Source: Periplaneta americana
Lineage: Eukaryota > Arthropoda > Insecta > Blattodea > Blattidae
NCBI RefSeq assembly: GCF_040183065.1
Contig: NC_091125.1
Location: 126,959,621-127,023,620 of the forward strand
DNA: 64,000 nt
Direction: 5' to 3'
The notes beneath the pieces are model-generated. The model was not told where the DNA came from. It ran no database searches and saw nothing but the letters and a program-made list of their open reading frames with translations. Shown in pieces: positions 1-64,000 of this stretch. Every line of letters starts with the position of its first letter. Position 1 is the first letter of the stretch. The translations under genes were made by a program, and so were the position numbers.

Positions 1-150
1 TTAGTTAATAAGGAATCAGTAAGTCTGATCAGGTTCTGTGGAACGCCAGATGATTTAAGGGCTCTAAGAATATGTTCGTGGCCAACAGAATCAAAGACTT
101 TAGACATGTCCAGAAACACGACACAACAGTTCTTCTTATTAAGCTTTTAG
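1..150 (-). pseudogene. LINE reverse transcriptase fragment (palm region)
   Basis: Read on the minus strand, the first 150 bases encode a short open stretch containing VVFLDMSKVFDSVGHE followed by a GVPQNLI segment. The FLD-x-SK-x-FDSV block is reverse transcriptase motif A of non-LTR retrotransposons, where the first Asp is catalytic. The rest of the domain lies outside the window, or is lost, and a TAA codon precedes it after position 150. The spelling resembles R2-like or CR1-like LINEs, but clade assignment is inference. It faces away from the + strand LINE fragment that starts at 344, so the two are separate insertions. Confidence 0.7.
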
Positions 151-343
151 ATGATTGAAGACAGACCTAATCTGTTAACATTGTACTAAGCAATTATTTC
201 ATTTTGTTATGTAAAAATATGTTATAAACATATTTGCAAAGTGCATTTTTCCCCTTTTCTATAATAAAATTTAAATATTTCATTTTCCTAACTAAAATAG
301 TCTCCGTACTGTCATCCATGCCCATTTATATCTGGCCGTCAAT

Positions 344-1130
344 TTGAGGAATTCTATGGAACATCGAAATATTAATATCGGTGTCCCACAGGGCACTGTC
401 CTCCGTTCAGTTTTGTTTTTAATACATATTAATGATTTATTGGCAATTCATTTAAGGACATTCAATGCTGAGATATTTTCGTATGCGGATGACACGGTTG
501 TTATTTTTGCAGGTAAAACTTGGGATGATACTTTAATGCAAACAATGGCATCACATTGATTAAAAATTGGTTTGATTCCAACATAGGCCTACTTGTCTTA
601 AATAATTCTAAAACCACGGTTGTACCATTTTCGTTAACATCTGTTGGTATGAAATATCCCGATTCGTTCTTGTATTTAAAAATTCATACATTCAATTGTT
701 CTTCTAATAGTTGTAACTGTCCCATTCTAAATGAATTTCCTCAAGTTAAATATCTCGGAATAATAATCGACCAACATTTACGTTGGGATAAACATGTTTT
801 TTTTTCTGTGCAATAGATTAAGAAAAATTATTCACTATTTTGTCATCCTACGAAATTACTTCACTGATTTATCTCGCACTAGTACAAACTATATTACAAT
901 ACGGCATTATAAGATAGGGTAGCTCTTATAGTACCCCCTCATGCCAATAATTCTGCTACAGAAAAGAATAATAAAAAATATGCCTTAATAAATTTCTTGA
1001 TTATCTTTCAGGGCTGCTGTATTCAGAATTTAAAGTATTTGACTTCCATCAAATTTATAACAATGTATTACTAAATTTCGTACATAAAAACCGAAACAAA
1101 TTTAATTTATGCAAATCACGCTTTCAGGTA
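344..1130 (+). pseudogene. LINE reverse transcriptase, C-terminal half (CR1/Jockey-like)
   Basis: The first frame (to 559) carries GVPQGTVL, then IHINDLL, and the catalytic SYADDTVV motif with both Asp residues. A one-base frameshift at about 556 moves the reading to a second frame with NWFDSN, an NNSKT motif and VKYLGIIID, the usual post-catalytic order of LINE reverse transcriptases. A further shift near 816 leads to a segment resembling the C-terminal tail, QKRIIKICLNK then YSEFKVFDF. At least three frame breaks make it non-functional. Its 3' part runs into the 50-bp palindrome at 1107, so part of the LINE end has been duplicated in inverted orientation. The clade is inferred. Confidence 0.75.
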
Positions 1131-1218
1131 TAACTCCCTGTAAAGTTGATTTGAATATTTTCGAAATTATTCAAATCAACTTTACAGGGAGTTATACCTG
1201 AAAGCGTGATTTGCATAA
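1107..1218. repeat. 50-bp inverted repeat (hairpin) at LINE end
   Basis: Bases 1107-1156 and 1169-1218 are exact reverse complements, separated by 12 bases. The left arm is the continuation of the LINE coding debris, so the right arm is an inverted copy of it. Perfect identity of both arms suggests a recent or gene-conversion-maintained inverted duplication. Confidence 0.9.
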
Positions 1219-1360
1219 TACACGTCACTGTTCGTTAGCAGAAAACCACAATTTAAGTCACACAGAGTTAGTATGCATTCAATGTTGGTTGCTTGACGGT
1301 TGTCAGCCCACTTTGAGGTCTGTGGATATAGAGGGAAAAATTGGATCGGTGTCTGGTAGA

Positions 1361-1436
1361 GTTCCCGGGTAGCTCAGTTGGGAGAGCGTTGGTACGTTTA
1401 ACCAAAGGTCCCGGGTTCGATACCCGGCTGGGGAAC
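1361..1436 (+). tRNA. tRNA-like cloverleaf with GTT loop (tRNA-derived element)
   Basis: The segment folds into a cloverleaf. The acceptor is GTTCCC with GGGAAC, box A is TAGCTCAGTTGG, the anticodon stem TTGGT/ACCAA encloses the loop ACGTTTA (formally Asn GTT), and box B is GGTTCGATACC in a 5-bp T stem CCGGG/CCCGG. The universal U33 is C here and the last acceptor pair is a mismatch, so a working tRNA-Asn is unlikely. The loop ACGT(W) recurs in the elements at 41565 and 41884, which points to a tRNA-derived SINE family. It is bracketed by a 12-bp inverted repeat (1331-1342 and 1437-1448); the right copy holds TTTTT, a possible Pol III stop. Confidence 0.6.
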
Positions 1437-1448
1437 AATTTTTCCCTC

Positions 1449-1995
1449 GAAATTATTCAAATTTAGTTTATATTCATATAAATATGAAACCAAAAGAACA
1501 GACAACATATGCTTGACAGTTCCTAAATGTACTACAACTGTAGTATATAATCACAGTAGCAACTTCGGTCCAAGGTTTTATAACATGATAATAGATAAAT
1601 TCTCACACATACAATTTGCTAATGGTCATTATTTAAAAAAAAAGATCTATTAAAAATTCCTGTTAACAGAGAAAATTTAAAGTTCAATTATTGTAATATG
1701 TGTCTTTCCTTCTTGTTTTTTCTTTTATTACTTTTTACTCTCTTAATCAATAATAAAATGTCCTAATATTAACTTATGTGGAATACTCCTTGAGCACGAG
1801 TATGTAACTACTTTTCCTGGGGGTGTTAGAGAGTTCTTATATTAAAAAAATCAATATGTATCATTGTTCTAGCAATAAAATAATACTAATAATAATAATA
1901 GTAATAATAATAATAATATTATTATTATCTAAATATGTTTTATGGAATTTGGATCTTATCCTATCGATAGTATGCTCGGGACAGATCACTTCCCC
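1449..1995. other. AT-rich intergenic stretch
   Basis: I see no convincing gene here. It contains an ATT/AAT microsatellite (about 1886-1926). Short open frames are compositional. Confidence 0.5.
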
Positions 1996-1997
1996 AG

Positions 1998-2135
1998 GAT
2001 CATCATAATCATCATAATCATCATCATCGTTGGCTGCAGGGATTAGGCCTTGGCGGCCTGTACCGGCTTTCTAGATTTGGTCTAGCCAGAGTTTTCCAAG
2101 GTCGTCCTTGTTTACATTGTCCAATGGGATTATAT
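1998..2135 (-). pseudogene. LINE 3'-end fragment with ATC/GAT tail
   Basis: On the minus strand the block from 2135 down to about 2030 reads as a decayed LINE C-terminus (GRPWKTLARPN, then RPPRPNPC) and ends in a (GAT)n run at 1998-2030. LINE C-termini rich in GRP..W followed by a trinucleotide tail are common in insects. The match is short and frame-disrupted, so this is a moderate-to-low call. Confidence 0.4.
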
Positions 2136-2390
2136 AAAATTTTTTAAAAGTCTTGTGGTATCCTAAATAGTTGAACTCTGCCACTCTCTAATATTTCCCC
2201 GTTTACTACAAATTTTTGCTGTAATAGTTATTTATCCTTTATTGTTTTTGTTTTTGATCTTTTCATATTATATTCTTTAGTAATATGATAGAATTTATGG
2301 ATTGGTATTTGTACTTAATTTTCACTTCTCCAGAATAATTACAAAAATAAATCAAGAATTTTAATAATTGTTATAATTATTTTATTTCAG

Positions 2391-2498
2391 TTATTTCTCG
2401 TTGGTAAACAGAATTCCAACGTCAAAATATGGCTTCCATACCGGAAAAAGAAGAAAACGAAAAACAAGAAGAAGATGTAGACTTAAAAAAAATTTCAG
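2391..2498 (+). CDS. Candidate gene 1, first coding exon
   Basis: A pyrimidine-rich acceptor (TTTTATTTCAG, ending 2390) and a consensus donor (CAG|GTAAGT, cut after 2498) delimit this exon. ATG at 2429 opens a 70-nt coding part for an acidic, Lys/Glu-rich N-terminus starting MASIPEKEENEKQEED. It ends in phase 1 (one base of the next codon). Bases 2391-2428 would be 5' UTR with an upstream first exon not identified. The next compatible exon is 14158-14209 and the last is 20565-20739; joined they give 98 residues with no internal stop. Function is not recognised. The same layout occurs in gene 2 at 52-62 kb. Without transcripts the model rests on splice signals, phase and symmetry with gene 2. 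Confidence 0.45.
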
Positions 2499-2727
2499 GT
2501 AAGTAATATGAGTATATTAAAAGTATTTATTTCAGTCACTGACTTCACAACAGACGTTTAAGGTGTTAAACCTTTACATTACATGTTTAAAAGATGTATA
2601 AACGTTTTCGTTGTTCAGGGCCAACATCATCAGATACGAAGTACATTTCGGTAATATCAATCATCTCTACGTAATTTCTACAAATACAAAACATAGCCTA
2701 TTTAGTGACATGCAGATTGAACCTTAT

Positions 2728-2989
2728 TTTTATTTTAGTTGGTTGTTTAACGACGCTGTATCAACTACTAGGTTATTTAGCGTCGATGAGATTGGTGATA
2801 GCGAGATGATATTTGGCGAGATGAGGCCAAGGATTCGCCAGAGATTACCTTGCATTCACATTACGGTTGGGGAAAACCTCGGAAAAAACCCAACCAGGTA
2901 ATCAGCCCAAGCGGGGATCGAACCCGCGCCCGAACGCAACTTCAGACCGGCAGGCAAGCGCCTTAACCGACTGAGCCACGCCGGTGGCT
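2728..2989 (-). mobile_element. tRNA-derived SINE inserted in palindrome left arm
   Basis: This is a complete minus-strand SINE. The tRNA-like head has box A (GTGGCTCAGTCGG) and box B (GGTTCGATCCC). The body contains GGTTTTCCCCAACC, and the tail reads ACAGCGTCGTTAAACAACC followed by an A-rich end. It is flanked by the 11-bp direct repeat TTGAACCTTAT (2717-2727 and 2990-3000). The right arm of the palindrome has one uninterrupted copy of that target, so the insertion came after the inverted duplication. Related copies are at 40570 and 58084. Confidence 0.85.
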
Positions 2990-3352
2990 TTGAACCTTAT
3001 TAAAATCAACATGGTTATGATACATTTTCACATTCTTATATGCCAGCCCTTATTGTCAATTATTTAAAATATGTTTGCAAGTCTTCACACATGGAATAAT
3101 GAAGTAACTTGATGTAAAAGAATAAAAAATAAAAATAATAAAATATAAAACTAAGGTAGAAATGTTGTGAATGTGAAGAGTTGCAAATTACAGTATTTGA
3201 ATACATTTATTGTGTTCATATTTCTGTTTCCCATTAATGCACATATTTTAACCATTCAAACGTATGTATCATGGTGTGTGTCTCATATTTTATCTTGATT
3301 GTTATTTCAAACAACCCAATTTATAATATTGTAATATATAATATTTATAATT

Positions 3353-4060
3353 TACTTACTTACTGGCTTTTAAGGAACCCGGAGGTTCATTGCCGCTCTC
3401 ACATAAGCCCGCCATTGGTCCCTATCCTGAGCAAGATTAATCCATTCTCTATCATCATATACCACCTCCCTCAAATCCATTTTAATATTATCCTCCCACC
3501 TACGTCTCGGTCTCCTTAAAGGTGTTTTTCCCTCCGGTCTCCCAACTAACACTCTATATGCATTTCTGGATTCGCCCATAAGTGCTACATGCCCTGCCCA
3601 TCTCAAACGTCTGGATTTAATGTTCCTAATTATGTCAGGTGAAGAATACAATGCGTGCAGTTCTGTGTTGTGTAACTTTCTCCATTCTCCTGTAACTTCA
3701 TCCCTCTTAGTCCCAAATATTTTCCTAAGCACCTTATTCTCAAACACCCTTAACCTATGTTCCTCTCTGAAAGTGAGAGTCCAAGTTTCACAACCATAAA
3801 GAACAACCGGTAATATAACTGTTTTATAGATTCTAACTTTCAAATTTTTTGACAGCAGACTGGATGATAAAAGTTTCTCAACCGAATAATAACATGCATT
3901 TCCCATATTTATTCTGTATTTAATTTCCTCCCGAGTATCATTTATATTTTGTTACTGTTGCTCCCAGATATTTGAACTACTCCACCTCTTCAAAAGATAA
4001 ATTTCCAATTTTTATATTTCTACTTCGTACAATGTTCTGGTCACGAGACATAATCATATA
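3353..4060 (-). pseudogene. LINE reverse transcriptase C-terminus with CTTA/GTAA tail
   Basis: The minus strand encodes 178 residues open to the stop: [39 protein letters not shown] and RPRRRWEDNIKMDL, ending in MNLRVP. These blocks form the region after the catalytic domain in an insect LINE family; GHV-x-GRP-x-RRW is a frequent RTE/CR1-type C-terminal signature. Upstream sequence is lost at 4060 by 5' truncation, the usual outcome of target-primed reverse transcription. The 3' end carries a short (TAAG)n tail, seen in plus orientation as CTTACTTACT at 3353. It sits in the loop of the foldback element. Other copies are at 12998, 19139, 30716 and 60866. Confidence 0.8.
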
Positions 4061-5009
4061 AGCATTTATGAGACAATCATATTAATTTGAAATAACAATC
4101 AAGATAAAATATGAGACACACACCATGATACATACGTTGAATGGTTAAAATATGTGCATTAATGGGAAACAGAAATATGAACACAATAAATGTATTCAAA
4201 TACCGAAATTTTCAGCTCTTCACATTCACAACATTTCTACCTTAGTTTTATATTTTATTATTTTTATGTTTTATTCTTTTACATCAAGTTACTTCATTAT
4301 TCCATGTGTGAAGACTTGCAAACATATTTTAAATAATTGACAATAAGGGCTGTCATATAAGAATGTCAAAATGTATCATAACCATGTTGATTTTAATAAG
4401 GTTCAATCTGCATGTCACTAAATATGTTTTGTATTTGTAAAAATTACGTAGAGATTATTGATATTACCGAAATGTACTTCGTATCTGATGATGTTGGCCC
4501 TGACCAACGAAGACGTTTATACATCTTTTAAACATGTAATGTAAAGGTTTAACACCTTAAACATATGTTGTGAAGTCAGTGACTGAAATAAATACTTTTA
4601 ATATACAATTCCGACTTCTCTGAAAACTAAAAAATGAATTGCAAAAAAAAAGTAATATGCGATTAAAATCTAATTAAAATACATATTTGAAATTGTTTAT
4701 TACATTTACGTGAAAATTAACGTTTGTTTTCATTGTAATTGAGGACTTCACCCGAATAACGGCGTATACGCTTATACGCCCGTTTTCCGAAGATCAAGGG
4801 ATTAGATAGTTGAATGCGTATAGTACACTGTAGTAAATTTTCGTAAGTCTAGCTTCAATACATAACACAGGACACAATGTTACGTGTTTAAAATTGAACG
4901 AGTGAACGCACCTACTACAGCGGCAGTCACATGCTTTGCAAGCCGTACTGTAGTAGGCTAGTATTCGATGTTTAGGCCTACTTCAGGTTGTCAGTTGCAG
5001 CAGTGAATC

Positions 5010-5510
5010 ATGACCGAAAATATGGGAAAAAAGAAGCTTGTGAGCAAAAGTAAAAGGAAAACCGAAGAAAGCAAAATTAATAGAAACAGTGGCAAGTCAT
5101 ACACAACTTGTACAGGCAAGGAAATGGAAGAAAAGTAATTTACACCTATAAAAAGGTGATGTATGAAAATGTGTACACATGAAATTTCAAAGGACGATCA
5201 ACTCTCTATTTTTAAACGCTTTTGGGATATCGGTTCGAAATTAGAACAATATCATTTTTTATTTCTTGCCTTGAAAGAGTGAATCTAAAAGCTGAGAATC
5301 AATAATAGAAATAATTTGTGGAAATATAGTGTTTTCTATAATGGGGGTAAAAAATTTGACGTTATCAATACTTTCTATTGAGTCTATTACAAATTTCAGA
5401 GAAACGATTAAAAAAAGTTCAGAATAAACTGGTTTCAGGTGACATTCTCAATAATAAAAAGGGTGCACACTCAAATCGTCCTCATACAATCATGATGCAA
5501 AAGTATAAAT
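5010..5510 (+). pseudogene. Decayed N-terminal part of insect transposase-like protein
   Basis: ATG 5010 starts a basic segment (MTENMGKKKLVSKSKRK) that stops at 5138. In other frames downstream sequence continues with CTHEISKDDQLSIFKRFWD, then a broken segment ending KKGAHSNRPHTI before 5510. The order basic tail, Cys, (I/S)xxxxxxxIFxxFW and later a GxHxNxP block matches, from memory, the N-terminal domain of an insect-wide uncharacterised transposase family. Several stops and frameshifts make it a relic. It lies between the TIRs at 4738 and 6298, which explains its presence. Confidence 0.45.
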
Positions 5511-5595
5511 AAGTGCAATACAGTACATCAGGGGTATTTTCAGCTTAACCTCTTAATCTGCATCATTTGTTTCCTTCAACATTTGAAAGACGGGA

Positions 5596-5799
5596 ATGGA
5601 AGTGTCGCAGCTGAAACTTTTGAGTCCAATACAAATGAACCCAATGCCTTCGAAACCCTCCAAGGCGAAGGACTTAAGAGACCTCTTACAGTTTTCAGAT
5701 GAAGATGGCCAAAGTTGGCTGAACTCAATGCTGAATATAGCCAGGACATCATCACACAATGGTGAAGATGGCTCTAGCAAAAATAGTGATGATGCATAA
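5596..5799 (+). pseudogene. Acidic C-terminal remnant of the same transposase
   Basis: An open stretch of 67 residues includes LRDLLQFSDEDGQSW and ends with an acidic, Ser-rich tail (SSKNSDDA) before the stop at 5797-5799. Its place just inside the right half of the TIR element, after a gap lacking the catalytic core, fits an internal deletion joining the N- and C-terminal regions. There is no independent domain match. Confidence 0.35.
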
Positions 5800-6298
5800 A
5801 GAAGAAAAATACATAAGAACAAGAAAACCATAAACTGAAAATGTAATGTTAATTTATGGGCCTACTTGTGTAATTACTAAATAATTTTATTTAATTTGTT
5901 GTGGTAAATGTATATTTTATTTTGTCGAATTTATTTTAATTTACTTTTTTCAGACAAAATTATTAATAAAGTACGAGATATTCCCATATATAATTAATTT
6001 TCATGTGAAGTTAGACCCCTAGAACATAAGAATAATTAAAAACAGTACTAAAACATATTGTCGCCGGAAAAAGGGCGTATACAGAGTTCCGTATTATATT
6101 TATTTACTAATAGCAGAACATGCTATTTGCTGTTATGTTTCAATAATTTTGTTTTAAATATCCTCGAAAGTATTTAACAGCAATGAAAAACTTTTTCGAC
6201 GCAACTATGATGAACCTGACAGCTTACAAACATTGAAATCAGTTTATATCAGAACTACATTTTACCGTATACGCCCTTATTCGGGTGACGTCCTCAAT

Positions 6299-6880
6299 TA
6301 ACTTAAAAACTTGCAATTGAACTGGAACTACTCGAACAAATAAACTTATTTCTCATGACTTCCTTTGAAATGGAAATGATTACTAAAGTTGTCGATCCCA
6401 CGTCGTAGATTGTTGGCACTTACTGTACGAGTAATTCTGCCTCGGACAGAGAGCTCGAAGTAAAAATATAGGCCAAATGTTCCCTACGATTCACATCAGA
6501 GTTTAGCGTTTCGCTTCGTTTTGCGAGAACTGTACCCTGGACGGGTTCGTACACGATTTGAGCCATCGTGGGCTCTATTATATGCGATGATTCTCCAAGT
6601 CCGATAGGTGGCCTGAGTGGCATTCCTGAATCCGAAGATGACAGGTGGACTATCCCACCTCATCCTCTGATAGAGCTAGGTTCCACCCGCACACAAGTAG
6701 GCTAATAAGCCCCAGGGACCCGGAGTTCCAAGCCCTTCCTATATCAGCATCCGAAACCCGTACTACCCTCAGGACGTCACCCCTGCCTAGTTTTACTATT
6801 GCATATGACAGATTTATATTTTATTTATATTTATTTATTTTGTTATAATTGTAACATAAAATATAATATAAACAGAAAAA
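6299..6880. other. Intronic sequence without recognisable gene
   Basis: This stretch includes a slightly GC-richer block (about 6640-6790). Frames open here show no known motif. Confidence 0.4.
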
Positions 6881-7795
6881 CTTTAGCTCGCCCCTGAAAG
6901 GGTAGAACTCGTGCTTAGGAGCAGTAGTGTAATGGTCAGTAATATTGCTATGATATACACTTGGTATAATTTCAAATAGTTTGTTATTGGTTTTAAAAAT
7001 ATATGATCAAGACAATTTTTCCACTGTGGTATAGTTAAGGAATTTAATAACTGGTAAAAACCAAATTCATTCATAATATTCCTATATCTATGCCCTAAGT
7101 CATCCATAAAGTCATCTAGAATTTGAATGTTTATATCTCCGACTATAATGTGGTTATTAACTTTTTTCTGGTTTATTAGAAAGTTTTCTACATCATTTAT
7201 AAATTCAGCTTGGTTTAAATTAGATAATCTATATATTGCCGTTAACTCAATAATAGTACTGTTGAAATTAAATTTAAAATGTTTTTTTTTTATTCAATGC
7301 AGTGACACTTGATTGGAGTCATTGGCCGTGCAATGGCGATTAAAACTAAAATGAAAGATCGAAAACAAAATAAAGTGAACAATGTGCAAGTGAAACTACG
7401 AAATTGCAATTGCATTTAAAATGTATGCAATTTGAATTTAAAATTTCAATATCTAAAGCAGACACTTCAATATCACTTCTAAAATACACTACAATGCCAT
7501 CACATTTATTTTATTTACAAGGTTTAATAAACTTATGATTTTTTATGTCAAAACCTATATCATAACGAAGCCAAGTTTCAGTAAGTACTATTATGTCAAA
7601 ATTGACAGAAAAGTATTGTAACAAGACACAAAATTCAGAGGAATTCTTTTTTATACTATGAATATTTAAATGAATGAGTTTTAAGTTAAGATGTTTGCAG
7701 CTAGCAATATAATTATCAAAGTTAAGTGTGTCATTAAATATTTTTGTGACGTTAAAGAAAATTTGCCTCGGAGTACTCACGTTTCCCTCTTCCAT
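6880..7795 (-). pseudogene. LINE apurinic-type endonuclease domain, broken
   Basis: Minus-strand reading from 7795 gives LKLIHLNIHSIKKNSSEF and then IIVLTETWL, the first two conserved blocks of the LINE endonuclease. Further down come STIIELTAIYR, HIIVGDINIQILDD (the GDxN catalytic motif) and NCLDHIFLK (the xxDH block), followed by a hydrophobic tail near 6890. This is the domain order of a Jockey/CR1-type LINE ORF2 N-terminus. No reverse transcriptase follows. The frame is broken by stops and by a 132-bp insert at 7282-7413. Confidence 0.75.
7282..7413 (-). mobile_element. Small polyadenylated retro-insert with 10-bp target duplication
   Basis: A 132-bp segment interrupts the LINE endonuclease. 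It begins on the + strand with a T10 run (a poly-A tail on the minus strand, preceded there by ATTGAATAAA, a polyadenylation-signal-like hexamer) and is flanked by ATTTAAAATG at 7272-7281 and 7414-7423. This is the signature of LINE-mediated insertion of a short RNA. The source RNA is not recognised; it has no clear tRNA-type A and B boxes. Confidence 0.65.
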
Positions 7796-7799
7796 TTCA

Positions 7800-9385
7800 T
7801 TAACACTCTCTAATTCCCCTTCATTTCATCTATTTCCACATTTCATGTATCATCTGCAAAAGTTAAAAATCTGGTGTGAAGTCTTGGTTGTAGTACGGGT
7901 TTCCGACGCTGATATGGAAAGGATTTTTCGGGCCTCGGGCGTCCTAGGATCACCTTACTGTCAGTATCGGATTAACGAATGTCACACAAGCCACCTGCCA
8001 TACTTGGACAATAATAGCATATAGGCCTACTGTATTTCATGAGCATAATGGGCAAGATAAGAGTAACTACTGTGTCCGGATCTCGAAAAGTCTAGCCAGC
8101 ATGTGGAGTGAGACATAGATCTACATGTAACTCTACAGCAGGCCTAGGCACTATTAACTCAGTTGAGTCACTGCAGATTCCCCTTTAACTTCCCCCTGCC
8201 CTTCCCCGACTGAGACGAGTAGACCGGCAATTAGGCATTGTTCAGTGACGGATTGCTTCATAGCTTTTACGAACTTTCGGCTCTCGCTATTCGCCTGAAA
8301 TCCATTACTGATGCACAGTGCCCACTGTGCGTTCATTTATAAGGCAGTGTAAGCGGATAGGACATGGGAGCGGCTTTCAGAGTTCCGTTTCACTTCCCCG
8401 TTGTGCCCAGGGGTGATCTAAAGGCTACAACAAAACGTCAGAACAAAGAGACCGCTAATGAACATGAAGAAATAGTACAAATTGCATGAACAGATATTAT
8501 CAATCAATGGTCGACAGTTTAAGTGATTCTTCACTGCGAAGAAGCCCTCGGAAAAGAAAACCGGTAAAATCATAAATATTTTCGAAATACAAAGTTATCT
8601 TACATGCAGTTTTATATTATAAATTACATTAGTTATTATGACGATCTTTTAGTCTTCCCGCCACTATCCCTAATTTATTCTCCTTTCTCATATTTAATAT
8701 GTATTATCATAAATAAAGTCCGAAGGTTTAGCCCCTATTCTAGCCCGCAACGTGTGACAATTTTTTTACTGTACTGTTACGTCATGTATCAGGTAGGCCT
8801 ACATGTAGTCAACTCAGTAAAATATTCATGCAGTAGGATCTCAAGCTCCAGGCAACCCGGTCATTCTCATATGATGTTTCTGTGCGTAATAATATGATGA
8901 CTAATGAAGGAACTATAGAGGTGAGGGAGGCAGGTTGGCTCAAATTTTACGTTTCATTTTTTTTTTCTGTAATTTCATAGCATTTTATGAAATCCTCAAA
9001 GATGGTCGTTCTACGTGGTTCTCTGGCTATGTGGAGAGATATTTAAATTTAGATTTCACCAAGATTTAAATTTGAAATTTTGTATTATTTTGAAACGAGT
9101 AGATTAAGTCAACTTACTTCGCCCTGGGCAGGCAGATTGACACATGGTATGGGGTAGATTGGCTACATGTTAAATAAGAGCAAACTGCATATAGGCTAAA
9201 ACTAGATTTTTTTTTTTTTTTTTTTTTTTTCAAATTTAGGATTCATTTCTTTACACAGGAAAATGATTCAATATGATGAACGCACATAAATATATAACCA
9301 TGGAATTAAACACTCAGATAAAAAAAGAACTCAATCGTAGAAAAACAAAGTAAAAAAATTAATTTTGAACTTGTAAATTACTATA
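7800..9385. other. Intronic region without supported gene
   Basis: Nothing firm is visible. A short basic frame at about 8509-8573 contains RRSPRKRKP, but it has no homologue I know. A T22 run lies at 9209-9230. The block 8930-8948 has a weak inverted counterpart at about 12250-12290. Confidence 0.4.
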
Positions 9386-10864
9386 CAGGGTGTTTCAAAA
9401 ATACGGGGCATAATTTCAGGTATGTATTTCCCTCATGTAGACAATCAAAATAGTTAATTACAACATGTGTCCGGAAATGCTTTATTTCCGAGTTATGGCC
9501 TTCAAAACATTGAAATTCACCGGAACGTTTTTCTTTCCGCACGTCGTTGCCGTCAAAGGAGACATTAAGAGGGCACTCTGACAGTTCATTCCGAGGCGAA
9601 GGTTACATTCAGTGTTGTGTAGGCGTTAGACTGTGCGACATGTATTCAAATCAAGAGGTGGCAGAGATACACTTCATGTACGGTAAAGCGGACGGCAATG
9701 CTGCGCTGGCTCGTCGTTTGTACCAGGAGAGGTACCCCCAGCGACAATGTCCAGATCGGAAGTCATTTGTACGTCTCCATTACCGTCTGTGCGAGTACGG
9801 AAAATTTAACTCTCCTGGTTTGGGAACGGGACGACCAAGATCTACAACTCCAGAAGTACAGGAGGAGATTCTGGAGGCTGTGAACATGACTCCAATTAGC
9901 ACACGAAGGGTAGCGTTGCAAGTCAATGTTCCTCATACGACTGTCTGGAGACTGTTGAAAGAGTTGTATCCTTATCATTTGCAACCTGTACAGGCCCTGT
10001 CACCAGCAGATTACCCTGCACGAGTTAGGTTCTGTCTGTGGTTCTTGCAGCAGTGTGGTGTAAATCCGAACTTTCCTGCCTTAGTATTATTTACAGATGA
10101 AGCACAGTTCACACGAGATGGCATAACAAATTTCCACAATCAGCATGTATGGGAGTATGAAAACCCACGTGCAACTCTTCCATCTCACCATCAGGTGCGG
10201 TTCTCCCTCAACATGTGGGCCGGTATCATTGGTGATCGATTAGTTGGACCCCATGTACTTGTAAACAGACTTACGGGGCAGGCGTACACAAACTTCCTGA
10301 AAAACACTATACCTCATGTTTTAGAAGACACTTCACTGATCAATCGTCAACATTCACTTCTTGCATGATGGCGCTCCTGCACACTTCAGTCGTACGGCTC
10401 GCCGGTACTTGGATCGAAGGTTTCCTGATCGATGGATAGGTAGAGGTGGCCCAATTGCTTGGCCTCCACGCTCACCTGATCTGAACCCTCTCGATTTCTA
10501 CTTGTGGGGCCATTTAAAATCATTGGTTTATTCGTCTCCGGTGCCTGATTTGGAATCCCTTTGGAATCGAATTGTGGCATGTTCTGAGGACATACGCAAT
10601 ACTCCTGGAGTTTGGGATCGTGTTCGCAGGTCAATGAGACATCGATGTGAGGTCTGTATTCAAGCAGGAGGTGGACATTTTGAACATCTCCTATAATGAC
10701 AACGACCTGCGGAAAGAAAAACGTTCCGGTGAATTTCAATGTTGTGAAGGCCATAACTCGGAAATGAAGCATTTCCGGACACATGTTGTAATGAACTATT
10801 TTGATTTTCTACATGTGGGGAAATACAAACCTGAAATTATGCCCCGTATTTTTTAAACACCCTG
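9386..10864 (+). mobile_element. Mariner-type transposon, DD41D, nearly complete
   Basis: Terminal inverted repeats of roughly 170 bp (left CAGGGTGTTTCAAAAATACG; right its reverse complement with few changes) bound a 1,479-bp element. TA is duplicated at 9384-9385 and 10865-10866. It encodes one transposase with a single frameshift. A deleted twin with near-identical sequence lies at 43077-43802, so this family was active recently. Confidence 0.92.
9640..10696 (+). pseudogene. DD41D mariner transposase with one frameshift
   Basis: ATG 9640 is the first true Met; the frame is open further upstream. The N-terminal helix-turn-helix region (EIHFMYGKADGNAALARR ... RLCEYGKF) resembles the DUF4817 domain. 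A second helix-turn-helix follows with TTVWRLLKELYPYHL. The catalytic triad is visible: Asp in LVLFTDEAQF, Asp in HDGAPAHF (second frame) and Asp in NPLDFYLWG, with 41 residues between the second and third, hence DD41D. A frameshift at about 10350 truncates the first frame at 10368; the second frame runs to 10696 and ends in GGGHFEHLL. Catalytic residues are intact, so the lesion is minor and recent. Function was cut-and-paste transposition at TA sites. Confidence 0.88.
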
Positions 10865-10955
10865 TATATTATATTGTCTTATTAAAAATGTCTGAGATGG
10901 AGTTTATGCATACAAAGTTTCTGTTTGCTTTTGTAAAATTTTTATGTGCCATAAT

Positions 10956-11163
10956 TTACTCTCCAGGCACTGCCATGTGGTGCACATTCTGAGTAAGACT
11001 TAACATAATACAGGCAATATGTTTCCCTGTCTTAATCGTTGCTTTCCCTTCTTGAATTAAATTTTGTCTTTCCACTGGTCTTAACATTCCTTTTCTCACT
11101 ACTAAAGTCTCCTCTTGTATTCTTGTTGAACAAATCCATTGTCCTTTTTCGATATCCTCTCCT
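10956..11163 (-). CDS. Unidentified coding-like exon (minus strand)
   Basis: A frame of 69 codons follows an acceptor-like ACACTAG|AGG and runs to a TAA at 10956-10958. It contains EDIEKGQWICSTRIQEE, MLRPVERQNLIQEGK and TGKHIACIMLSLTQ. Its residue composition looks coding rather than random for this AT-rich DNA, and it enters in phase 2. I do not recognise the protein. It could be the last exon of a host gene or a transposase C-terminus. No partner exon was found upstream on the minus strand. Confidence 0.3.
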
Positions 11164-11199
11164 CTAGTGTTTTCTAAACTGGAGAGTCAGTAAATATCG

Positions 11200-12500
11200 C
11201 ATTAGACAATTTTCCCTTTATGTCCTCATCCGTAGCTTACCTACAATACCGAGTGGGAGTCTGGAATTAGATATTACAATCCTTGGCCCCTTGGCCACAC
11301 ATGTTTTCTGACTTTACAGCACTGACAGTTCGTAGCATCATATTATTAGTAGAAATAGTTGCTCCGTCAGTTTTTTAAAGTCCTCATTTTCTGTTCACTG
11401 CAATGAACATATATTTTTGTGCGAGATCGTGTGTATTTGCTTGGTTTCCGCACAAAACCAATCCGCGGAAAGTCTAAAATTCCACATTCAGTATTCCCAA
11501 CCTAACACACATAACAATTTCCCTCTTCTTACCGCTTAAGTGACATATTGATTTTACTGATTTAGACTTTTAACATATTATTTTTAGAGACGTTCAATAT
11601 AGTAATAATTATAAATTGGAAACTTACCCCTGCAATTTCACGTAAATTGCACTGTTATTCATTGTTTTTAAATATTTGCAGAAATTAAGTAAACTCTACA
11701 ACTCCACTAAAGTTACTGCAAGTAACATTAAGGAAGCCGTGAAAAAATCAACAAGATTCCAGACTCATCATAGACTGGGGGAAAAAAAAGACAGACGTAT
11801 ATCACGGCCTGCTGGAGTATAGTAAACACAGAAAACATTTTAAAGCAACAATGTTGAAGATAGATATTTTTGTTTTGCAAATTTGCCGTCATTGAACAGA
11901 AACCAAGATGGAGATTTCATTGCAAGTAATTAGAAATTCCTCTTTCAGGTATATAATAAACGATCTTCGCACAAAATAATGTACGATACACGAGCGGTAT
12001 GTTTTCTTTCAATTCTCGGAAATTAAAAAAGCTCAACTACGTTTCGCTTTTTCAAACTTTTCTTCGAACATGAAAACTTCAACATACCGCTCTTGTAACG
12101 CATATTACTATTATACGTACAATCAATTAAATTGAACTCATATAATAACAAATTGTATGAATATGTAAATTATCCATTGCATAATTCATATAATCATTTA
12201 AAGTAACACAGCGGGATAGGTTAAACACCATGCCGATCTAACCCCCTAACAACTGTGCCAACTTGCCTCTGGTGTAGTTATTTGGTTTGGGTTAAAAATA
12301 CAAATTAGAGTAGGCTAATGAATGATCGAAATGAAATTAACACGAAATAGAATCAATTAAATGTACTTTCCAACGATGAATTTAAAGTTCACCTAAATTC
12401 CATATGTACCCTGTAAAAGAATAATCACGAGACGGTGAAAATTTAGTTATCTTGCTGCAAAACAACTTTATGGCTTCCTTCTTCTACCGCTTGCCACAAA
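11200..12500. other. Intronic region, one possible exon at 11682-11820
   Basis: After a TTTGCAG acceptor-like site, an open + strand segment reads KLSKLYNSTKVTASNIKEAV and continues with a basic stretch to a TAG at about 11820. There is no clear donor and no homologue known to me. The rest shows nothing I can name. Confidence 0.25.
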
Positions 12501-12599
12501 AGTCTGACGTTTCTGTGGAGCATGCTTTATAAAGCAGGGATCATATTGTCTGCGTGGTGCTGCAATCCACCACATAACTACCGAAATAAAACTGCTGTG

Positions 12600-12990
12600 C
12601 CAACGTGCCTTTGTAGCCAACCTGTATCCATCTCCCCTACTGGTATTAAGAAAAGAGTGTACGGAGTATTACCAAGCAGGCTTCCGTACTGGACGTTCAA
12701 CAACTCATCTGATATTTACAATGAGTCAGGTAGGTACTGGAGAAATTTTGGGAAGAGAACATCACAACTCATCATCTTTTCATCGATTTTAAATCCGCAT
12801 ACGATAGTATATAGAAGGAGGAATTATGGAATGAGATGTGTACGCTCGGTTATCCTAAGAAGTTAGTTAAACTATGTCATATCCTTTATGTGGATATGTT
12901 TACAGTAGTTAAAATGGTAAGACTATATCTAAAGAATTCAAGCTAGAAAAGGGGCTAAGACAGGGTGATGCGACTGCTCTCCTGCTTTTT
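12600..12990 (+). pseudogene. LINE reverse transcriptase fragment (motifs 1-B)
   Basis: In shifting frames the + strand encodes YYQAGFRTGRSTTHLIF, then SFFIDFKSAYDSI (motif A with the catalytic Asp), and KGLRQGDATALLLFN (motif B, normally [14 protein letters not shown]). The order and spacing are those of a LINE reverse transcriptase. Premature stops (for example after YDSI) and frameshifts show it is dead. It ends abruptly where an oppositely oriented LINE 3' end begins at 12998, and the YADD motif is missing, so that insertion or deletion truncated it. Confidence 0.7.
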
Positions 12991-12997
12991 AACAAAT

Positions 12998-13248
12998 ACT
13001 TACTTTAAGGAACCCGGAGGTTCATTGCCGCCCTCACATATGCCCGCCATTGGTCACTATCCTGAGCAAGATTAATCCAGTCTCTATCATCATATCCCAC
13101 CTCCCTCAAATCCATTTTAATATTATCCTCCCATCTACGTCTCGGCATCCACAAAGGTCTTTTTCACGCCGGCCTCCCAACTAAGACTCTATATGCATTT
13201 CTGGATTCGCCTATACGTGCCACATGCCCTGCCCATCTCAAACGTCGG
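12998..13248 (-). pseudogene. LINE C-terminal fragment, 5'-truncated
   Basis: This is a minus-strand copy of the same family as 3353-4060, about 250 bp long. It has the terminal WINLAQD-type block and the 3' tail seen as ACTTACTTTAAGGAACCCGG on the + strand. It is truncated within the LRWAGHV region and carries small indels. Confidence 0.75.
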
Positions 13249-13508
13249 ACGTCTGCGTAAAAGAAGCGCTCGGTGATGTACATGGTGTATCTCTCAACTT
13301 ATTCAGGATTTCCGAATGGTGCTCTTCATTTATTGTAAATAGGGTTTCAGGGAAGACGCATAGCTATGACCAGTGATCTTTATTAATTCTTGTTCTTGAA
13401 TGCCAATGTGAGTTATATTTGAAAGTGCTGTGCATCGACTGGCGTGGTTTGTAATTTTCTGTTCTTAGACGTCCAGACCAGTGCAGTTTGAAATGTTGGC
13501 AAACAAAG

Positions 13509-13593
13509 AAACAAATGCTAGGGTAGTGATAAAAATAAACAAATGCTAGGGACGCGATAAAATTAAAGAAATGCTAGAGACGCGATAAGATTG
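13509..13593. repeat. Three tandem copies of a 28-bp unit
   Basis: Units start at 13509, 13538 and 13566 with the core ACAAATGCTAGGGACGCGAT. The last two are most alike. It may be a local duplication or part of a dispersed repeat. Confidence 0.8.
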
Positions 13594-14157
13594 TGCGATA
13601 AACAGCCATGATTGGTTGAAAGACGTCCTTTCGTATCGTTTTATTGGTCAAAAGCAGTGTCACGTAGTAAAAGTATAATAGTCATTCTAAAATACAAAGT
13701 ACTCGTATACCGAAACAAACCCCACACTACAGGAGCAATACTAGAAGAGAAATTTTAAACATTACGGAAATATGTGTAGTTTAATTTTTGTGTTTGCCCA
13801 TTTATCAATCTTCTCTAAAATAATATGAACTTTACATAATTACTAATATCGTATAATTTAAGACTGACAATGTTTAACTTAGTAACGGATATTATCTCTT
13901 TTTTTTTCCATGTCGTCAATGTAGAGAAATTAAACGTTTCGGAGCAATATATCGCTTCCATAATCAGAAGAGAAAAGGAAAGAGTGGATCTACCTATTAA
14001 GAGCAGCTCTTGTCACAAGTCTGGTTTTCCTGATAATGAAACCGACACAATATAGTACTGAAACTTTAGATGCATCTACATCTATGGAAAAATACAAAGA
14101 TCCTAAAATCTGTAACTTATTACAAATAAGATTTAATTTTGTAATCTTAAATTTCAG

Positions 14158-14209
14158 AAGAAGCCAAGCACAAAATCACGGAAACTGCAAGGAAAGTCGT
14201 GGAACTGAA
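14158..14209 (+). CDS. Candidate gene 1, middle exon (52 nt)
   Basis: The acceptor is AATTTCAG|AA and the donor is CTGAA|GTAAGT. The exon is 52 nt, entering in phase 1 and leaving in phase 2. With the G carried over from exon 1 it encodes EEAKHKITETARKVVELK, a charged segment that could be helical. The middle exon of gene 2 (54832-54883) also has exactly 52 nt and the same phases. An alternative phase-1 exon just upstream (13925-14055, ending in a stop) starts after a long pyrimidine tract and could be an alternative end. Function is unknown. Confidence 0.45.
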
Positions 14210-14453
14210 GTAAGTATCTGCATGCACAAAGTATTGTCTCAATCTAACGTGTGTCACGCGTTGTGTTTCTGTCTATCTATTGGTTCCCAGTTCGTGAAGG
14301 TTAAACTACATTACACACATGCAGCATGTTCTGAGTCTGATTCATTTAACTGTTATATCAAGATGTATGTCTATTGAGAGAGCAGCATTTCTATAAAAAG
14401 TGTGTAACAGATCAATTTTATTTAGGTTTTATTTAGAACATCATGTTCTCATA

Positions 14454-15310
14454 TATGGTTGATGCAAAATTTCTTTGCGTTTTTACACTGTGAAAAGAGT
14501 TTTTATTTGAGATGAGTAGAAAATTGAAATTAATCAGTAGTATTCATATATTCTACTACATTATCAATGACTCTCTGCCAACGCTAGGGTAATTTTTCGA
14601 ATTCCTGTCAAGATATCCGTTGGTTTGGAGTTAAAAAGTCGTCACGCCAAGTGTACAAAGCATCTTCGTTATCAAAGGAGTTCCCTTGAAGACTGCTATA
14701 CAGAGAACAGAAAAGATGGAAATTTGAGGGCTTAAGATCGAGTGAACATGAGGGATGTAGAATCGCCTTCCAACCAAGCTCCTGGATAGCTGCTTTCGTC
14801 ATGTTAACGAAGTGCAGGCGTACATTATCGTGTTGCAGCAGTCTTCCCCGGCGTCTGAGTCGTTGAAAATAAATGTCAGAAGTTATGGTTACATTTCTAG
14901 AAAGAAATTCGTAGTGTACAACGCCTTCTCTATCCCACCAGACGCATAACATCATCTTTTGTGGATGGAAACTAACTTTTGTACGGGTTGTTGCGTGTTG
15001 AATCGACAGAACCATTTTCCTGCAGAGCTTTCTCCGATGGCATTCTCATTATGCACGGCACAAATGTTTCGAGCCGTCTCCGCTGCCTTTGTTCCTCTAT
15101 TAAACTGTAATAGAAAAATATGTCTGAAGATTTCGTTTTTTTCTCTCTTGACTCTACATCTCCTTAAGCGCACAAATAGCACAAACTTTCTTCAATCCAC
15201 AAAATTTAAGGCGTATTTACAAGCACAACATTCCAAATAACAAATGGAAATATGACAATGCAATGTTATGATAACGAACAAAAACGCGACGAACTTATGC
15301 ATCAATCTAA
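14454..15310 (-). mobile_element. Mariner DD34D transposon, internally deleted
   Basis: The ends are related inverted repeats: left TATGGTTGATGCAAAATTTC, right (reverse complement) TTAGATTGATGCATAAGTTC, both continuing with GCGTTTTT. TA flanks each side (14452-14453 and 15311-15312). At 857 bp it is shorter than the roughly 1.3 kb usual for mariner because parts of the transposase are missing. Confidence 0.85.
14608..15182 (-). pseudogene. Mariner transposase remnant, DD34N
   Basis: The minus strand first gives the helix-turn-helix part (FRHIFLLQFNRGTKAAE ... AIGESSAGKWFCRF). A frameshift then leads to the catalytic part (FHPQKMMLCVWWDREGVV; HDNVRLHF; PSNFHLF). The segment with the first catalytic Asp is deleted, and the central region between SDIYF and QHDN is shortened. 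The second Asp is present in HDN. The third, normally the Asp of PSDYHLF, is Asn here, giving DD34N, so the enzyme is inactive. The family is the mariner group that includes the SETMAR-related Hsmar1. Confidence 0.88.
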
Positions 15311-15577
15311 TACTATTCGACGTACATACAGAGTCCGCTTATCAAGTTTTAAGACTATATGCAGACAAATTTCCTGATGTGGACGTTACAGGGGCCTGTT
15401 TGAGTAAAATTTACTATAGCAACTACTGGTAAATCTTTATTACTGTTAGTCTAGTTTATTACATGTTTAATATAACTACTAGAGTTAAGTAAGTAATTAG
15501 AACAGAAAATTTACTTCTACTACAGTATACAGTATACATTGGTCTTTGTTTCCTACAACTACCAAACTAAACATAAT

Positions 15578-16795
15578 TTCGGAATATGTATTACATGTCT
15601 TTCTCGTTTAAATATTACTGTACCTAGTTAACATGTTTCGGTATGTTATTGACCTTCTTCAGAGCTGGTCGTTGCTGGTCTTGGCGCCTTTTGTTTTGTT
15701 TCCTGTGGGGGTGTGTTTGTGTAGTGTAATGTGGAATCATAGAGTGTATGTGTGTTCTGAAATTGAGTGGTGTGTTGAGAATTTCATTTGGATGTATTTT
15801 TGTGTATCTGTATAGTTCGTATTGTTCTAGTGTGTTTAGTTTCTGGTTTTTTGGTTGGATGTGTAGAATTTCCATGTCTGTGTTGATGTCTCTGTAGGTA
15901 TGGTTAGCGTTTGTGATGTGTTGTGCATATGTGGAAGTGTTTTGTAATTTTCTTATGGCTGTGATGTGTTCTTTGTAACGTGTTTGAAACGATCTGCTTG
16001 TCTGTCCTATGTAGAAGTTATTGCAGGTGTTACATTTGAGTTCGTATACGCCTGTGTGGTTGTACTTGTTTATTTGTGTGTTGAGATGTTTTTGTAGAGT
16101 ATTATTTGTTCTGCACGCGATGTTGTAATTTAATTTTTTGAACGAGGTTGCAATCTTGTGTGTGTTTTTATTTTCGTATGTTAGTGTGATGAACGTTTTG
16201 TGTTCTTGTGTTTGTGTGTTGTATTGTGTTTTTTTGTGATTATGTTTTGTCTTTCGTATTATGTTGTCTATTGTGTTGGGGTTGTATCAGTTTTCTTGTG
16301 CTATGTATTTGATTGTGTTTAGCTCTTCTTTGTAATCTTGTTGGTTCATTGATATGTTGAGTAGTCTGTGTACCATTGTTCGGAATGCAGCTTGTTTGTG
16401 TTGTGTTGGGTGGTTGGATGTGATGTTTATGTGTGGTTGTTGTTGTTGTTTGTTTTCTGTAGACTTTGAATATGTGTTTGTTGTCGACTTTTGTTATTGT
16501 GATGTCTAGAAAATTTATGGATTTGTTGTTTTCAATTTCTAATGTGTAGTGTATCTTTGGGTGTATTTTGTTTATGTGTTGATGCAGGTTTTATATGTCT
16601 TTTATTTTCTTTGTATAGTATTAGTGTGTCATCTACGTAATTGTGCCAATATATAATGTTGTCTGCGTGTTTGTTGTTGTCTTTGTTTAGTATGTATGTC
16701 TGTTCTATGTGGTATATGAATAGTTCTGCTCGTATGCTGGAAATGGGTGAAACCGAAGGCCTATCCATGGGATCACCCATTGATACAGTTTCCAC
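15578..16795 (-). mobile_element. Penelope-like retroelement, 5'-truncated copy
   Basis: The minus strand carries the end of a reverse transcriptase (SPISSIRAELFIYHIEQ, IIYWHNYVDDTLILYKEN with the catalytic YVDD) followed by a spacer and a GIY-YIG nuclease (CNTCNNFYIGQT, then RSFQTRYKEH in the consensus of both copies). That fused order is diagnostic of Penelope-like elements. Translation needs several frame changes, so it is a relic. It ends at about 15578 in a block shared with the palindromic copy at 20829-22365, including a hammerhead-like motif (15620-15670). The 5' part of the reverse transcriptase is absent. Confidence 0.85.
15620..15670 (-). ncRNA. Hammerhead-ribozyme-like motif in Penelope-like element
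   Basis: On the minus strand, CUGAAGA (consensus CUGANGA) is followed by a small GGU/ACC stem, then GAAACAUGUU with the palindrome ACAUGU, then a strand able to pair with the bases before CUGA. One extra base sits between CUGANGA and stem II relative to the consensus, so activity is uncertain. Hammerhead motifs are known from Penelope-like elements. Confidence 0.4.
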
Positions 16796-16829
16796 TCTTG
16801 TAACTGCTTACTTGCTGTGAACTTCATTC

Positions 16830-17800
16830 TGCTCAACTCTTAGTTTTAGTCTGGTTATTGTTGCAGTGTCCATAATGCGCACAATATGTTTACCTTCATA
16901 TGGTACACAAGATCCTCCATCCACACCCATAGCAATAATTAATGAGTGTAAAATCTGGGGACCTGGCTGCTATGGATGAGTACCTCCGTGTCCAATCCAA
17001 CGGTGTGGGAAATACTAATTTAGATCATCTTTCATGGCGAGAGTAAAATGAGCATGCACCCCAACATGTTGGAAGTGCATAAGCAGTCTCGTTGCTAGAG
17101 GAGTATCATTTAGTAATTGTGGCAGTTCGTTTTGTAGAAATTGTAGGTACATGTCACAATTTAAGTTCTTCGAATAAAATAAATGGTCCTATCATCTGAT
17201 CATACAGAACACCACACCATACATTTGCACTAAATCGATGTTGAAAACTTTTCTTCGTGGCTTTAGGGTTAATATCAGCCCATACACGTAAGTTATGTAA
17301 GTTATTAATGCCACCCCGTGTGAAATGTGACTAACCAGTGAATATAATACAGCGGTAAAACTCACTACAATTTCCGTTTAACCAGGTGCAGAACTCGACG
17401 GCTCTAAATGTTGCACTTCTTGAAGATCATATGGATACAGTTAATTTACAAGGAGTGTTGCTCTGTACCTTTGACTAAGTATGAGTAATACCCAGTTGCC
17501 GAGCTAAACGTCATGTTGAAGTTCGAGGAAAAGGTTATACAGTTCTGAGAATATTTTCTTTTTCTGCTACATCATGTTGTTGACGTCTTTCATACTGGAT
17601 ACAAATATTTGGGAATGAACCAGTTTGGCTAAGTGTTTGAAATGTTCCACTAATAGTGTTAGGATTCGGAATCCTACGATTAGGATAACGGCGGTGATAT
17701 TCGGCCGGAATTCAGCAGCTGTTGTATTTCCGTCACACACACCATAAATAAATACCATATCGACATATTCCTCAGTTGTAAATTTATACGGCATCTTGAG
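16830..17800 (-). pseudogene. Degraded DD41D-like mariner transposase
   Basis: The minus strand starts at 17794 with MPYKFTTEEYVDMVFIYG and VCDGNTTAAE, the same DUF4817-type helix-turn-helix beginning as the transposase at 9640. Near 16830-17070 a matching catalytic part appears: FQHVGVHAHFTL (normally HDGAPAHF) and FPHRWIGHGG before the expected SPDL block. Both catalytic signatures are mutated and the centre is out of frame. I see no clear terminal repeats. It is an older relative of the 9386 element, sitting next to the truncated 5' end of the Penelope-like copy. Confidence 0.65.
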
Positions 17801-18559
17801 ACAACTAACAAGCTGCTAACTCCACAATCTATGACCGTCAACTAAACATGCGACAAATGACCTTGATGCAATGCAAATTAAGCGCATGCACTGGCATTAT
17901 TGAGAGCTCTATTCACACCAACGCATTCAGAAAATTAATAATTATTCCTGAAGTATGTGAGATAGGTAAAAACGTTTCATAAAAATATGTCCCAAATCAC
18001 TTTAGGAAAATGCTCCGTTATTGGCAGTAAAACGTCTTCAATCATCCTGCATATATCAGAGGGAGAACTTATAATTCTTATAGCTGGTCGCCTCTTGTAT
18101 AAAGGCAGAGTGACGAAGGAGTGTGGGTGTGGTAGTATGGACTATTCTGGGAAAAAAATATGTCGAATTTTTAATAGGAGTGGAGATAGAGCTGTTTGAA
18201 TATTACGTATAACAAGAGTTACAAGTGACATAAACGTAAGATAAATGACTTAATGATTACATCTATTATTTATTTACTTGGTATCAATATATTTTAACAG
18301 GACAGTTAACTTTTTCACTCTGTTCACAACAGTAAGTGTCGCTCTTCTCTGGTCGTCTTGTTATTCTTTCATAACAGCAGTGTTTTCTATAATGCAACGT
18401 CTAATTCGTTCATTGTGTTTACTTTTGTTTGTTTAGGCTATAGCCTTAGAAAAAAATTTTGCCCCACAGATACTCCCAGAAAAGAGGTATTACGCATGAT
18501 CAGACATACAACGAAACAAAAGTAATTTTATTACAACTTGTCGATCTCTTGTGAACCAG

Positions 18560-18900
18560 GTCGCTCATCCTCTGATCATGTGCACAGTCTCCTTTCTGGG
18601 ACTTATAAAGTACCTATGCGACAAAACTTTTTTCTAAGACTGTGCATTTCACTTTCCATTCAACCTCACAGACAAACGTCAACAGGAGTGGGGTCTGGGG
18701 ACCTTGTGGCCAATGCATAGATCGGGGAATGCGAGATTTACATAATATATTGCCTGACGGATGAAATGTACAGAGACTTCGACATGCTGCAAGAACATGT
18801 CCATTCTTGCAGCCAACGGCACCTACTGGTACAACAATGGAAGCTTGTTTTGCAGAAACACTTAATAGCTGCACCCTGTAAGAACATTCCATAACACACA
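18560..18900 (-). pseudogene. Second degraded mariner-like transposase fragment
   Basis: Minus-strand frames give FIRQAIYYVNLAFPDLCIG and a SPDLTPVDVCLWG-like segment, which parallels the HDGAPAHF...FPDRWIG...SPDLNPLDFYLWG run of the 9640 transposase. Only this C-terminal catalytic segment is visible. It may belong to the same ancient insertion as 16830-17800 after rearrangement, or to a separate one. Confidence 0.5.
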
Positions 18901-19138
18901 TAGTAGTCATTTGCTGTTCCTACATACCATGTTTAAGGTTGTTTTGCCTCCACATTCATTAAAAATTTAACATATATTTATATGAGTTATTTTAACTCAG
19001 AGTTGTCCACATTCCACCATCTAAAATATTGACTATTTCTCCACAATCACCCTGCAGATCATAACCGCCGTCTCTATATATAATTTTTGTGGTCACTGTT
19101 TTCTGAAATATGAATAAAATAAAGTTATACGAATTTTA

Positions 19139-20522
19139 TTTGGGAAAAGGAAATTGTACCAGAACAATGGAAGGAGTCCATAATTGTACATATCTTATAG
19201 AAGGGGGACAAGACTAACTGTAGTAACTTTCGAGGAATAACATTTTTGTTGACGTCGTACAAAATTTTGTCCAATATTCTTCCGAGAAAATTACCTCCAT
19301 ACATAGATGCAAGTACTGGGGATCATCAGTGTGGTTTCAGGCGTCATAGATTGACTATTGATAATATTTTTCGTATTCGACAGACATTGGAGAAAAATGG
19401 GAGTGTAAGGGTCCAGTACATCAGTTATTCATAAATTTCAAAAAGGCATATTACTCGGTTAAGACATAAGTTTGAAATAATATTCGTATTGAATTTGGTA
19501 TTCCCAAGAAACTAGTTCGATTAATTGAATTGTCTCTCAGTGAAACGTACACCAGAGTCCGTATAGGCCAGTTTCTGTCGGATACTTTTCCATTCACTGC
19601 GGACTGAAGGAAAGAGATGCACTATCACCTTTACTTTTTAATTTTGTTCTAGAATATGTTATCAGGAAATTTCAGGATAACAGATAAGATTTGGAACTGA
19701 ACGGGTTACATCAGCTGCTTGTCTATGCGGATGACGTGGATGTGTTAGAAGAAAATCAACAAATGATTAGGGAAAACACGGGCATTTTACATGAAGCAAG
19801 TAAAGAGATAGGATAGGGAAGTATGTGATTTTGTCTCGTGACCAGAGTATTGTACGAAATGGAAATATAAAAATTATAAATTTATCCTTTGAAGAGGTGA
19901 AAAATTGCAAATATTTTGGAATAATAGTCATAAATATAAATGATACTAGGGAGGAAATTAAACGCAGAATAAATATGGGAAATGGCTGTTCTCATTCGGT
20001 TGAGTAGCTTTTGTCATTCAGTTTAAACTGAAAAAACCTGACAGGATTTATAAAACAGTTATATTACCGGTTGTTCTGTATGGTCGTGAAACTTGTTTCT
20101 CACTTTCAGAGGAACAGAGATTAAGGGTGTTTGAGAATAAAGTGCTTAGGAAAATATTTGGAGCTAAGAAGGATGAAGTTACAGGAGAATGGAGAAACTT
20201 ACACAACACAGAACTGCAGGCATTGAATTCTTCACCTGACATAATTAGGAACATTAAATCCAGACGTTTGTGACGGGCGGAGCATTTAGCACGTACGGGC
20301 GAATCCAGAAATACACATAGAGTGTTAGTTGAGAGGCCAGAGGGGAAAACGCCCTTTGGGGAGGCGGAGACGTAAATGGGAAGATAATATAAAAATGGAT
20401 TTGAGGGAGATTGGATATGATTGGAGAGACTGGATTAATCTTTCTCAGGATAGGGACCGATGGCGGGCTTATGTGAGGACGGCAATGAACCTCCGGTTCC
20501 TTAAAAGTCACAAGTAAGTAAG
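19139..20522 (+). pseudogene. LINE reverse transcriptase, 1.4-kb 5'-truncated copy
   Basis: The + strand encodes, through many stops and shifts, the LINE reverse transcriptase from the thumb-proximal part of motif 1 (VPEQWKESIIVHIL; HQCGFRRHRLTIDNIFRIRQ) through [13 protein letters not shown] (catalytic YADD) to the C-terminal WAGH-type block and LSQDRDRWRAYVRTAMNLR. It ends with AAGTCACAAGTAAGTAAGTA, the family tail. A direct repeat, TATACGAATTTT (19127-19138) and TATATGAATTTT (20523-20534), is a plausible target duplication. At least six in-frame stops show it is old. It sits in the last intron of candidate gene 1, about 40 bp before the last exon. Confidence 0.85.
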
Positions 20523-20564
20523 TATATGAATTTTGCATGAAAAGTACTCTTTTAAATTTTGCAG

Positions 20565-20739
20565 GTTTCCTAATGTTCCGGGAGTACGGACACCGGGGGA
20601 GGATCCAATAAGAGCTCCAATGTCTACTAACCGTAGTCCACTACCCGACGATCTGTATTTTCGGAAGGATGGTGTCATGGAACTTGAGGTTTCCAAGGAA
20701 GAAACGTCTTCTGGACACCAACGGAGAAGAAAATACTGA
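20565..20739 (+). CDS. Candidate gene 1, last exon
   Basis: The acceptor TTTTAAATTTTGCAG precedes 20565 and the exon enters in phase 2, matching the middle exon. It encodes FPNVPGVRTPGEDPI, then a basic/polar stretch (SPLPDDLYFRKDG) and a basic end (SSGHQRRRKY) before TGA at 20737-20739. An AATAAA-like signal follows at about 20779. The start resembles the last exon of gene 2 (IPDVPDGSEPGRHPL). No signal peptide, membrane segment or known domain is seen. The product is unknown; it may be a small charged, probably disordered protein. Confidence 0.5.
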
Positions 20740-20872
20740 GTCAAAATATGTACAACTGTATTCTGCTCATCAGGAAAACAATAAAAAAGTTATACATCTT
20801 GATTACACAACTTTTAACACTGTATCACTTCGGAATATGTATGGTAAGACTTTCTTATGTTAAATTTCAAAC

Positions 20873-20925
20873 GTACCTCGTTTACATGTTTCGACCTATT
20901 TATGGGTCATCTTCAGAACTGGTCG
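20873..20925 (-). ncRNA. Hammerhead-like motif, left arm of Penelope palindrome
   Basis: Minus strand: CUGAAGA, stem II GACC/GGUC with loop CAUAAAUA, GAAAC, the palindrome ACAUGU, then a strand pairing with the bases before CUGA (GUU/AAC and ACC/GGU). There is one extra base before stem II. Confidence 0.4.
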
Positions 20926-22270
20926 TTGTTGGTCTTGGCGCAACTTGTTCTGTTTCCTGTGAGGGTGTGTTCCTGTGGTATAGTGTAGAGTCAAAGAGTG
21001 TGTGTGTTTTGAAGTCGAGTTGTGTGTTGAGAATTTCGTTGGGGTGTGCTTTTGCGTGTCTATATATTTCATATTGTTCTAGTGTGTTTAGTTTCTGGTT
21101 TTTGGTTGGATGTGTAGTATTTCCATGTCTGAGTTGATGTCTCTATAGATGTGGTTAGCATTTGTGATGTGTTCTGCATATGTGGAGGTGTTTTGTAATT
21201 TTGTTATGGCCGTGATGTGTTGTTTGTAACGTGTTTGAAACGATCTGTCTGTCTGTTCTATGTAGAAGTTGTTGCAGGTGTTACATTTAACTTTGTATAC
21301 GCCTGTGTGGTTGTATTTGTTTGTGTTTTTTGTGTGTTGAGATGTTTTTGTGGAGTATTATTTGTTCTGTATGCAATGTTGTAATTTAATTTCTTGAATT
21401 AGGTTGCAATTTTGTATGTGTTTTTGTTTTCGTATGTTAGTATGATGTATTTTTTGTGTTTTTCTGTTTGTGTTGTATTCTTATGTTTTTTGTGATTATG
21501 TTTTGTCTTACGTATTATGTTGTCTGTTATGTTAGGGTTGTATCCGTTTTCTTGTGCTATGTATTTCATTGTGTTTAGCTTACATAGATGTGTATAGATT
21601 ACAACGAACAGCTAAACACAATCAAATACATAGAGCAAGAAAACGGATACAACCCTAACATAATAGACAACATAATACGTAAGACAAAACATAATCACAA
21701 AAAAACATAAGAATACAACACAAACACAAGAACACAAAAAACACATCACACTAACATACAAAAACAAAAACACACACAAAATTGCAACCTCATTCAATAA
21801 ATTAAATTACAACATCGCATACAGAACAAATAACACTCTACAAAAACATCTCAACACACAAACAACACAAACAAACAACTACAACCACACAGGCGTATAC
21901 AAAGTCAAATGTAACACCTGCAACAACTTCTACATAGAACAGACAGGCAGGTCGTTTCAAACACGTTACAAACAACACATCACGGCCATAACAAAATTAC
22001 AAAACACCTCCACATATGCAAAACACATCACAAATGCTAACCACATCCACAGAGACATCAACACAGACATGGAAATGCTACACATTCAACCAAAAACCAG
22101 GAACTAAACACACTAGAAGAATATGAATTCTACAGACACACAAAAACACACCCCAACGAAATTCTCAACACACAACTCAACTTCAAAACACACACACTCT
22201 TTGACTCTACACTATACCACAGGAACACACCCTCACAGGAAACAGAATAAGTTGCGCCAAGACCAACAAC

Positions 22271-22323
22271 GACCAGTTCTGAAGATGACCCATAAATAGT
22301 TCGAAACGTGTAAACGAGGTAAG
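22271..22323 (+). ncRNA. Hammerhead-like motif, right arm of Penelope palindrome
   Basis: This is the inverted counterpart of 20873-20925. Two core changes, AGUUCGAAAC instead of AGGUCGAAAC and ACGUGU instead of ACAUGU, weaken stem II and the palindromic stem III, so this copy is probably less active than the left one. Confidence 0.35.
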
Positions 22324-22762
22324 TTGAAATTTAACACAGGAAAGTCTTACCATACATATTCCGAAAAAAAGTTATAGTGTTAATTTTATTTCAAGATTCC
22401 TTGCGATATTTCTACCTACAAAAACTAGTGTAAATGTCGTACTTATTTTTTTTCGCAATGAATAATATTTTACCTGTTTTTTCGTGTATATGTGGCACAT
22501 TACTGATTTTCATTTTCGTGGTATTGAGCATTTCAGTACTCACACAAAGGATGTCCTTGAAATCAGTCCGGTCGACTGTTACAGTCATGTCGAGGTTCCT
22601 CAATCATTTTTTACGTCTTCTGGTACGTACATTTTCGTGACTTTCTTTTTTCACGACAGCGAAATCCTTGTCGGAAGGCAAATAAGAGTGGTCACTAACT
22701 AAAAAGTTTTGTTGGCCACTCTGAAATTTGCGAGTTTTCCACCAGGAATAACATTATCATTC

Positions 22763-23714
22763 CCATGGATGGGCAACTCGTGCTCACGAAGTGCTAAAAA
22801 CCCTGGCGTAAAGAAAGGCATACGGAGCCAGCTGCAACAGTTACAAGTTGTTTGTATTTATGCTGCAGAAACAGTTCATTGTCACGGTGCGCTGTAGCGG
22901 CTCATGCAGTCGGTCATGATGACATCCATTATTTGTATATCAGAATGACGCATGGTGCAATAATTATAGTAGTTTAATATAAACTGTATCTAAACACACC
23001 AACTAAAATTCTATTGTTGCCAATCTTTCTTAATTAGAATACGATATTATGTGGTACTGAAAACATAAATTGAACACAACCTTTTCACGCTACAACAAAT
23101 AAACTTTGCTAGCTAAATAAATAACAAAACTGCAGCACTTATTTATTATTACACTATTTGTTAATATTACTCTTATTTTACATATCAGGGAAAATTACAT
23201 AAACTTACTTCTGAGATCTTTCGGTACGTTTAGAGTTTTGACCCTTCCTTCTTGCATTAAAATCTGGTTAAAATTAGGAAGCGTTATGTGGAAGCAAATA
23301 TAGTTACTAGTCAGAAGGCAAATTAGCATGCTGTTCTGTAGATTATCAATTCAAGCTCAAACCTCCAGGAGTTTCTATAGGCTGCAAGCCAAAAGGATTA
23401 CAGAAACATTCCATTCCTTGTCCATTGTCACTGTCTCTCCAAATCTACCAGTTAATTCTGTTGTAACGTCTTGAAAAATAGTTATACCTTACTCTTAACA
23501 AAAAAAAGTACTTTTTTCCCAGTCGTAAATAAAAGAGAAGCTATCTGATCGGATTTTACTGTTTCATTCATAACGAGCCGCCGCTTACTGCGGACTCGAG
23601 CAAACTTACGTCTTGCAAGAACCGCATACAGACACTATAGCTAGAACAAAGTTCGTTCCACCTGACTGAGGATGTGTTGACAGTTTGAGAGCACGAGTTG
23701 TCCACCCATGGTCA
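22763..23714. repeat. Distant inverted repeats, possible TIR remnants
   Basis: CCATGGATGGGCAACTCGTG at 22763 matches the reverse complement of 23684-23714 with a few mismatches. The 0.95-kb interior shows no transposase. It could be a decayed non-autonomous DNA transposon; no target duplication is clear. Confidence 0.4.
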
Positions 23715-23944
23715 TGAGGATCATCTGATTCTTATTTTGACCTATGCAGTTCTCAAATCAAAGCGTCAAATTAGTCTGTTCATCAAGACGGTCTCTCACT
23801 TTTAACAGTACTAAGCCAATTTTATTTTTCCGTCGACCACCAATATCTTCCGTCCAAAGACACATGAAACTATCGTCTGTATTACATACATGAAGACAAA
23901 AGTTATATATGGACAGATGTGTTGAATAAAACATCTGAGAATGC

Positions 23945-24004
23945 ACCAGTACATACATACATACATACATGCATACATACATGCATACATACATACATAC
24001 ATAC
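23945..24004. repeat. (CATA)n microsatellite
   Basis: About 15 tetranucleotide units with two G interruptions. It abuts the 3' end of a minus-strand LINE fragment, so it probably grew from that LINE's tail. Confidence 0.9.
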
Positions 24005-24320
24005 GTGTTCTGCACATGGGCAAGTCTTTCACTGCAAACCCAGCATTCTCCAATCTTTCCTATTTTCTGCCTTCCTCTTAGTCTCTGCACATGATCCACA
24101 TATCTTAATGTCGTCTATATTCTGATATCTTCTTTTGCTCCGAACTCTTCTCCCGTTCACCATTCCTTCCAATGCAACCTTCAGTAAGCAGTTTCTTCTC
24201 AGCCAGTGACCCAACCAATTCCTTTTTCTCTTTACTCTTCATGCCAAGTTTGCAGTTTTTCTTGGGAAGGATAAATGCGGTAGCTTCCCATTGCTTTCCG
24301 CACACCAATCTCTCTTTTGC
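24005..24320 (-). pseudogene. LINE C-terminal fragment with TATG tail
   Basis: The minus strand contains GHWLRRNCLLK, EGMVNGRRVRSKRRYQNIDDI and AETKRKAENRKDWRMLGLQ (read in pieces of one frame, 24214 down to 24029), a LINE C-terminus: GH followed by GRR/R-rich and W-R-x-A/G-type blocks. The neighbouring frame continues it upstream to about 24320 (KLGMKSKEKK). It is a different family from the GTAA-tailed copies. The (TATG)n run follows on its 3' side. Confidence 0.6.
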
Positions 24321-24614
24321 ATCTTAAAAGATCCCAGAGGGCTCCGACGTGGAGGTAAGGAGAGTGGACTTAACTAATTGGGCCTTCCGAACTTCACCGA
24401 AATTCACCGTAATGGTTAAATATCAGTTCTATCAGGGTTTTTGACACGATCAGAGACAGGAAAATCGCAATTAACCCTTGCCTCCCAATGGGTCAGTGTT
24501 GGGAGAAAAATGACTTGTCGTAGATGCATTGTTATAACAAGTTTGTTACTCCCCGGCTTCTGAGATTCAAGTATATTGTTTGTCATGTGGTCTCGTCCCT
24601 GTTTTTCTTCGCAA

Positions 24615-24790
24615 TGATGAAGTTTCAGTTTGGTTTTAAATATTAGGCTACTTTGTCAGATGTGGAGCAGTTTTCATCTGACAAGGGAAGGGTTTCGGCT
24701 TGAACAGGAATTTCATATCCAAAATGTGTATATAGACCCATCTTTACATCTCTATAAAGCTCCCAAAAGCATTCGTTTGTATAATGTCTC
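24615..24790 (+). pseudogene. Transposase-like fragment (same family as 26538-26990)
   Basis: The + strand reads FKFQFG-like sequence, a decayed cysteine segment, then GFRLEQEFHIQNVYID. The minus-strand relic at 26538 has EEFRLEQEFLIKNLYRG at the matching position. It is a short, frameshifted relic. Confidence 0.45.
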
Positions 24791-24801
24791 GTTTGTCTGT
24801 T

Positions 24802-24857
24802 AGAGCACTGTACAAGTTAAGGGGGTGGGAGAGCACTGCACAAGTTAAGGGGATGGA
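24802..24857. repeat. Two tandem copies of a 28-bp unit
   Basis: AGAGCACTGTACAAGTTAAG at 24802 is repeated at 24830 with two mismatches over 28 bp. Local duplication. Confidence 0.85.
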
Positions 24858-25129
24858 GGACCTTACCGTAAGCCTACCTCCTCACAACAGCTAGAGACAG
24901 CAGTTTATATCTTGTTGACGTGTACACCGTGTCTCTTGTTGCTTGAAAGGAAAGTGAAATTGGACGAAAGGAAAACTCTAAACATATGGAAACTAAACTG
25001 AGGAGAATGTATCCTAAAACGGACATTGTCGGTAATTAAAACGACATGTTTGCGTTGTTTTTTATTAATTTAATAGTTCATAAACAGGAAAATCAATTGT
25101 AATTTACCACCGAAATAACAGTGGACGAT

Positions 25130-26552
25130 GAAGAAGACTTCGAGTAAGGCAAAGGATGTCATAATATGTTCAAATAGTGTGATCCTAGTGCTGGTGATGG
25201 AAATATTACGCCCCGAAGAGAAGCTAGCAGTTCTAGTGATTATGAACCATTCCCAAAAAAGAAAACAAATGTTAACAGCATTATAACAAAATATACGGAA
25301 GAAACTCTTCGACGAATAATTTATGATGATTGCTACAAAATACTACGAAAGGTGACATCTTATGCTGTCTTGCTGAAAAGACACCCATCTATAAAAAGTA
25401 AGTCAAATATTAAAGTAATATTTGAGTATGTGGAAAAAAAGGAAAGAAGTGAGAAACGGTTTGGAGGGAATAAAGTAATTATGGACAAAGCTGTAAGCTA
25501 TTTTGTTATATCTCAATTTGACAAGTCGAGAAATGAGGGGAAATGTGTACATTACTGGCATATGACGTATTGGGCTATGCAAAACGCAAACGAAATAAGG
25601 CACACCAATTTCAAATGCTCTACGACTTTCATTAAACATTTCAAAAAGAAAAATAGAACTTCTCGTAGACATATAACTTCTTTTACGACATTCAAAGACA
25701 TAAAAGAAGAACAAGAAATTCGTGAACGTGGGGACTGATTTGTTGGGGAAGTAAACCAGAAAATTGTGAATCTGCAAATACAGCAACAGTGAATTTGGAA
25801 TTGCGACCAAATTGGATGCAATTATGAACTACCGTCCGGGTGTACATTGTCCAGAAAAGGAGAGCTGTCAACAGCTGCACTAGTTCAATCGAAATATAAT
25901 AAGACCCACAGTTATGCAATAGATGTGGGACTTTCAATGAGTGTTCATATATCGAAGAAAACCTACATATTTGAATTCAAGAAAAACGTTTTGGCCCAAA
26001 AATAAAGTAGCAAATTAAAAAAAAAAAACCTTCTCCCAAATTTACACGTAGAAGCTAGTGTAAGTGCTAAAATGTCTAAAGCCCATTTAAGAACATTTTC
26101 CTCCAATGTTATGTCTGAAAATCGTGCAGCTAGTCAAAAGTGTGTACTGTTGTGTGAATTCATGGCGTGCGCACAAGGACACAATCTTGATAAATGGATC
26201 ATTCCAAGGCAAGAACATAAAATGTATGATCATTCCACTTAAAACAACTAAATATATTCAACCTCTGGATGTCTATTTCTTTAGACAATACAAAATATAT
26301 GTTCGGAGGATAACAGATTACATAAGGACTCTTGCTGAGAATCCACAACTTAACTTGGGAAATCGAGTGTTTATAATGAAAATGCACTCTGTTATTCATA
26401 ACCAGTTGTCTGCTCCAGTATACCGCCCTATGCTTCAGTATTCCCGGCAGTCAGCTGGTTACGTGAATCCTGAACAAGTCTCGGACTTCAAAAATGGAAT
26501 GCAGGTGGCATTTGATTTTTCAGCAACGGATTGTGATTCAGAAGATTGTTAA
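25130..26552 (+). pseudogene. Decayed DDE transposase (pogo/Tc1-related)
   Basis: The + strand encodes successive pieces of one transposase. First comes a charged N-terminus with YDDCYKILRK and a helix-turn-helix-like segment (STTFIKHFKKKNRTSRR, about 25620). Then a frame-broken centre contains SRKGELSTAALVQSKYNKTH and SYAIDVGLSMS (about 25850-25940). The last frame (26106-26552) contains TTKYIQPLDVYFFRQYK, a block typical of the end of the catalytic domain in pogo-like DDE enzymes. The middle with the first Asp residues is deleted or unreadable. Stops and shifts make it inactive. It converges with the minus-strand relic that begins at 26538. Confidence 0.6.
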
Positions 26553-26990
26553 TGGGTAGCTTTTGTGTGTTGTGATTACTGCTCTGCTCCATGTTCTTTC
26601 ATGCATTTTATAGAGAATCCTCATGTACATTTTTGAAGAAGTATATTGACCAACACCAACCAAACGAAGAGTTACACAAATGAATGCTTTACGGTCTTTA
26701 TCATCATTGTGAGGGAAGCCTCTGTACAAATTTTTAATTAAAAATTCCTGTTCGAGCCGAAACTCTTCCCTTGTGAAGCTTAACAGGTCACAAGGTGAAC
26801 ATGTATCAGTTCTTGGCATCCCAAAGCGTAGATGACAAAACTCTTTCTTCAATACCATATTATAATCATCCCTACAGGTGATGTTAGTACCAGTGTTGTA
26901 CTTTTTGTAACACATGAAAATTCTATTTATGTACAAATAAGGGCTCAAAAACTTTTTACTGTACTTGTTTCGGCTCTAAAGTTTGTCTTC
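26538..26990 (-). pseudogene. Transposase-like fragment with DTCxxCD motif
   Basis: Minus-strand frames give YNMVLKKEFCHLRFGMPRTD followed by TCSPCDLLSFTREEFRLEQE. An (F/Y)N..F.LRFG.PR.DTC..CD signature recurs in an insect transposase-like family that I know only as uncharacterised proteins; the Cys pair could bind zinc. The upstream and downstream parts are missing. The relic at 24615 is another copy, and the TIR element at 4738 may hold the N-terminus of the same family. Confidence 0.5.
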
Positions 26991-27223
26991 CAAGGGGAAT
27001 TATTCAATCTGCTGTTTTAGTCGACAAAAATGAACTTTTTTCTTTCACAAGAAGTAAAATAACATTTTCTAGAAGAATATTTCGTGCTGAATTCAAATAT
27101 AATTTCAGTTTTTCCCCATCGGGCAGGAGTTTTTTGTGATATTCATTTGAATTTTTATAATATTCTAAAGAAATCTGTAACTAGCTATCTAACTCAACAT
27201 TATAACTACTCATTCTGACTTAC

Positions 27224-28917
27224 CTAGCAAGGGGTAGATAGTGATTTTCGGGCATATTTTGCATCTGGAACGTCTCTCTTCTTGGTCCAACAGTAGTCAG
27301 CCAGCATATTGGAACTCCACTTGCCTTGGTAACTCTTTTCCATAGTAGAAATTTGCTGATGAAAACGCTCACCGTGCTCATCGCTGACAGCTCCAAGATT
27401 TTCGGGGAAGAAGTCCAAGTGAGAGTCCAAGAAGTGAATTTTTAAAGACATGTTGCATCCCATATCTTTATAAGAATGCAGAAGATCAGTCACTATGTCA
27501 CGATAGTTTTCTGCTTTATGGTTTCCAAGAAAATTGAAACATAAACTTTTGAAAGACTGCCAGGCTGCTTTCTCCCGTGGATTTAACAGTCCTTCGAAAT
27601 GATCATCACCCATTAATGACCGGATTTTTGGTCCTATAAGAATTCCTTCTTTCACTTTAGCATCACTGACTTTGGGGAATTTCGATTTCAAGTACAAGAA
27701 TCCATCAGACTATTTATCCATAGCTTTGACAAAATTTTTCATTACTCCTAACTTAATATGCAATGGAGGTAACAATATTTTCAGGATTCACTAAAGGGAT
27801 ATATGATACATTTTTCTGGCCAGGGATATGAGATTCACGTTTAGGCCACGATTTTGTAACATAGTGAGACTTCCTATCTCTGCTGTCCCAGAGGCACAAA
27901 AAACAGCAAAATTTCGTGAACCCAAGTTGCAAACCAAGCAATGAAGCAATGACCTTTAAATCACCACAGATATACCATTCATATTTTCCACATTGTATTT
28001 TCTCTAGAATTACTTTCATATTTTGATATGTCTCTTTCATATCAGCGGCATGTGCTATAGGTATTGATAGAAGTTCATTGCCAATATGTAGCAGCACAGC
28101 CTTCAAACTAACTTTAGACGAATCTATGAATAGTCGCCACTCATCTGACCGGTGTTGAAGCCCAAGAGTTTTCATAACTGAACAAATAACATTACAGAAC
28201 ACAATACCATTTTCTTCAGAGAAGCAGTCCTTGAAATCACTATGGCGGCCACGATAACTATATATTCTTACGTATTTTTGGAGTAGATTCGACCCGTTGA
28301 GTCTGGAAGCTAAACCTTCAGCCTTCAGCTTGCTGTTTAGACAGATTTAAATCCCGAATCAGGTCATTAAGGTCTTTCTGATTGGGAAAGTATGGTTCTT
28401 ATGAACAGGTATTGGCTTCAAATGTAGGATCATTTTTATTTTCATCCGAAGCATTTTCAGTTTCAGTTAGGTCAGAATCAGAGTTATTACCTAAGGTCGT
28501 ATCGGCATATAGTGGTACAGCGAACTGTTCATTGTGTAAGACAGGTCTTATTGCAGATTTCAAATTAGGATACTTAACTGTATGTTTTGTTTTAGATGTG
28601 ATTCCTGTAATATTTGTCAAACAGAAATAACAATCACTTAAATGATCCTTCGGTTCCCTCCAAATCATAGGAATTGCAAATGGCATACGATGTGTACCCT
28701 TTTTCCATCCAGTCAGCAATCTAACACACGAAACACAGCATGTATTTGGGGCCCAGCTCTTATTAAAATCACCAGCCTGACAGCCAAAGTAAAGTTGATA
28801 ACACTTCTTTACAAGTGGGGTCAAATGTCGCCTCTGAGACTTGAAGGTCAGCTCACCACAAATATAGCAAAAACTGTCTACATGATTTACACACTTTCTT
28901 GGCATGATGAACAACAT
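27224..28917 (-). pseudogene. Nearly full-length transposase-like gene, broken in two or three places
   Basis: From ATG 28905 the minus strand encodes MPRKCVNHVDSFCYICGELT, then CCVSCVRLLTGW and SDCYFCLTNITG, three Cys pairs that look like an N-terminal zinc-binding region. A linker rich in acidic residues follows. After frameshifts near 28330-28200 come DEWRLFIDSSKVSLKAVLLH (Asp), CGDLKVIASLLGL (Asp) and FCCFLCLWDSRDRKSHY. After a frameshift near 27770 and a TAG at about 27717 come ENLGAVSDEHGERFHQ (candidate acidic catalytic residue) and a C-terminus ending ARKSLSTPC. From memory, this order is shared by a large set of uncharacterised insect and cnidarian proteins. The RNase H-like reading of the acidic residues is inference. 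Few lesions imply fairly recent inactivation. Confidence 0.65.
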
Positions 28918-28939
28918 TAAGCACTAAAACACTACATAC

Positions 28940-29835
28940 ACAATACACTTCCGAAAAGAAAGGAAGGAACTATTTCACTACTGAACAAACTCACGGCCAG
29001 CTCGATACTGACACATCAGAATGCCAGAACAGAACAGGTCTGAGAGTGTCCAAACATGAATGAACCTGCACAGGATTGTTTTATGGTGCTTCAGCATAAT
29101 ATTACAAATCATTTCCTTAAATACAGCTCGGATAAAATCGCTACATATGAGGTAACGGTTCCTATGACAGGTCAAAGAAAACGCTAAAATCCGATTTTAA
29201 AAAGTAGCTGTCACAAAAAAACTGTGCCTGATGGAAAAATTCTGACTACATATCTGAATTCAGTATGAAAAACTGCACTAGAATCACCAATCAGATTTCT
29301 TGTGAAGAAAACCTTTTCGACCAGATAATCGTAGTTCTGAACTCAGTTTGAAATATTTTTTTTCCTTCCCGTGCCTAAACATAGGTCACTTCCCCCTTGA
29401 ATGCTTTTGTGAGAAATTTGGAAACTTCTTCATTGTTGCTCTACATATATTTACGTTATTACTCTTTCCATCAGGCGAAGTGTAATGTACACTGCATTGA
29501 CGCCTCTTTGATCTGGAGTTTCGTATGTTCCATGCCTGCGAAGTTTAATACTGCCAATCTGAACGATCCTTGCTTTTGTTTATCAGCAAGATCGTAGTAG
29601 CTGTCGAACATTATTTTTTAGATGACCAATGCTCAGACCTCGGCAGTTGTGTGGGCACAAACAAATTATCTGCACAAAAAAGGCGCCAAGGATTAGATAT
29701 CTATGTCAAAGCCCTTTTGTTGATAAACAATACTTATCTATTTTATTTACATTCAAAACCAGGATTTCCACACTCCTATTTTTTATATTTCAAAATAGTA
29801 CCTTTTCTGCTGTGCATGTCCATGGAAGAAGAGGT

Positions 29836-29836
<1 letters not shown>
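28940..29836. other. No supported gene
   Basis: AT-rich, with short unconvincing frames. It may include the 5' flank of the transposase-like gene. Confidence 0.4.

Positions 29837-29837
<1 letters not shown>

Positions 29838-29896
<59 letters not shown>
29838..29896. repeat. (AAT)n microsatellite
   Basis: About 20 trinucleotide units. It encodes poly-Ile in one frame, which explains the artefactual reading frames across it. Confidence 0.95.
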
Positions 29897-29898
<2 letters not shown>

Positions 29899-30715
29899 TT
29901 AGCTTCCCTTATGAAAAGGTTGCCAGATTTGACAAAGCGTATTACATATAATTTGGAAACACACCTAAAAGGTAAAATGATATACATTTGAAACGGTTAG
30001 GGAATCGAATATGCAAAATGTCAGAAAAATTTACACCTGAGAAGCGTTTGTACTCATTCACAGTTAAGAAAGGGAGGGAATATCATCAGATAGGTTAGAA
30101 TGATTTGAATGCCATATACCGCGAGAAAAATAATAGTACGGATTGATTGGCATTGTTATCTAAACCAATCAACAGCCATCGTTTAAGATAACTTGAAATT
30201 TCCATTATCACTCCCATACAAATGATTTCTCACTAAATGGTACACTAAACCCAAATATACACTCAACAAAAAGCAAATTTTGGGAGGGGAGGGGTTTAAT
30301 TAGAAAATGTAAAGCGGTGTGAACAAGGAACTTTTTTCTCTGGCTAGGATGATGAGTATATTGGAAAACTGTGGAAGCAATCATGGTAATCCATTGAAAC
30401 TATTAAGGATTCATATAACAATATTGCTACTATGAAATTAAGTTTAAACGTTACAAAATTAATCTCATATGTTATTACAAACTTTAACAAATATTGCAAA
30501 GGCATCAGCAACGTTACTACTTATAGGCCATTCGGAAACGTGAAACCAACCTACGCGTCAGGGGAAGAAGAAAGTAGACTGAGAAGGTTCTCTCCCTCGC
30601 TACGATCTTACTTGTAGCAAGGGAGCTCACTTACACTCACCATAAGGTTCTTACTATATGCTACGGTGCACACAACCATTTGTTCTCATGAGATAACGAA
30701 TGACCTATACTTAAA

Positions 30716-30776
30716 AATGGCTTTTAGAGAACTCGGAGGTTCATTGTCACCCTCACATAATCCCGCCATCGCGCAG
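30716..30776 (-). pseudogene. LINE 3'-end scrap (GTAA-tailed family)
   Basis: GGCTTTTAGAGAACTCGGAG and the following 40 bases match the 3' end of the LINE copies at 3353 and 12998 with several mismatches. Only about 60 bp remain. Confidence 0.65.
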
Positions 30777-30779
30777 TGG

Positions 30780-33290
30780 TCTAAAATTTAGACTCTAAAT
30801 GAACATTTTATGGAGGCAAAAATGCTATTTTTCATCTTCGATAACATATGGCTTGACTTACCACAATTCGTTGTTATAACACCAGGCTACAATTAAAGTG
30901 TATGGAAACCATCCTCCCTCTTTCCATGTGTCTATTCTATCCAAACAAAGTGAGACAATGTTTTGCTGTGAATCACACACGGCTCAGTTTCTTTTAGACA
31001 GTAGTGCTTGTTGGTTGTGTTACGCAGTGTTGTGTCGATATTTTTGGATAACATACAATGGAAAATGAAGGTACGTATTTCTGTTTCTATAACCAGATAT
31101 ACGATAAGTTTAAAATATTTATTTTCGAGCAAATCCAAATTTCAACTTCAATCAAAGTGTACGTATTTGTACGCATTACAATCAAGTTTTTTTCTGAATA
31201 TAACAAGTATTTGTGTAATTGGTGGTACAGGTTCCATTTACGTCTGTTCACGGCTTTGAGAGATATTTAATTTCTTAGGTGACGTGTCTAGAATGAGGTA
31301 ATTGGAACTGTTTTAAGTGTTTAAAAATTCAGGCAGAGTACAGTTCTCATTACTACGGGTTCAACAAAATCTCTATATTTATTGTGAGGGAAAGTTCCTT
31401 TACCTCTCCACGACCCCCCAGAGTTTAAAAAATAAGATTCGATCTAATGCTTTGAATTTTTCACTAAGTTCCGAAAGGAGGTAGAGTATAAATCAAAAGA
31501 ATAGTGGCTTCAATAGTGTATTAGATATCAAATTCAGTCCACTGATATCCCAAAATCTCGTCCCGGTACAAATAGAGGTCGACCCCTCAAACTCTTTCAC
31601 GAATCTTCGAAGAGGGGCAGGCAGAGAAAAGCAGGACAACTCTTGGAGAAACACGGTGCGGGAGAAAGGAAGGGAAAAGAGATTCTGCTCAAATTATTAA
31701 AAAATATAGCCTAACAGACACCACACCAAAACGTGCATCGAAAATAAGGCAAGCGTATGAGTCGTCCAAAATTTCATTCGAGATGAAGCACAAGCTTTCT
31801 TAATTTAAAATATATTAAATAAGTGTCAATATCTGTCAATCAGGAAAGAATAAAAAACAGACATGCAAATATATATCCAGCCTTTGTTCGTGTACTTGAA
31901 GCTAAAACGGACTGTTATCCTCATCAGGGCTCTGTTATTATTACAGAAATGTTATCAGAAATAAAATTACAATAATTATTAGACATTACGGTTAGATATA
32001 CGTTTGATGAAGGCTCAAAACGAAGTTTTAATGCACTGCTTACGTCATAATGGAATTCAGAATTTCTACCTGTTCTGCAGCTGGAGATGCGACGGAAGTA
32101 ACGCTCATAGTTCCCACAAACAAAAATTAATTGTATGAGGATGACCCCATAAAGGTAGTTATTTATTTATAACTACCTTTGTACCTGTATAGACGTACTT
32201 ATGGCTTAAAGAGGAACGGTGAAAAAATAGTTTTATAGTCAAATCCACGCCCGTCCTCAACAAGGTATGTCGACCGGCAAGATTTCAATATTATTGAAGG
32301 AAACCACTGAATCCACAAAACAGGACATAATTCACATTGAAAATCAAATAAGAAACCTCATTCCTATAACTTTATCACTCAGAGACGCAGAAGTGTGTTG
32401 AGTTCACTTTTTTGGAATCATGCATAATAATTAAAATTATGTAAATAATACAAACTATTAATATAAATTAACAATATTCTTCAAACTATTCACGACTTTA
32501 CACAGCTTCACAAAATGCTACTATGCGTTGTTTATGTGAACATACTGTGTATTGTCTGTAGCGAGCGGCAGCAGGAGGAAGCGCGGATGAAATCTATTGG
32601 ATGTTCATTTCAAAGTGTGTCATGACGTCACTGTTGTGAGTCAGCGATTTGAAGCGAGTTTCAGCTTTTATGTTAGAGAAGTTGCCTATTATTTAAGGCG
32701 TTCAATCTGAACTTGAGAACGTGTACGGTATAATTTGAACGTCATAGCAACAGATGGCGGTCTGTACGGTCTGTGTGCTACAACAACCTCTTTCGAACTG
32801 TATTTTGCGCGGGCAAATCGTACGCAGGGTATTTGTTATCCTCGGTAACGGCAACATTCCACAACACAAATCAAATGCTCCGTGTCCATGTTGACTGTCG
32901 AAGTTAATGTCAACAAATACTCTACGTAAGTAATCGTCTTAACCCTCTCCCCATATCCCGACAGTAAGAAAAGCACTCACTTCAGTACGTGTTTCCAAAC
33001 AGTTCACATTCCTGCCACTACTGGAGTTACCGTACGTATCGGTAAGTACTCTTCAGAATGAAGCAGTACTTGCTAGGCAACTTCTCTGGCTCATAGGTAA
33101 TACGCCTCTGCGGAAGTGTAGGAAGATTGAATTGTCTAGGCTCATCGGCTAGCCACATGACGTCATACAGCGCGCCATGACACACTTTGAACTGAACACG
33201 CAGTATACTCCTCGCTGCACTCAACTGAAATTTACCGCTTAGGTACGAACTTCCTACCTATGACACTCATATTCTCAATGGAGCGGAATG
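30780..33290. other. Gene-free stretch with one short hairpin
   Basis: No coding signal was found. A perfect 12-bp inverted repeat with a 6-base loop (AAAGGTAGTTAT, 32151-32180) is present. From about 32530 to 33240 the sequence is less AT-rich and could hold a promoter, but no element can be named. Confidence 0.4.
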
Positions 33291-33299
33291 CTGACTACG

Positions 33300-34200
33300 T
33301 TTTCTCTCTTTTTTCCTTTTTTTTATTCCCTTGTTATTATTTTGCAAAGTCCCTGTTTCCTCCTCGCTCTTCTCGCATTCCCATTATTGTCTCGTATTCC
33401 CGCTGTTCTCACTGTTTTCCACTTGATTTCCTTCCATTCTACTTTTTTCACTTGTAATTGTATTTCTCTTTGAATTCTCTTTGCTTCCCTTTGTTCTTAT
33501 TTTCCTTGTTTTCCCTAGATCTCCTTGTTTTGTACTGCATATCTTTGCATAAAACTACGTGTAGTTGGTGATACAAATGAAACAAGGAGAACTAGGGAAA
33601 GACAAGGAAACATGAGAGATAGAGGAAACAGGCAATGCAGGAGAACAAAAAAAAATAAAAGAACACTGGGAACATAAAGGGGAACAAAAGGAAAAACAAG
33701 AAGAATAATAATTTGAGAGCCATGGTAACTGAATGAGAGAAAGGGGAATACAAAGAGAGCAAGGGAATATAAGGAGAACAAGGTGAATATAAAGAGAGCA
33801 AGGGAATACAAAGTTAGAGAGAGAGAGGAATACAAAGAGTGCAAAGGAGTACAAGGAGAGCAGAGGAAATACATGAAGAACAAGTGGAATACAAGGAAAG
33901 TGAGAATAATGCAAGGAGAGCAACGGAAATATAAGGAGAGCAAGGGGAATATAAGGAGAGCCAAGGTAATATAAGAAAAGCAAGGGAAATACAAAGAAAA
34001 CAAGGGGAATACAAGAAAAATAAGAGGAATACAAGGAAAACAAGAGGAATGCAAAGAAAACAAGGGGGATACAAGTAAAACAAAGAGAACAAAAGAGGAA
34101 CAAGGAGGAAACAAGGAGTACACGTGGAATATAAAGAGAAAGAGAAAGCCATGAGAGCAGAGCAAAGGCATGGAGAAGAATGGGAAGACAAAGGCAAAAA
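33300..34200. repeat. Pyrimidine-rich arm facing a purine-rich 18-bp minisatellite
   Basis: From 33300 to 33540 the + strand is pyrimidine-rich. From 33580 to 34200 it is purine-rich and built of degenerate units of about 18 bp around AAGGAGAGCAAGGGAATAC. The facing inner edges are inverted repeats (AAGGAGAACTAGGGAAA at 33577 mirrors TTTTCCCTAGATCTCCTT near 33508). Long minus-strand frames here are artefacts of the repeat, coding a monotonous Ser-Leu-Tyr-Pro-Cys pattern. Confidence 0.8.
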
Positions 34201-34988
34201 TACTCAGCGTGAGTAAGAAAAGAAATTTATCTTCTGTCCACGGGATTGGGTGTTCGGCCGTTATTTTGTGACTGTCCTGTGATACCTCAGCGGTGGTACT
34301 GTATCATGCCAATCCTATGACCAGGGATGCCCGCCTTTTTTGAGATGTCTAATGTGCAATCCTATGAATCTCCCTCCCCTACCCGCAATGGTGTATAAGT
34401 GGGACAAAAGGGGAGATTAAGGAAGATAAAAAAGAAGAATTATACGTTAAATTTGTTTTCCAAAATTAGTTATCACCGGATAAGGATTTTAAGTCTCTTC
34501 TTTTCCTCCTAATTATTTTATTCTCAGCTTTTCCCATTTTTCCTTTGCAAGTTTTTACTTTGGAATTCTTTGACTCTATGTTAGAAGCAGTAGGAATAGA
34601 GTTATAATATTGAGTTGCGTGCCGATCTTACTCCCTGGCTAAGCAGGCTTCACCATCCCCTACACTACACATTCCTCTCCAGCCATCAAATCTGTCATAT
34701 CATACCTCTGCTGATGGTTTACCGTATTTCACAGATGTACCTACTTGAGTGTGTCGATGGGGTTCCGTTGCCTTTACGCAGATGAGTCGTCTAGAATCCA
34801 CAAGCACTGCCATCTACTAACTGTTGGACAAACTGCGAGGAACATACACCATGGTAGATAATCGATTTAGCATCAAGCAAATATAAGTGGTTCTATACTT
34901 TTTCGAGACTGAAATAATAATGAAATGGGAATTGTGCAAAATGTAACGGAATGGGGAGGGAACACGAAGGACCCCCAAGAAAAATCGT

Positions 34989-35110
34989 CACAATGTTAGA
35001 TCTGTCCACCACAAATAAAGTTCTGCCTACTCAAAGATTTGAATTCGAGTGCGCAGACGTTGTAAGCTAGCTCTCTGACAACTGAGCTACAGTATAAGGT
35101 GACTGCAGTA
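34989..35110 (-). repeat. Degenerate tRNA-derived sequence
   Basis: On the minus strand ACTGTAGCTCAGTTGTCAGA resembles box A, and the region near 35040 resembles box B with substitutions. The arms do not fold into a full cloverleaf, so this is an old tRNA-derived SINE or tRNA pseudogene. Confidence 0.5.
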
Positions 35111-35479
35111 GAATCATAGGCGAGCCCACGTGAGTCCAAGAGGTAACGCATTCGAAATCAATAATGCAGCTATAGAACTGGAGGAAATCAGCCAAAAACC
35201 GTGCAGCAACACGATTTCGTTGTTTCTTTGTCCTCCATCTCACCAGGTCCAATTTTTTTTCATAGCATAAGAAAGTAAACGCGGTAAAGACAAGCGGTTA
35301 GAATCATAAAGTAGATCTGTATCTTTCTTAACCTTCAAATAATATTTCTTGGTATTAAGGTAAGAAAAGTCAAACAGAAATTGTATTACACATAAATTTA
35401 TTTCTATGATCGGAATTTAAATTCAAAAGTATCTAACAGATTCTCATGAGTTGCGTCACAACGGAAATGAGCTTTTAAT

Positions 35480-36250
35480 TCTCCGAAGTGTTAAAAAACA
35501 TTCTTTACTTGACCTTGACGTTAAGCCAAATTTAAGAGCTGAGATGTTTGACAATGTAAAACAAGCTCACATCACTTTCCTTGTATAAGTGAACACAAGA
35601 TATTAATTCATTACTCCAGAGTTTTGGTTTCGCGTGAATGTGTTCAGATTTTTTTTTTTTTTTTGGGAGCGGGGAGTATTCCAGCTTATTTCTCAACACA
35701 TTTACCGTGAAAGCCTATAATCATCCTCTGTTGGGAGCAAACACGCTGTAATATTAGACAATTTAACCGGTATCGTTTGAAAATACTGAAGTTAATATTC
35801 TCCCTGTCATTCCTTTCCAGATGCGATGATGCTAATCAAGGGCAGGGTAGAATACACCTAAGTCTATTTCTGAACTCTTTGTTCCTGTCTGCTATGAAGA
35901 TTACGCACAGCTGGGAAATATCTTGTAGTATAAGAAACTGCCTCGTAGGTTATGAGATTAAATTTACAGGACTCACCAACATGTTTTCATTGCAACAATA
36001 TTGGTTATGAGTCAGAGGTTAAGAATAGAAATGTGAGTAATGTTTGCGAATAAAAGTATGCACTTTTATTGTATACAGACTTGCACTGGACGCAAAACAG
36101 ACCGGATATAGCTGTCTGCATCGTAGATCCATACAAAATGTATTGCAAGGCTCGCTATACGCGAAGGAACCAGAGCTCTGAATTGCTTCCGACTCGGATG
36201 AATTCAATCCTACAATATAATATCAAGTTCGTAAGTTTTTCTTCAAATTC
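35480..36250 (+). repeat. Promoter-like repeated block, unit A
   Basis: This is one of three diverged copies (also 39900-41110 and 49440-50350). Shared pieces in order are a GTAAAACAAGCTCACATCAC-type block, a TCTACTGCGAAG-type block, a TTATGAGTC(A) block, and an exon-like segment near 36080-36230 that ends at a GTAAGT. Unit A has an extra insert of about 260 bp. The exon-like part is open for 51 codons but the frame is not conserved in the other copies, so a non-coding exon or regulatory segment is more likely than a protein. Confidence 0.5.
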
Positions 36251-36413
36251 TGTATGTGTATCGAAATTTTTAACTTACAAAGTGTCCCATTTATCTCGAC
36301 CACCCAAAATAACTTTGTACGCAAGCACCAAATGAAAAATTGTTTCAAACAAAAGATGTACTAGTGAAAGGGGAAATAATATTGATGGGAAGGCAACTGT
36401 GTAGCGTTATTTA

Positions 36414-37615
36414 TTAACTAGCCGTACCCGTGCGCTCCGCTGCACCCATTAGAAATAAATATAAAGTAATTACATAATTAAAATAGGACATTTGATCCAG
36501 GGAACATTCGTGTTTGATAGAAGTATAAATCGTTTAATATGTTACTTAATTTAAATTGCATCCAAATAATTAAAATGCGATCATTTTGGTCCACAGACCA
36601 CTCATTGGTGCAATGACAATTCCTTTAACATGTTTCTAATTTTTATTACATGCAACCATAGTTCAATGAACATTGACATCATTTAGATTTAATGTGTATA
36701 CTTTATTTTACTTGTTATAGGTTTCCATTGAATTATGGTAATAACTTAATTTTAACCCTTGTTTTCTACGTATTCAGTAAATGGCGCTTGGCCCACTATG
36801 GTTCTGAACCCTTCAAATAACTTAAATTATATTATATAATATTACATATTATATTATATTATATTATATTATATTATATTATATTATATTATATTATATT
36901 ATATTATATTATATCAGAAGTTACTCTAATAACATTATAGCATTATGTCCATCTAGAGAAACTACACTTTTTCAATGGTGAAATAATAAATAATTATACA
37001 AATCGGTTAATTTAGCTTCCGATATTACTTCATACAAACACAGAAACATTCTCTGTAGGCTATCTTTCATAGCTTTTGATTGTTGCTGTCCAAGGGCCCT
37101 TATAGACGAAGTCATTTGTTTTTTATTTCATTATACGGCCTTAGATGGCAGTTATTTTAATTTTAAAACTCATTTATCTCATTAAATATCAGTCCTATCA
37201 AACTTTTTCAAGAAATAAACCTTATCGCAAATTATGTTTAAAGAAACTTTTGTTATGCAACATTTTTCACAAAAATCAATAATAAGCAAGATATTTCGGT
37301 TTATTTAATTCAGGCCCCCTTATAACCCCCCTTTTAAATAATGTATTTTGAATGTCATATAGCCTAAAATCTAATTTACAACGAACTTAATTTATATTCC
37401 AATTTTCATCGAAATCCGTTCAGCCATTATCGCGTGAAAAGGTAACAAACATACAGACAGACAGACAGACAGACAGACATACAAACAAAGATTTCAAAAA
37501 AGCGATTTTCGGTTTCAGGGTGGTTAATTATATATGTTAGGACCAATTATTTTTGGAAAATCGAAAATTATCAGAAAAATTTCGGCTACAGATTTATTAT
37601 TAGTATAGATATAAG
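36414..37615 (+). repeat. Dispersed non-coding repeat (ACTAGCCG...ACAGACAG type)
   Basis: It starts with TTAACTAGCCGTACCCGTGC, contains TCGAAATCCGTTCAGCCATT and a (CAGA)n run at 37450-37480, and ends near TTATTATTAGTATAGAT. This pattern is a common dispersed repeat of insect genomes. No coding sequence is present and I cannot assign its class. Confidence 0.6.
36823..36914. repeat. (ATATT)n pentanucleotide microsatellite
   Basis: About 18 units, nearly perfect, inside the dispersed repeat. The same unit recurs at 55278 and 55911. Confidence 0.95.
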
Positions 37616-37785
37616 AGTACAACACTGTTTCTTTAAACGATAGTATGTATTTATTATTCAGTCTTTCAATTAAGCTCGTGAAGATCTGTCAAAAAATGTA
37701 TCACATTGGGTCATTCCAATAAAGAGAACGTTACTAAACGAAACATTATTTGATGCTTTGAAGGCATGGTTCCTGTTCATAGTAC

Positions 37786-37926
37786 GTACAGACCCAGAAA
37801 CAAAATTTGGGACATCTGAATTTTCCAAGTTCCAGTTAGAGCATATTGCGCATACTCAGTAAGCAGTATGTTATAAGTGGAACTTGTAAAAGTCAGGTGG
37901 CCCAAATTTTGTTTCTGGGTCTGTAC
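37786..37926. repeat. 141-bp foldback repeat
   Basis: GTACAGACCCAGAAACAAAA and about 30 further bases are repeated in inverted orientation at 37877-37926, with four to six mismatches and a 40-base loop. It is a miniature foldback element directly abutting the long-TIR element at 37927. Confidence 0.85.
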
Positions 37927-38406
37927 AAAGGAAGTGATTTGACTAAGTTGGTGTAAACAATACGTAGTAGACCTACAATGCAGATACCCAGAATCGCGTA
38001 ACCTACTCCACGTAGCTTTTTAACAGAAAACACATGTAGTACAGACTCAGTCATCAGCAGGCTTCGAGACTTTGGACCCGATGCAATAAATCTACTGTGC
38101 ATGTACTATAGATTGTTGACTCGCTGCAGGTAGTGAAAGGTAGAGATGTGTTGAGGTAACAATGTTGCTGTTTAGAGTAGAGTACGGCAGAATGGGGAAA
38201 CACAACATTCTGAAAGTAAATATACATTACACAATGACAATGTCAAAAGAATGTGAAAAGCATTTACTCTCCTTTGTTTTATAAGCATTTGTGTTTAATT
38301 ATAGACAGTGTTAATGGTGGAAATAAACATGTAGCAGTTTTAATTTCTTCATTTATCCTATTGGTCGTCTTTAGGAAGTGCAGTTACAGTACCGAATTGC
38401 AATGTA

Positions 38407-38870
38407 CTACAAGATATACGACTTGAGGCTTTCCCGGCGTTTGATATAGAATAACTCTTCTCGGGTTCTCAGCCAGGTGAGTTGGAGATTAGCTTCCAAT
38501 CTAATCTCCAACTCACCTGGCTGAGAAGCCGAGAAGAGTAATTCTGCTACAAGATACATTTTCAGTGTCTCAAACATAAATATTTTTCGGTTATCTGCCA
38601 AATACAGTTTGTACTGTAGAAAGCTGCGCTCTACGTCGCATGACGTGATAGGAGCAAACCGAAAAAACCTAACATCATCGCAGTCTCTAAGAGACAGTCC
38701 TTTATTCTCGGGTGACTCTATGTCCACTAATTTGCTGTTTATATTACACAATGTTCCATATCCGTTATTTTTACTTAAAATTGATTTCCACTACTGTTTT
38801 ACACGTTCAGTAACCTGTGTACTTGGTGTCTCATTAATTCTCTGCATCATTTTCTAAATTAATTTGAGGG
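38407..38870 (-). pseudogene. hAT-like transposase C-terminal remnant
   Basis: The minus strand encodes INSKLVDIESPENKG, then FFRFAPITSCDVERSFLQYK and LADNRKIFMFETLKMYLV, which matches the C-terminal dimerisation region of hAT-related proteins (a run of aromatic residues, SCDVERxF, NR..F..ENL). The frame continues through the right arm of a hairpin to a stop at 38407-38409, so the C-terminus of about 28 residues is artefactual. The upstream catalytic part is missing and a stop interrupts the part before 38750. Confidence 0.6.
38454..38539. repeat. 39-bp inverted repeat (hairpin)
   Basis: Bases 38454-38492 and 38501-38539 are reverse complements with one mismatch and an 8-base spacer. The right arm is the hAT-like coding remnant, so the left arm is its inverted duplicate, the same kind of event as at 1107-1218. 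Confidence 0.92.
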
Positions 38871-39537
38871 TTTCCGGCATCTTTTGCTCTGGCTTTTCTA
38901 ACCGTGTAATAGTTTCGGATACAGTTTGAAAATAGGTTTGTATGAAAACCAAATAATTATTCGTCAGCACCTTCAAATCCGGAGCGTTTTCCTTTGCGTA
39001 TTTGTTGGCATTCATTCTACAGTACCCCCACCCACTGTACGCTTTATCACTATACTCAGTACAACGTTATGCGGATTTCCCACTGAACTACTCTATCGGG
39101 TCCGAAGTCTCGAAGCCTGGTCATCAGTGTTCAGAGAAATAAAAACCAAGCTACGTGTAGTAGGTTATGCGACCCTGAGTGTCATTTTCAATAAACTACG
39201 TATTGTTTACACCAACTTAAAATCAAACCACTTCAAATCACTTTCTGTTCATCAGAATGGCCCACTATGATATATTTCTGAAAATGTCTTGACGAGCTTA
39301 AATGAAATTTTGAATAGTAAATACATTTTGTGATTTAAAAACGTGTTAGTACTCGTGACTAACCGGCCGGGATCCGACTGAATAAGCGCCGTCTCATAAC
39401 GAGTGCACCTCTGCACATGTGTGGACATTATCCCACTGTCATACATCTATGACGCAGTGCATGAGGGTAGGCCACTAGAGGGAACCCAAGAGGTGGATAC
39501 TAATATGAGAGGATTCGATCCGACATCGGGATGGGAA

Positions 39538-39616
39538 TCCGGTGTGGCTTAGTGGATAGAGTACGTAGAACTGAACACCCGGGTTCAAATCCCGGTGCCG
39601 GAGAGAATTTTTCTCC
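39538..39616 (+). repeat. tRNA-like element with 3' hairpin
   Basis: The acceptor TCCGGTG/TGCCGGA, box A (TGGCTTAGTGG) and box B (GGTTCAAATCC) are visible; the anticodon stem is degenerate. It is followed at once by GGAGAGAATTTTTCTCC, which folds on itself and contains TTTTT. It belongs with 1361, 41565 and 41884. Confidence 0.6.
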
Positions 39617-40097
39617 GTTCCACTCATCTTTCATCATTGCAGAATTACGCTTTCTTCATACGTAATGCTAGAGAAAGACAGTATTTTATATCACTCTGAC
39701 CTGGGGGGCTCTATCCCGTATGCCCCCCATATCTCCACCTGTAGATACTAAGTACAGAAAGTAGAACCATCAATGTTTTTATCCTGGGAATTGCGAGGGA
39801 ATCATCTAACAGTGAAATAGTGCTCCAACCCAAATCATATAACCACTTCGGAAGTCCTAAAATAAATTTAAAAGTGATAACGAAATAAACAAATATCTTA
39901 TGTTATTTTTTTCCATCCAGCTACCTATCTTTCAGTTTATGTATCTGCACCAACAACCGAAGAATCTACGGACAGACTCTCTGGACAGGAGTTGCGTCAT
40001 AGCTGCAGCTTCATTTGCAAATAAAATTGTTAACCAATGTCTTATATCAAACCTTGGCAGTAAGCCATGTTTAAGAACAAGGAAAGATGTTTAACGG

Positions 40098-40105
40098 TAT
40101 AAAAG
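40098..40105 (+). promoter_or_regulatory. Candidate TATA box in unit B
   Basis: TATAAAAG followed by the most conserved stretch of the three repeated blocks. The equivalent positions in units A and C read TGTAAAAC, so only this copy keeps a consensus box. Confidence 0.4.
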
Positions 40106-40569
40106 AAACACACATCACTTTTCCGAGCACAAGCAAACCAGAAGCATCGACCTCTTTGCTCTTGTCTACTGCGAAGCTTTGCGTGCATCAGTACATCAGG
40201 TTAGTATCCTAAAACACCAAATACTGTCTTATAGTTTATACGGTTAAATTTACAGGGTTCCTCAATTGAAACTTATGTACACAATCAGCATATTGGCTAT
40301 GAGTCAAACGTTAACAACATAAAGTTATCCCGTGGTGTCGTACAGCATATTGGGGTATGGAGTAAGGCTTACATAATTTTTCGACCTCGGCACAAGGAGG
40401 GGATGTGGTCAGCACTACCTGGCCGCAGCGCCGTTTACCCCTGTAAGAAACGGTACAACATTTGATAGGACGCTGAGTGTAGATACCCGGAGCAGTCCAA
40501 GAAGTTAACAACAAAATCCTACGAAAGTAAATACGGGACCTTTCAGTCCACAGTCCGTTGTTCTATTAT

Positions 40570-40828
40570 TTATTTCCATTTTAGTAGGTTATTTACGACG
40601 CTTTATCAACATCTTAGGTTATTTAGCGTCTGAATGAGATGAAGGTGATAATGCCGGTGAAATGAGTCCGGGGTCCAACACCGAAAGTTACCCAGCATTT
40701 GCTCATATTGGGTTGAGAGAAAACCCCGGAAAAAAACTCAACTAGGTAACTTGCCCCCACCAGGAATCGAACCCGGGCCACCTGGTTTCGTGGCCAGACG
40801 CGCTAACCGTTACTCCACGGGTGTGGAC
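40570..40828 (-). mobile_element. tRNA-derived SINE with 15-bp target duplication
   Basis: Minus orientation. The head has box B (GGTTCGATTCC) and a body with GGTTTTCTCTCAACCC, and the tail reads GCGTCGTAAATAACC before an A-rich end. CCGTTGTTCTATTAT (40555-40569) and CCGTTGTTCTACTAT (40829-40843) are the duplicated target. Inserted inside unit B; unit C lacks it. Same family as 58084. Confidence 0.88.
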
Positions 40829-41564
40829 CCGTTGTTCTACTATCTGTACTACGTCTCAAAGAATAGCCTCGTAAAACGTTTGAAAATATAATTATACGCA
40901 TATTTCCTTAATCTATGAAGATTTGTACGGGACAGCACAGATCGAAGAGGGCTATCTGCATTGCATATAGACACACCGAACAGCAGGAGTCTATACGTCA
41001 TTATACGCCAAGAAAGCAGACTTCAGAAGTGGTTTAAATTCAGGCGAGTTCAACCTTATAACATAATATCAGGTTCATGTAACATATTGTACCAATATGC
41101 CACACCTTAAAACACTGTTGTCGCTGTTAATTTCAATATTCACTGCTATTGCTTTATTCATGAAAGTCCTGGTTTGTTCTTTCTCGTATTTCTCTTCAGT
41201 AAGTATAATAGAGTATATTAAGGTATTCGCGTACGATGCACCTTAATTTATTTTCAATGTTCAGTTGTGCAAGAAAAGTTGAGCTCTTCAATGTAAAAAT
41301 CCGTGCAACTTAAAAATTCCACATGCAACTCACATTTTGAGCACTATTTTAGTTGCATGCAATTTCAAAATGGTAGTGCACTTAACAAAATAGGCCCAAT
41401 TGCGCCGTTTGGAAGTGGCCTTTAAAGTTTACTATAGATAGACTAATTTTTCTTCCACAAATTCGTGTTAATGAACTTTAATACTAAATACGTAAAGATT
41501 AATATTTGGTCCTACAGAATTTATCTGTTATGGCAGCAATGGTTAATAGAGGAGAAAAATTCGC

Positions 41565-41636
41565 TCCGGCGCCGGGAATCGAATCCGGGTCCTTGGTTCT
41601 ACGTACCAAGCGCTCTAACCACTGAGCTACGCCGAA
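41565..41636 (-). tRNA. tRNA-like cloverleaf with GTA loop (minus)
   Basis: The minus strand folds with a 7-bp acceptor (TTCGGCG/CGCCGGA, one G-T pair), box A TAGCTCAGTGG, anticodon stem TTGGT/ACCAA with loop ACGTAGA (formally Tyr GTA, but position 33 is C), and box B GGTTCGATTCC. The 3' side continues as GGAGCGAATTTTTCTCC, a hairpin with an internal T5. It is probably a SINE unit and not a working tRNA-Tyr, as no intron or CCA-proximal context supports one. Confidence 0.6.
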
Positions 41637-41883
41637 GTTCAATCCACAGCGCCGGATTGAATCCCCCTCGTCTAGTGTTTTTCCCTTTGTGGCCTTACTC
41701 CATTTTCGATGTATGTATATATGTTGACATATATTAAGTCAACTGCCATTATACAAGGAGCGCACTCAATTGAGTGACTTGGTGGCCGAGATTCTATAGT
41801 ATATGCACTGTTGGGCGAAGAATCTACATAAAGATTAATTGTCGGTCTTACAGAATTTATCTGTTATGGTCTATGGCTTAAAC

Positions 41884-41955
41884 TTCGGTGTAGCTCAGTT
41901 CTTAGAGCGCTTGGTACGTATAATCAAGCACCCGGGTTCGATCCCCGACGCCGAA
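41884..41955 (+). tRNA. tRNA-like cloverleaf with GTA loop (plus)
   Basis: Partner of 41565-41636 in opposite orientation. The acceptor is TTCGGTG/CGCCGAA, with TAGCTCAGTTC, loop ACGTATA, and box B GGTTCGATCCC. The 3' continuation GCGAATTTTTCTCCTCTATT is shared. The stretch before each of the two elements carries the direct repeat TACAGAATTTATCTGTTATG (41514 and 41851), so the pair arose by duplication plus inversion. Confidence 0.6.
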
Positions 41956-41989
41956 GCGAATTTTTCTCCTCTATTAATCTTTACTAAAT

Positions 41990-43070
41990 ATGTGTTTGGT
42001 GAATGGAAGGAATTTCATCACGATTATTGGGATTGTGTAGTATACGATCAATGTTATCTTATTTAAAAAAAATACTTGTTAAATCGAGTATGATGTTTCC
42101 AGTATTTACAAACAATTTTATAGGCCTATATTTCGTGGATTATACGCCTATATTATGACCGTGAAAGCACAATGCACACGAGATACCACAAAAATGTTAA
42201 TTTTCGTACAGAGTGGAAAGAATGTTTGTGTAAAGTTGAGTCAGCAGATTACCGTAGCAAACCAAGGGGGGAACAGTATTAACGAAATTGGACTTACGAT
42301 TACATAATGTCACTAGAACTTATTAGATCTAAAGAAAATACAAAAGTATTTCAGTTAAGATCTTATTATCAGGGAAAAAGTAATAAAGTCTAAAAATTCG
42401 GGAACCACACAGTAAGACAAACAATGGAATTTATTCCAAATCTAACATACAGTATACGAACCATAAACAAAACTGCATTACATGTTTAAGTTTTTTAAGC
42501 AGTCTCCTTTCAAAAAACTTCATAAATATCTTCGCGGCAAACGCAGACAGCACATGAGACTAGCATAACTACAGTACGATTATTTAGTCCTGACAGTCGC
42601 CGGCAATGTGCGCCTAGGTCAGGCGAGTCCATTTAGTTACGCCAAGGAATGTTCAGGTTAGTCTATCGCCTGCAATCAAAGCGATCGGATGTCTCGCGTG
42701 CGGTATAGCGTTGTGTTTCCAGTACAGTTTAGCTGTATTGCATTCCTTTACCGACCGCTCACCCTTACCTCTACTCCGGAACTCTCCCAACTACTACTAT
42801 TACTTCCCCTCTTTCGCGTCGTCAAGCTGTAAGGATTAAATAATCGGTCCGTACTAATATACTATGCGCATTAACTTGTTGGATGCGAGACTAATTCTGT
42901 CAACCTAAGATCCTTCCGAGGCCTCTAATGCTTCAATTGAAGAGTGTGTTCCTAAATGCAATCAATAACTTAAGCAAATTATTGATTAATGAAGAATGAC
43001 GCGCCCTTTAGGAAATCAGGTCTATACATCATCTTGAGTAAAAAATCATATGAATATGAGTCCAATAATT
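41990..43070. other. No supported gene
   Basis: AT-rich up to about 42530, then more balanced. No coding signal or repeat recognised. Confidence 0.4.
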
Positions 43071-43076
43071 ATTATA

Positions 43077-43802
43077 CAGGGTGTTTAAAAAATACGGCCA
43101 TAATTTCAGGTATGTATTTCCCACATGTAGACAATCAAAATAGTTTATTACAACATGTGTCCGGAAATGCTTTATTTCCGAGTTATGGCCTTCACAACAT
43201 TGAAATTCACCGGAACGTTTTTCTTTCCGCAGGTCGTTGCCGTCAAAGGAGACGTTAAGAGGGCATTCGGACAGTTCATTCCGAGGCGAAGGTTACATTC
43301 AGTGTTGTGTAGGCGTTAGACTGTGCGACATGTATTCAACTCAAGAGCAGGCAGAGATACACTTCATGTACGGTAAGGCGGACGTCAATGCTGCGCTGGC
43401 TCGTCGTTTGTACCAGGAGAGGTACCCACAGCGACAATGTCCAGATCGGAAGACATTTGTACATCTCCATTACCGTCTGTGCGAGTATGGAAAATTTAAT
43501 TCTCCTGATTTGGGAAGGGGACGACCAAGATCTACAACTCCAGAAGTACAGGAGGAGATTCTGGAGGCTGTGAACATGACTCGATGTGAGGTCTGTATTC
43601 AAGCAGGAGGTGGACATTTTGAACATCTTCTGTAATGACAACGACCTGCGGAAAGAAAAACGTTCCGGTGAATTTCAATGTTGTGAAGGCCATAACTCGG
43701 AAATGAAGCATTTCCGGACACATGTTGTAATGAACTATTTTGATTGTCTACATGTGGGAAATACATACCTGAAATTATGCCCCGTATTTTTGAAACACTC
43801 TG
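43077..43802 (+). mobile_element. DD41D mariner, internally deleted twin of 9386
   Basis: Same TIRs and TA flanks (43075-43076 and 43803-43804). Compared with 9386-10864 it lacks about 751 bp, equivalent to 9893-10643, and the break shows a 2-base overlap (TC). The remaining frame reads from the DUF4817-like region (MYSTQEQAEIHFMYGKAD) straight into RCEVCIQAGGGHFEHLL, so all three catalytic Asp residues are gone. It could still be mobilised by an intact transposase because both ends are present. Confidence 0.92.
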
Positions 43803-44145
43803 TATAATTTTTGTTTTTACTTATCCTATGTAAAAATCCATAGGTGGTACTGTGAATCTTGTTTCCGTCCTAATACAGACAGTGGGGCCTGCACTAAGGG
43901 AAGTGGGGTTCAGCTGTGACGTGAAGTACGGGGAGAAAGGATAGGCCAGATCTGGTGATAGCAACTGTTGTTGATAAGTGGGCTTAACATTGGAAGAGGT
44001 CCCTTCAGAGACCTAGCGGCGTATGTACTGTCAAAATGATGGTGCCTCCACTCACTTTACTCGTGCTGTAGCAGCCCACTTACGAAAGTACAAACAAGAG
44101 AACAATTACTTGTCCGTATTGTGAGCGCTGCCGCGCTTATCAGCC

Positions 44146-44244
44146 ATGACGAATTACGAATTAGTACGAGCGCGATTTACAACTGTGCGGCGAAATGTGT
44201 TGCAGTTGAAAGGGGAATATTTGAAAATCTGTTTCCAAACTCAG
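44146..44244 (+). CDS. Candidate first coding exon of unidentified gene
   Basis: ATG 44146 opens 33 codons (MTNYELVRARFTTVRRN ... YLKICFQTQ) that run to a consensus donor, CTCAG|GTAAGT, in phase 0. The region just upstream is GC-richer than its surroundings and could be a promoter. No phase-0 acceptor partner was identified. It might belong to the gene 2 locus or to a separate gene. The call rests only on the donor and the open frame. Confidence 0.3.
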
Positions 44245-45899
44245 GTAAGTTTATCTTCTGTTTAATGTTTTGTGTATTTTTAATTACTTTCCTTTAATTC
44301 TACTCACAACTGCTACTTTCTTATAGGAATTTGTTTTGCTCAAAATGAACTATCGCACCGATTCCTAAAGCGCGTATCATAATACTTATAACGAAATTAT
44401 TCTAGTCATAAAAGTTTATACCTTTAACTGTCGCAAGTATCATAATTACGAGTAGGTAAATAAATCTACTCAAGACACCTGATTTTGACGAGTGTTTTTA
44501 CTGTTATTTCTTATTGCAATCAACAATTATTTACATTATTCAACAAATACGTTTATAATACTCATACTACAACTTCAACTGATCAACCAATTTCGCTAAC
44601 AGGTTTCGAAATAGTATATTAAGATACAAGGCTGGGAAGTGCTTTTACAAAATCGAGGCAAACTTTGAAAAACGAGCAGAGTGAGTTTTCCAATTTCCGA
44701 GATTTTGTCATGCACTTTACAAACGTGTATTGTACAACTTTTTTTAAACGATCATATTTTTTAAATTGCAAATACAATGTATTTTGCACTGAAAATGTAG
44801 AGCAATATTATTCCAAAGCCTTAGCAAAATTTCACTGTAATGGTAACTACGTAGCAATAAGTGCACTGTAATGAATCTATTTCAGTATAGTTTCATGTTA
44901 CGAAGAATGGCTTCCCTAGCAACAAGTTTCTGTGTGGGAATTCTAACTTTCAAGGCCTGACAACAATAGCTCTAAATACAGCAAAAAATACGATCCTCCA
45001 AAAGAAATATTACTGGTCAAAGCAGACTTACTTACGGAGCTTGTTTAAGAGCACGTACAGTATGTTATGACTTTATAGTGTTTAATTTTGTATGGAGAAG
45101 ATAGAATTTTTGTAATCTCAAAATGGAGGATTTATTTTATCGTAAAAATAATAAACATACATAAAAGGAAAAGATATTCCCTCTATACGCCATGAGCCAT
45201 AGTTTGTTCAAGTTTCCTGAATGGACGTGCCTAGTATCTCATTTAAATACTCTGAACTTCCGTTATTTAGTATTTTAAGTAAGAAAGTGCCTAATTCTTG
45301 CAAATGAATTTTTGCCAGCTTCCTGTTCTGTTCGCTGATTGTAGTTACGTTAGTACCTCTGCAAGTCCTGAAGACACTTTCTGGTTTCTACGTAAGGACT
45401 GCTATCTTCAGTTTTGTCAGATTATGGGTTCTTCAGTATCTTACGTTCCGATTTTAAGGCATTCAACACAGTTCTGTACTAATTTCGGTAATATAATTAT
45501 GTAAGAGAGCTTGAAAATATTTCCGTAAGTGTTTACTCCTGACTTAGAATTACAGCTTTGGACTTACGGCCTGGCTATCCACGAGAATTATGAAGTGCTA
45601 ATTAGCGTAGGTCTAACTCATCGCACACAATTTTATGCAGACACAGATACTTCGGCGTGAAAGAATGGCGTATCTCCAAAGACTGAGTCGTAGAAAAGTT
45701 AAAATGTATTCTTGATTCTCAGTCAATATCGAATTGTAAATTTATAATTTATTAAAAAAAGATGTAAAAAGATATAATTAAAGAACTGCTTATATGAAAA
45801 TAAATATATAATCTTCATAGAATGATAGTCTACTTTTAGATTAACTTGTATCAATTTTAATGTAACTGGTAAGATACGTAGCCCCATTATTGTTCCAGA

Positions 45900-45901
45900 G
45901 G

Positions 45902-45941
<40 letters not shown>

Positions 45942-46640
45942 TTATTTTAGCTGCCAAGTTAAGGCCGTAAGGTCTTCTCTTACACTCAACCAGCAAAAAG
46001 TATACATTATGTATGAACTTAAAAGCTACAAAGAATACAACAATCTGACTTAAATATAAGTTACGTCTATACAAGAGTTACTCATGAATTAAACAGTAAA
46101 ATGCTATGAACTATTAATTAAACAATGAAATACAAACTGTGTAGCAAAATTAAACTAAAATACATAGAATGTTAATATATTTAAAATAATGTTAGATAAC
46201 AGGAAGTACTGAGAGGCAATTTTGAAAGTACAGCGCTATCAGGATGCATGTCTAAAGAAAGAAGTTACCATATAGTCAGCGATCGTTAAGTCATTATAAT
46301 TAGAGTGAATTGCTAAGAAGGTTATCCTTTAAGCTATTTTTTAAAATGTTTATTGTCTTTCAACCCCTAATTCTTTGGGACAAGAAATTCCATTGTCGCG
46401 AGGTGGATACTGTAAAAGATGAAGAGTAACAATATGGTCTATGAAGAGGTATAGACTACTGCATTGTAACTTAACTGATAATTCCTTTTAGAAACAATGA
46501 TGAGGAGGTGATGCTGGGAAAACCAGGTGTGACGAAAGCATTTCCAAGAAAATCTGCTCAATACCGTCTCTGTCTAACACAAATTCTACTTGAATCCTTA
46601 GAGATATAAACGTCTAATAACCGACAAGATATCTGTTCAG
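45900..46640 (-). repeat. LINE 3' region with (ATT)n tail
   Basis: On the minus strand the sequence ends AAGACCTTACGGCCTTAACT, then TGGCAGCTAAAATAAATTATT and an (ATT)n run (45905-45941 on the + strand as AAT). The GGCCTTA...CTAAAATAAAT form is similar to the LINE ends at 48940 and 62080. The part beyond 46200 is uncertain. Confidence 0.45.
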
Positions 46641-47108
46641 GTAAAGCACAGTCTTAAAAATTTAAAAACATAAATTTGTTGACCAAAAATGTAATATTTG
46701 AAGAAATACTCAACACACTGCGCTATGTCTGTAATTTACTGAAAGCAGAATTTGTCCGCCAGTTCTCACCCATGTTGAAATTCGAAGTAGGAAAGTAGGA
46801 TCATAACTTTCACCTAAATGTCCGCGCTTGTTCCACTCTCGAACCCTAATCCATTTATACATCCCAAACAGAAAGACAAAGGATTTGACCAGTGCTATAA
46901 GGCGATCAGTTGGCTACGTAATTGCCGAGCCAGTCTATTGTCCCCGATGGTAGATTGAAGACAGTCAAATGCCCCACCACCACCACCGGGAGCACGCCAT
47001 TGGCCGGCAACTGGCGTCATGTGAACGCGACATGCTAATTACTACGCTGTTTTGGGGACTAGGCTGCTTGAGTCAACCGAGAAGTGAGTTTTCTCGCGTA
47101 TTTTTCAG

Positions 47109-48412
47109 TAGAGATGGGATGATTCATTTTGAAGTATCGGTTCAGTAAGAACGATTCCCTAAAATGATTCGTTCATTTGATTCACAGATGTTCCGATACA
47201 AGTATGAACGAATTACACAGTGGATCTTCATTTCTATCCAGCGATACCTTTCGTTCGTTACTACAATATTTACTTCACGTTCACTTTTTGCTCACTAGAT
47301 GACAGCACATCACAATGCATTAGTGGTAAATTGACACGGTCGTCCACTGGTTGCAAAGACGTATTAAAGACATAGTAGTACATATACTTAAAGAGATAGA
47401 GAAATGGGTACCGGTATATACAATAAGTTTAATATCTCCTACATTATGTGACTCTACTGTAATGTTATAAAGTTATAATATTTAGGCTACATAATCATTA
47501 ATCAGTAATGAAAAATAGAGATAAAATAATTAAACAGGTCACAGATTTTACAGTTTGAACACCAAAAGGAAGTTGAGAAAATTTTAATAAAACATAAAAA
47601 TCCAGGAAAGTCTGCTTAGTCTGATTGGCGTGTATGTTTTCCCTATCTCTTTTACATTTTTTGTCTAAAAATATTATACAAATGGTACAGTTTATGCGTT
47701 ATAATATTCACAAGTTTTGTTTTTTAATTTTCCTGTAGGCCTAACTTCATATTTTTAAATTTATGGTGGGCGACATTTTCTAAATTTCATAAATGGTTGG
47801 CGATTTTGTACTATTCTGTTTAGGATAAATATATTGTTTAAGTATGTGATAAGGAATACTAGCTTTCGTATCCATGTGATTAATTTAGACGTATGAATAT
47901 GAACAAGTTAGTCTATAATTAAGAACATCATAATTGGATTAAGCTGGAACGGTATCGGTAATTAAAAAATAAATAGTTGATGTAATGCGAACAATTTTAT
48001 TTTCTACCCGTTTTAAAAGATTAATGAAATAGATATTCTACCTTAGCAATTCATTATATCCAAACATGGCACTGACAACTTAAATACATCGTTCTATGAG
48101 ATTAATAACAGCTGATTTTAACAAGGTTCCTCTACCAGCTACCAGATGTCGCAAATATCGCAGCGTATGAAACAAGCACGTCTGTTACTGGGCGGATCTA
48201 GACATCTGCTAGTGAGCGGACCAATAAGGAACCTGGATTCAGAAGATTCGATGTAGAAAACGATTCATAACGAGTGAGAACCGAGAACACTATCGATTCA
48301 ACTTTCGGTTCAGGAAGGAATCGATTCATTTCGTTTACTGAATCATGATTCGTTCGTTCGGTTCAATGATTCGTTCATTATGAACAACTCGTTCATAATC
48401 TTACCACCACTA
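47109..48412. mobile_element. hAT-type non-autonomous transposon with 8-bp TSD
   Basis: TTTTTCAG flanks both sides exactly (47101-47108 and 48413-48420), the 8-bp duplication typical of hAT elements. The ends are TAGAGATGGGATGATTC on the left and TAGTGGTGGTAAGATTATG (reverse complement) on the right. Both terminal regions are crowded with GATTCGTTC/GATTCATT-type motifs, likely transposase-binding repeats. The 1.3-kb interior has no recognisable transposase. Confidence 0.88.
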
Positions 48413-48439
48413 TTTTTCAGTTGTTCTTCGTTGTAATAA

Positions 48440-49000
48440 TGCCCCCAAAGTGGAGTGACGCTATTAATATCAAATTCTTTGAGCTGTCTAAGGAGAAGCG
48501 ATGTTTGTGGGACCAGCACCATGACTTTTACAAGAACAAAAATTCTCGCGAAAAGGCATTGTCTGGTATTGTTGGTGAGAATGAACATTGAAGGATTCGG
48601 TGCTGCTGAGGTCAAAGCGAAAATTAAGTCCCTCCTTGGCACTTTCAACATAAATTCGCTAAACAGATTCGCTGACATCAGAAACTGTCGGAATTTAGTA
48701 GCGTTCAAAAGCAAACTTATTAAGCATTTTCTTACTGCGTAGAGTAGGTTTACTTTTTACTTAATTAATAAAAAATTTCTTTTCTCTTTTCTTATCTTCT
48801 ACAATAAGCTGTCTAGCTATTATTAAATAGTTAATCTTTTATAGTACTTTGATTTTTATTGTATTTGTAAATTTAATATTAATTGTAATTATAATTGTAA
48901 TAGTATTCTTAATATTGTAGTTGTAATCCCTTGGTAGAGGGGAAGAGAAGGCCCGGTGGCCTTATCTCTACCAGCTTAAATAAATAGGTTCTAAAAATAA
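48440..49000 (+). pseudogene. LINE C-terminus and 3' UTR
   Basis: The + strand encodes FNINSLNRFADIRNCRNLVA and FKSKLIKHFLTA before a stop at 48740, matching the end of CR1/Jockey-type LINE ORF2 (NxxP/FxxIRxxxxLxxFKxxLKxxL). The 3' UTR then has a GTAATCCCTTGGTAGAGGGG block, GGCCTTATCTCTACCAG, and a TTAAATAAATA tail. The same 3' end appears at 61894-62170. The copy is 5'-truncated at about the hAT insertion. Confidence 0.65.
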
Positions 49001-49439
49001 ACAGCAACTCGGGACACCACAGATGCTGCACACTCAGTCATTTTTCGTCACCTACTGCCACGGCAATACTTTCCTCGTGTGAGTTGGTCAACTTTCAACT
49101 TGATTGGGCGGCGACTGTCTCGCAACATTTTGGTAAAAATTGTCCACAATTATTTTCTCGCCAATAGGCCTCCTGTAAATGCGACTTAAGAGACAATAGG
49201 ATTTAATTTCCTCTGGGAATAAGAGACAGCCATATTTAATTTCTTTTGCAAGTCAGATATAACATACAGTATTATTTAACGGCAGGACACCGCTATTACC
49301 CAAATGAAAAAAAAAACTTTATTGCTCAAAAACAGTTTTAAAAGCAGTAACGAAATATAATAAATATTTGTAAAAATTAATGAACGAATAAAATATTGTT
49401 ACTTTCATCACGTCTATCTACCTAGAATCTAAATATTCT

Positions 49440-50350
49440 CCAGATATGTACGTGCAATAGTGACTAAAGAATCAATGGGCAGACCTTTCTTGGAAGAATA
49501 TTGCGCCATAGCTGCAGCTGTATTTATCAAAGTAAGTGTTAACCTATGTGAGTGCTTTATTAAACATTGGCGGGAAGCCAAGTTGGAGCTCAGACAGAGA
49601 TGTTAAACATTGTAAAACAAATACACATCACTTTTTCGTGTGCAAGCGAACCAGAAACATCGACATTTTTTTCATCCTGTCTACTGCGTAAATTTTCAAA
49701 CAACAGGTATGATAAAGTAGAAACTGTCTTACAAGTTATGTAAAATTAAATACAGGTTTCGTCAATTTGAACTTATTCACACTATCAACATATTCATTAT
49801 GAGTATAATGTTAAAAATAGCTTAGTAGGTAAATATACAGGTATCTCTTAAAGCTATACGGTGTATGGTGGCATGGAGGTAAAGCACACGTGCTTTCTTG
49901 ATCTCGGCACAAAGACGTGGTGTGCCCAGAACCAAGCTCCGGCCGACTTTTACCTCAGGAAGAAACCTGCATTAAATTTGACAGCAGACTGTAGATACCT
50001 GGAGCCGGTCAGAAAGTTATAGTGACAAAAATTCTACCACCACACGGAGGCGAATCCGGGACATTCCACTTCGCAGTCTATTCTGCAGAAAATGCGCCAC
50101 AACACTTCCAAGAATAGATTGGTAACGTTTGCAAATCTAATTATATACCTTCTTAATCTATGCAGACTTGACGGAAAGATCGGAGAGAGCTGTCTGTATT
50201 GCACATCGACACAAGGGACTGCAAGATTCTGCACCTCACTCTACGCCAAGAAACAGAACTTAGAAGTGCTTGCATTACAGGTGAGTTCGATCTTACAATA
50301 TATTCTCAGGTTTATGTAATATGTCGTATCAATATGCGACACATAATACA
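49440..50350 (+). repeat. Promoter-like repeated block, unit C
   Basis: Third copy of the block, nearest to candidate gene 2. It has ACACATCACTTTTTCGTGTG and GAACCAGAAACATCGAC, then a donor-like AACAACAG|GTATGA near 49706. Further on, TTAATCTATGCAG precedes an exon-like segment (about 50167-50280) that ends CATTACAG|GTGAGT. The exon-like piece could be a 5' non-coding exon for gene 2, whose first coding exon starts with UTR at 52141. In unit A the reading frames differ, which argues against a conserved protein. Confidence 0.5.
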
Positions 50351-50359
50351 TTAATTTCT

Positions 50360-51420
50360 TCATTAATGTCAATATTTCCTATGATTGCTTTCTTACTGAA
50401 AGATTCGGCTTAAAATTTCTGTGACCTGTTTCTTAATGTGACTAATTTGACTAGTGGAGAGTTGACAAATAAATCTGTGAGAAATGGCAACTTGAGTACT
50501 GTACATTTTGTTTCTTAAAATTTTTTTGACAAGATGACCCTCAACTGTTGACAAATTTGACAAAAAATATGGCAGATCTCAACATAGGATTGCTTCAGAA
50601 AATCAGAAAAGAAAAGAATATCTATTATTATGCATTATTTTTTGTATTTCCACCAAAAATAATAAAAGGTGGAAGCAAATTGTTCTGTTACTGATGAAGC
50701 ATTAGATCAACCTGTGTTTCATTTAAATTCACATTCAATCCAAAATTATTACTAGTACAAGCTTTTACGTTTTGTTGAGGTTAAACTAATCTCTCACAAA
50801 ATTCATGTGTATATTTTTTACAACAAAATTAACAACACTTTTTCTGTATATTTTTATTTTCTCTCTTGGGTTATGTACTGTAATTCTTCCTGAAAAGGGG
50901 ACATACACCTTTTAGTACTGAAAAATTAATGAAATTTAGTATTTTTATCTCGGCAATTAATAGTTCTGTAACCTTGAAATCATATATATGCTCAATATAC
51001 ACTATTTTTTGCTATTGTATACTATAGTATTTCCAGATTTAGTAACACTGGTATTGTTATGGGTTATTATAAATACAAAATGACACACGTAAATTTTGTT
51101 TATTGAAGCGCTTCCATGAAAACTCTAACAGTTTTTAAGATATTGCAGTAAAATGTTGCATGCTACTGTATTTTGTAATTGTGAATAGACATATCTAGAG
51201 CTATTGGTTTAACACTTAAAGTTTTTTAATTTTTTATATTTTTGATCTAAAAAATTAACTGTTACTTTGAAAATGTAAACTAAAATGAGGTATTTAAAAG
51301 TTTTGATATAATACTGTTCATATTATGACATTCAGGAATGATTAGAAAATACCATGGTAACGGCATTTGAACCCACAAATTGCTGCTGCCATTTTGAATT
51401 GTTAATGACTCATAATGGTA
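50360..51420. other. AT-rich gene-free stretch
   Basis: No motif or repeat recognised. It is possible intron of candidate gene 2 if unit C is its first exon. Confidence 0.4.
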
Positions 51421-51427
51421 ATAATAA

Positions 51428-51575
51428 TAAAAGTAATCCGTGGCGTCACAGCCCTGCAAGGGCCCAGACCGACCAGGTGGTTGCTGGCCTCACGTTCATA
51501 TGCCGAAGCAGAGCTGGACGATCATCCAACCAGAATTGCGGTATCGTGTGGTTAGCACGGAAACCTGGTTAATGA
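51428..51575 (+). repeat. Truncated dispersed repeat (GTGGCGTCACAGCCC type)
   Basis: GTGGCGTCACAGCCCTGCAA ... GGGCCCAGACCGACC ... CATATGCCGAAGCAGAG ... GTATCGTGTGGTTAGCACG matches a repeat I know from several orthopteroid and cockroach genomes. It breaks off after GTTAGCACG. Its class (SINE or other) is not settled from sequence alone. Confidence 0.6.
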
Positions 51576-52140
51576 ATCTTGCGCAACTATATTTTTGACG
51601 TATGTTCTACTATAGATGCAAGAGAGAGAAATTTTAAGTTTTGAAATTAAAAGTTTATTCTGACGTCACTCATAATTTTCCACAGTCTCGTTCCATTCTC
51701 TATTTAATGTGCCTTGCAGTTTTGCAAACAATAGTCACAGAATTATTGGGTATGTGGGTTGTGTATATGCATGAATATCAAAATACACTACAGAGAAAAA
51801 GAAAGTAGCGTACATATATTTTATTGATTTAATTCGAGTATAGGTATTTCACGCAAATGAATGGGATTTTCTAAAATCACCTATAAATTTCTTGTAAATC
51901 ATTTATCTTTTACAACATTTAACCGTGTATATGTAAAACTTCCAAACATGGATTCAGCTGGATGAGTGAAAGGTTCCGTCGCAAAGTGTAGTCCAGGATA
52001 GAAGGCAAATAACTTTTTATTTAATTAATTCTCGAAAAACTGTTACGTTAACAATTGTTGCCTACAATTATAAGTTTCACATATCGTAAGATCATGAACA
52101 TGCGATGAATTAAATTATATTTCTTTTTTTTTTTCCACAG

Positions 52141-52252
52141 GCGCTACAACAGCTTAGACTACAATAACAACACAGGATGGACGAAGGCAAGGAAGGAGCA
52201 GATAATATAGTTTTCTGTGAAGATAACAAAGACGAAGAATATGAAATTTTCG
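52141..52252 (+). CDS. Candidate gene 2, first coding exon
   Basis: A strong acceptor (a long T tract then TTTTTCCACAG) precedes 52141. ATG 52177 begins MDEGKEGADNIVFCEDNKDE and the exon ends EYEIFG at TTTTCG|GTAATA, leaving phase 1. Bases 52141-52176 are 5' UTR with a stop in frame upstream, so ATG 52177 is the likely start. It is acidic and short like exon 1 of gene 1 (2429-2498), with the same exit phase. No domain is recognised. Joined to 54832-54883 and 62318-62570 it gives 126 residues without a stop. Confidence 0.5.
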
Positions 52253-52490
52253 GTAATAACGCAAGTTCTATTACTAATATAATTAGTGACTCTACATGTA
52301 GAGAATATTTAACATGACAGTATCGTACTGAATTATAGAAATTAAGATAAATAATACTCTTAAAAATCACTTTTCCAGGCAGTTTTCGTCCAAACATCTT
52401 TCCGAATGTACTGGACATCATACTGTTCTTCCGTTGTTAGCAATGTGTCATACTTATATCTGTTCTATTTCTGTCGAGAAAGACGAGTGT

Positions 52491-52898
52491 GTACAGTAGT
52501 GGCAAAAAAATGGGGGCCGACCCTTGTAGCTGATTTCAGAGCCTTGTTCACTCCAGAGCACGAAAGACTGGTAACTAAAACTTTCGTCGTTCGAATCCTG
52601 CCTGGGAAGGATATTCTTTTTTTGTTCCTTATTCAAATTTATTCCCAATACTTTTCGATTGCAGCGATATTTTACTACTTAATTAACTTATTATTCCCAG
52701 AACATGAATTTTACCAGCTATCGAAAAGTATTGGGAATAAATTTGAATAAGGAACAAAACAAGTTTCCTTCCCAGGCAGGATTCGAACCACGAAAGCCTT
52801 AGTTACCAGTCTATCGTGCTCTGGAGCGAATAAGGCTCTGAAATCAGCTACAAGGGTCGGTCCGGTTCTTTTTTTTTTTTTTTTTGCCACTACTGTAC
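52491..52898. mobile_element. 408-bp foldback element with tRNA-like segment in each arm
   Basis: The ends are exact inverted copies, GTACAGTAGTGGCAAAA, and the arms of about 165 bp are nearly identical reverse complements around a 60-base loop. Each arm holds GTAACTAA.....GTCGTTCGAATCCTGCC or its complement, which resembles a tRNA box B. No coding capacity. It starts 238 bp inside intron 1 of candidate gene 2. Confidence 0.88.
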
Positions 52899-52963
52899 GC
52901 TAAATAAATTCTTTGCAAATCAGATGAGGAAGGTAACCTATTGGATCCATGTAGTATATCATA

Positions 52964-53394
52964 TAGGGTGAACCGTAAGAAATGTCATTAATTTCAGGGG
53001 TTATTCTTTGAAATATTTGAAACAAAAAGTTTAATACAATCTTGTTCGTTTTTGCTTTCTTTTCGAGATAAAGATTTTTTCATAAATATGAAGTAATTAA
53101 ACATTGTAAAATTCCTTTGCAGAACGAACAAATTTCTGCACATTTAAAGCACAAAACTAGAATCGTTTCAATAACTTGTTATCATAATACACTGCTCTCT
53201 TAAATTGACTGAACATATTATCAAGTATTAAATCATGTTTTTCCCAAAACACGGTATGCAATTTTTAGTATAAAACAACTAATATCTCGAAAAAGAAAGC
53301 AAAAAGGGGCAAAATTTTATTAAACGTTTTTGTTTGAAATATCTAAAATAAAATAACCCCCAGAATTTAATGACATTACTAACGGTTCATCCTG
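52964..53394. mobile_element. MITE with about 110-bp TIRs and TA flanks
   Basis: The left end TAGGGTGAACCGTAAGAAAT and the right end (reverse complement CAGGATGAACCGTTAGTAAT) stay similar for about 110 bp, through TTTGCTTTCTTTTCGAGATA. TA flanks both sides. A length of 431 bp without coding sequence fits a mariner-type miniature element. It lies 65 bp after the foldback element. Confidence 0.85.
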
Positions 53395-53399
53395 TATAT

Positions 53400-54830
53400 T
53401 GAAAGTTATTCAAGGACAGAGTTATGTAACAACAGACCAACCAGCAAAATCACTTATTAGAGATATTGAGGTATTTGTTTGGAATTATTTATAAACTCAT
53501 AGTCTCAATTTTACTTTGTTCAATTTCAACTTGCCCTGAGCATGGAATAAAATAGTTTCAAGACAAAAACAAGTCTTTATTTACCATTATAATGAATATG
53601 ATGTAAATTTTGTAATAGAATAGTTGTTGGTCTCTCCTCGCAAAATAGAAAATGGAGAAAAAGTAAGTGAACAACTAAAACTCTATGTGTTCATGTATTC
53701 TTTAAGACAATTTCAACTATATGCCTGTAGATGACATCAAAATCTAATTTTTTTAAGAGCTAATTGATCTGCTGTTGTATAACGTCGTCCAAATATCAGT
53801 CAAGGCAAAATTCTATATCTAGGCCGAATATTATTCGGTTTCTAAACCTTGGCAATATGTCCCTGGGATATGAAAGTATATTTTCATGATTATTGTATGG
53901 AAAATCTCGAGGAAAGTTAAAAAGAGAACGGAGCGCGACGGAGCGCGTGACAAGCCACTTACTCGTCTGTTGTCATACAGCGTATTCCGAATCTCACCGG
54001 CCCCGGTGGACAACAATGACGTCACGCTGCAGCGAAGTAGGAACAAAACTGCTGGAAGGATCGATGGCTGTCATGGCGACTGTATAAGTTGTTGTCTGTG
54101 CTACGCTAGCAAAATTTTGCGAAATTTCCGTACTGTCATCTCGTTCAAAAAAAAGAGAGCATAAACAATTTATTTCTTGAACCGGAGTAATAACTGGTCC
54201 GTTGACATGTTCGCTCATAAGCCATTAGCATATTGTTTTTAAGTTGTGCTCATTACAAACAATACAGCAGAACTAAAGTAGAACACACCGCCATGACACA
54301 ACAGTGCACGATATCATTCGTCTGCTATTTACCGCCCTATACAAGAACCAATCAGATTCACTGATGGTGGCTGATGGAGACTGCCAACACCAACGAGTTA
54401 GCTAACTCGTTGGCCACCAACTCTGCAGGTTGATTGCACCGGTGCGACGTCGGTGGAGCATCAGTCATGCCATCGATGAAATTCGGAACACCGTGATGCC
54501 ATCAGATTGCTCAGCGCTGAGACTCGGAATACGCTCATAGTTAACTTTGAGTGGTGTGATCATATTACATTAAAATGGGACAATTTTATCCGTATTCCGT
54601 TCCGCTTAAGAGTTTCACGTTAAGAGGACGAAAATGTCACAGTAGTATGAGAGCTCTGTATATAGTCCAAACTTCATAATGACATAAATTTTTCAAAAAT
54701 TAAATTACGTAATTATGTTTGTCTAAAATTAATTGAATTTATTAATTTAGATACAATTACAAAATAGGAAATTCATAAATGGGGAACCCACTGTTTCATA
54801 TATTTTTGTTATGAGTATTTTTTCTTTTCA
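53400..54830. other. Intron sequence with one short palindrome
   Basis: Contains the perfect 22-bp palindrome at 54391-54412 (CAACGAGTTAGCTAACTCGTTG), set in a GC-richer block (53930-54110) with a CRE-like TGACGTCA at 54018. No gene recognised. Confidence 0.45.
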
Positions 54831-54831
54831 G

Positions 54832-54883
54832 GTAATCTTACGGTGAATCCTTCAAGATCTGAAAGAATGTTTGAAAATATTGA
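54832..54883 (+). CDS. Candidate gene 2, middle exon (52 nt)
   Basis: The acceptor is TTTCTTTTCAG and the donor is TTGA|GTAAGT. It is 52 nt long, phase 1 in and phase 2 out, identical in length and phase to 14158-14209 of gene 1. It encodes NLTVNPSRSERMFENIE with the completing bases. It can join either the last exon at 62318 or the exon at 60241 in frame. Function unknown. Confidence 0.5.
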
Positions 54884-55277
54884 GTAAGTATATACATATG
54901 TGAATGCATTTAGTACCCATAGACATTCATGTATAGTATAAGCCCCTACGTAAGAATGAAAGAACTTCATTTGAATATAAATATTTAAAATGTTTTCTAG
55001 AGTCTAGGAATCTCAGAGCCAGATGTGTGAAAACGAATACAGAAAACTGTATTAGACTCAAAGTTAGCGAATGTAAGCACGATGAAAGACAGAGATTCTG
55101 TGTCGTAGATTTACGAAACGTAATAAATTCTAACATTGTCAAAATTATTTACAGCTATTATACCTCACTCCTTCCAGTTCTTTGTTTTGTGGACAACTAT
55201 CCCTATAATCCAAAGTTTCAGATGTCTCTGTAGGAAAATTTGTCGTGATGCTGTACAATCTATATTGCTAAAAACAT

Positions 55278-55341
55278 AATGTTATATATTATATTATATT
55301 ATATTATATTATATTATATTATATTATATTATATTATATTA
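55278..55341. repeat. (ATATT)n microsatellite, left half
   Basis: About 13 pentanucleotide units. The same unit resumes at 55911 on the far side of a LINE fragment. Confidence 0.95.
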
Positions 55342-55342
55342 C

Positions 55343-55399
<57 letters not shown>

Positions 55400-55910
55400 G
55401 CATAATGTGTCCCTTGAAGGGCAAAGGCCTCCTGCTAGAGGGTAGCTCTGTTTCACTAACGCGGTTGTGTCTAGTGTTTCTTTGTCTGGTTGGAGTTGAT
55501 TTCGCTGTCACTTTCATTAATTTGATTTCACTAACACTTTGATTATATTGAATGCACTATCACTGAGTCAACTTGGGATGTTGTTTGTAGCTGGCACTGT
55601 CTTCATTTGTAGTCGACTTCCAATTGTTCTCCATGTTCCCCTGCTTCTTGCTATTCTGGACCATTGCTGACCTGCTTGTGTTGTGTAGAAGTCTGCCCAC
55701 CTCTCCCTTGGTCTGCCTCTGTGCCGGTCTCCTGTGCGCGGGTCCCACATGGTGGCTCTGTATGTCCATCTTTCGTCTTTCATCCGCGCGATGTGGCCTC
55801 CCCACTTCCACTTCAATTTGCTCTTTGTGTGACGTTTGTTGTTGATGCCATTTGGGACAGCGACTCATTGAAAATTCTGTCTCTCATAGTTATTCCCAAT
55901 ATCTTTCGTT
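55342..55910 (-). pseudogene. LINE C-terminus with (ATT)n tail inside a microsatellite
   Basis: The minus strand contains KWKWGGHIARMKDERWTYRA, WDPRTGDRHRGRPRERWADF and WSRIARSRGTWRT, the GH-x-RM, GRPxxRW and W..A..R..W blocks of RTE-type LINE C-termini. A 3' UTR and an (ATT)n tail (55346-55399, + strand AAT) follow. Two frames share the coding information through a frameshift near 55816. It separates two stretches of the same (ATATT)n array. Confidence 0.8.
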
Positions 55911-55987
55911 CCATTATATTATATTATATTATATTATATTATATTATATTATATTATATTATATTATATTATATTATATTATATTAT
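55911..55987. repeat. (ATATT)n microsatellite, right half
   Basis: About 15 units, followed by ACAGAGTGTCCCAAATTGAT, which looks like a single mariner-type end; no partner end was found. A similar single end is at about 36281. Confidence 0.9.
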
Positions 55988-56029
55988 ACAGAGTGTCCCA
56001 AATTGATGTATAGGCCCTACATATTTTGA

Positions 56030-58080
56030 AACACTATTTCGGAGGAACGAGATGAGACAGAAATATGATTTTTGCGCTCTGTATTCCTTAAGCCCGAACG
56101 TACTCATACATTCCAGATAGTGATCTCATCTGAACAGGCACAGAAAATTAATCAAGTCTTCTAAAAGCTTATCGTCTTATTGGGGTCTCGGTCAATGCAA
56201 TCGTAAAATCAGTCTTGGAATAGAATTGTTAGTGTGAAGAAGTTAAAGTACCATGTGGATTGCACAGTATAACATTACATTAGCGATGTAAAGTGATCGA
56301 TAGTGATTGTTATAAAACATCAATGTGTCTATAGGATAGTGTAGTGGATGTGTAAATACTGTATGCCTCAAAAGTGCTGTGTACTAGAATGCAGATCAAA
56401 GTTTGATAGATAGGCCTATATTAACACAGTACTCGTAGAACAGTAGTGGTGACGGGTGAAACATAGTGATAATTTTGAACCTGTAAATTCCGCTGTAGTT
56501 TGTATCAATCTTGAATTTAATTACAAACTTTATACATGGAGACAAAAAACAACCTACAAACATTTCTAAATTAACTAAAGTTGAAACGTCAAGGCGAAAA
56601 TACAGTATACTGGGACATCATTTTATTTTTACTAACATTTTTAATATTAACCTGGCTACACCTTTGGATCAACGCCGTTTGTTACCCCCTTCCACAACTG
56701 GAGTTTGATGATACTGGCGTAATATACAAACAAATCACTTTACTAGGTATAGGAGGGAAGAAAAGTAGTTCATCCATTTACGTAAACTAGGAAATATCGC
56801 GGTTTTCAGTTTGATCATTTTCATTAGGTTTTTGTTTAATCAAAATACAGTACAGTATTAATAATGAGTGTTTTTCCTCACGAACTTAGCTGTCCATGTG
56901 GACGTATTCATTATGCAGTGTATATTATACTGTCTACAGCACATTAGCGTATAATATAGAGAATGAAGTTAAATTGAAAAATAATCATAATATGGATATT
57001 TAAACACATTTTTGAAAATGGTGGCCATTCATTTCGATACAGACTTCAGTTATAATGTGCATATTAACGCACTATTGACTACTGTACCTAATCCCAATTA
57101 CCAGTTTCGTCCTTCGTACTAGTAACTCATGTTGAAATAATTCTGTACCTACTCTATAAAAGATTACCTTACGTACTACTGTAAATTCAATCTTCATATC
57201 TGCCCGATCCGAAAAGATAAAATTACTCAGACATACTATCTACTGTCCGTCCAAGTGGTTATGTCGCAGGGTCGTAGAAAGGGAGGAAATCACGTGACAG
57301 TTAATTACTTAACGAGGCCCTTTTATTTAAGTTATTCTAAACAATCGTATAATATTACGTAGATGTCCAATTCCTAACAGAAATTAATGTTCTAAGACAG
57401 CCCAGCCACTAGCTGGCGAATAAAAGCTGGTGGGGAAACCGGAATACGACGTAGGCAAATGGACGACAGTACCTGTGCAAAAATGATTCAATATTGAAAG
57501 CTCTTTCGTCACTGGAAAACGCGAATATATTTTTGGAACGTACTGTTTACTATGACCATAAGGCTACTATGATTGTATATGCGGTCTTGGATCTGTGTGG
57601 AGGACGGTTGAACTTCATTAGTAGAATGGGTGGGAGTGAAGTACATTCAGAAACTCAAGTACAATAAAAATTGAAGTAAAAATAAAATTATGTCCCTGTA
57701 TTTGATACTTTTCAACAGTAAGTCATTTTTAATTGTGCGTATTCAAATTTCAATCCTTTAAATAAATTATCATATTATTTACTTCTAAACTCATATTCAC
57801 TTTGATGAAATATACCTATCTATTTTTAAAAGTGCAATTTAAATATTCAAAACTCTGTAAATAGAAGGAAAATAAACAGAATTTGTTTTTACTTTTTGGA
57901 CTAACATTATATTGTGAAACAATAAAGTAGGTCTATCTAGAATCCAGAAGCGCTTTACTTATTATGAGAATAATCTCCTGTTGCCCACTATCATCTTAAT
58001 GTCAGATTACGGAAATTAATATGTATAGGCCTACAAGTTCTACACGTGAACGTTGTATCAGGTCACAGCGTATATATGTA
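56030..58080. other. Gene-free intronic sequence
   Basis: Two kilobases with no supported coding sequence or repeat. Short frames such as 56581-56790 have no recognisable features. Confidence 0.4.
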
Positions 58081-58083
58081 CAG

Positions 58084-58312
58084 TCCGCGTCTGGCCGCGA
58101 AACCAGGTGGCCCGGGTTCGAATCCCGGTCGGGGCAAGTTAAGGTTTTTTCCGGGGTTTTCCCTCAACCCAATATAAGCAAATGCTGGATAACTATCGGT
58201 GCTGGACCCCGGATTCATTTCATGCATTATCACTTCCACTTCATTCAGGCGCTAAATAACTGAGATGTTGATACAGCGTCGTAAAATAACCCACTAAAAT
58301 AAATAAAAAATA
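58084..58312 (+). mobile_element. tRNA-derived SINE (plus), 5'-truncated
   Basis: Starts within the anticodon arm of the tRNA-like head (GCGTCTGGCCGCGAAACCAG), has box B (GGTTCGAATCC), the body GGGGTTTTCCCTCAACCC, and the tail ACAGCGTCGTAAAATAACCC followed by an A-rich end. Same subfamily as 40570-40828 and a second subfamily relative to 2728-2989. Confidence 0.85.
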
Positions 58313-58638
58313 TATATACACATATGTAAATAAATAAGTACATAAATAAATGGTGAAAATTACAATAATTACAATAATACAATATATCACAGTAAAAATA
58401 ACAAAATTATTTACACTGACTATTTGTTTCATGAGTGTCTGTACATTACAATGCGTGACCGTAAATAGTTTAAGTGTTTCTTTCTGATAAAATAAGTTTT
58501 CTTCTTTTCTAATGAAGTGTTCTCTACCAAATCCTTCTATTAGAGTACTAATATCTAAGTGCGTAACTTTGTTTTATTTCGGCATGTTCGCCGAACATCA
58601 GATCTGAAGTTATACGCCGTGCTATATTCCATACATAC

Positions 58639-59340
58639 TGTGACAGCGACGTGAGATTCGAACTCACGACCAGCGTCCCGGCGGAGAGAAGAGAGGGGAA
58701 AGGGCCTACGCGGCAAGGGAGTGTGCGCGCGCAACTGCTGCGTGCGGAGTGGAAGGGGGACGGACCCTCCCGACTCTTCCAGAAGTCCGTCGAAGTGGAG
58801 ATATCCAGATAATTCGAGAGGACACCCGTAGAAATCTCTCGGAACTACGATTTTGCTATAAAAGAAGAAACGCGGCCGACTTGAGCAGTTTCAGTTGATT
58901 AGTCAGCCAGTCAGTGAGTAAGCCAGAGCAAGCAAGCCAGTCTTGTGTACCGGAGTTCGGCTCGAGTGTGCGTCCGCAACTGTGTCAGCATCCGAAGGCC
59001 TGAGTTCGAGTGCAGTGGACCGCAGTTGGAGGGACCTGAGTTCGAGTACATTGGACCGCAGTTGAAGGGACCTGAGTTCGAGTACAGTGAACTGTCTCTG
59101 AAGGTCTGTGGTTCGAGATACTGTGAACTCGAGTGACTGAGCTAGAAGAACTGTGAACTGAGAACTGATAGTTCTGATTTGTAAATAGTGCTTTGTAAAT
59201 ATTAGTTAAGATTAACAGTTCATTGTTGTTCATAATAGTCCAAGTAAATTGTCATTGCCGTCAGTGGAGTGCTATAACGAATACTGTGTTGAGTGAAAAT
59301 CCTATTGTTGAGTTGAAATAAATTCACAATACCTACACTG
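58639..59340 (+). mobile_element. Solo LTR-like segment with TATA box
   Basis: Begins TGTGACAGCGACGTGAGATT, has CTATAAAAG at about 58856 followed 30 bases later by a CAGTTTCAGTT start-like region, a tandem 36-bp repeat (59003-59075, unit GAGTTCGAGTGCAGTGGACC), and GAAATAAATT near 59317 as a polyadenylation signal. This order (TG start, TATA, R-like region, AATAAA) is that of an LTR. The 3' end is blurred. A related segment lies inverted at 59533. No internal gag-pol is present. Confidence 0.55.
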
Positions 59341-59532
59341 TTGCAGATTGCTCCTAGTGTCTAGGTAACCAAACGCAGGTCTCTAGTCATTATATACAAT
59401 TGGATACATTTTGGAATTAGTACACACACTATGTCAAATTAATTATTTCTGTCTTCATTCTCCCATTATTTATTGTGTACGAATAATAAGTGTATTGTGA
59501 CTTCTATTCAAAACAATAATGTAACTTTTACT

Positions 59533-59925
59533 GTCACAACAATAATGACTTTCTATAATTGAATTTAAACACTCCGTTCAACAATGGATATTCCACTCCA
59601 CACAGCAACACAGTAATCGTTATTGCACTCTACCGACGACAATGACAATTTACTTGGAATATTGAGAACAATAATATACTCCTAATCTAAACTAATGTTC
59701 ACAAAGCATTATTTACAAACAAAACTGTCAGTTCTCAGTTCACAGTTCGTTTGCCTTGGCTAGTTCTTCTAGCTCATTCACTCACGTTCACAGTATATCG
59801 AACCCAAGACTTCCAGAGACAGTCCACTGAACTTCGAACTCAGGTCCCCCAACTGCGGTCCACTGCACGTCGAACCCTTCTGCCGGACGCGTGTTCGACT
59901 CCCGAGGCAGCGAGAACTTTCCAGT
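59533..59925 (-). mobile_element. Second LTR-like segment, opposite orientation, truncated
   Basis: The reverse complement matches the R-U5 part of 58639-59340 at about 75-80 percent by eye (GTGGACCGCAGTTGG, AACTGTGAACTGAGAACTGA, CCAAGTAAATTGTCATTG) and ends in TATTGTTGTGACA. It lacks the TATA part. Head-to-head placement next to the first segment could come from rearrangement or two insertions. Confidence 0.55.
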
Positions 59926-60015
59926 GCGGTTACCACAGTATTTATTATGTCACATCCATATGTTTCACCTTTATGTTTTATCACGGATTGTTGGATTTGA
60001 AACTATTTTGTTTTA

Positions 60016-60169
60016 TACATCGCTACTAGGAAAGCCAGCATCTCTTAATAATGATCAAATACACTGAAAATAAAATACCGGAGAAGATTGCTAAAATAAA
60101 AAATAAAAGGCAGGAATTATTAACGGAAAGGAAAGTTACTGAGTTGACAAGTAAATTCAATTTTGGCAA
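60016..60169 (+). CDS. Optional exon within the gene 2 locus (coiled-coil-like)
   Basis: After an acceptor-like CTACTAG the frame opens; ATG 60050 starts MIKYTENKIPEKIAKIKNKR, then QELLTERKVTELTSKFNFG. The composition and Leu/Ile spacing suggest a helix or coiled coil. The donor is GGCAA|GTATGC, phase 2, which joins in frame to 60241 across a 71-nt intron. Its upstream partner is unclear: a TAG lies in frame just before the acceptor, so entry would be in phase 0 or translation starts at ATG 60050. Confidence 0.4.
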
Positions 60170-60240
60170 GTATGCATTTTCTAGATATTTGACTTGGTTA
60201 GAAACTACTTAGCTATATTTTTTATTTCTAAATTTAATAG

Positions 60241-60445
60241 TTTTGATGGTACGACAAAAGAATACTATGAAATAAAATTAAGAAATGAAGGCTTACCAAC
60301 GAGAGAGAGCTTATATGAACTATATAAGTATTTCTGTAGCGAAAGAGATATGGGAAATACTAAAACAAGAGACGATTTAGATATGCTAGCTGCACATTGC
60401 AGATTGAAACATGAAGTACATCTTAGGAAGGTGAACAAATACTGA
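60241..60445 (+). CDS. Alternative exon of gene 2 locus, possible last exon
   Basis: Enters in phase 2 after AATTTAATAG and encodes FDGTTKEYYEIKLRNEG, LYELYKYFCSERDMG and DDLDMLAAHCRLKHEVHLRK, ending VNKY before TGA at 60443-60445. The composition (Tyr, Cys and Leu in a helical pattern) looks coding. It can follow either the middle exon at 54883 or the exon at 60169. If not terminal, a donor AAG|GTGAAC at 60431 would leave phase 0, which does not match the exon at 62318. I do not recognise the domain. Confidence 0.45.
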
Positions 60446-60649
60446 TTGTAACAACATACTAGAATGAGTGAGTCTTGCAAAAAACTAAACGCAAGTGCAA
60501 GATAAAACAAAACTTTTTTTATATTAAATATTTAAATTGTAGAAATTGTATTTAAATAATAGTATATTTTCGTTTAAAATTATAAAGTGTGTAACGTAAG
60601 GGTTTAAAGATTACTTGTATGCACTTTGTCTGTGAACTATATTATAATA

Positions 60650-60865
60650 AATTTAATATCATAACATATTCACCGCTACCTGCTAGCATCAAAGACTGTC
60701 GCAATAAAATTAAATTCAAACGCAAACTTACTGGGCACTTGGTCAGTAATTGAGACTCGTTCAGACATGTTTTCTTCTAAATAGTTCTCTTAATCTATCA
60801 CAAGATATTTCAATATCCGGTAACTTCATCACTGTACAATTTTGTTTTTCTAGGTTTAATTTGTA
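60650..60865 (+). pseudogene. LINE C-terminus, 5' side of a split copy
   Basis: Reads SPLPASIKDCRNKIKFKRK, the end of a CR1/Jockey-type LINE ORF2 like that at 48660, with a stop soon after. Its 3' UTR continues at 61894 beyond the inserted LINE. Confidence 0.65.
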
Positions 60866-61893
60866 GGCCTATGTGTCTCAGTGCAACGTACAGCAGAGTC
60901 CGTATAGTCCAGTTTCTATCTGATACTTTTCCAACTCACTCCGGGCTAAAGCAAGGAGATGCACTGTCACCTTTACTTTTTAACTTCGCTCTAGAATATG
61001 CCATTAGGAAAGTTCAGGATAACAAACAGGGTTTGGAATTGAACGGGTTACATCAGCTTCTTGTCTATGCGGATGACGTGAATATGTTAGGAGAAAATCC
61101 ACAAACGATTAGGGAAAACACGGAAATTTTACTTGAAGCAAGTAAAGAGATACGTTTGGAAGTAAATTCCGAAAAGACAAAGTATATGATTATGTCTCGT
61201 GATCATAATATTGTACGAAATGGAAATATAAAAACCGGAGATTTATCCTTCGAAGAGGTGGAAAAATTCAAATATCTTGGAGTAACAGTAACAAAAATAA
61301 ATGACACTCGGAAGGGAATTAAACGCAGAATAAATATGGAAAATGCCTGTTATTATTCGGTTGAGAAGATTTTATCATCCAGTCTGCTGTCAAAAAATCT
61401 GAAAGTCAGAATTTATAAAACAGTTATATTATTACCGGTTGTTCTGTATGGTTGTGAAATTTGGATTCTTACTTTAAGATAGGAACAGAGATTAAGAGTA
61501 TTTGAGAATAAGTTTCTTAGGAAAATATTTGGGGCTAAGAGGGATGAAGTTACAGGAGAATGGAGAAAGTTACACAACACAACTGCACGCATTGTATTCT
61601 TCACCTGACATAATTAGGAACATTAAATCCAGGCGTTTGAGATGGGCAGGACATGTAGCACATATGGGCGAATTCAGAAATTCATATAGAGTGTTAGTTG
61701 GGAGGCCGGATGAAAAAAGATCTTTGGGGAGTCCGAGACGTAGATGGGAGGATAATATTAAAATGGATTTGAGGGAGGTGGGATATGATGATAGAGACTA
61801 GATTAATCTTGTTCAGGATAGAGACCGTTGGCGGGCCTATGTGAGGGTGGCAGTGAACCTTCGGGTTCCTTAAAAGGCATTTGTAAGTAAGTA
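60866..61893 (+). mobile_element. GTAA-tailed LINE nested in another LINE, 14-bp TSD
   Basis: AGGTTTAATTTGTA occurs at 60852-60865 and 61894-61907. Between them is a 1,028-bp 5'-truncated LINE ending AGGCATTTGTAAGTAAGTA. The insertion split the 3' UTR of an older LINE whose two halves read on correctly when it is removed. Confidence 0.93.
60871..61801 (+). pseudogene. LINE reverse transcriptase C-terminal half, youngest copy
   Basis: The first frame (to 61482) carries [19 protein letters not shown] (motif B), [13 protein letters not shown] (motif C, both Asp), [22 protein letters not shown] and VVLYGCEIW. After a one-base shift at about 61430-61500 the second frame gives SSPDIIRNIKSRRLRWAGH and SPRRRWEDNIKMDLREVG to TAG 61799. 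Only a few lesions are present, fewer than in 19139-20522. The N-terminal endonuclease and motif A are missing through 5' truncation, so it cannot move by itself. Confidence 0.88.
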
Positions 61894-62134
61894 AGGTTTA
61901 ATTTGTAATTCAGTAAATATAAAATATTCTTTCTCCTTCTATGATAAATTACCTAGCTTTCATTAGTCAGGTAATCTTTTCGTACTTTGAATTTCATTGC
62001 AATTGTAATTGTAAATTTAATACTAATTGTAATTTTATTCTTCATATTATAGTTGTAATCCCCTCGTAAAGGGGCAGAGAAGACCTGAGGGCCTTATCTC
62101 TACCAGATTAAATAAATAAATACTAAAATACTAA

Positions 62135-62170
<36 letters not shown>
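61894..62170 (+). repeat. LINE 3' UTR, 3' side of the split copy, with (AAT)n tail
   Basis: Contains GTAATCCCCTCGTAAAGGGG, GGCCTTATCTCTACCAG, a TTAAATAAATA end and an (AAT)n run at 62136-62168. The same organisation appears at 48900-49000. Confidence 0.75.
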
Positions 62171-62171
<1 letters not shown>

Positions 62172-62317
62172 TCTCTCATGCAAGGCCTGCGGTAATGGCG
62201 TCATCGTATTGATAGAAAATCTGACCAGATTTCTCAAATATCGAGCGCATTAACGTTTCACATTGAAATTACGGAAAAGTCTTGGAGACATTTTATTATC
62301 ACTGTTTATTGTTTCAG

Positions 62318-62570
62318 AATACCGGATGTACCTGACGGAAGCGAACCTGGTAGACATCCATTACAATCCTTTCGTATGGACATAACTAAACCTGAAATAC
62401 TGATCGTTACGGAGACAACTGAAGCTGTCGAAAAGAGAGAAGAAGGAAACCCGAGTGAAAGTTCCTCTGACATCCTGCAAGAAACACAGAATTGCGAACA
62501 GCAAATCTGGACTGAAGAGACAGTAGAGAACAGTTCTGATGATCAGTTGGAACAGAAAGCAACAGAGTGA
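62318..62570 (+). CDS. Candidate gene 2, last exon
   Basis: The acceptor TTTATTGTTTCAG precedes 62318. The exon enters in phase 2 and encodes IPDVPDGSEPGRHPLQSF, a KPEILIVTETTE segment, then a long acidic, Ser/Gln-rich end (SESSSDILQE ... EQKATE) before TGA 62568-62570. The opening motif parallels gene 1's FPNVPGVRTPGEDPI. The acidic tail suggests a disordered region. No membrane or signal segment. Product and pathway unknown. Confidence 0.5.
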
Positions 62571-62821
62571 TAAATAACACTTGCTATCGTCACAAGGACT
62601 ATGAAATGTTCCAAAAACTACGAGAATGCACAGAGAATAGCCTATATATTAGGCAATTTTTATGGCAATAGAAAGTGTGCAATGTTTCTGGTACTATTAT
62701 TTTAAAACAAATTGTAAGGCTACTTAACAGAAAGCATTAGAACGAGGGTCTTCCCCATGACGGAATGAGGAAATAATTCTGAAAATTATTATTAGTAGTA
62801 ATAGCAGTAACAGTAGCAGTA

Positions 62822-63625
62822 CAGTAGAACCCCGATTATCCGTCACCCTATTAACCGATTGGCGGATTATCCGACTATCTTTCTCTAGCTCCTTTTATTG
62901 CAGAGAACAAATGAAGTGCTGTACGTTATGTTGGTACATATTTATTCTGCAGAGAGTTATTAATTACAAGCCTTTGCTCTTACATACTCGTAGTATGTAA
63001 TAGGAATGCTTTCGTTACTGGCAACAGGAACAGTTACTTGTGGGAGGGGGTGTTTTTCCCCACAACTTGTAAAATAGTCACTGCAAGCTTTAAAAGAAAT
63101 TACCCCAAGAACTTTCAACTCATGTACCATTCGGACCTTATCCTTACTATTCGAATGACCGTACTGTGTACTTCTATGCAAAATATCTTCCATGGGTGTC
63201 AAAAGAAAACGTGTTCTGCTAATTATCGAAAAAAATACAAATAGTTGAGAGGTTAGAGGAAGAAACTGTGGCTCATTTCGCATTAGAATACGAGATTGAC
63301 GTTACTACTGTGCGCTATTTATTAAAAAAATACAAGAATAAAATTGTACAAAGTACGAGTACGTATATCTACAACACGAGACTTCTTCTTTTCCTATTTT
63401 TCTGCAGACAACCAATACCCTCGGTCCTTAAAACCCGTCATTGACAACGATACTTAAATCACTGAAGTTCTGATTCATTACCTAGCATGTTAAACATCAT
63501 CACGGAGGAAATTACGAAATTGTAGTTTAATTTATGAAAATCTTTTATTTACGGATTATCCGATTTTTTTCGATAAACCGTTCAGTCCATCCCCTTCATT
63601 TCCACGGATAATAGAGGTTCTACTG
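62822..63625. mobile_element. pogo/Tigger-type transposon, deletion derivative
   Basis: The ends are CAGTAGAACCCCGATTATCC and (reverse complement) CAGTAGAACCTCTATTATCC, typical of pogo/Tigger elements, flanked by TA at 62820-62821 and 63626-63627. The 804-bp interior is too short for the full transposase. Confidence 0.88.
63242..63350 (+). pseudogene. pogo-type helix-turn-helix remnant
   Basis: The + strand reads RLEEETVAHFALEYEIDVTT followed by VRYLLKKYKNKIVQ, matching the N-terminal pipsqueak/CENP-B-like helix-turn-helix of pogo transposases (RLEEGE..A.IA.EY.IG..TVRDI.KN..KI). The Gly and the DIKKN part are altered and no catalytic domain follows. Confidence 0.65.
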
Positions 63626-63627
63626 TA

Positions 63628-64000
63628 TTAACAGTCGTAGTAGCAGCACACCTCATCACCAAATTACCTGTCATACTTTATTTTACTTATACATACTATA
63701 CCCCATCATCCTGCTACTTCTCACAATTTAAGGTCTCTATTTCACATGAATTCTTTATCGCAAAGTACGATGCATACATTTTATTTTTTAACGCTCACGT
63801 ACAGGACCAAAGTCACCAGTACGTAGCTGCGCGCGATGCCATTCAAGGACATGCATAGTCGGTGATAAGATGGTAATTTGTTATTTTATTATTTGTAACA
63901 TTGAGTTGAGTTTCAGAGCAGTATATCTTTTACATTGTGTGCTGTGTTGAGTTTCATTTCTCTGCTTGTGTCTGTTTTTTGAGTCACGGTTGAGAGATTT
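63628..64000. other. 3' edge of the window, no supported gene
   Basis: No coding sequence or repeat recognised. Confidence 0.4.

Follow-up and report, generated by a model that had tools for sequence, protein, structure and literature searches.

Defensins, termicins, drosomycins and attacins are secreted defence proteins of cockroaches. In Blattella, these antimicrobial families are described as expanded (PMC7712779), and the abalone acrosomal fertilization proteins have been presented as a tandemly duplicated, rapidly diverging reproductive family (PMC9022041). A comparison of cockroach gene content reports 479 Blattodea-specific orthologs and, in either of its two cockroach gene sets, about 1,000 genes (PMC5861062). 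Our literature search found no named family of the kind described below, an absence that, lacking gene names, is not proven. Here we describe two members of this family in a 64-kb window (the whole stretch of Periplaneta americana DNA that was analysed) and four more in the surrounding sequence. The six genes are designated A to F.

Anatomy of genes C and D

Genes C and D, listed in the initial annotation as genes 1 and 2 and described there as two loci with the same exon architecture, comprise the following coding exons:

2391-2498, + strand: first coding exon of gene C (splice sites; matching exons in A and B)
14158-14209, + strand: middle exon of gene C, 52 nt, phase 1 to 2 (splice sites; matches in B and A)
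20565-20739, + strand: last exon of gene C, stop codon at 20737-20739 (homologous to the last exons of B and A)
52141-52252, + strand: first coding exon of gene D (splice sites; match to E)
54832-54883, + strand: middle exon of gene D, 52 nt, phase 1 to 2 (splice sites; 86% identity to E and 87% to F)
62318-62570, + strand: last exon of gene D, stop codon at 62568-62570 (tblastn of gene D against the genome; matches in E and F)

The coordinates, splice sites, phases (1, then 2) and 52-nt middle exons of that description are all present in the sequence, as are its total coding lengths of 297 nt (gene C) and 381 nt (gene D). AG precedes every exon of both genes, and GT follows the first and middle exons. 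The start codons, at 2429 in gene C and 52177 in gene D, lie inside the first exon and are preceded by an in-frame stop, giving 70 and 76 coding nt, respectively, with the exon ending in phase 1. The last exons begin with FPNVPGVRTPGEDP in gene C and IPDVPDGSEPGRHP in gene D, and the motif that had been proposed for them is common to both. An AATAAA is located at 20780 in gene C; no canonical AATAAA is found within 700 nt of the gene D stop. In both genes the coding signal is restricted to the predicted frame, and the composition of gene D exon 2 is not coding-like.

The middle exon of gene C with its flanks (125 nt) is 90% identical to gene B and 82% identical to gene A. Aligned to A and B, its last exon shows a 2-nt gap, which alters the C-terminus. 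For gene D, the first coding exon with its flanks (206 nt) is 86% identical to gene E, and the last exon is 82% identical to E over 414 nt and 73% identical to F over 238 nt.

Two noncoding features are located upstream of the coding exons of gene D:

49590-49706, + strand: untranslated leader exon inferred for gene D (donor 49706/49707, CAG/GTATGA; 5' end undefined)
40085-40317, + strand: orphan block, a copy of the leader/promoter block of genes D, E and F (71% identity to 49598-49817)

In all six genes the first coding exon begins at a splice acceptor and has an in-frame stop before the ATG; an untranslated leader exon must precede it. The leader donor of gene D (CAG/GTA) is kept in E and F, and the query 49590-49990 matches the corresponding block of E at 92% and that of F at 71%; past about 49837 this query is a dispersed repeat. 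No recognisable coding exons follow the orphan block (a search of 40000-49300 returned nothing below E = 0.01). This block is likely either what is left of a seventh unit or an alternative leader used by gene D.

The region is repeat-rich, and the exons of C and D lie outside the repeats. The strong donor at 2498 adjoins an inverted-repeat element, which we considered and rejected as the source of that donor: the gene B intron, followed past its own donor, continues in gene C at position 4650, which shows that the element arrived later than the donor and is not its origin. Two further candidates were discarded. An exon-like stretch at 50166-50280 has very strong splice scores but is repeated at 40856-41164 (73%), and no model needs it; the intron open reading frames at 5587-5796 and 60185-60442 have no Pfam match above the cut-off and occur only once in the window.

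A tandem family of six genes

The likeness of C and D could in principle be accidental, with splice-like sites and open frames agreeing in unrelated sequence, and several results from the window are compatible with this. On the + strand, phase 1-to-2 exon-like pieces are not enriched (4, against 3.8 on average in 10 random sequences). In C and D, exon 2 encodes residues without similarity (p = 0.23). Counted as plain identities, 5 of 13 residues agree between C and D, a level equalled by four unrelated exon pairs among 9,591, and BLASTP of one protein against the other reaches no better than E = 0.008. Two of the four exon-like pieces are the 52-nt exons of C and D themselves. The start of exon 3, however, is alike with a permutation p of 5e-5 in the window alone. 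Over 34 residues across the junction, the score against gene C is reached by none of 21,863 open windows and that against gene D by one of 21,863, which is gene D's own exon. Four same-phase pairs of last exons on the + strand reach the C/D score, the three others being copies of one transposon; neither the - strand nor any of 60 random 64-kb sequences contains such a pair.

The relationship is settled decisively by four further genes of the same plan. Searches of the genome from which the window was taken (3.23 Gb), together with fetched flanking sequence, place genes A to F on one strand of a single chromosome, within approximately 150 kb (C9:126916484-127066001). Each of the six has a middle exon of exactly 52 nt that passes from phase 1 to phase 2; all six reading frames are open and all AG/GT sites of the models are intact. 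When the proteins of D, C, B, A and F were used as queries against the genome, matches at E < 0.001 fell only in this cluster, and a DNA search of the 3.2-Gb genome with gene E exon 2 finds three places, namely D, E and F. More distant members elsewhere in the genome may have escaped these searches.

The cluster falls into two subfamilies, ABC and DEF, which a tree separates with support of 100/99. These are bridged by the B and E proteins (BLASTP E = 2e-9), and an ABC profile matches a DEF profile with a probability of 89 (E = 2.3e-6); by these sequence comparisons, homology of the C type and the D type is shown through the intermediate members B and E. Chance agreement is thereby refuted, as the initial annotation had anticipated in calling it unlikely. 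The small gene family it had suspected has two members in the window and six in the cluster, its types linked through intermediates.

Adjacency, a common exon-intron structure and duplicated flanks show that A to F are a tandem gene family. Duplicated flank and intron sequence forms collinear blocks between A and B and between D and E, with partial blocks for B/C and E/F. Genes C and D share only six pieces of such DNA, none at exons and several of them transposon copies. The array most likely arose through successive duplications of an approximately 10-20 kb unit containing the leader exon and three coding exons, and its genes are predicted to be expressed. A tandem array, a leader exon upstream and purifying selection only between subfamilies are the supported amendments to the initial annotation.

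Frame maintenance and rates of change

The frames of A to F have been maintained against drift. Across the six comparisons made inside subfamilies, every coding indel has a length divisible by three, apart from the 2-nt gap in gene C and one indel at the D/E stop codon; 83-84% of noncoding indels do not. When drift was simulated at noncoding indel rates, frame survival was 0.0038 for D/E, 0.019 for A/B and 0 of 5,000 trials for E/F, a result that depends on the indel rate since stops by themselves would spare the frame in 6-23% of trials. In the same simulation C never remains in frame with B, and C indeed has a frame-changing gap.

Between subfamilies, pN/pS is 0.61-0.73, with an upper 95% limit below 1 in all nine pairs. 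It is very improbable, given this value, that the exons belong to a noncoding RNA or to mobile elements, as the short products without known domains and the repeat-rich surroundings might suggest: the coding signal is found in the predicted frame only, coding indels come in threes, the window exons lie outside repeats, and the occurrence of E exon 2 at three places, all in the cluster, is unlike that of a transposon.

Purifying selection is visible only between ABC and DEF, and not inside either subfamily, where replacement runs close to the noncoding rate or exceeds it. At codon positions 1+2, A/B divergence is 0.196 versus 0.102 in noncoding sequence (Fisher 3.3e-5) and D/E divergence equals the noncoding rate, an estimate that is biased low as it is drawn from alignable blocks only. 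The dN/dS ratio is 1.95 for A/B (bootstrap lower limit 1.02; Fisher test of dN against dS not significant, p = 0.14) and 0.74-0.97 in the other five of the six within-subfamily pairs, including 0.85 for D/E, which shows no excess of replacement. Replacements cluster directly past the P-[N/D]-V-P motif, at codons 39-73 in A/B (p = 0.0001) and 49-83 in D/E (p = 0.016). The A/B cluster of differences could stem from conversion with another paralogue.

As the A/B excess of dN over dS is not significant and D/E has none, relaxed constraint is possible, and it is the main rival to a diversifying reading. An old gene would have been duplicated into redundant copies that drift almost neutrally, with one or two still useful; we consider this conceivable but not likely. 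The five pairs with dN/dS of 0.74-0.97, the D/E rate at codon positions 1+2, the shifted C-terminus of C and the exonless leader block at 40085-40317 all fit such decay, as does the motif, which is partly lost in A and F. Decay does not readily account for six intact frames with all modelled AG/GT sites, for coding indels that are nearly all in threes where approximately four frame-breaking ones are expected in D/E (13 noncoding indels per kb), or for A/B replacement exceeding the noncoding rate.

Predicted proteins and comparison with known systems

The products of A to F are short and acidic, with 0-4 cysteines. By inspection, all six N-termini are hydrophilic and there is no hydrophobic leader or signal peptide; the proteins are probably intracellular, acidic and largely disordered, disorder being called from charge-hydropathy alone. 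The absence of a known domain, which had been noted from the sequence, is borne out: Pfam searches with the six members at E up to 10 matched no family (one member has a single chance match at 7.9), no relative was found in the PDB, and a scan of viral and prokaryote contigs with a two-gene alignment found none. A motif, R-x-[FV]...P-[ND]-V-P...G...P, begins where exons 2 and 3 join. This segment would anchor a short putative binding site, and the roughly 35 residues past it would vary, tracking a changing partner.

Our high confidence concerns the tandem family A to F itself and the manner of its evolution. The setting, a guess from the evolutionary pattern, is tentatively reproduction (the germ line), then immunity or genome conflict. 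As speculation that is unlikely to hold, we offer an unnamed insect family in which the 52-nt exon and P-[ND]-V-P motif present a hypervariable segment under diversifying selection, in an intracellular arms race (germ-line conflict, selfish elements, parasites), with members added by local duplication. Diversifying selection through an immune or genome-conflict role (parasites, transposons, selfish elements) rather than reproduction is rather doubtful: tandem duplication, a variable segment beside a conserved motif and acidic products without a hydrophobic leader are consistent with it, but by inspection none is a secreted antimicrobial peptide, no Pfam or PDB family is matched, and nothing ties A to F to infection.

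Short, disordered, fast-changing proteins tend to escape gene finders and homology searches, and A to F are a clear case. Recognised purely by its exon anatomy, the array was borne out by the genome searches, and protein evolution can be traced along its six copies of graded age. Should diversifying selection prove to act on the variable segment, the array would offer a ready way into a cockroach conflict or mating system.

Compared with cockroach antimicrobial families, A to F differ in being acidic, with 0-4 cysteines, no leader peptide by inspection and no Pfam match. They are multicopy, as are the antimicrobial families in the Blattella report (PMC7712779). Like the abalone acrosomal proteins as that account presents them (PMC9022041), A to F are recurrently duplicated and rapidly diversified, a likeness of pattern. 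Those proteins are described as acting at fertilization (PMC9022041), and A to F have no hydrophobic leader by inspection. The Blattodea-specific orthologs, as reported (PMC5861062), provide the general class for an unmatched cockroach family such as A to F.

Gene models and the tandem cluster

The borders, phases and lengths of all six exons proposed in the initial annotation for genes C (2391-2498, 14158-14209 and 20565-20739) and D (52141-52252, 54832-54883 and 62318-62570; both on the plus strand) were borne out by a check against the sequence, as were the coding lengths of 297 and 381 nt. The ATGs lie at 2429 and 52177, each preceded by an in-frame stop, and the products are 98 and 126 residues long. 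The first coding exons start at splice acceptors, so a leader exon has to lie upstream in both genes. The predicted frame is the sole open one in both last exons; when scored with generic codon-position frequencies, without fitting to these genes, it gives +0.219 and +0.208 bits/codon in the two genes, with the remaining two frames negative in both. Five of the six coding pieces have an amino-acid composition that places them among the highest-ranking 2.5% of open windows; the exception is exon 2 of D (0.40).

The window corresponds to C9:126959621-127023620. In the genome, tblastn with gene D located exons of two further genes downstream (E and F); with 100 kb of flank added on each side of the window (264 kb examined), exon comparison located two more upstream (A and B).

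Genes of the cluster (all on the plus strand)
Gene A, C9:126916484-126924826, 112 residues
Gene B, C9:126932659-126943240, 100 residues
Gene C, C9:126962011-126980359, 98 residues
Gene D, C9:127011761-127022190, 126 residues
Gene E, C9:127034034-127043483, 125 residues
Gene F, C9:127055242-127066001, 163 residues

All six models have a 52-nt middle exon with phases 1 and 2, an in-frame stop before the ATG and a frame open up to the stop. A blastn search of the 264 kb with the exons of all six genes (1e-4) gave 66 matches, of which four lie beyond the 18 exons; none of the four is an exon, so no further member is seen within 57 kb on either side of the cluster. Across the genome (3.23 Gb, 91 contigs), protein searches with D, C, B, A and F reached E < 0.001 solely inside the cluster. 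These searches are insensitive (gene C failed to recover A and B even with the limit raised to E = 10, and B recovered gene E only at 5.06), and distant members elsewhere may therefore have been missed. As a DNA query, exon 2 of E found three places in the genome: D, E and F.

Relationship between the two subfamilies

The initial annotation held that agreement between C and D was unlikely to be due to chance. The shared 52-nt length is, by itself, weak evidence: the plus strand holds four phase 1-to-2 exon-like pieces of such quality, two of them the 52-nt exons, and 10 random sequences average 3.8. The strong part of the likeness is the start of the last exon (permutation p = 5e-5). Four same-phase last-exon pairs on the plus strand reach the C/D score, the other three being transposon copies; neither the minus strand nor any of 60 random 64-kb sequences holds a pair that reaches it. 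When identical residues are simply counted, four unrelated exon pairs among 9,591 equal the C/D pair; the exon 2 residues of the two genes show no similarity (p = 0.23), and BLASTP of C against D gives only E = 0.008.

A tree separates A, B and C from D, E and F (support 100/99), and the original pair of C and D is a poorly preserved one. It is B and E that connect the two types (BLASTP E = 2e-9, 70 residues, 39% identity), and profile-profile comparison of the subfamilies gives a probability of 89 (E = 2.3e-6, 37 columns). The common core spans exon 2 into exon 3 and reads R-x-F ... P-[ND]-V-P-E-G-x-x-P-G-x-[NH]-P in most members.

At the DNA level C and D have six pieces in common, several of them transposon copies and none at exons. 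The stretch 2511-4650, directly behind the donor of exon 1 of C, is an element whose long inverted arms pair 2512-2728 with 4395-4606 and 2990-3311 with 4086-4406 (95-98% identity); as it is flanked on both sides by AAGTAATATG and the intron of B picks up again in C at 4650, it looks like an insertion with target duplication. Immediately behind gene C, at 20863-22332, is an inverted repeat with 475-nt arms (94%), which we take to be a Penelope-like element. Copies at 9394-10822 and 43084-43806, 94-98% alike in their common direct-repeat parts, are presumably of a Tc1/mariner-like element; the former contains a Pfam DUF4817 helix-turn-helix. LINE copies at 19586-20527 and 60781-61894 (the latter with RVT_1) lie shortly upstream of the last exons at 20565 and 62318, probably by coincidence in a repeat-rich genome. 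Short open frames at 5587-5796 (first intron of C) and 60185-60442 (second intron of D) have no Pfam match over the cut-off and are likely mobile-element remains or retrocopies. A long low-complexity open frame at 33515-34303 (minus strand) is built of diverged short repeats.

Duplicated blocks, reading frame and substitution

Collinearity extends over about 11-13 kb between A and B, in pieces 76-92% identical, and over about 16-18 kb between D and E (72-90%). Each subfamily has conserved upstream blocks. Those of A, B and C carry a TATA-like element together with a donor, which is GTAAGT in A and B but GTGAGT in C; those of D, E and F carry the donor CAG|GTA (49706|49707 in gene D). We infer that these blocks are leader exons. 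A fourth copy of the D-E-F block lies in the cluster at 40085-40317, with no recognisable exons behind it; it may be what is left of a seventh unit whose gene was lost, or else serve D as an alternative leader. Of the 40 matches scored in the search for this block (from 239 candidates), the remaining 36 cover the query's 3' part, which is a dispersed repeat.

Coding indels, counted exon by exon ahead of both stops, measure 3 and 3 nt in A/B; 3 in D/E, where a further 4-nt indel falls on the stop codon's last base; 126, 6 and 3 in D/F; 126 and 6 in E/F; 18, 6, 3, 6 and 2 in A/C; and 18, 6, 6 and 2 in B/C. The 2-nt gap sits in C and alters its last residues. Noncoding indels number 10.5 and 13 per kb, and the lengths of 83-84% of them are not divisible by three. 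When neutral drift was simulated at the noncoding indel rates, the frame was kept in 0.0038 (D/E) and 0.019 (A/B) of trials and in 0 of 5,000 for E/F and for B/C, but in the B/C pair C does have a gap that changes the frame. With stops as the sole hazard, 0.06-0.23 of trials would retain the frame, so it is the indels that carry the case for frame maintenance.

Within subfamilies dN/dS is 1.95 (A/B), 0.78 (B/C), 0.74 (A/C), 0.85 (D/E), 0.86 (D/F) and 0.97 (E/F); between them pN/pS is 0.61-0.73, with the upper 95% limit below 1 in all nine pairs. Divergence between A and B is 0.196 at codon positions 1+2 versus 0.102 in noncoding DNA (Fisher 3.3e-5), a yardstick that is biased low because it uses alignable blocks only; a direct comparison of dN with dS in A/B does not reach significance (p = 0.14), nor does the D/E comparison of positions 1+2 with noncoding DNA (0.143 versus 0.134). 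Replacements are densest, in windows of 35 codons, at codons 39-73 of A/B (p = 0.0001) and codons 49-83 of D/E (p = 0.016), both directly behind the P-[N/D]-V-P motif.

Products and possible role

The products are acidic (pI 4.05-4.45, other than C at 5.76), and all six fall on the disordered side of the charge-hydropathy line. No hydrophobic leader was found in any of them by inspection, and Pfam and PDB at E up to 10 yielded no relative beyond chance. On our reading the products would be intracellular binding proteins, in which an invariant anchor encoded across the exon 2/3 junction would be followed by a varied segment. The setting ranked first would be reproduction, ahead of immunity or genome conflict, and the main sober rival to this reading is relaxed constraint.

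The American cockroach genome paper reports a total of 21,336 genes, with 479 Blattodea-specific orthologs (PMC5861062). The A-F array matches no family in the libraries searched; tandem, fast-evolving small gene families are of a known kind.
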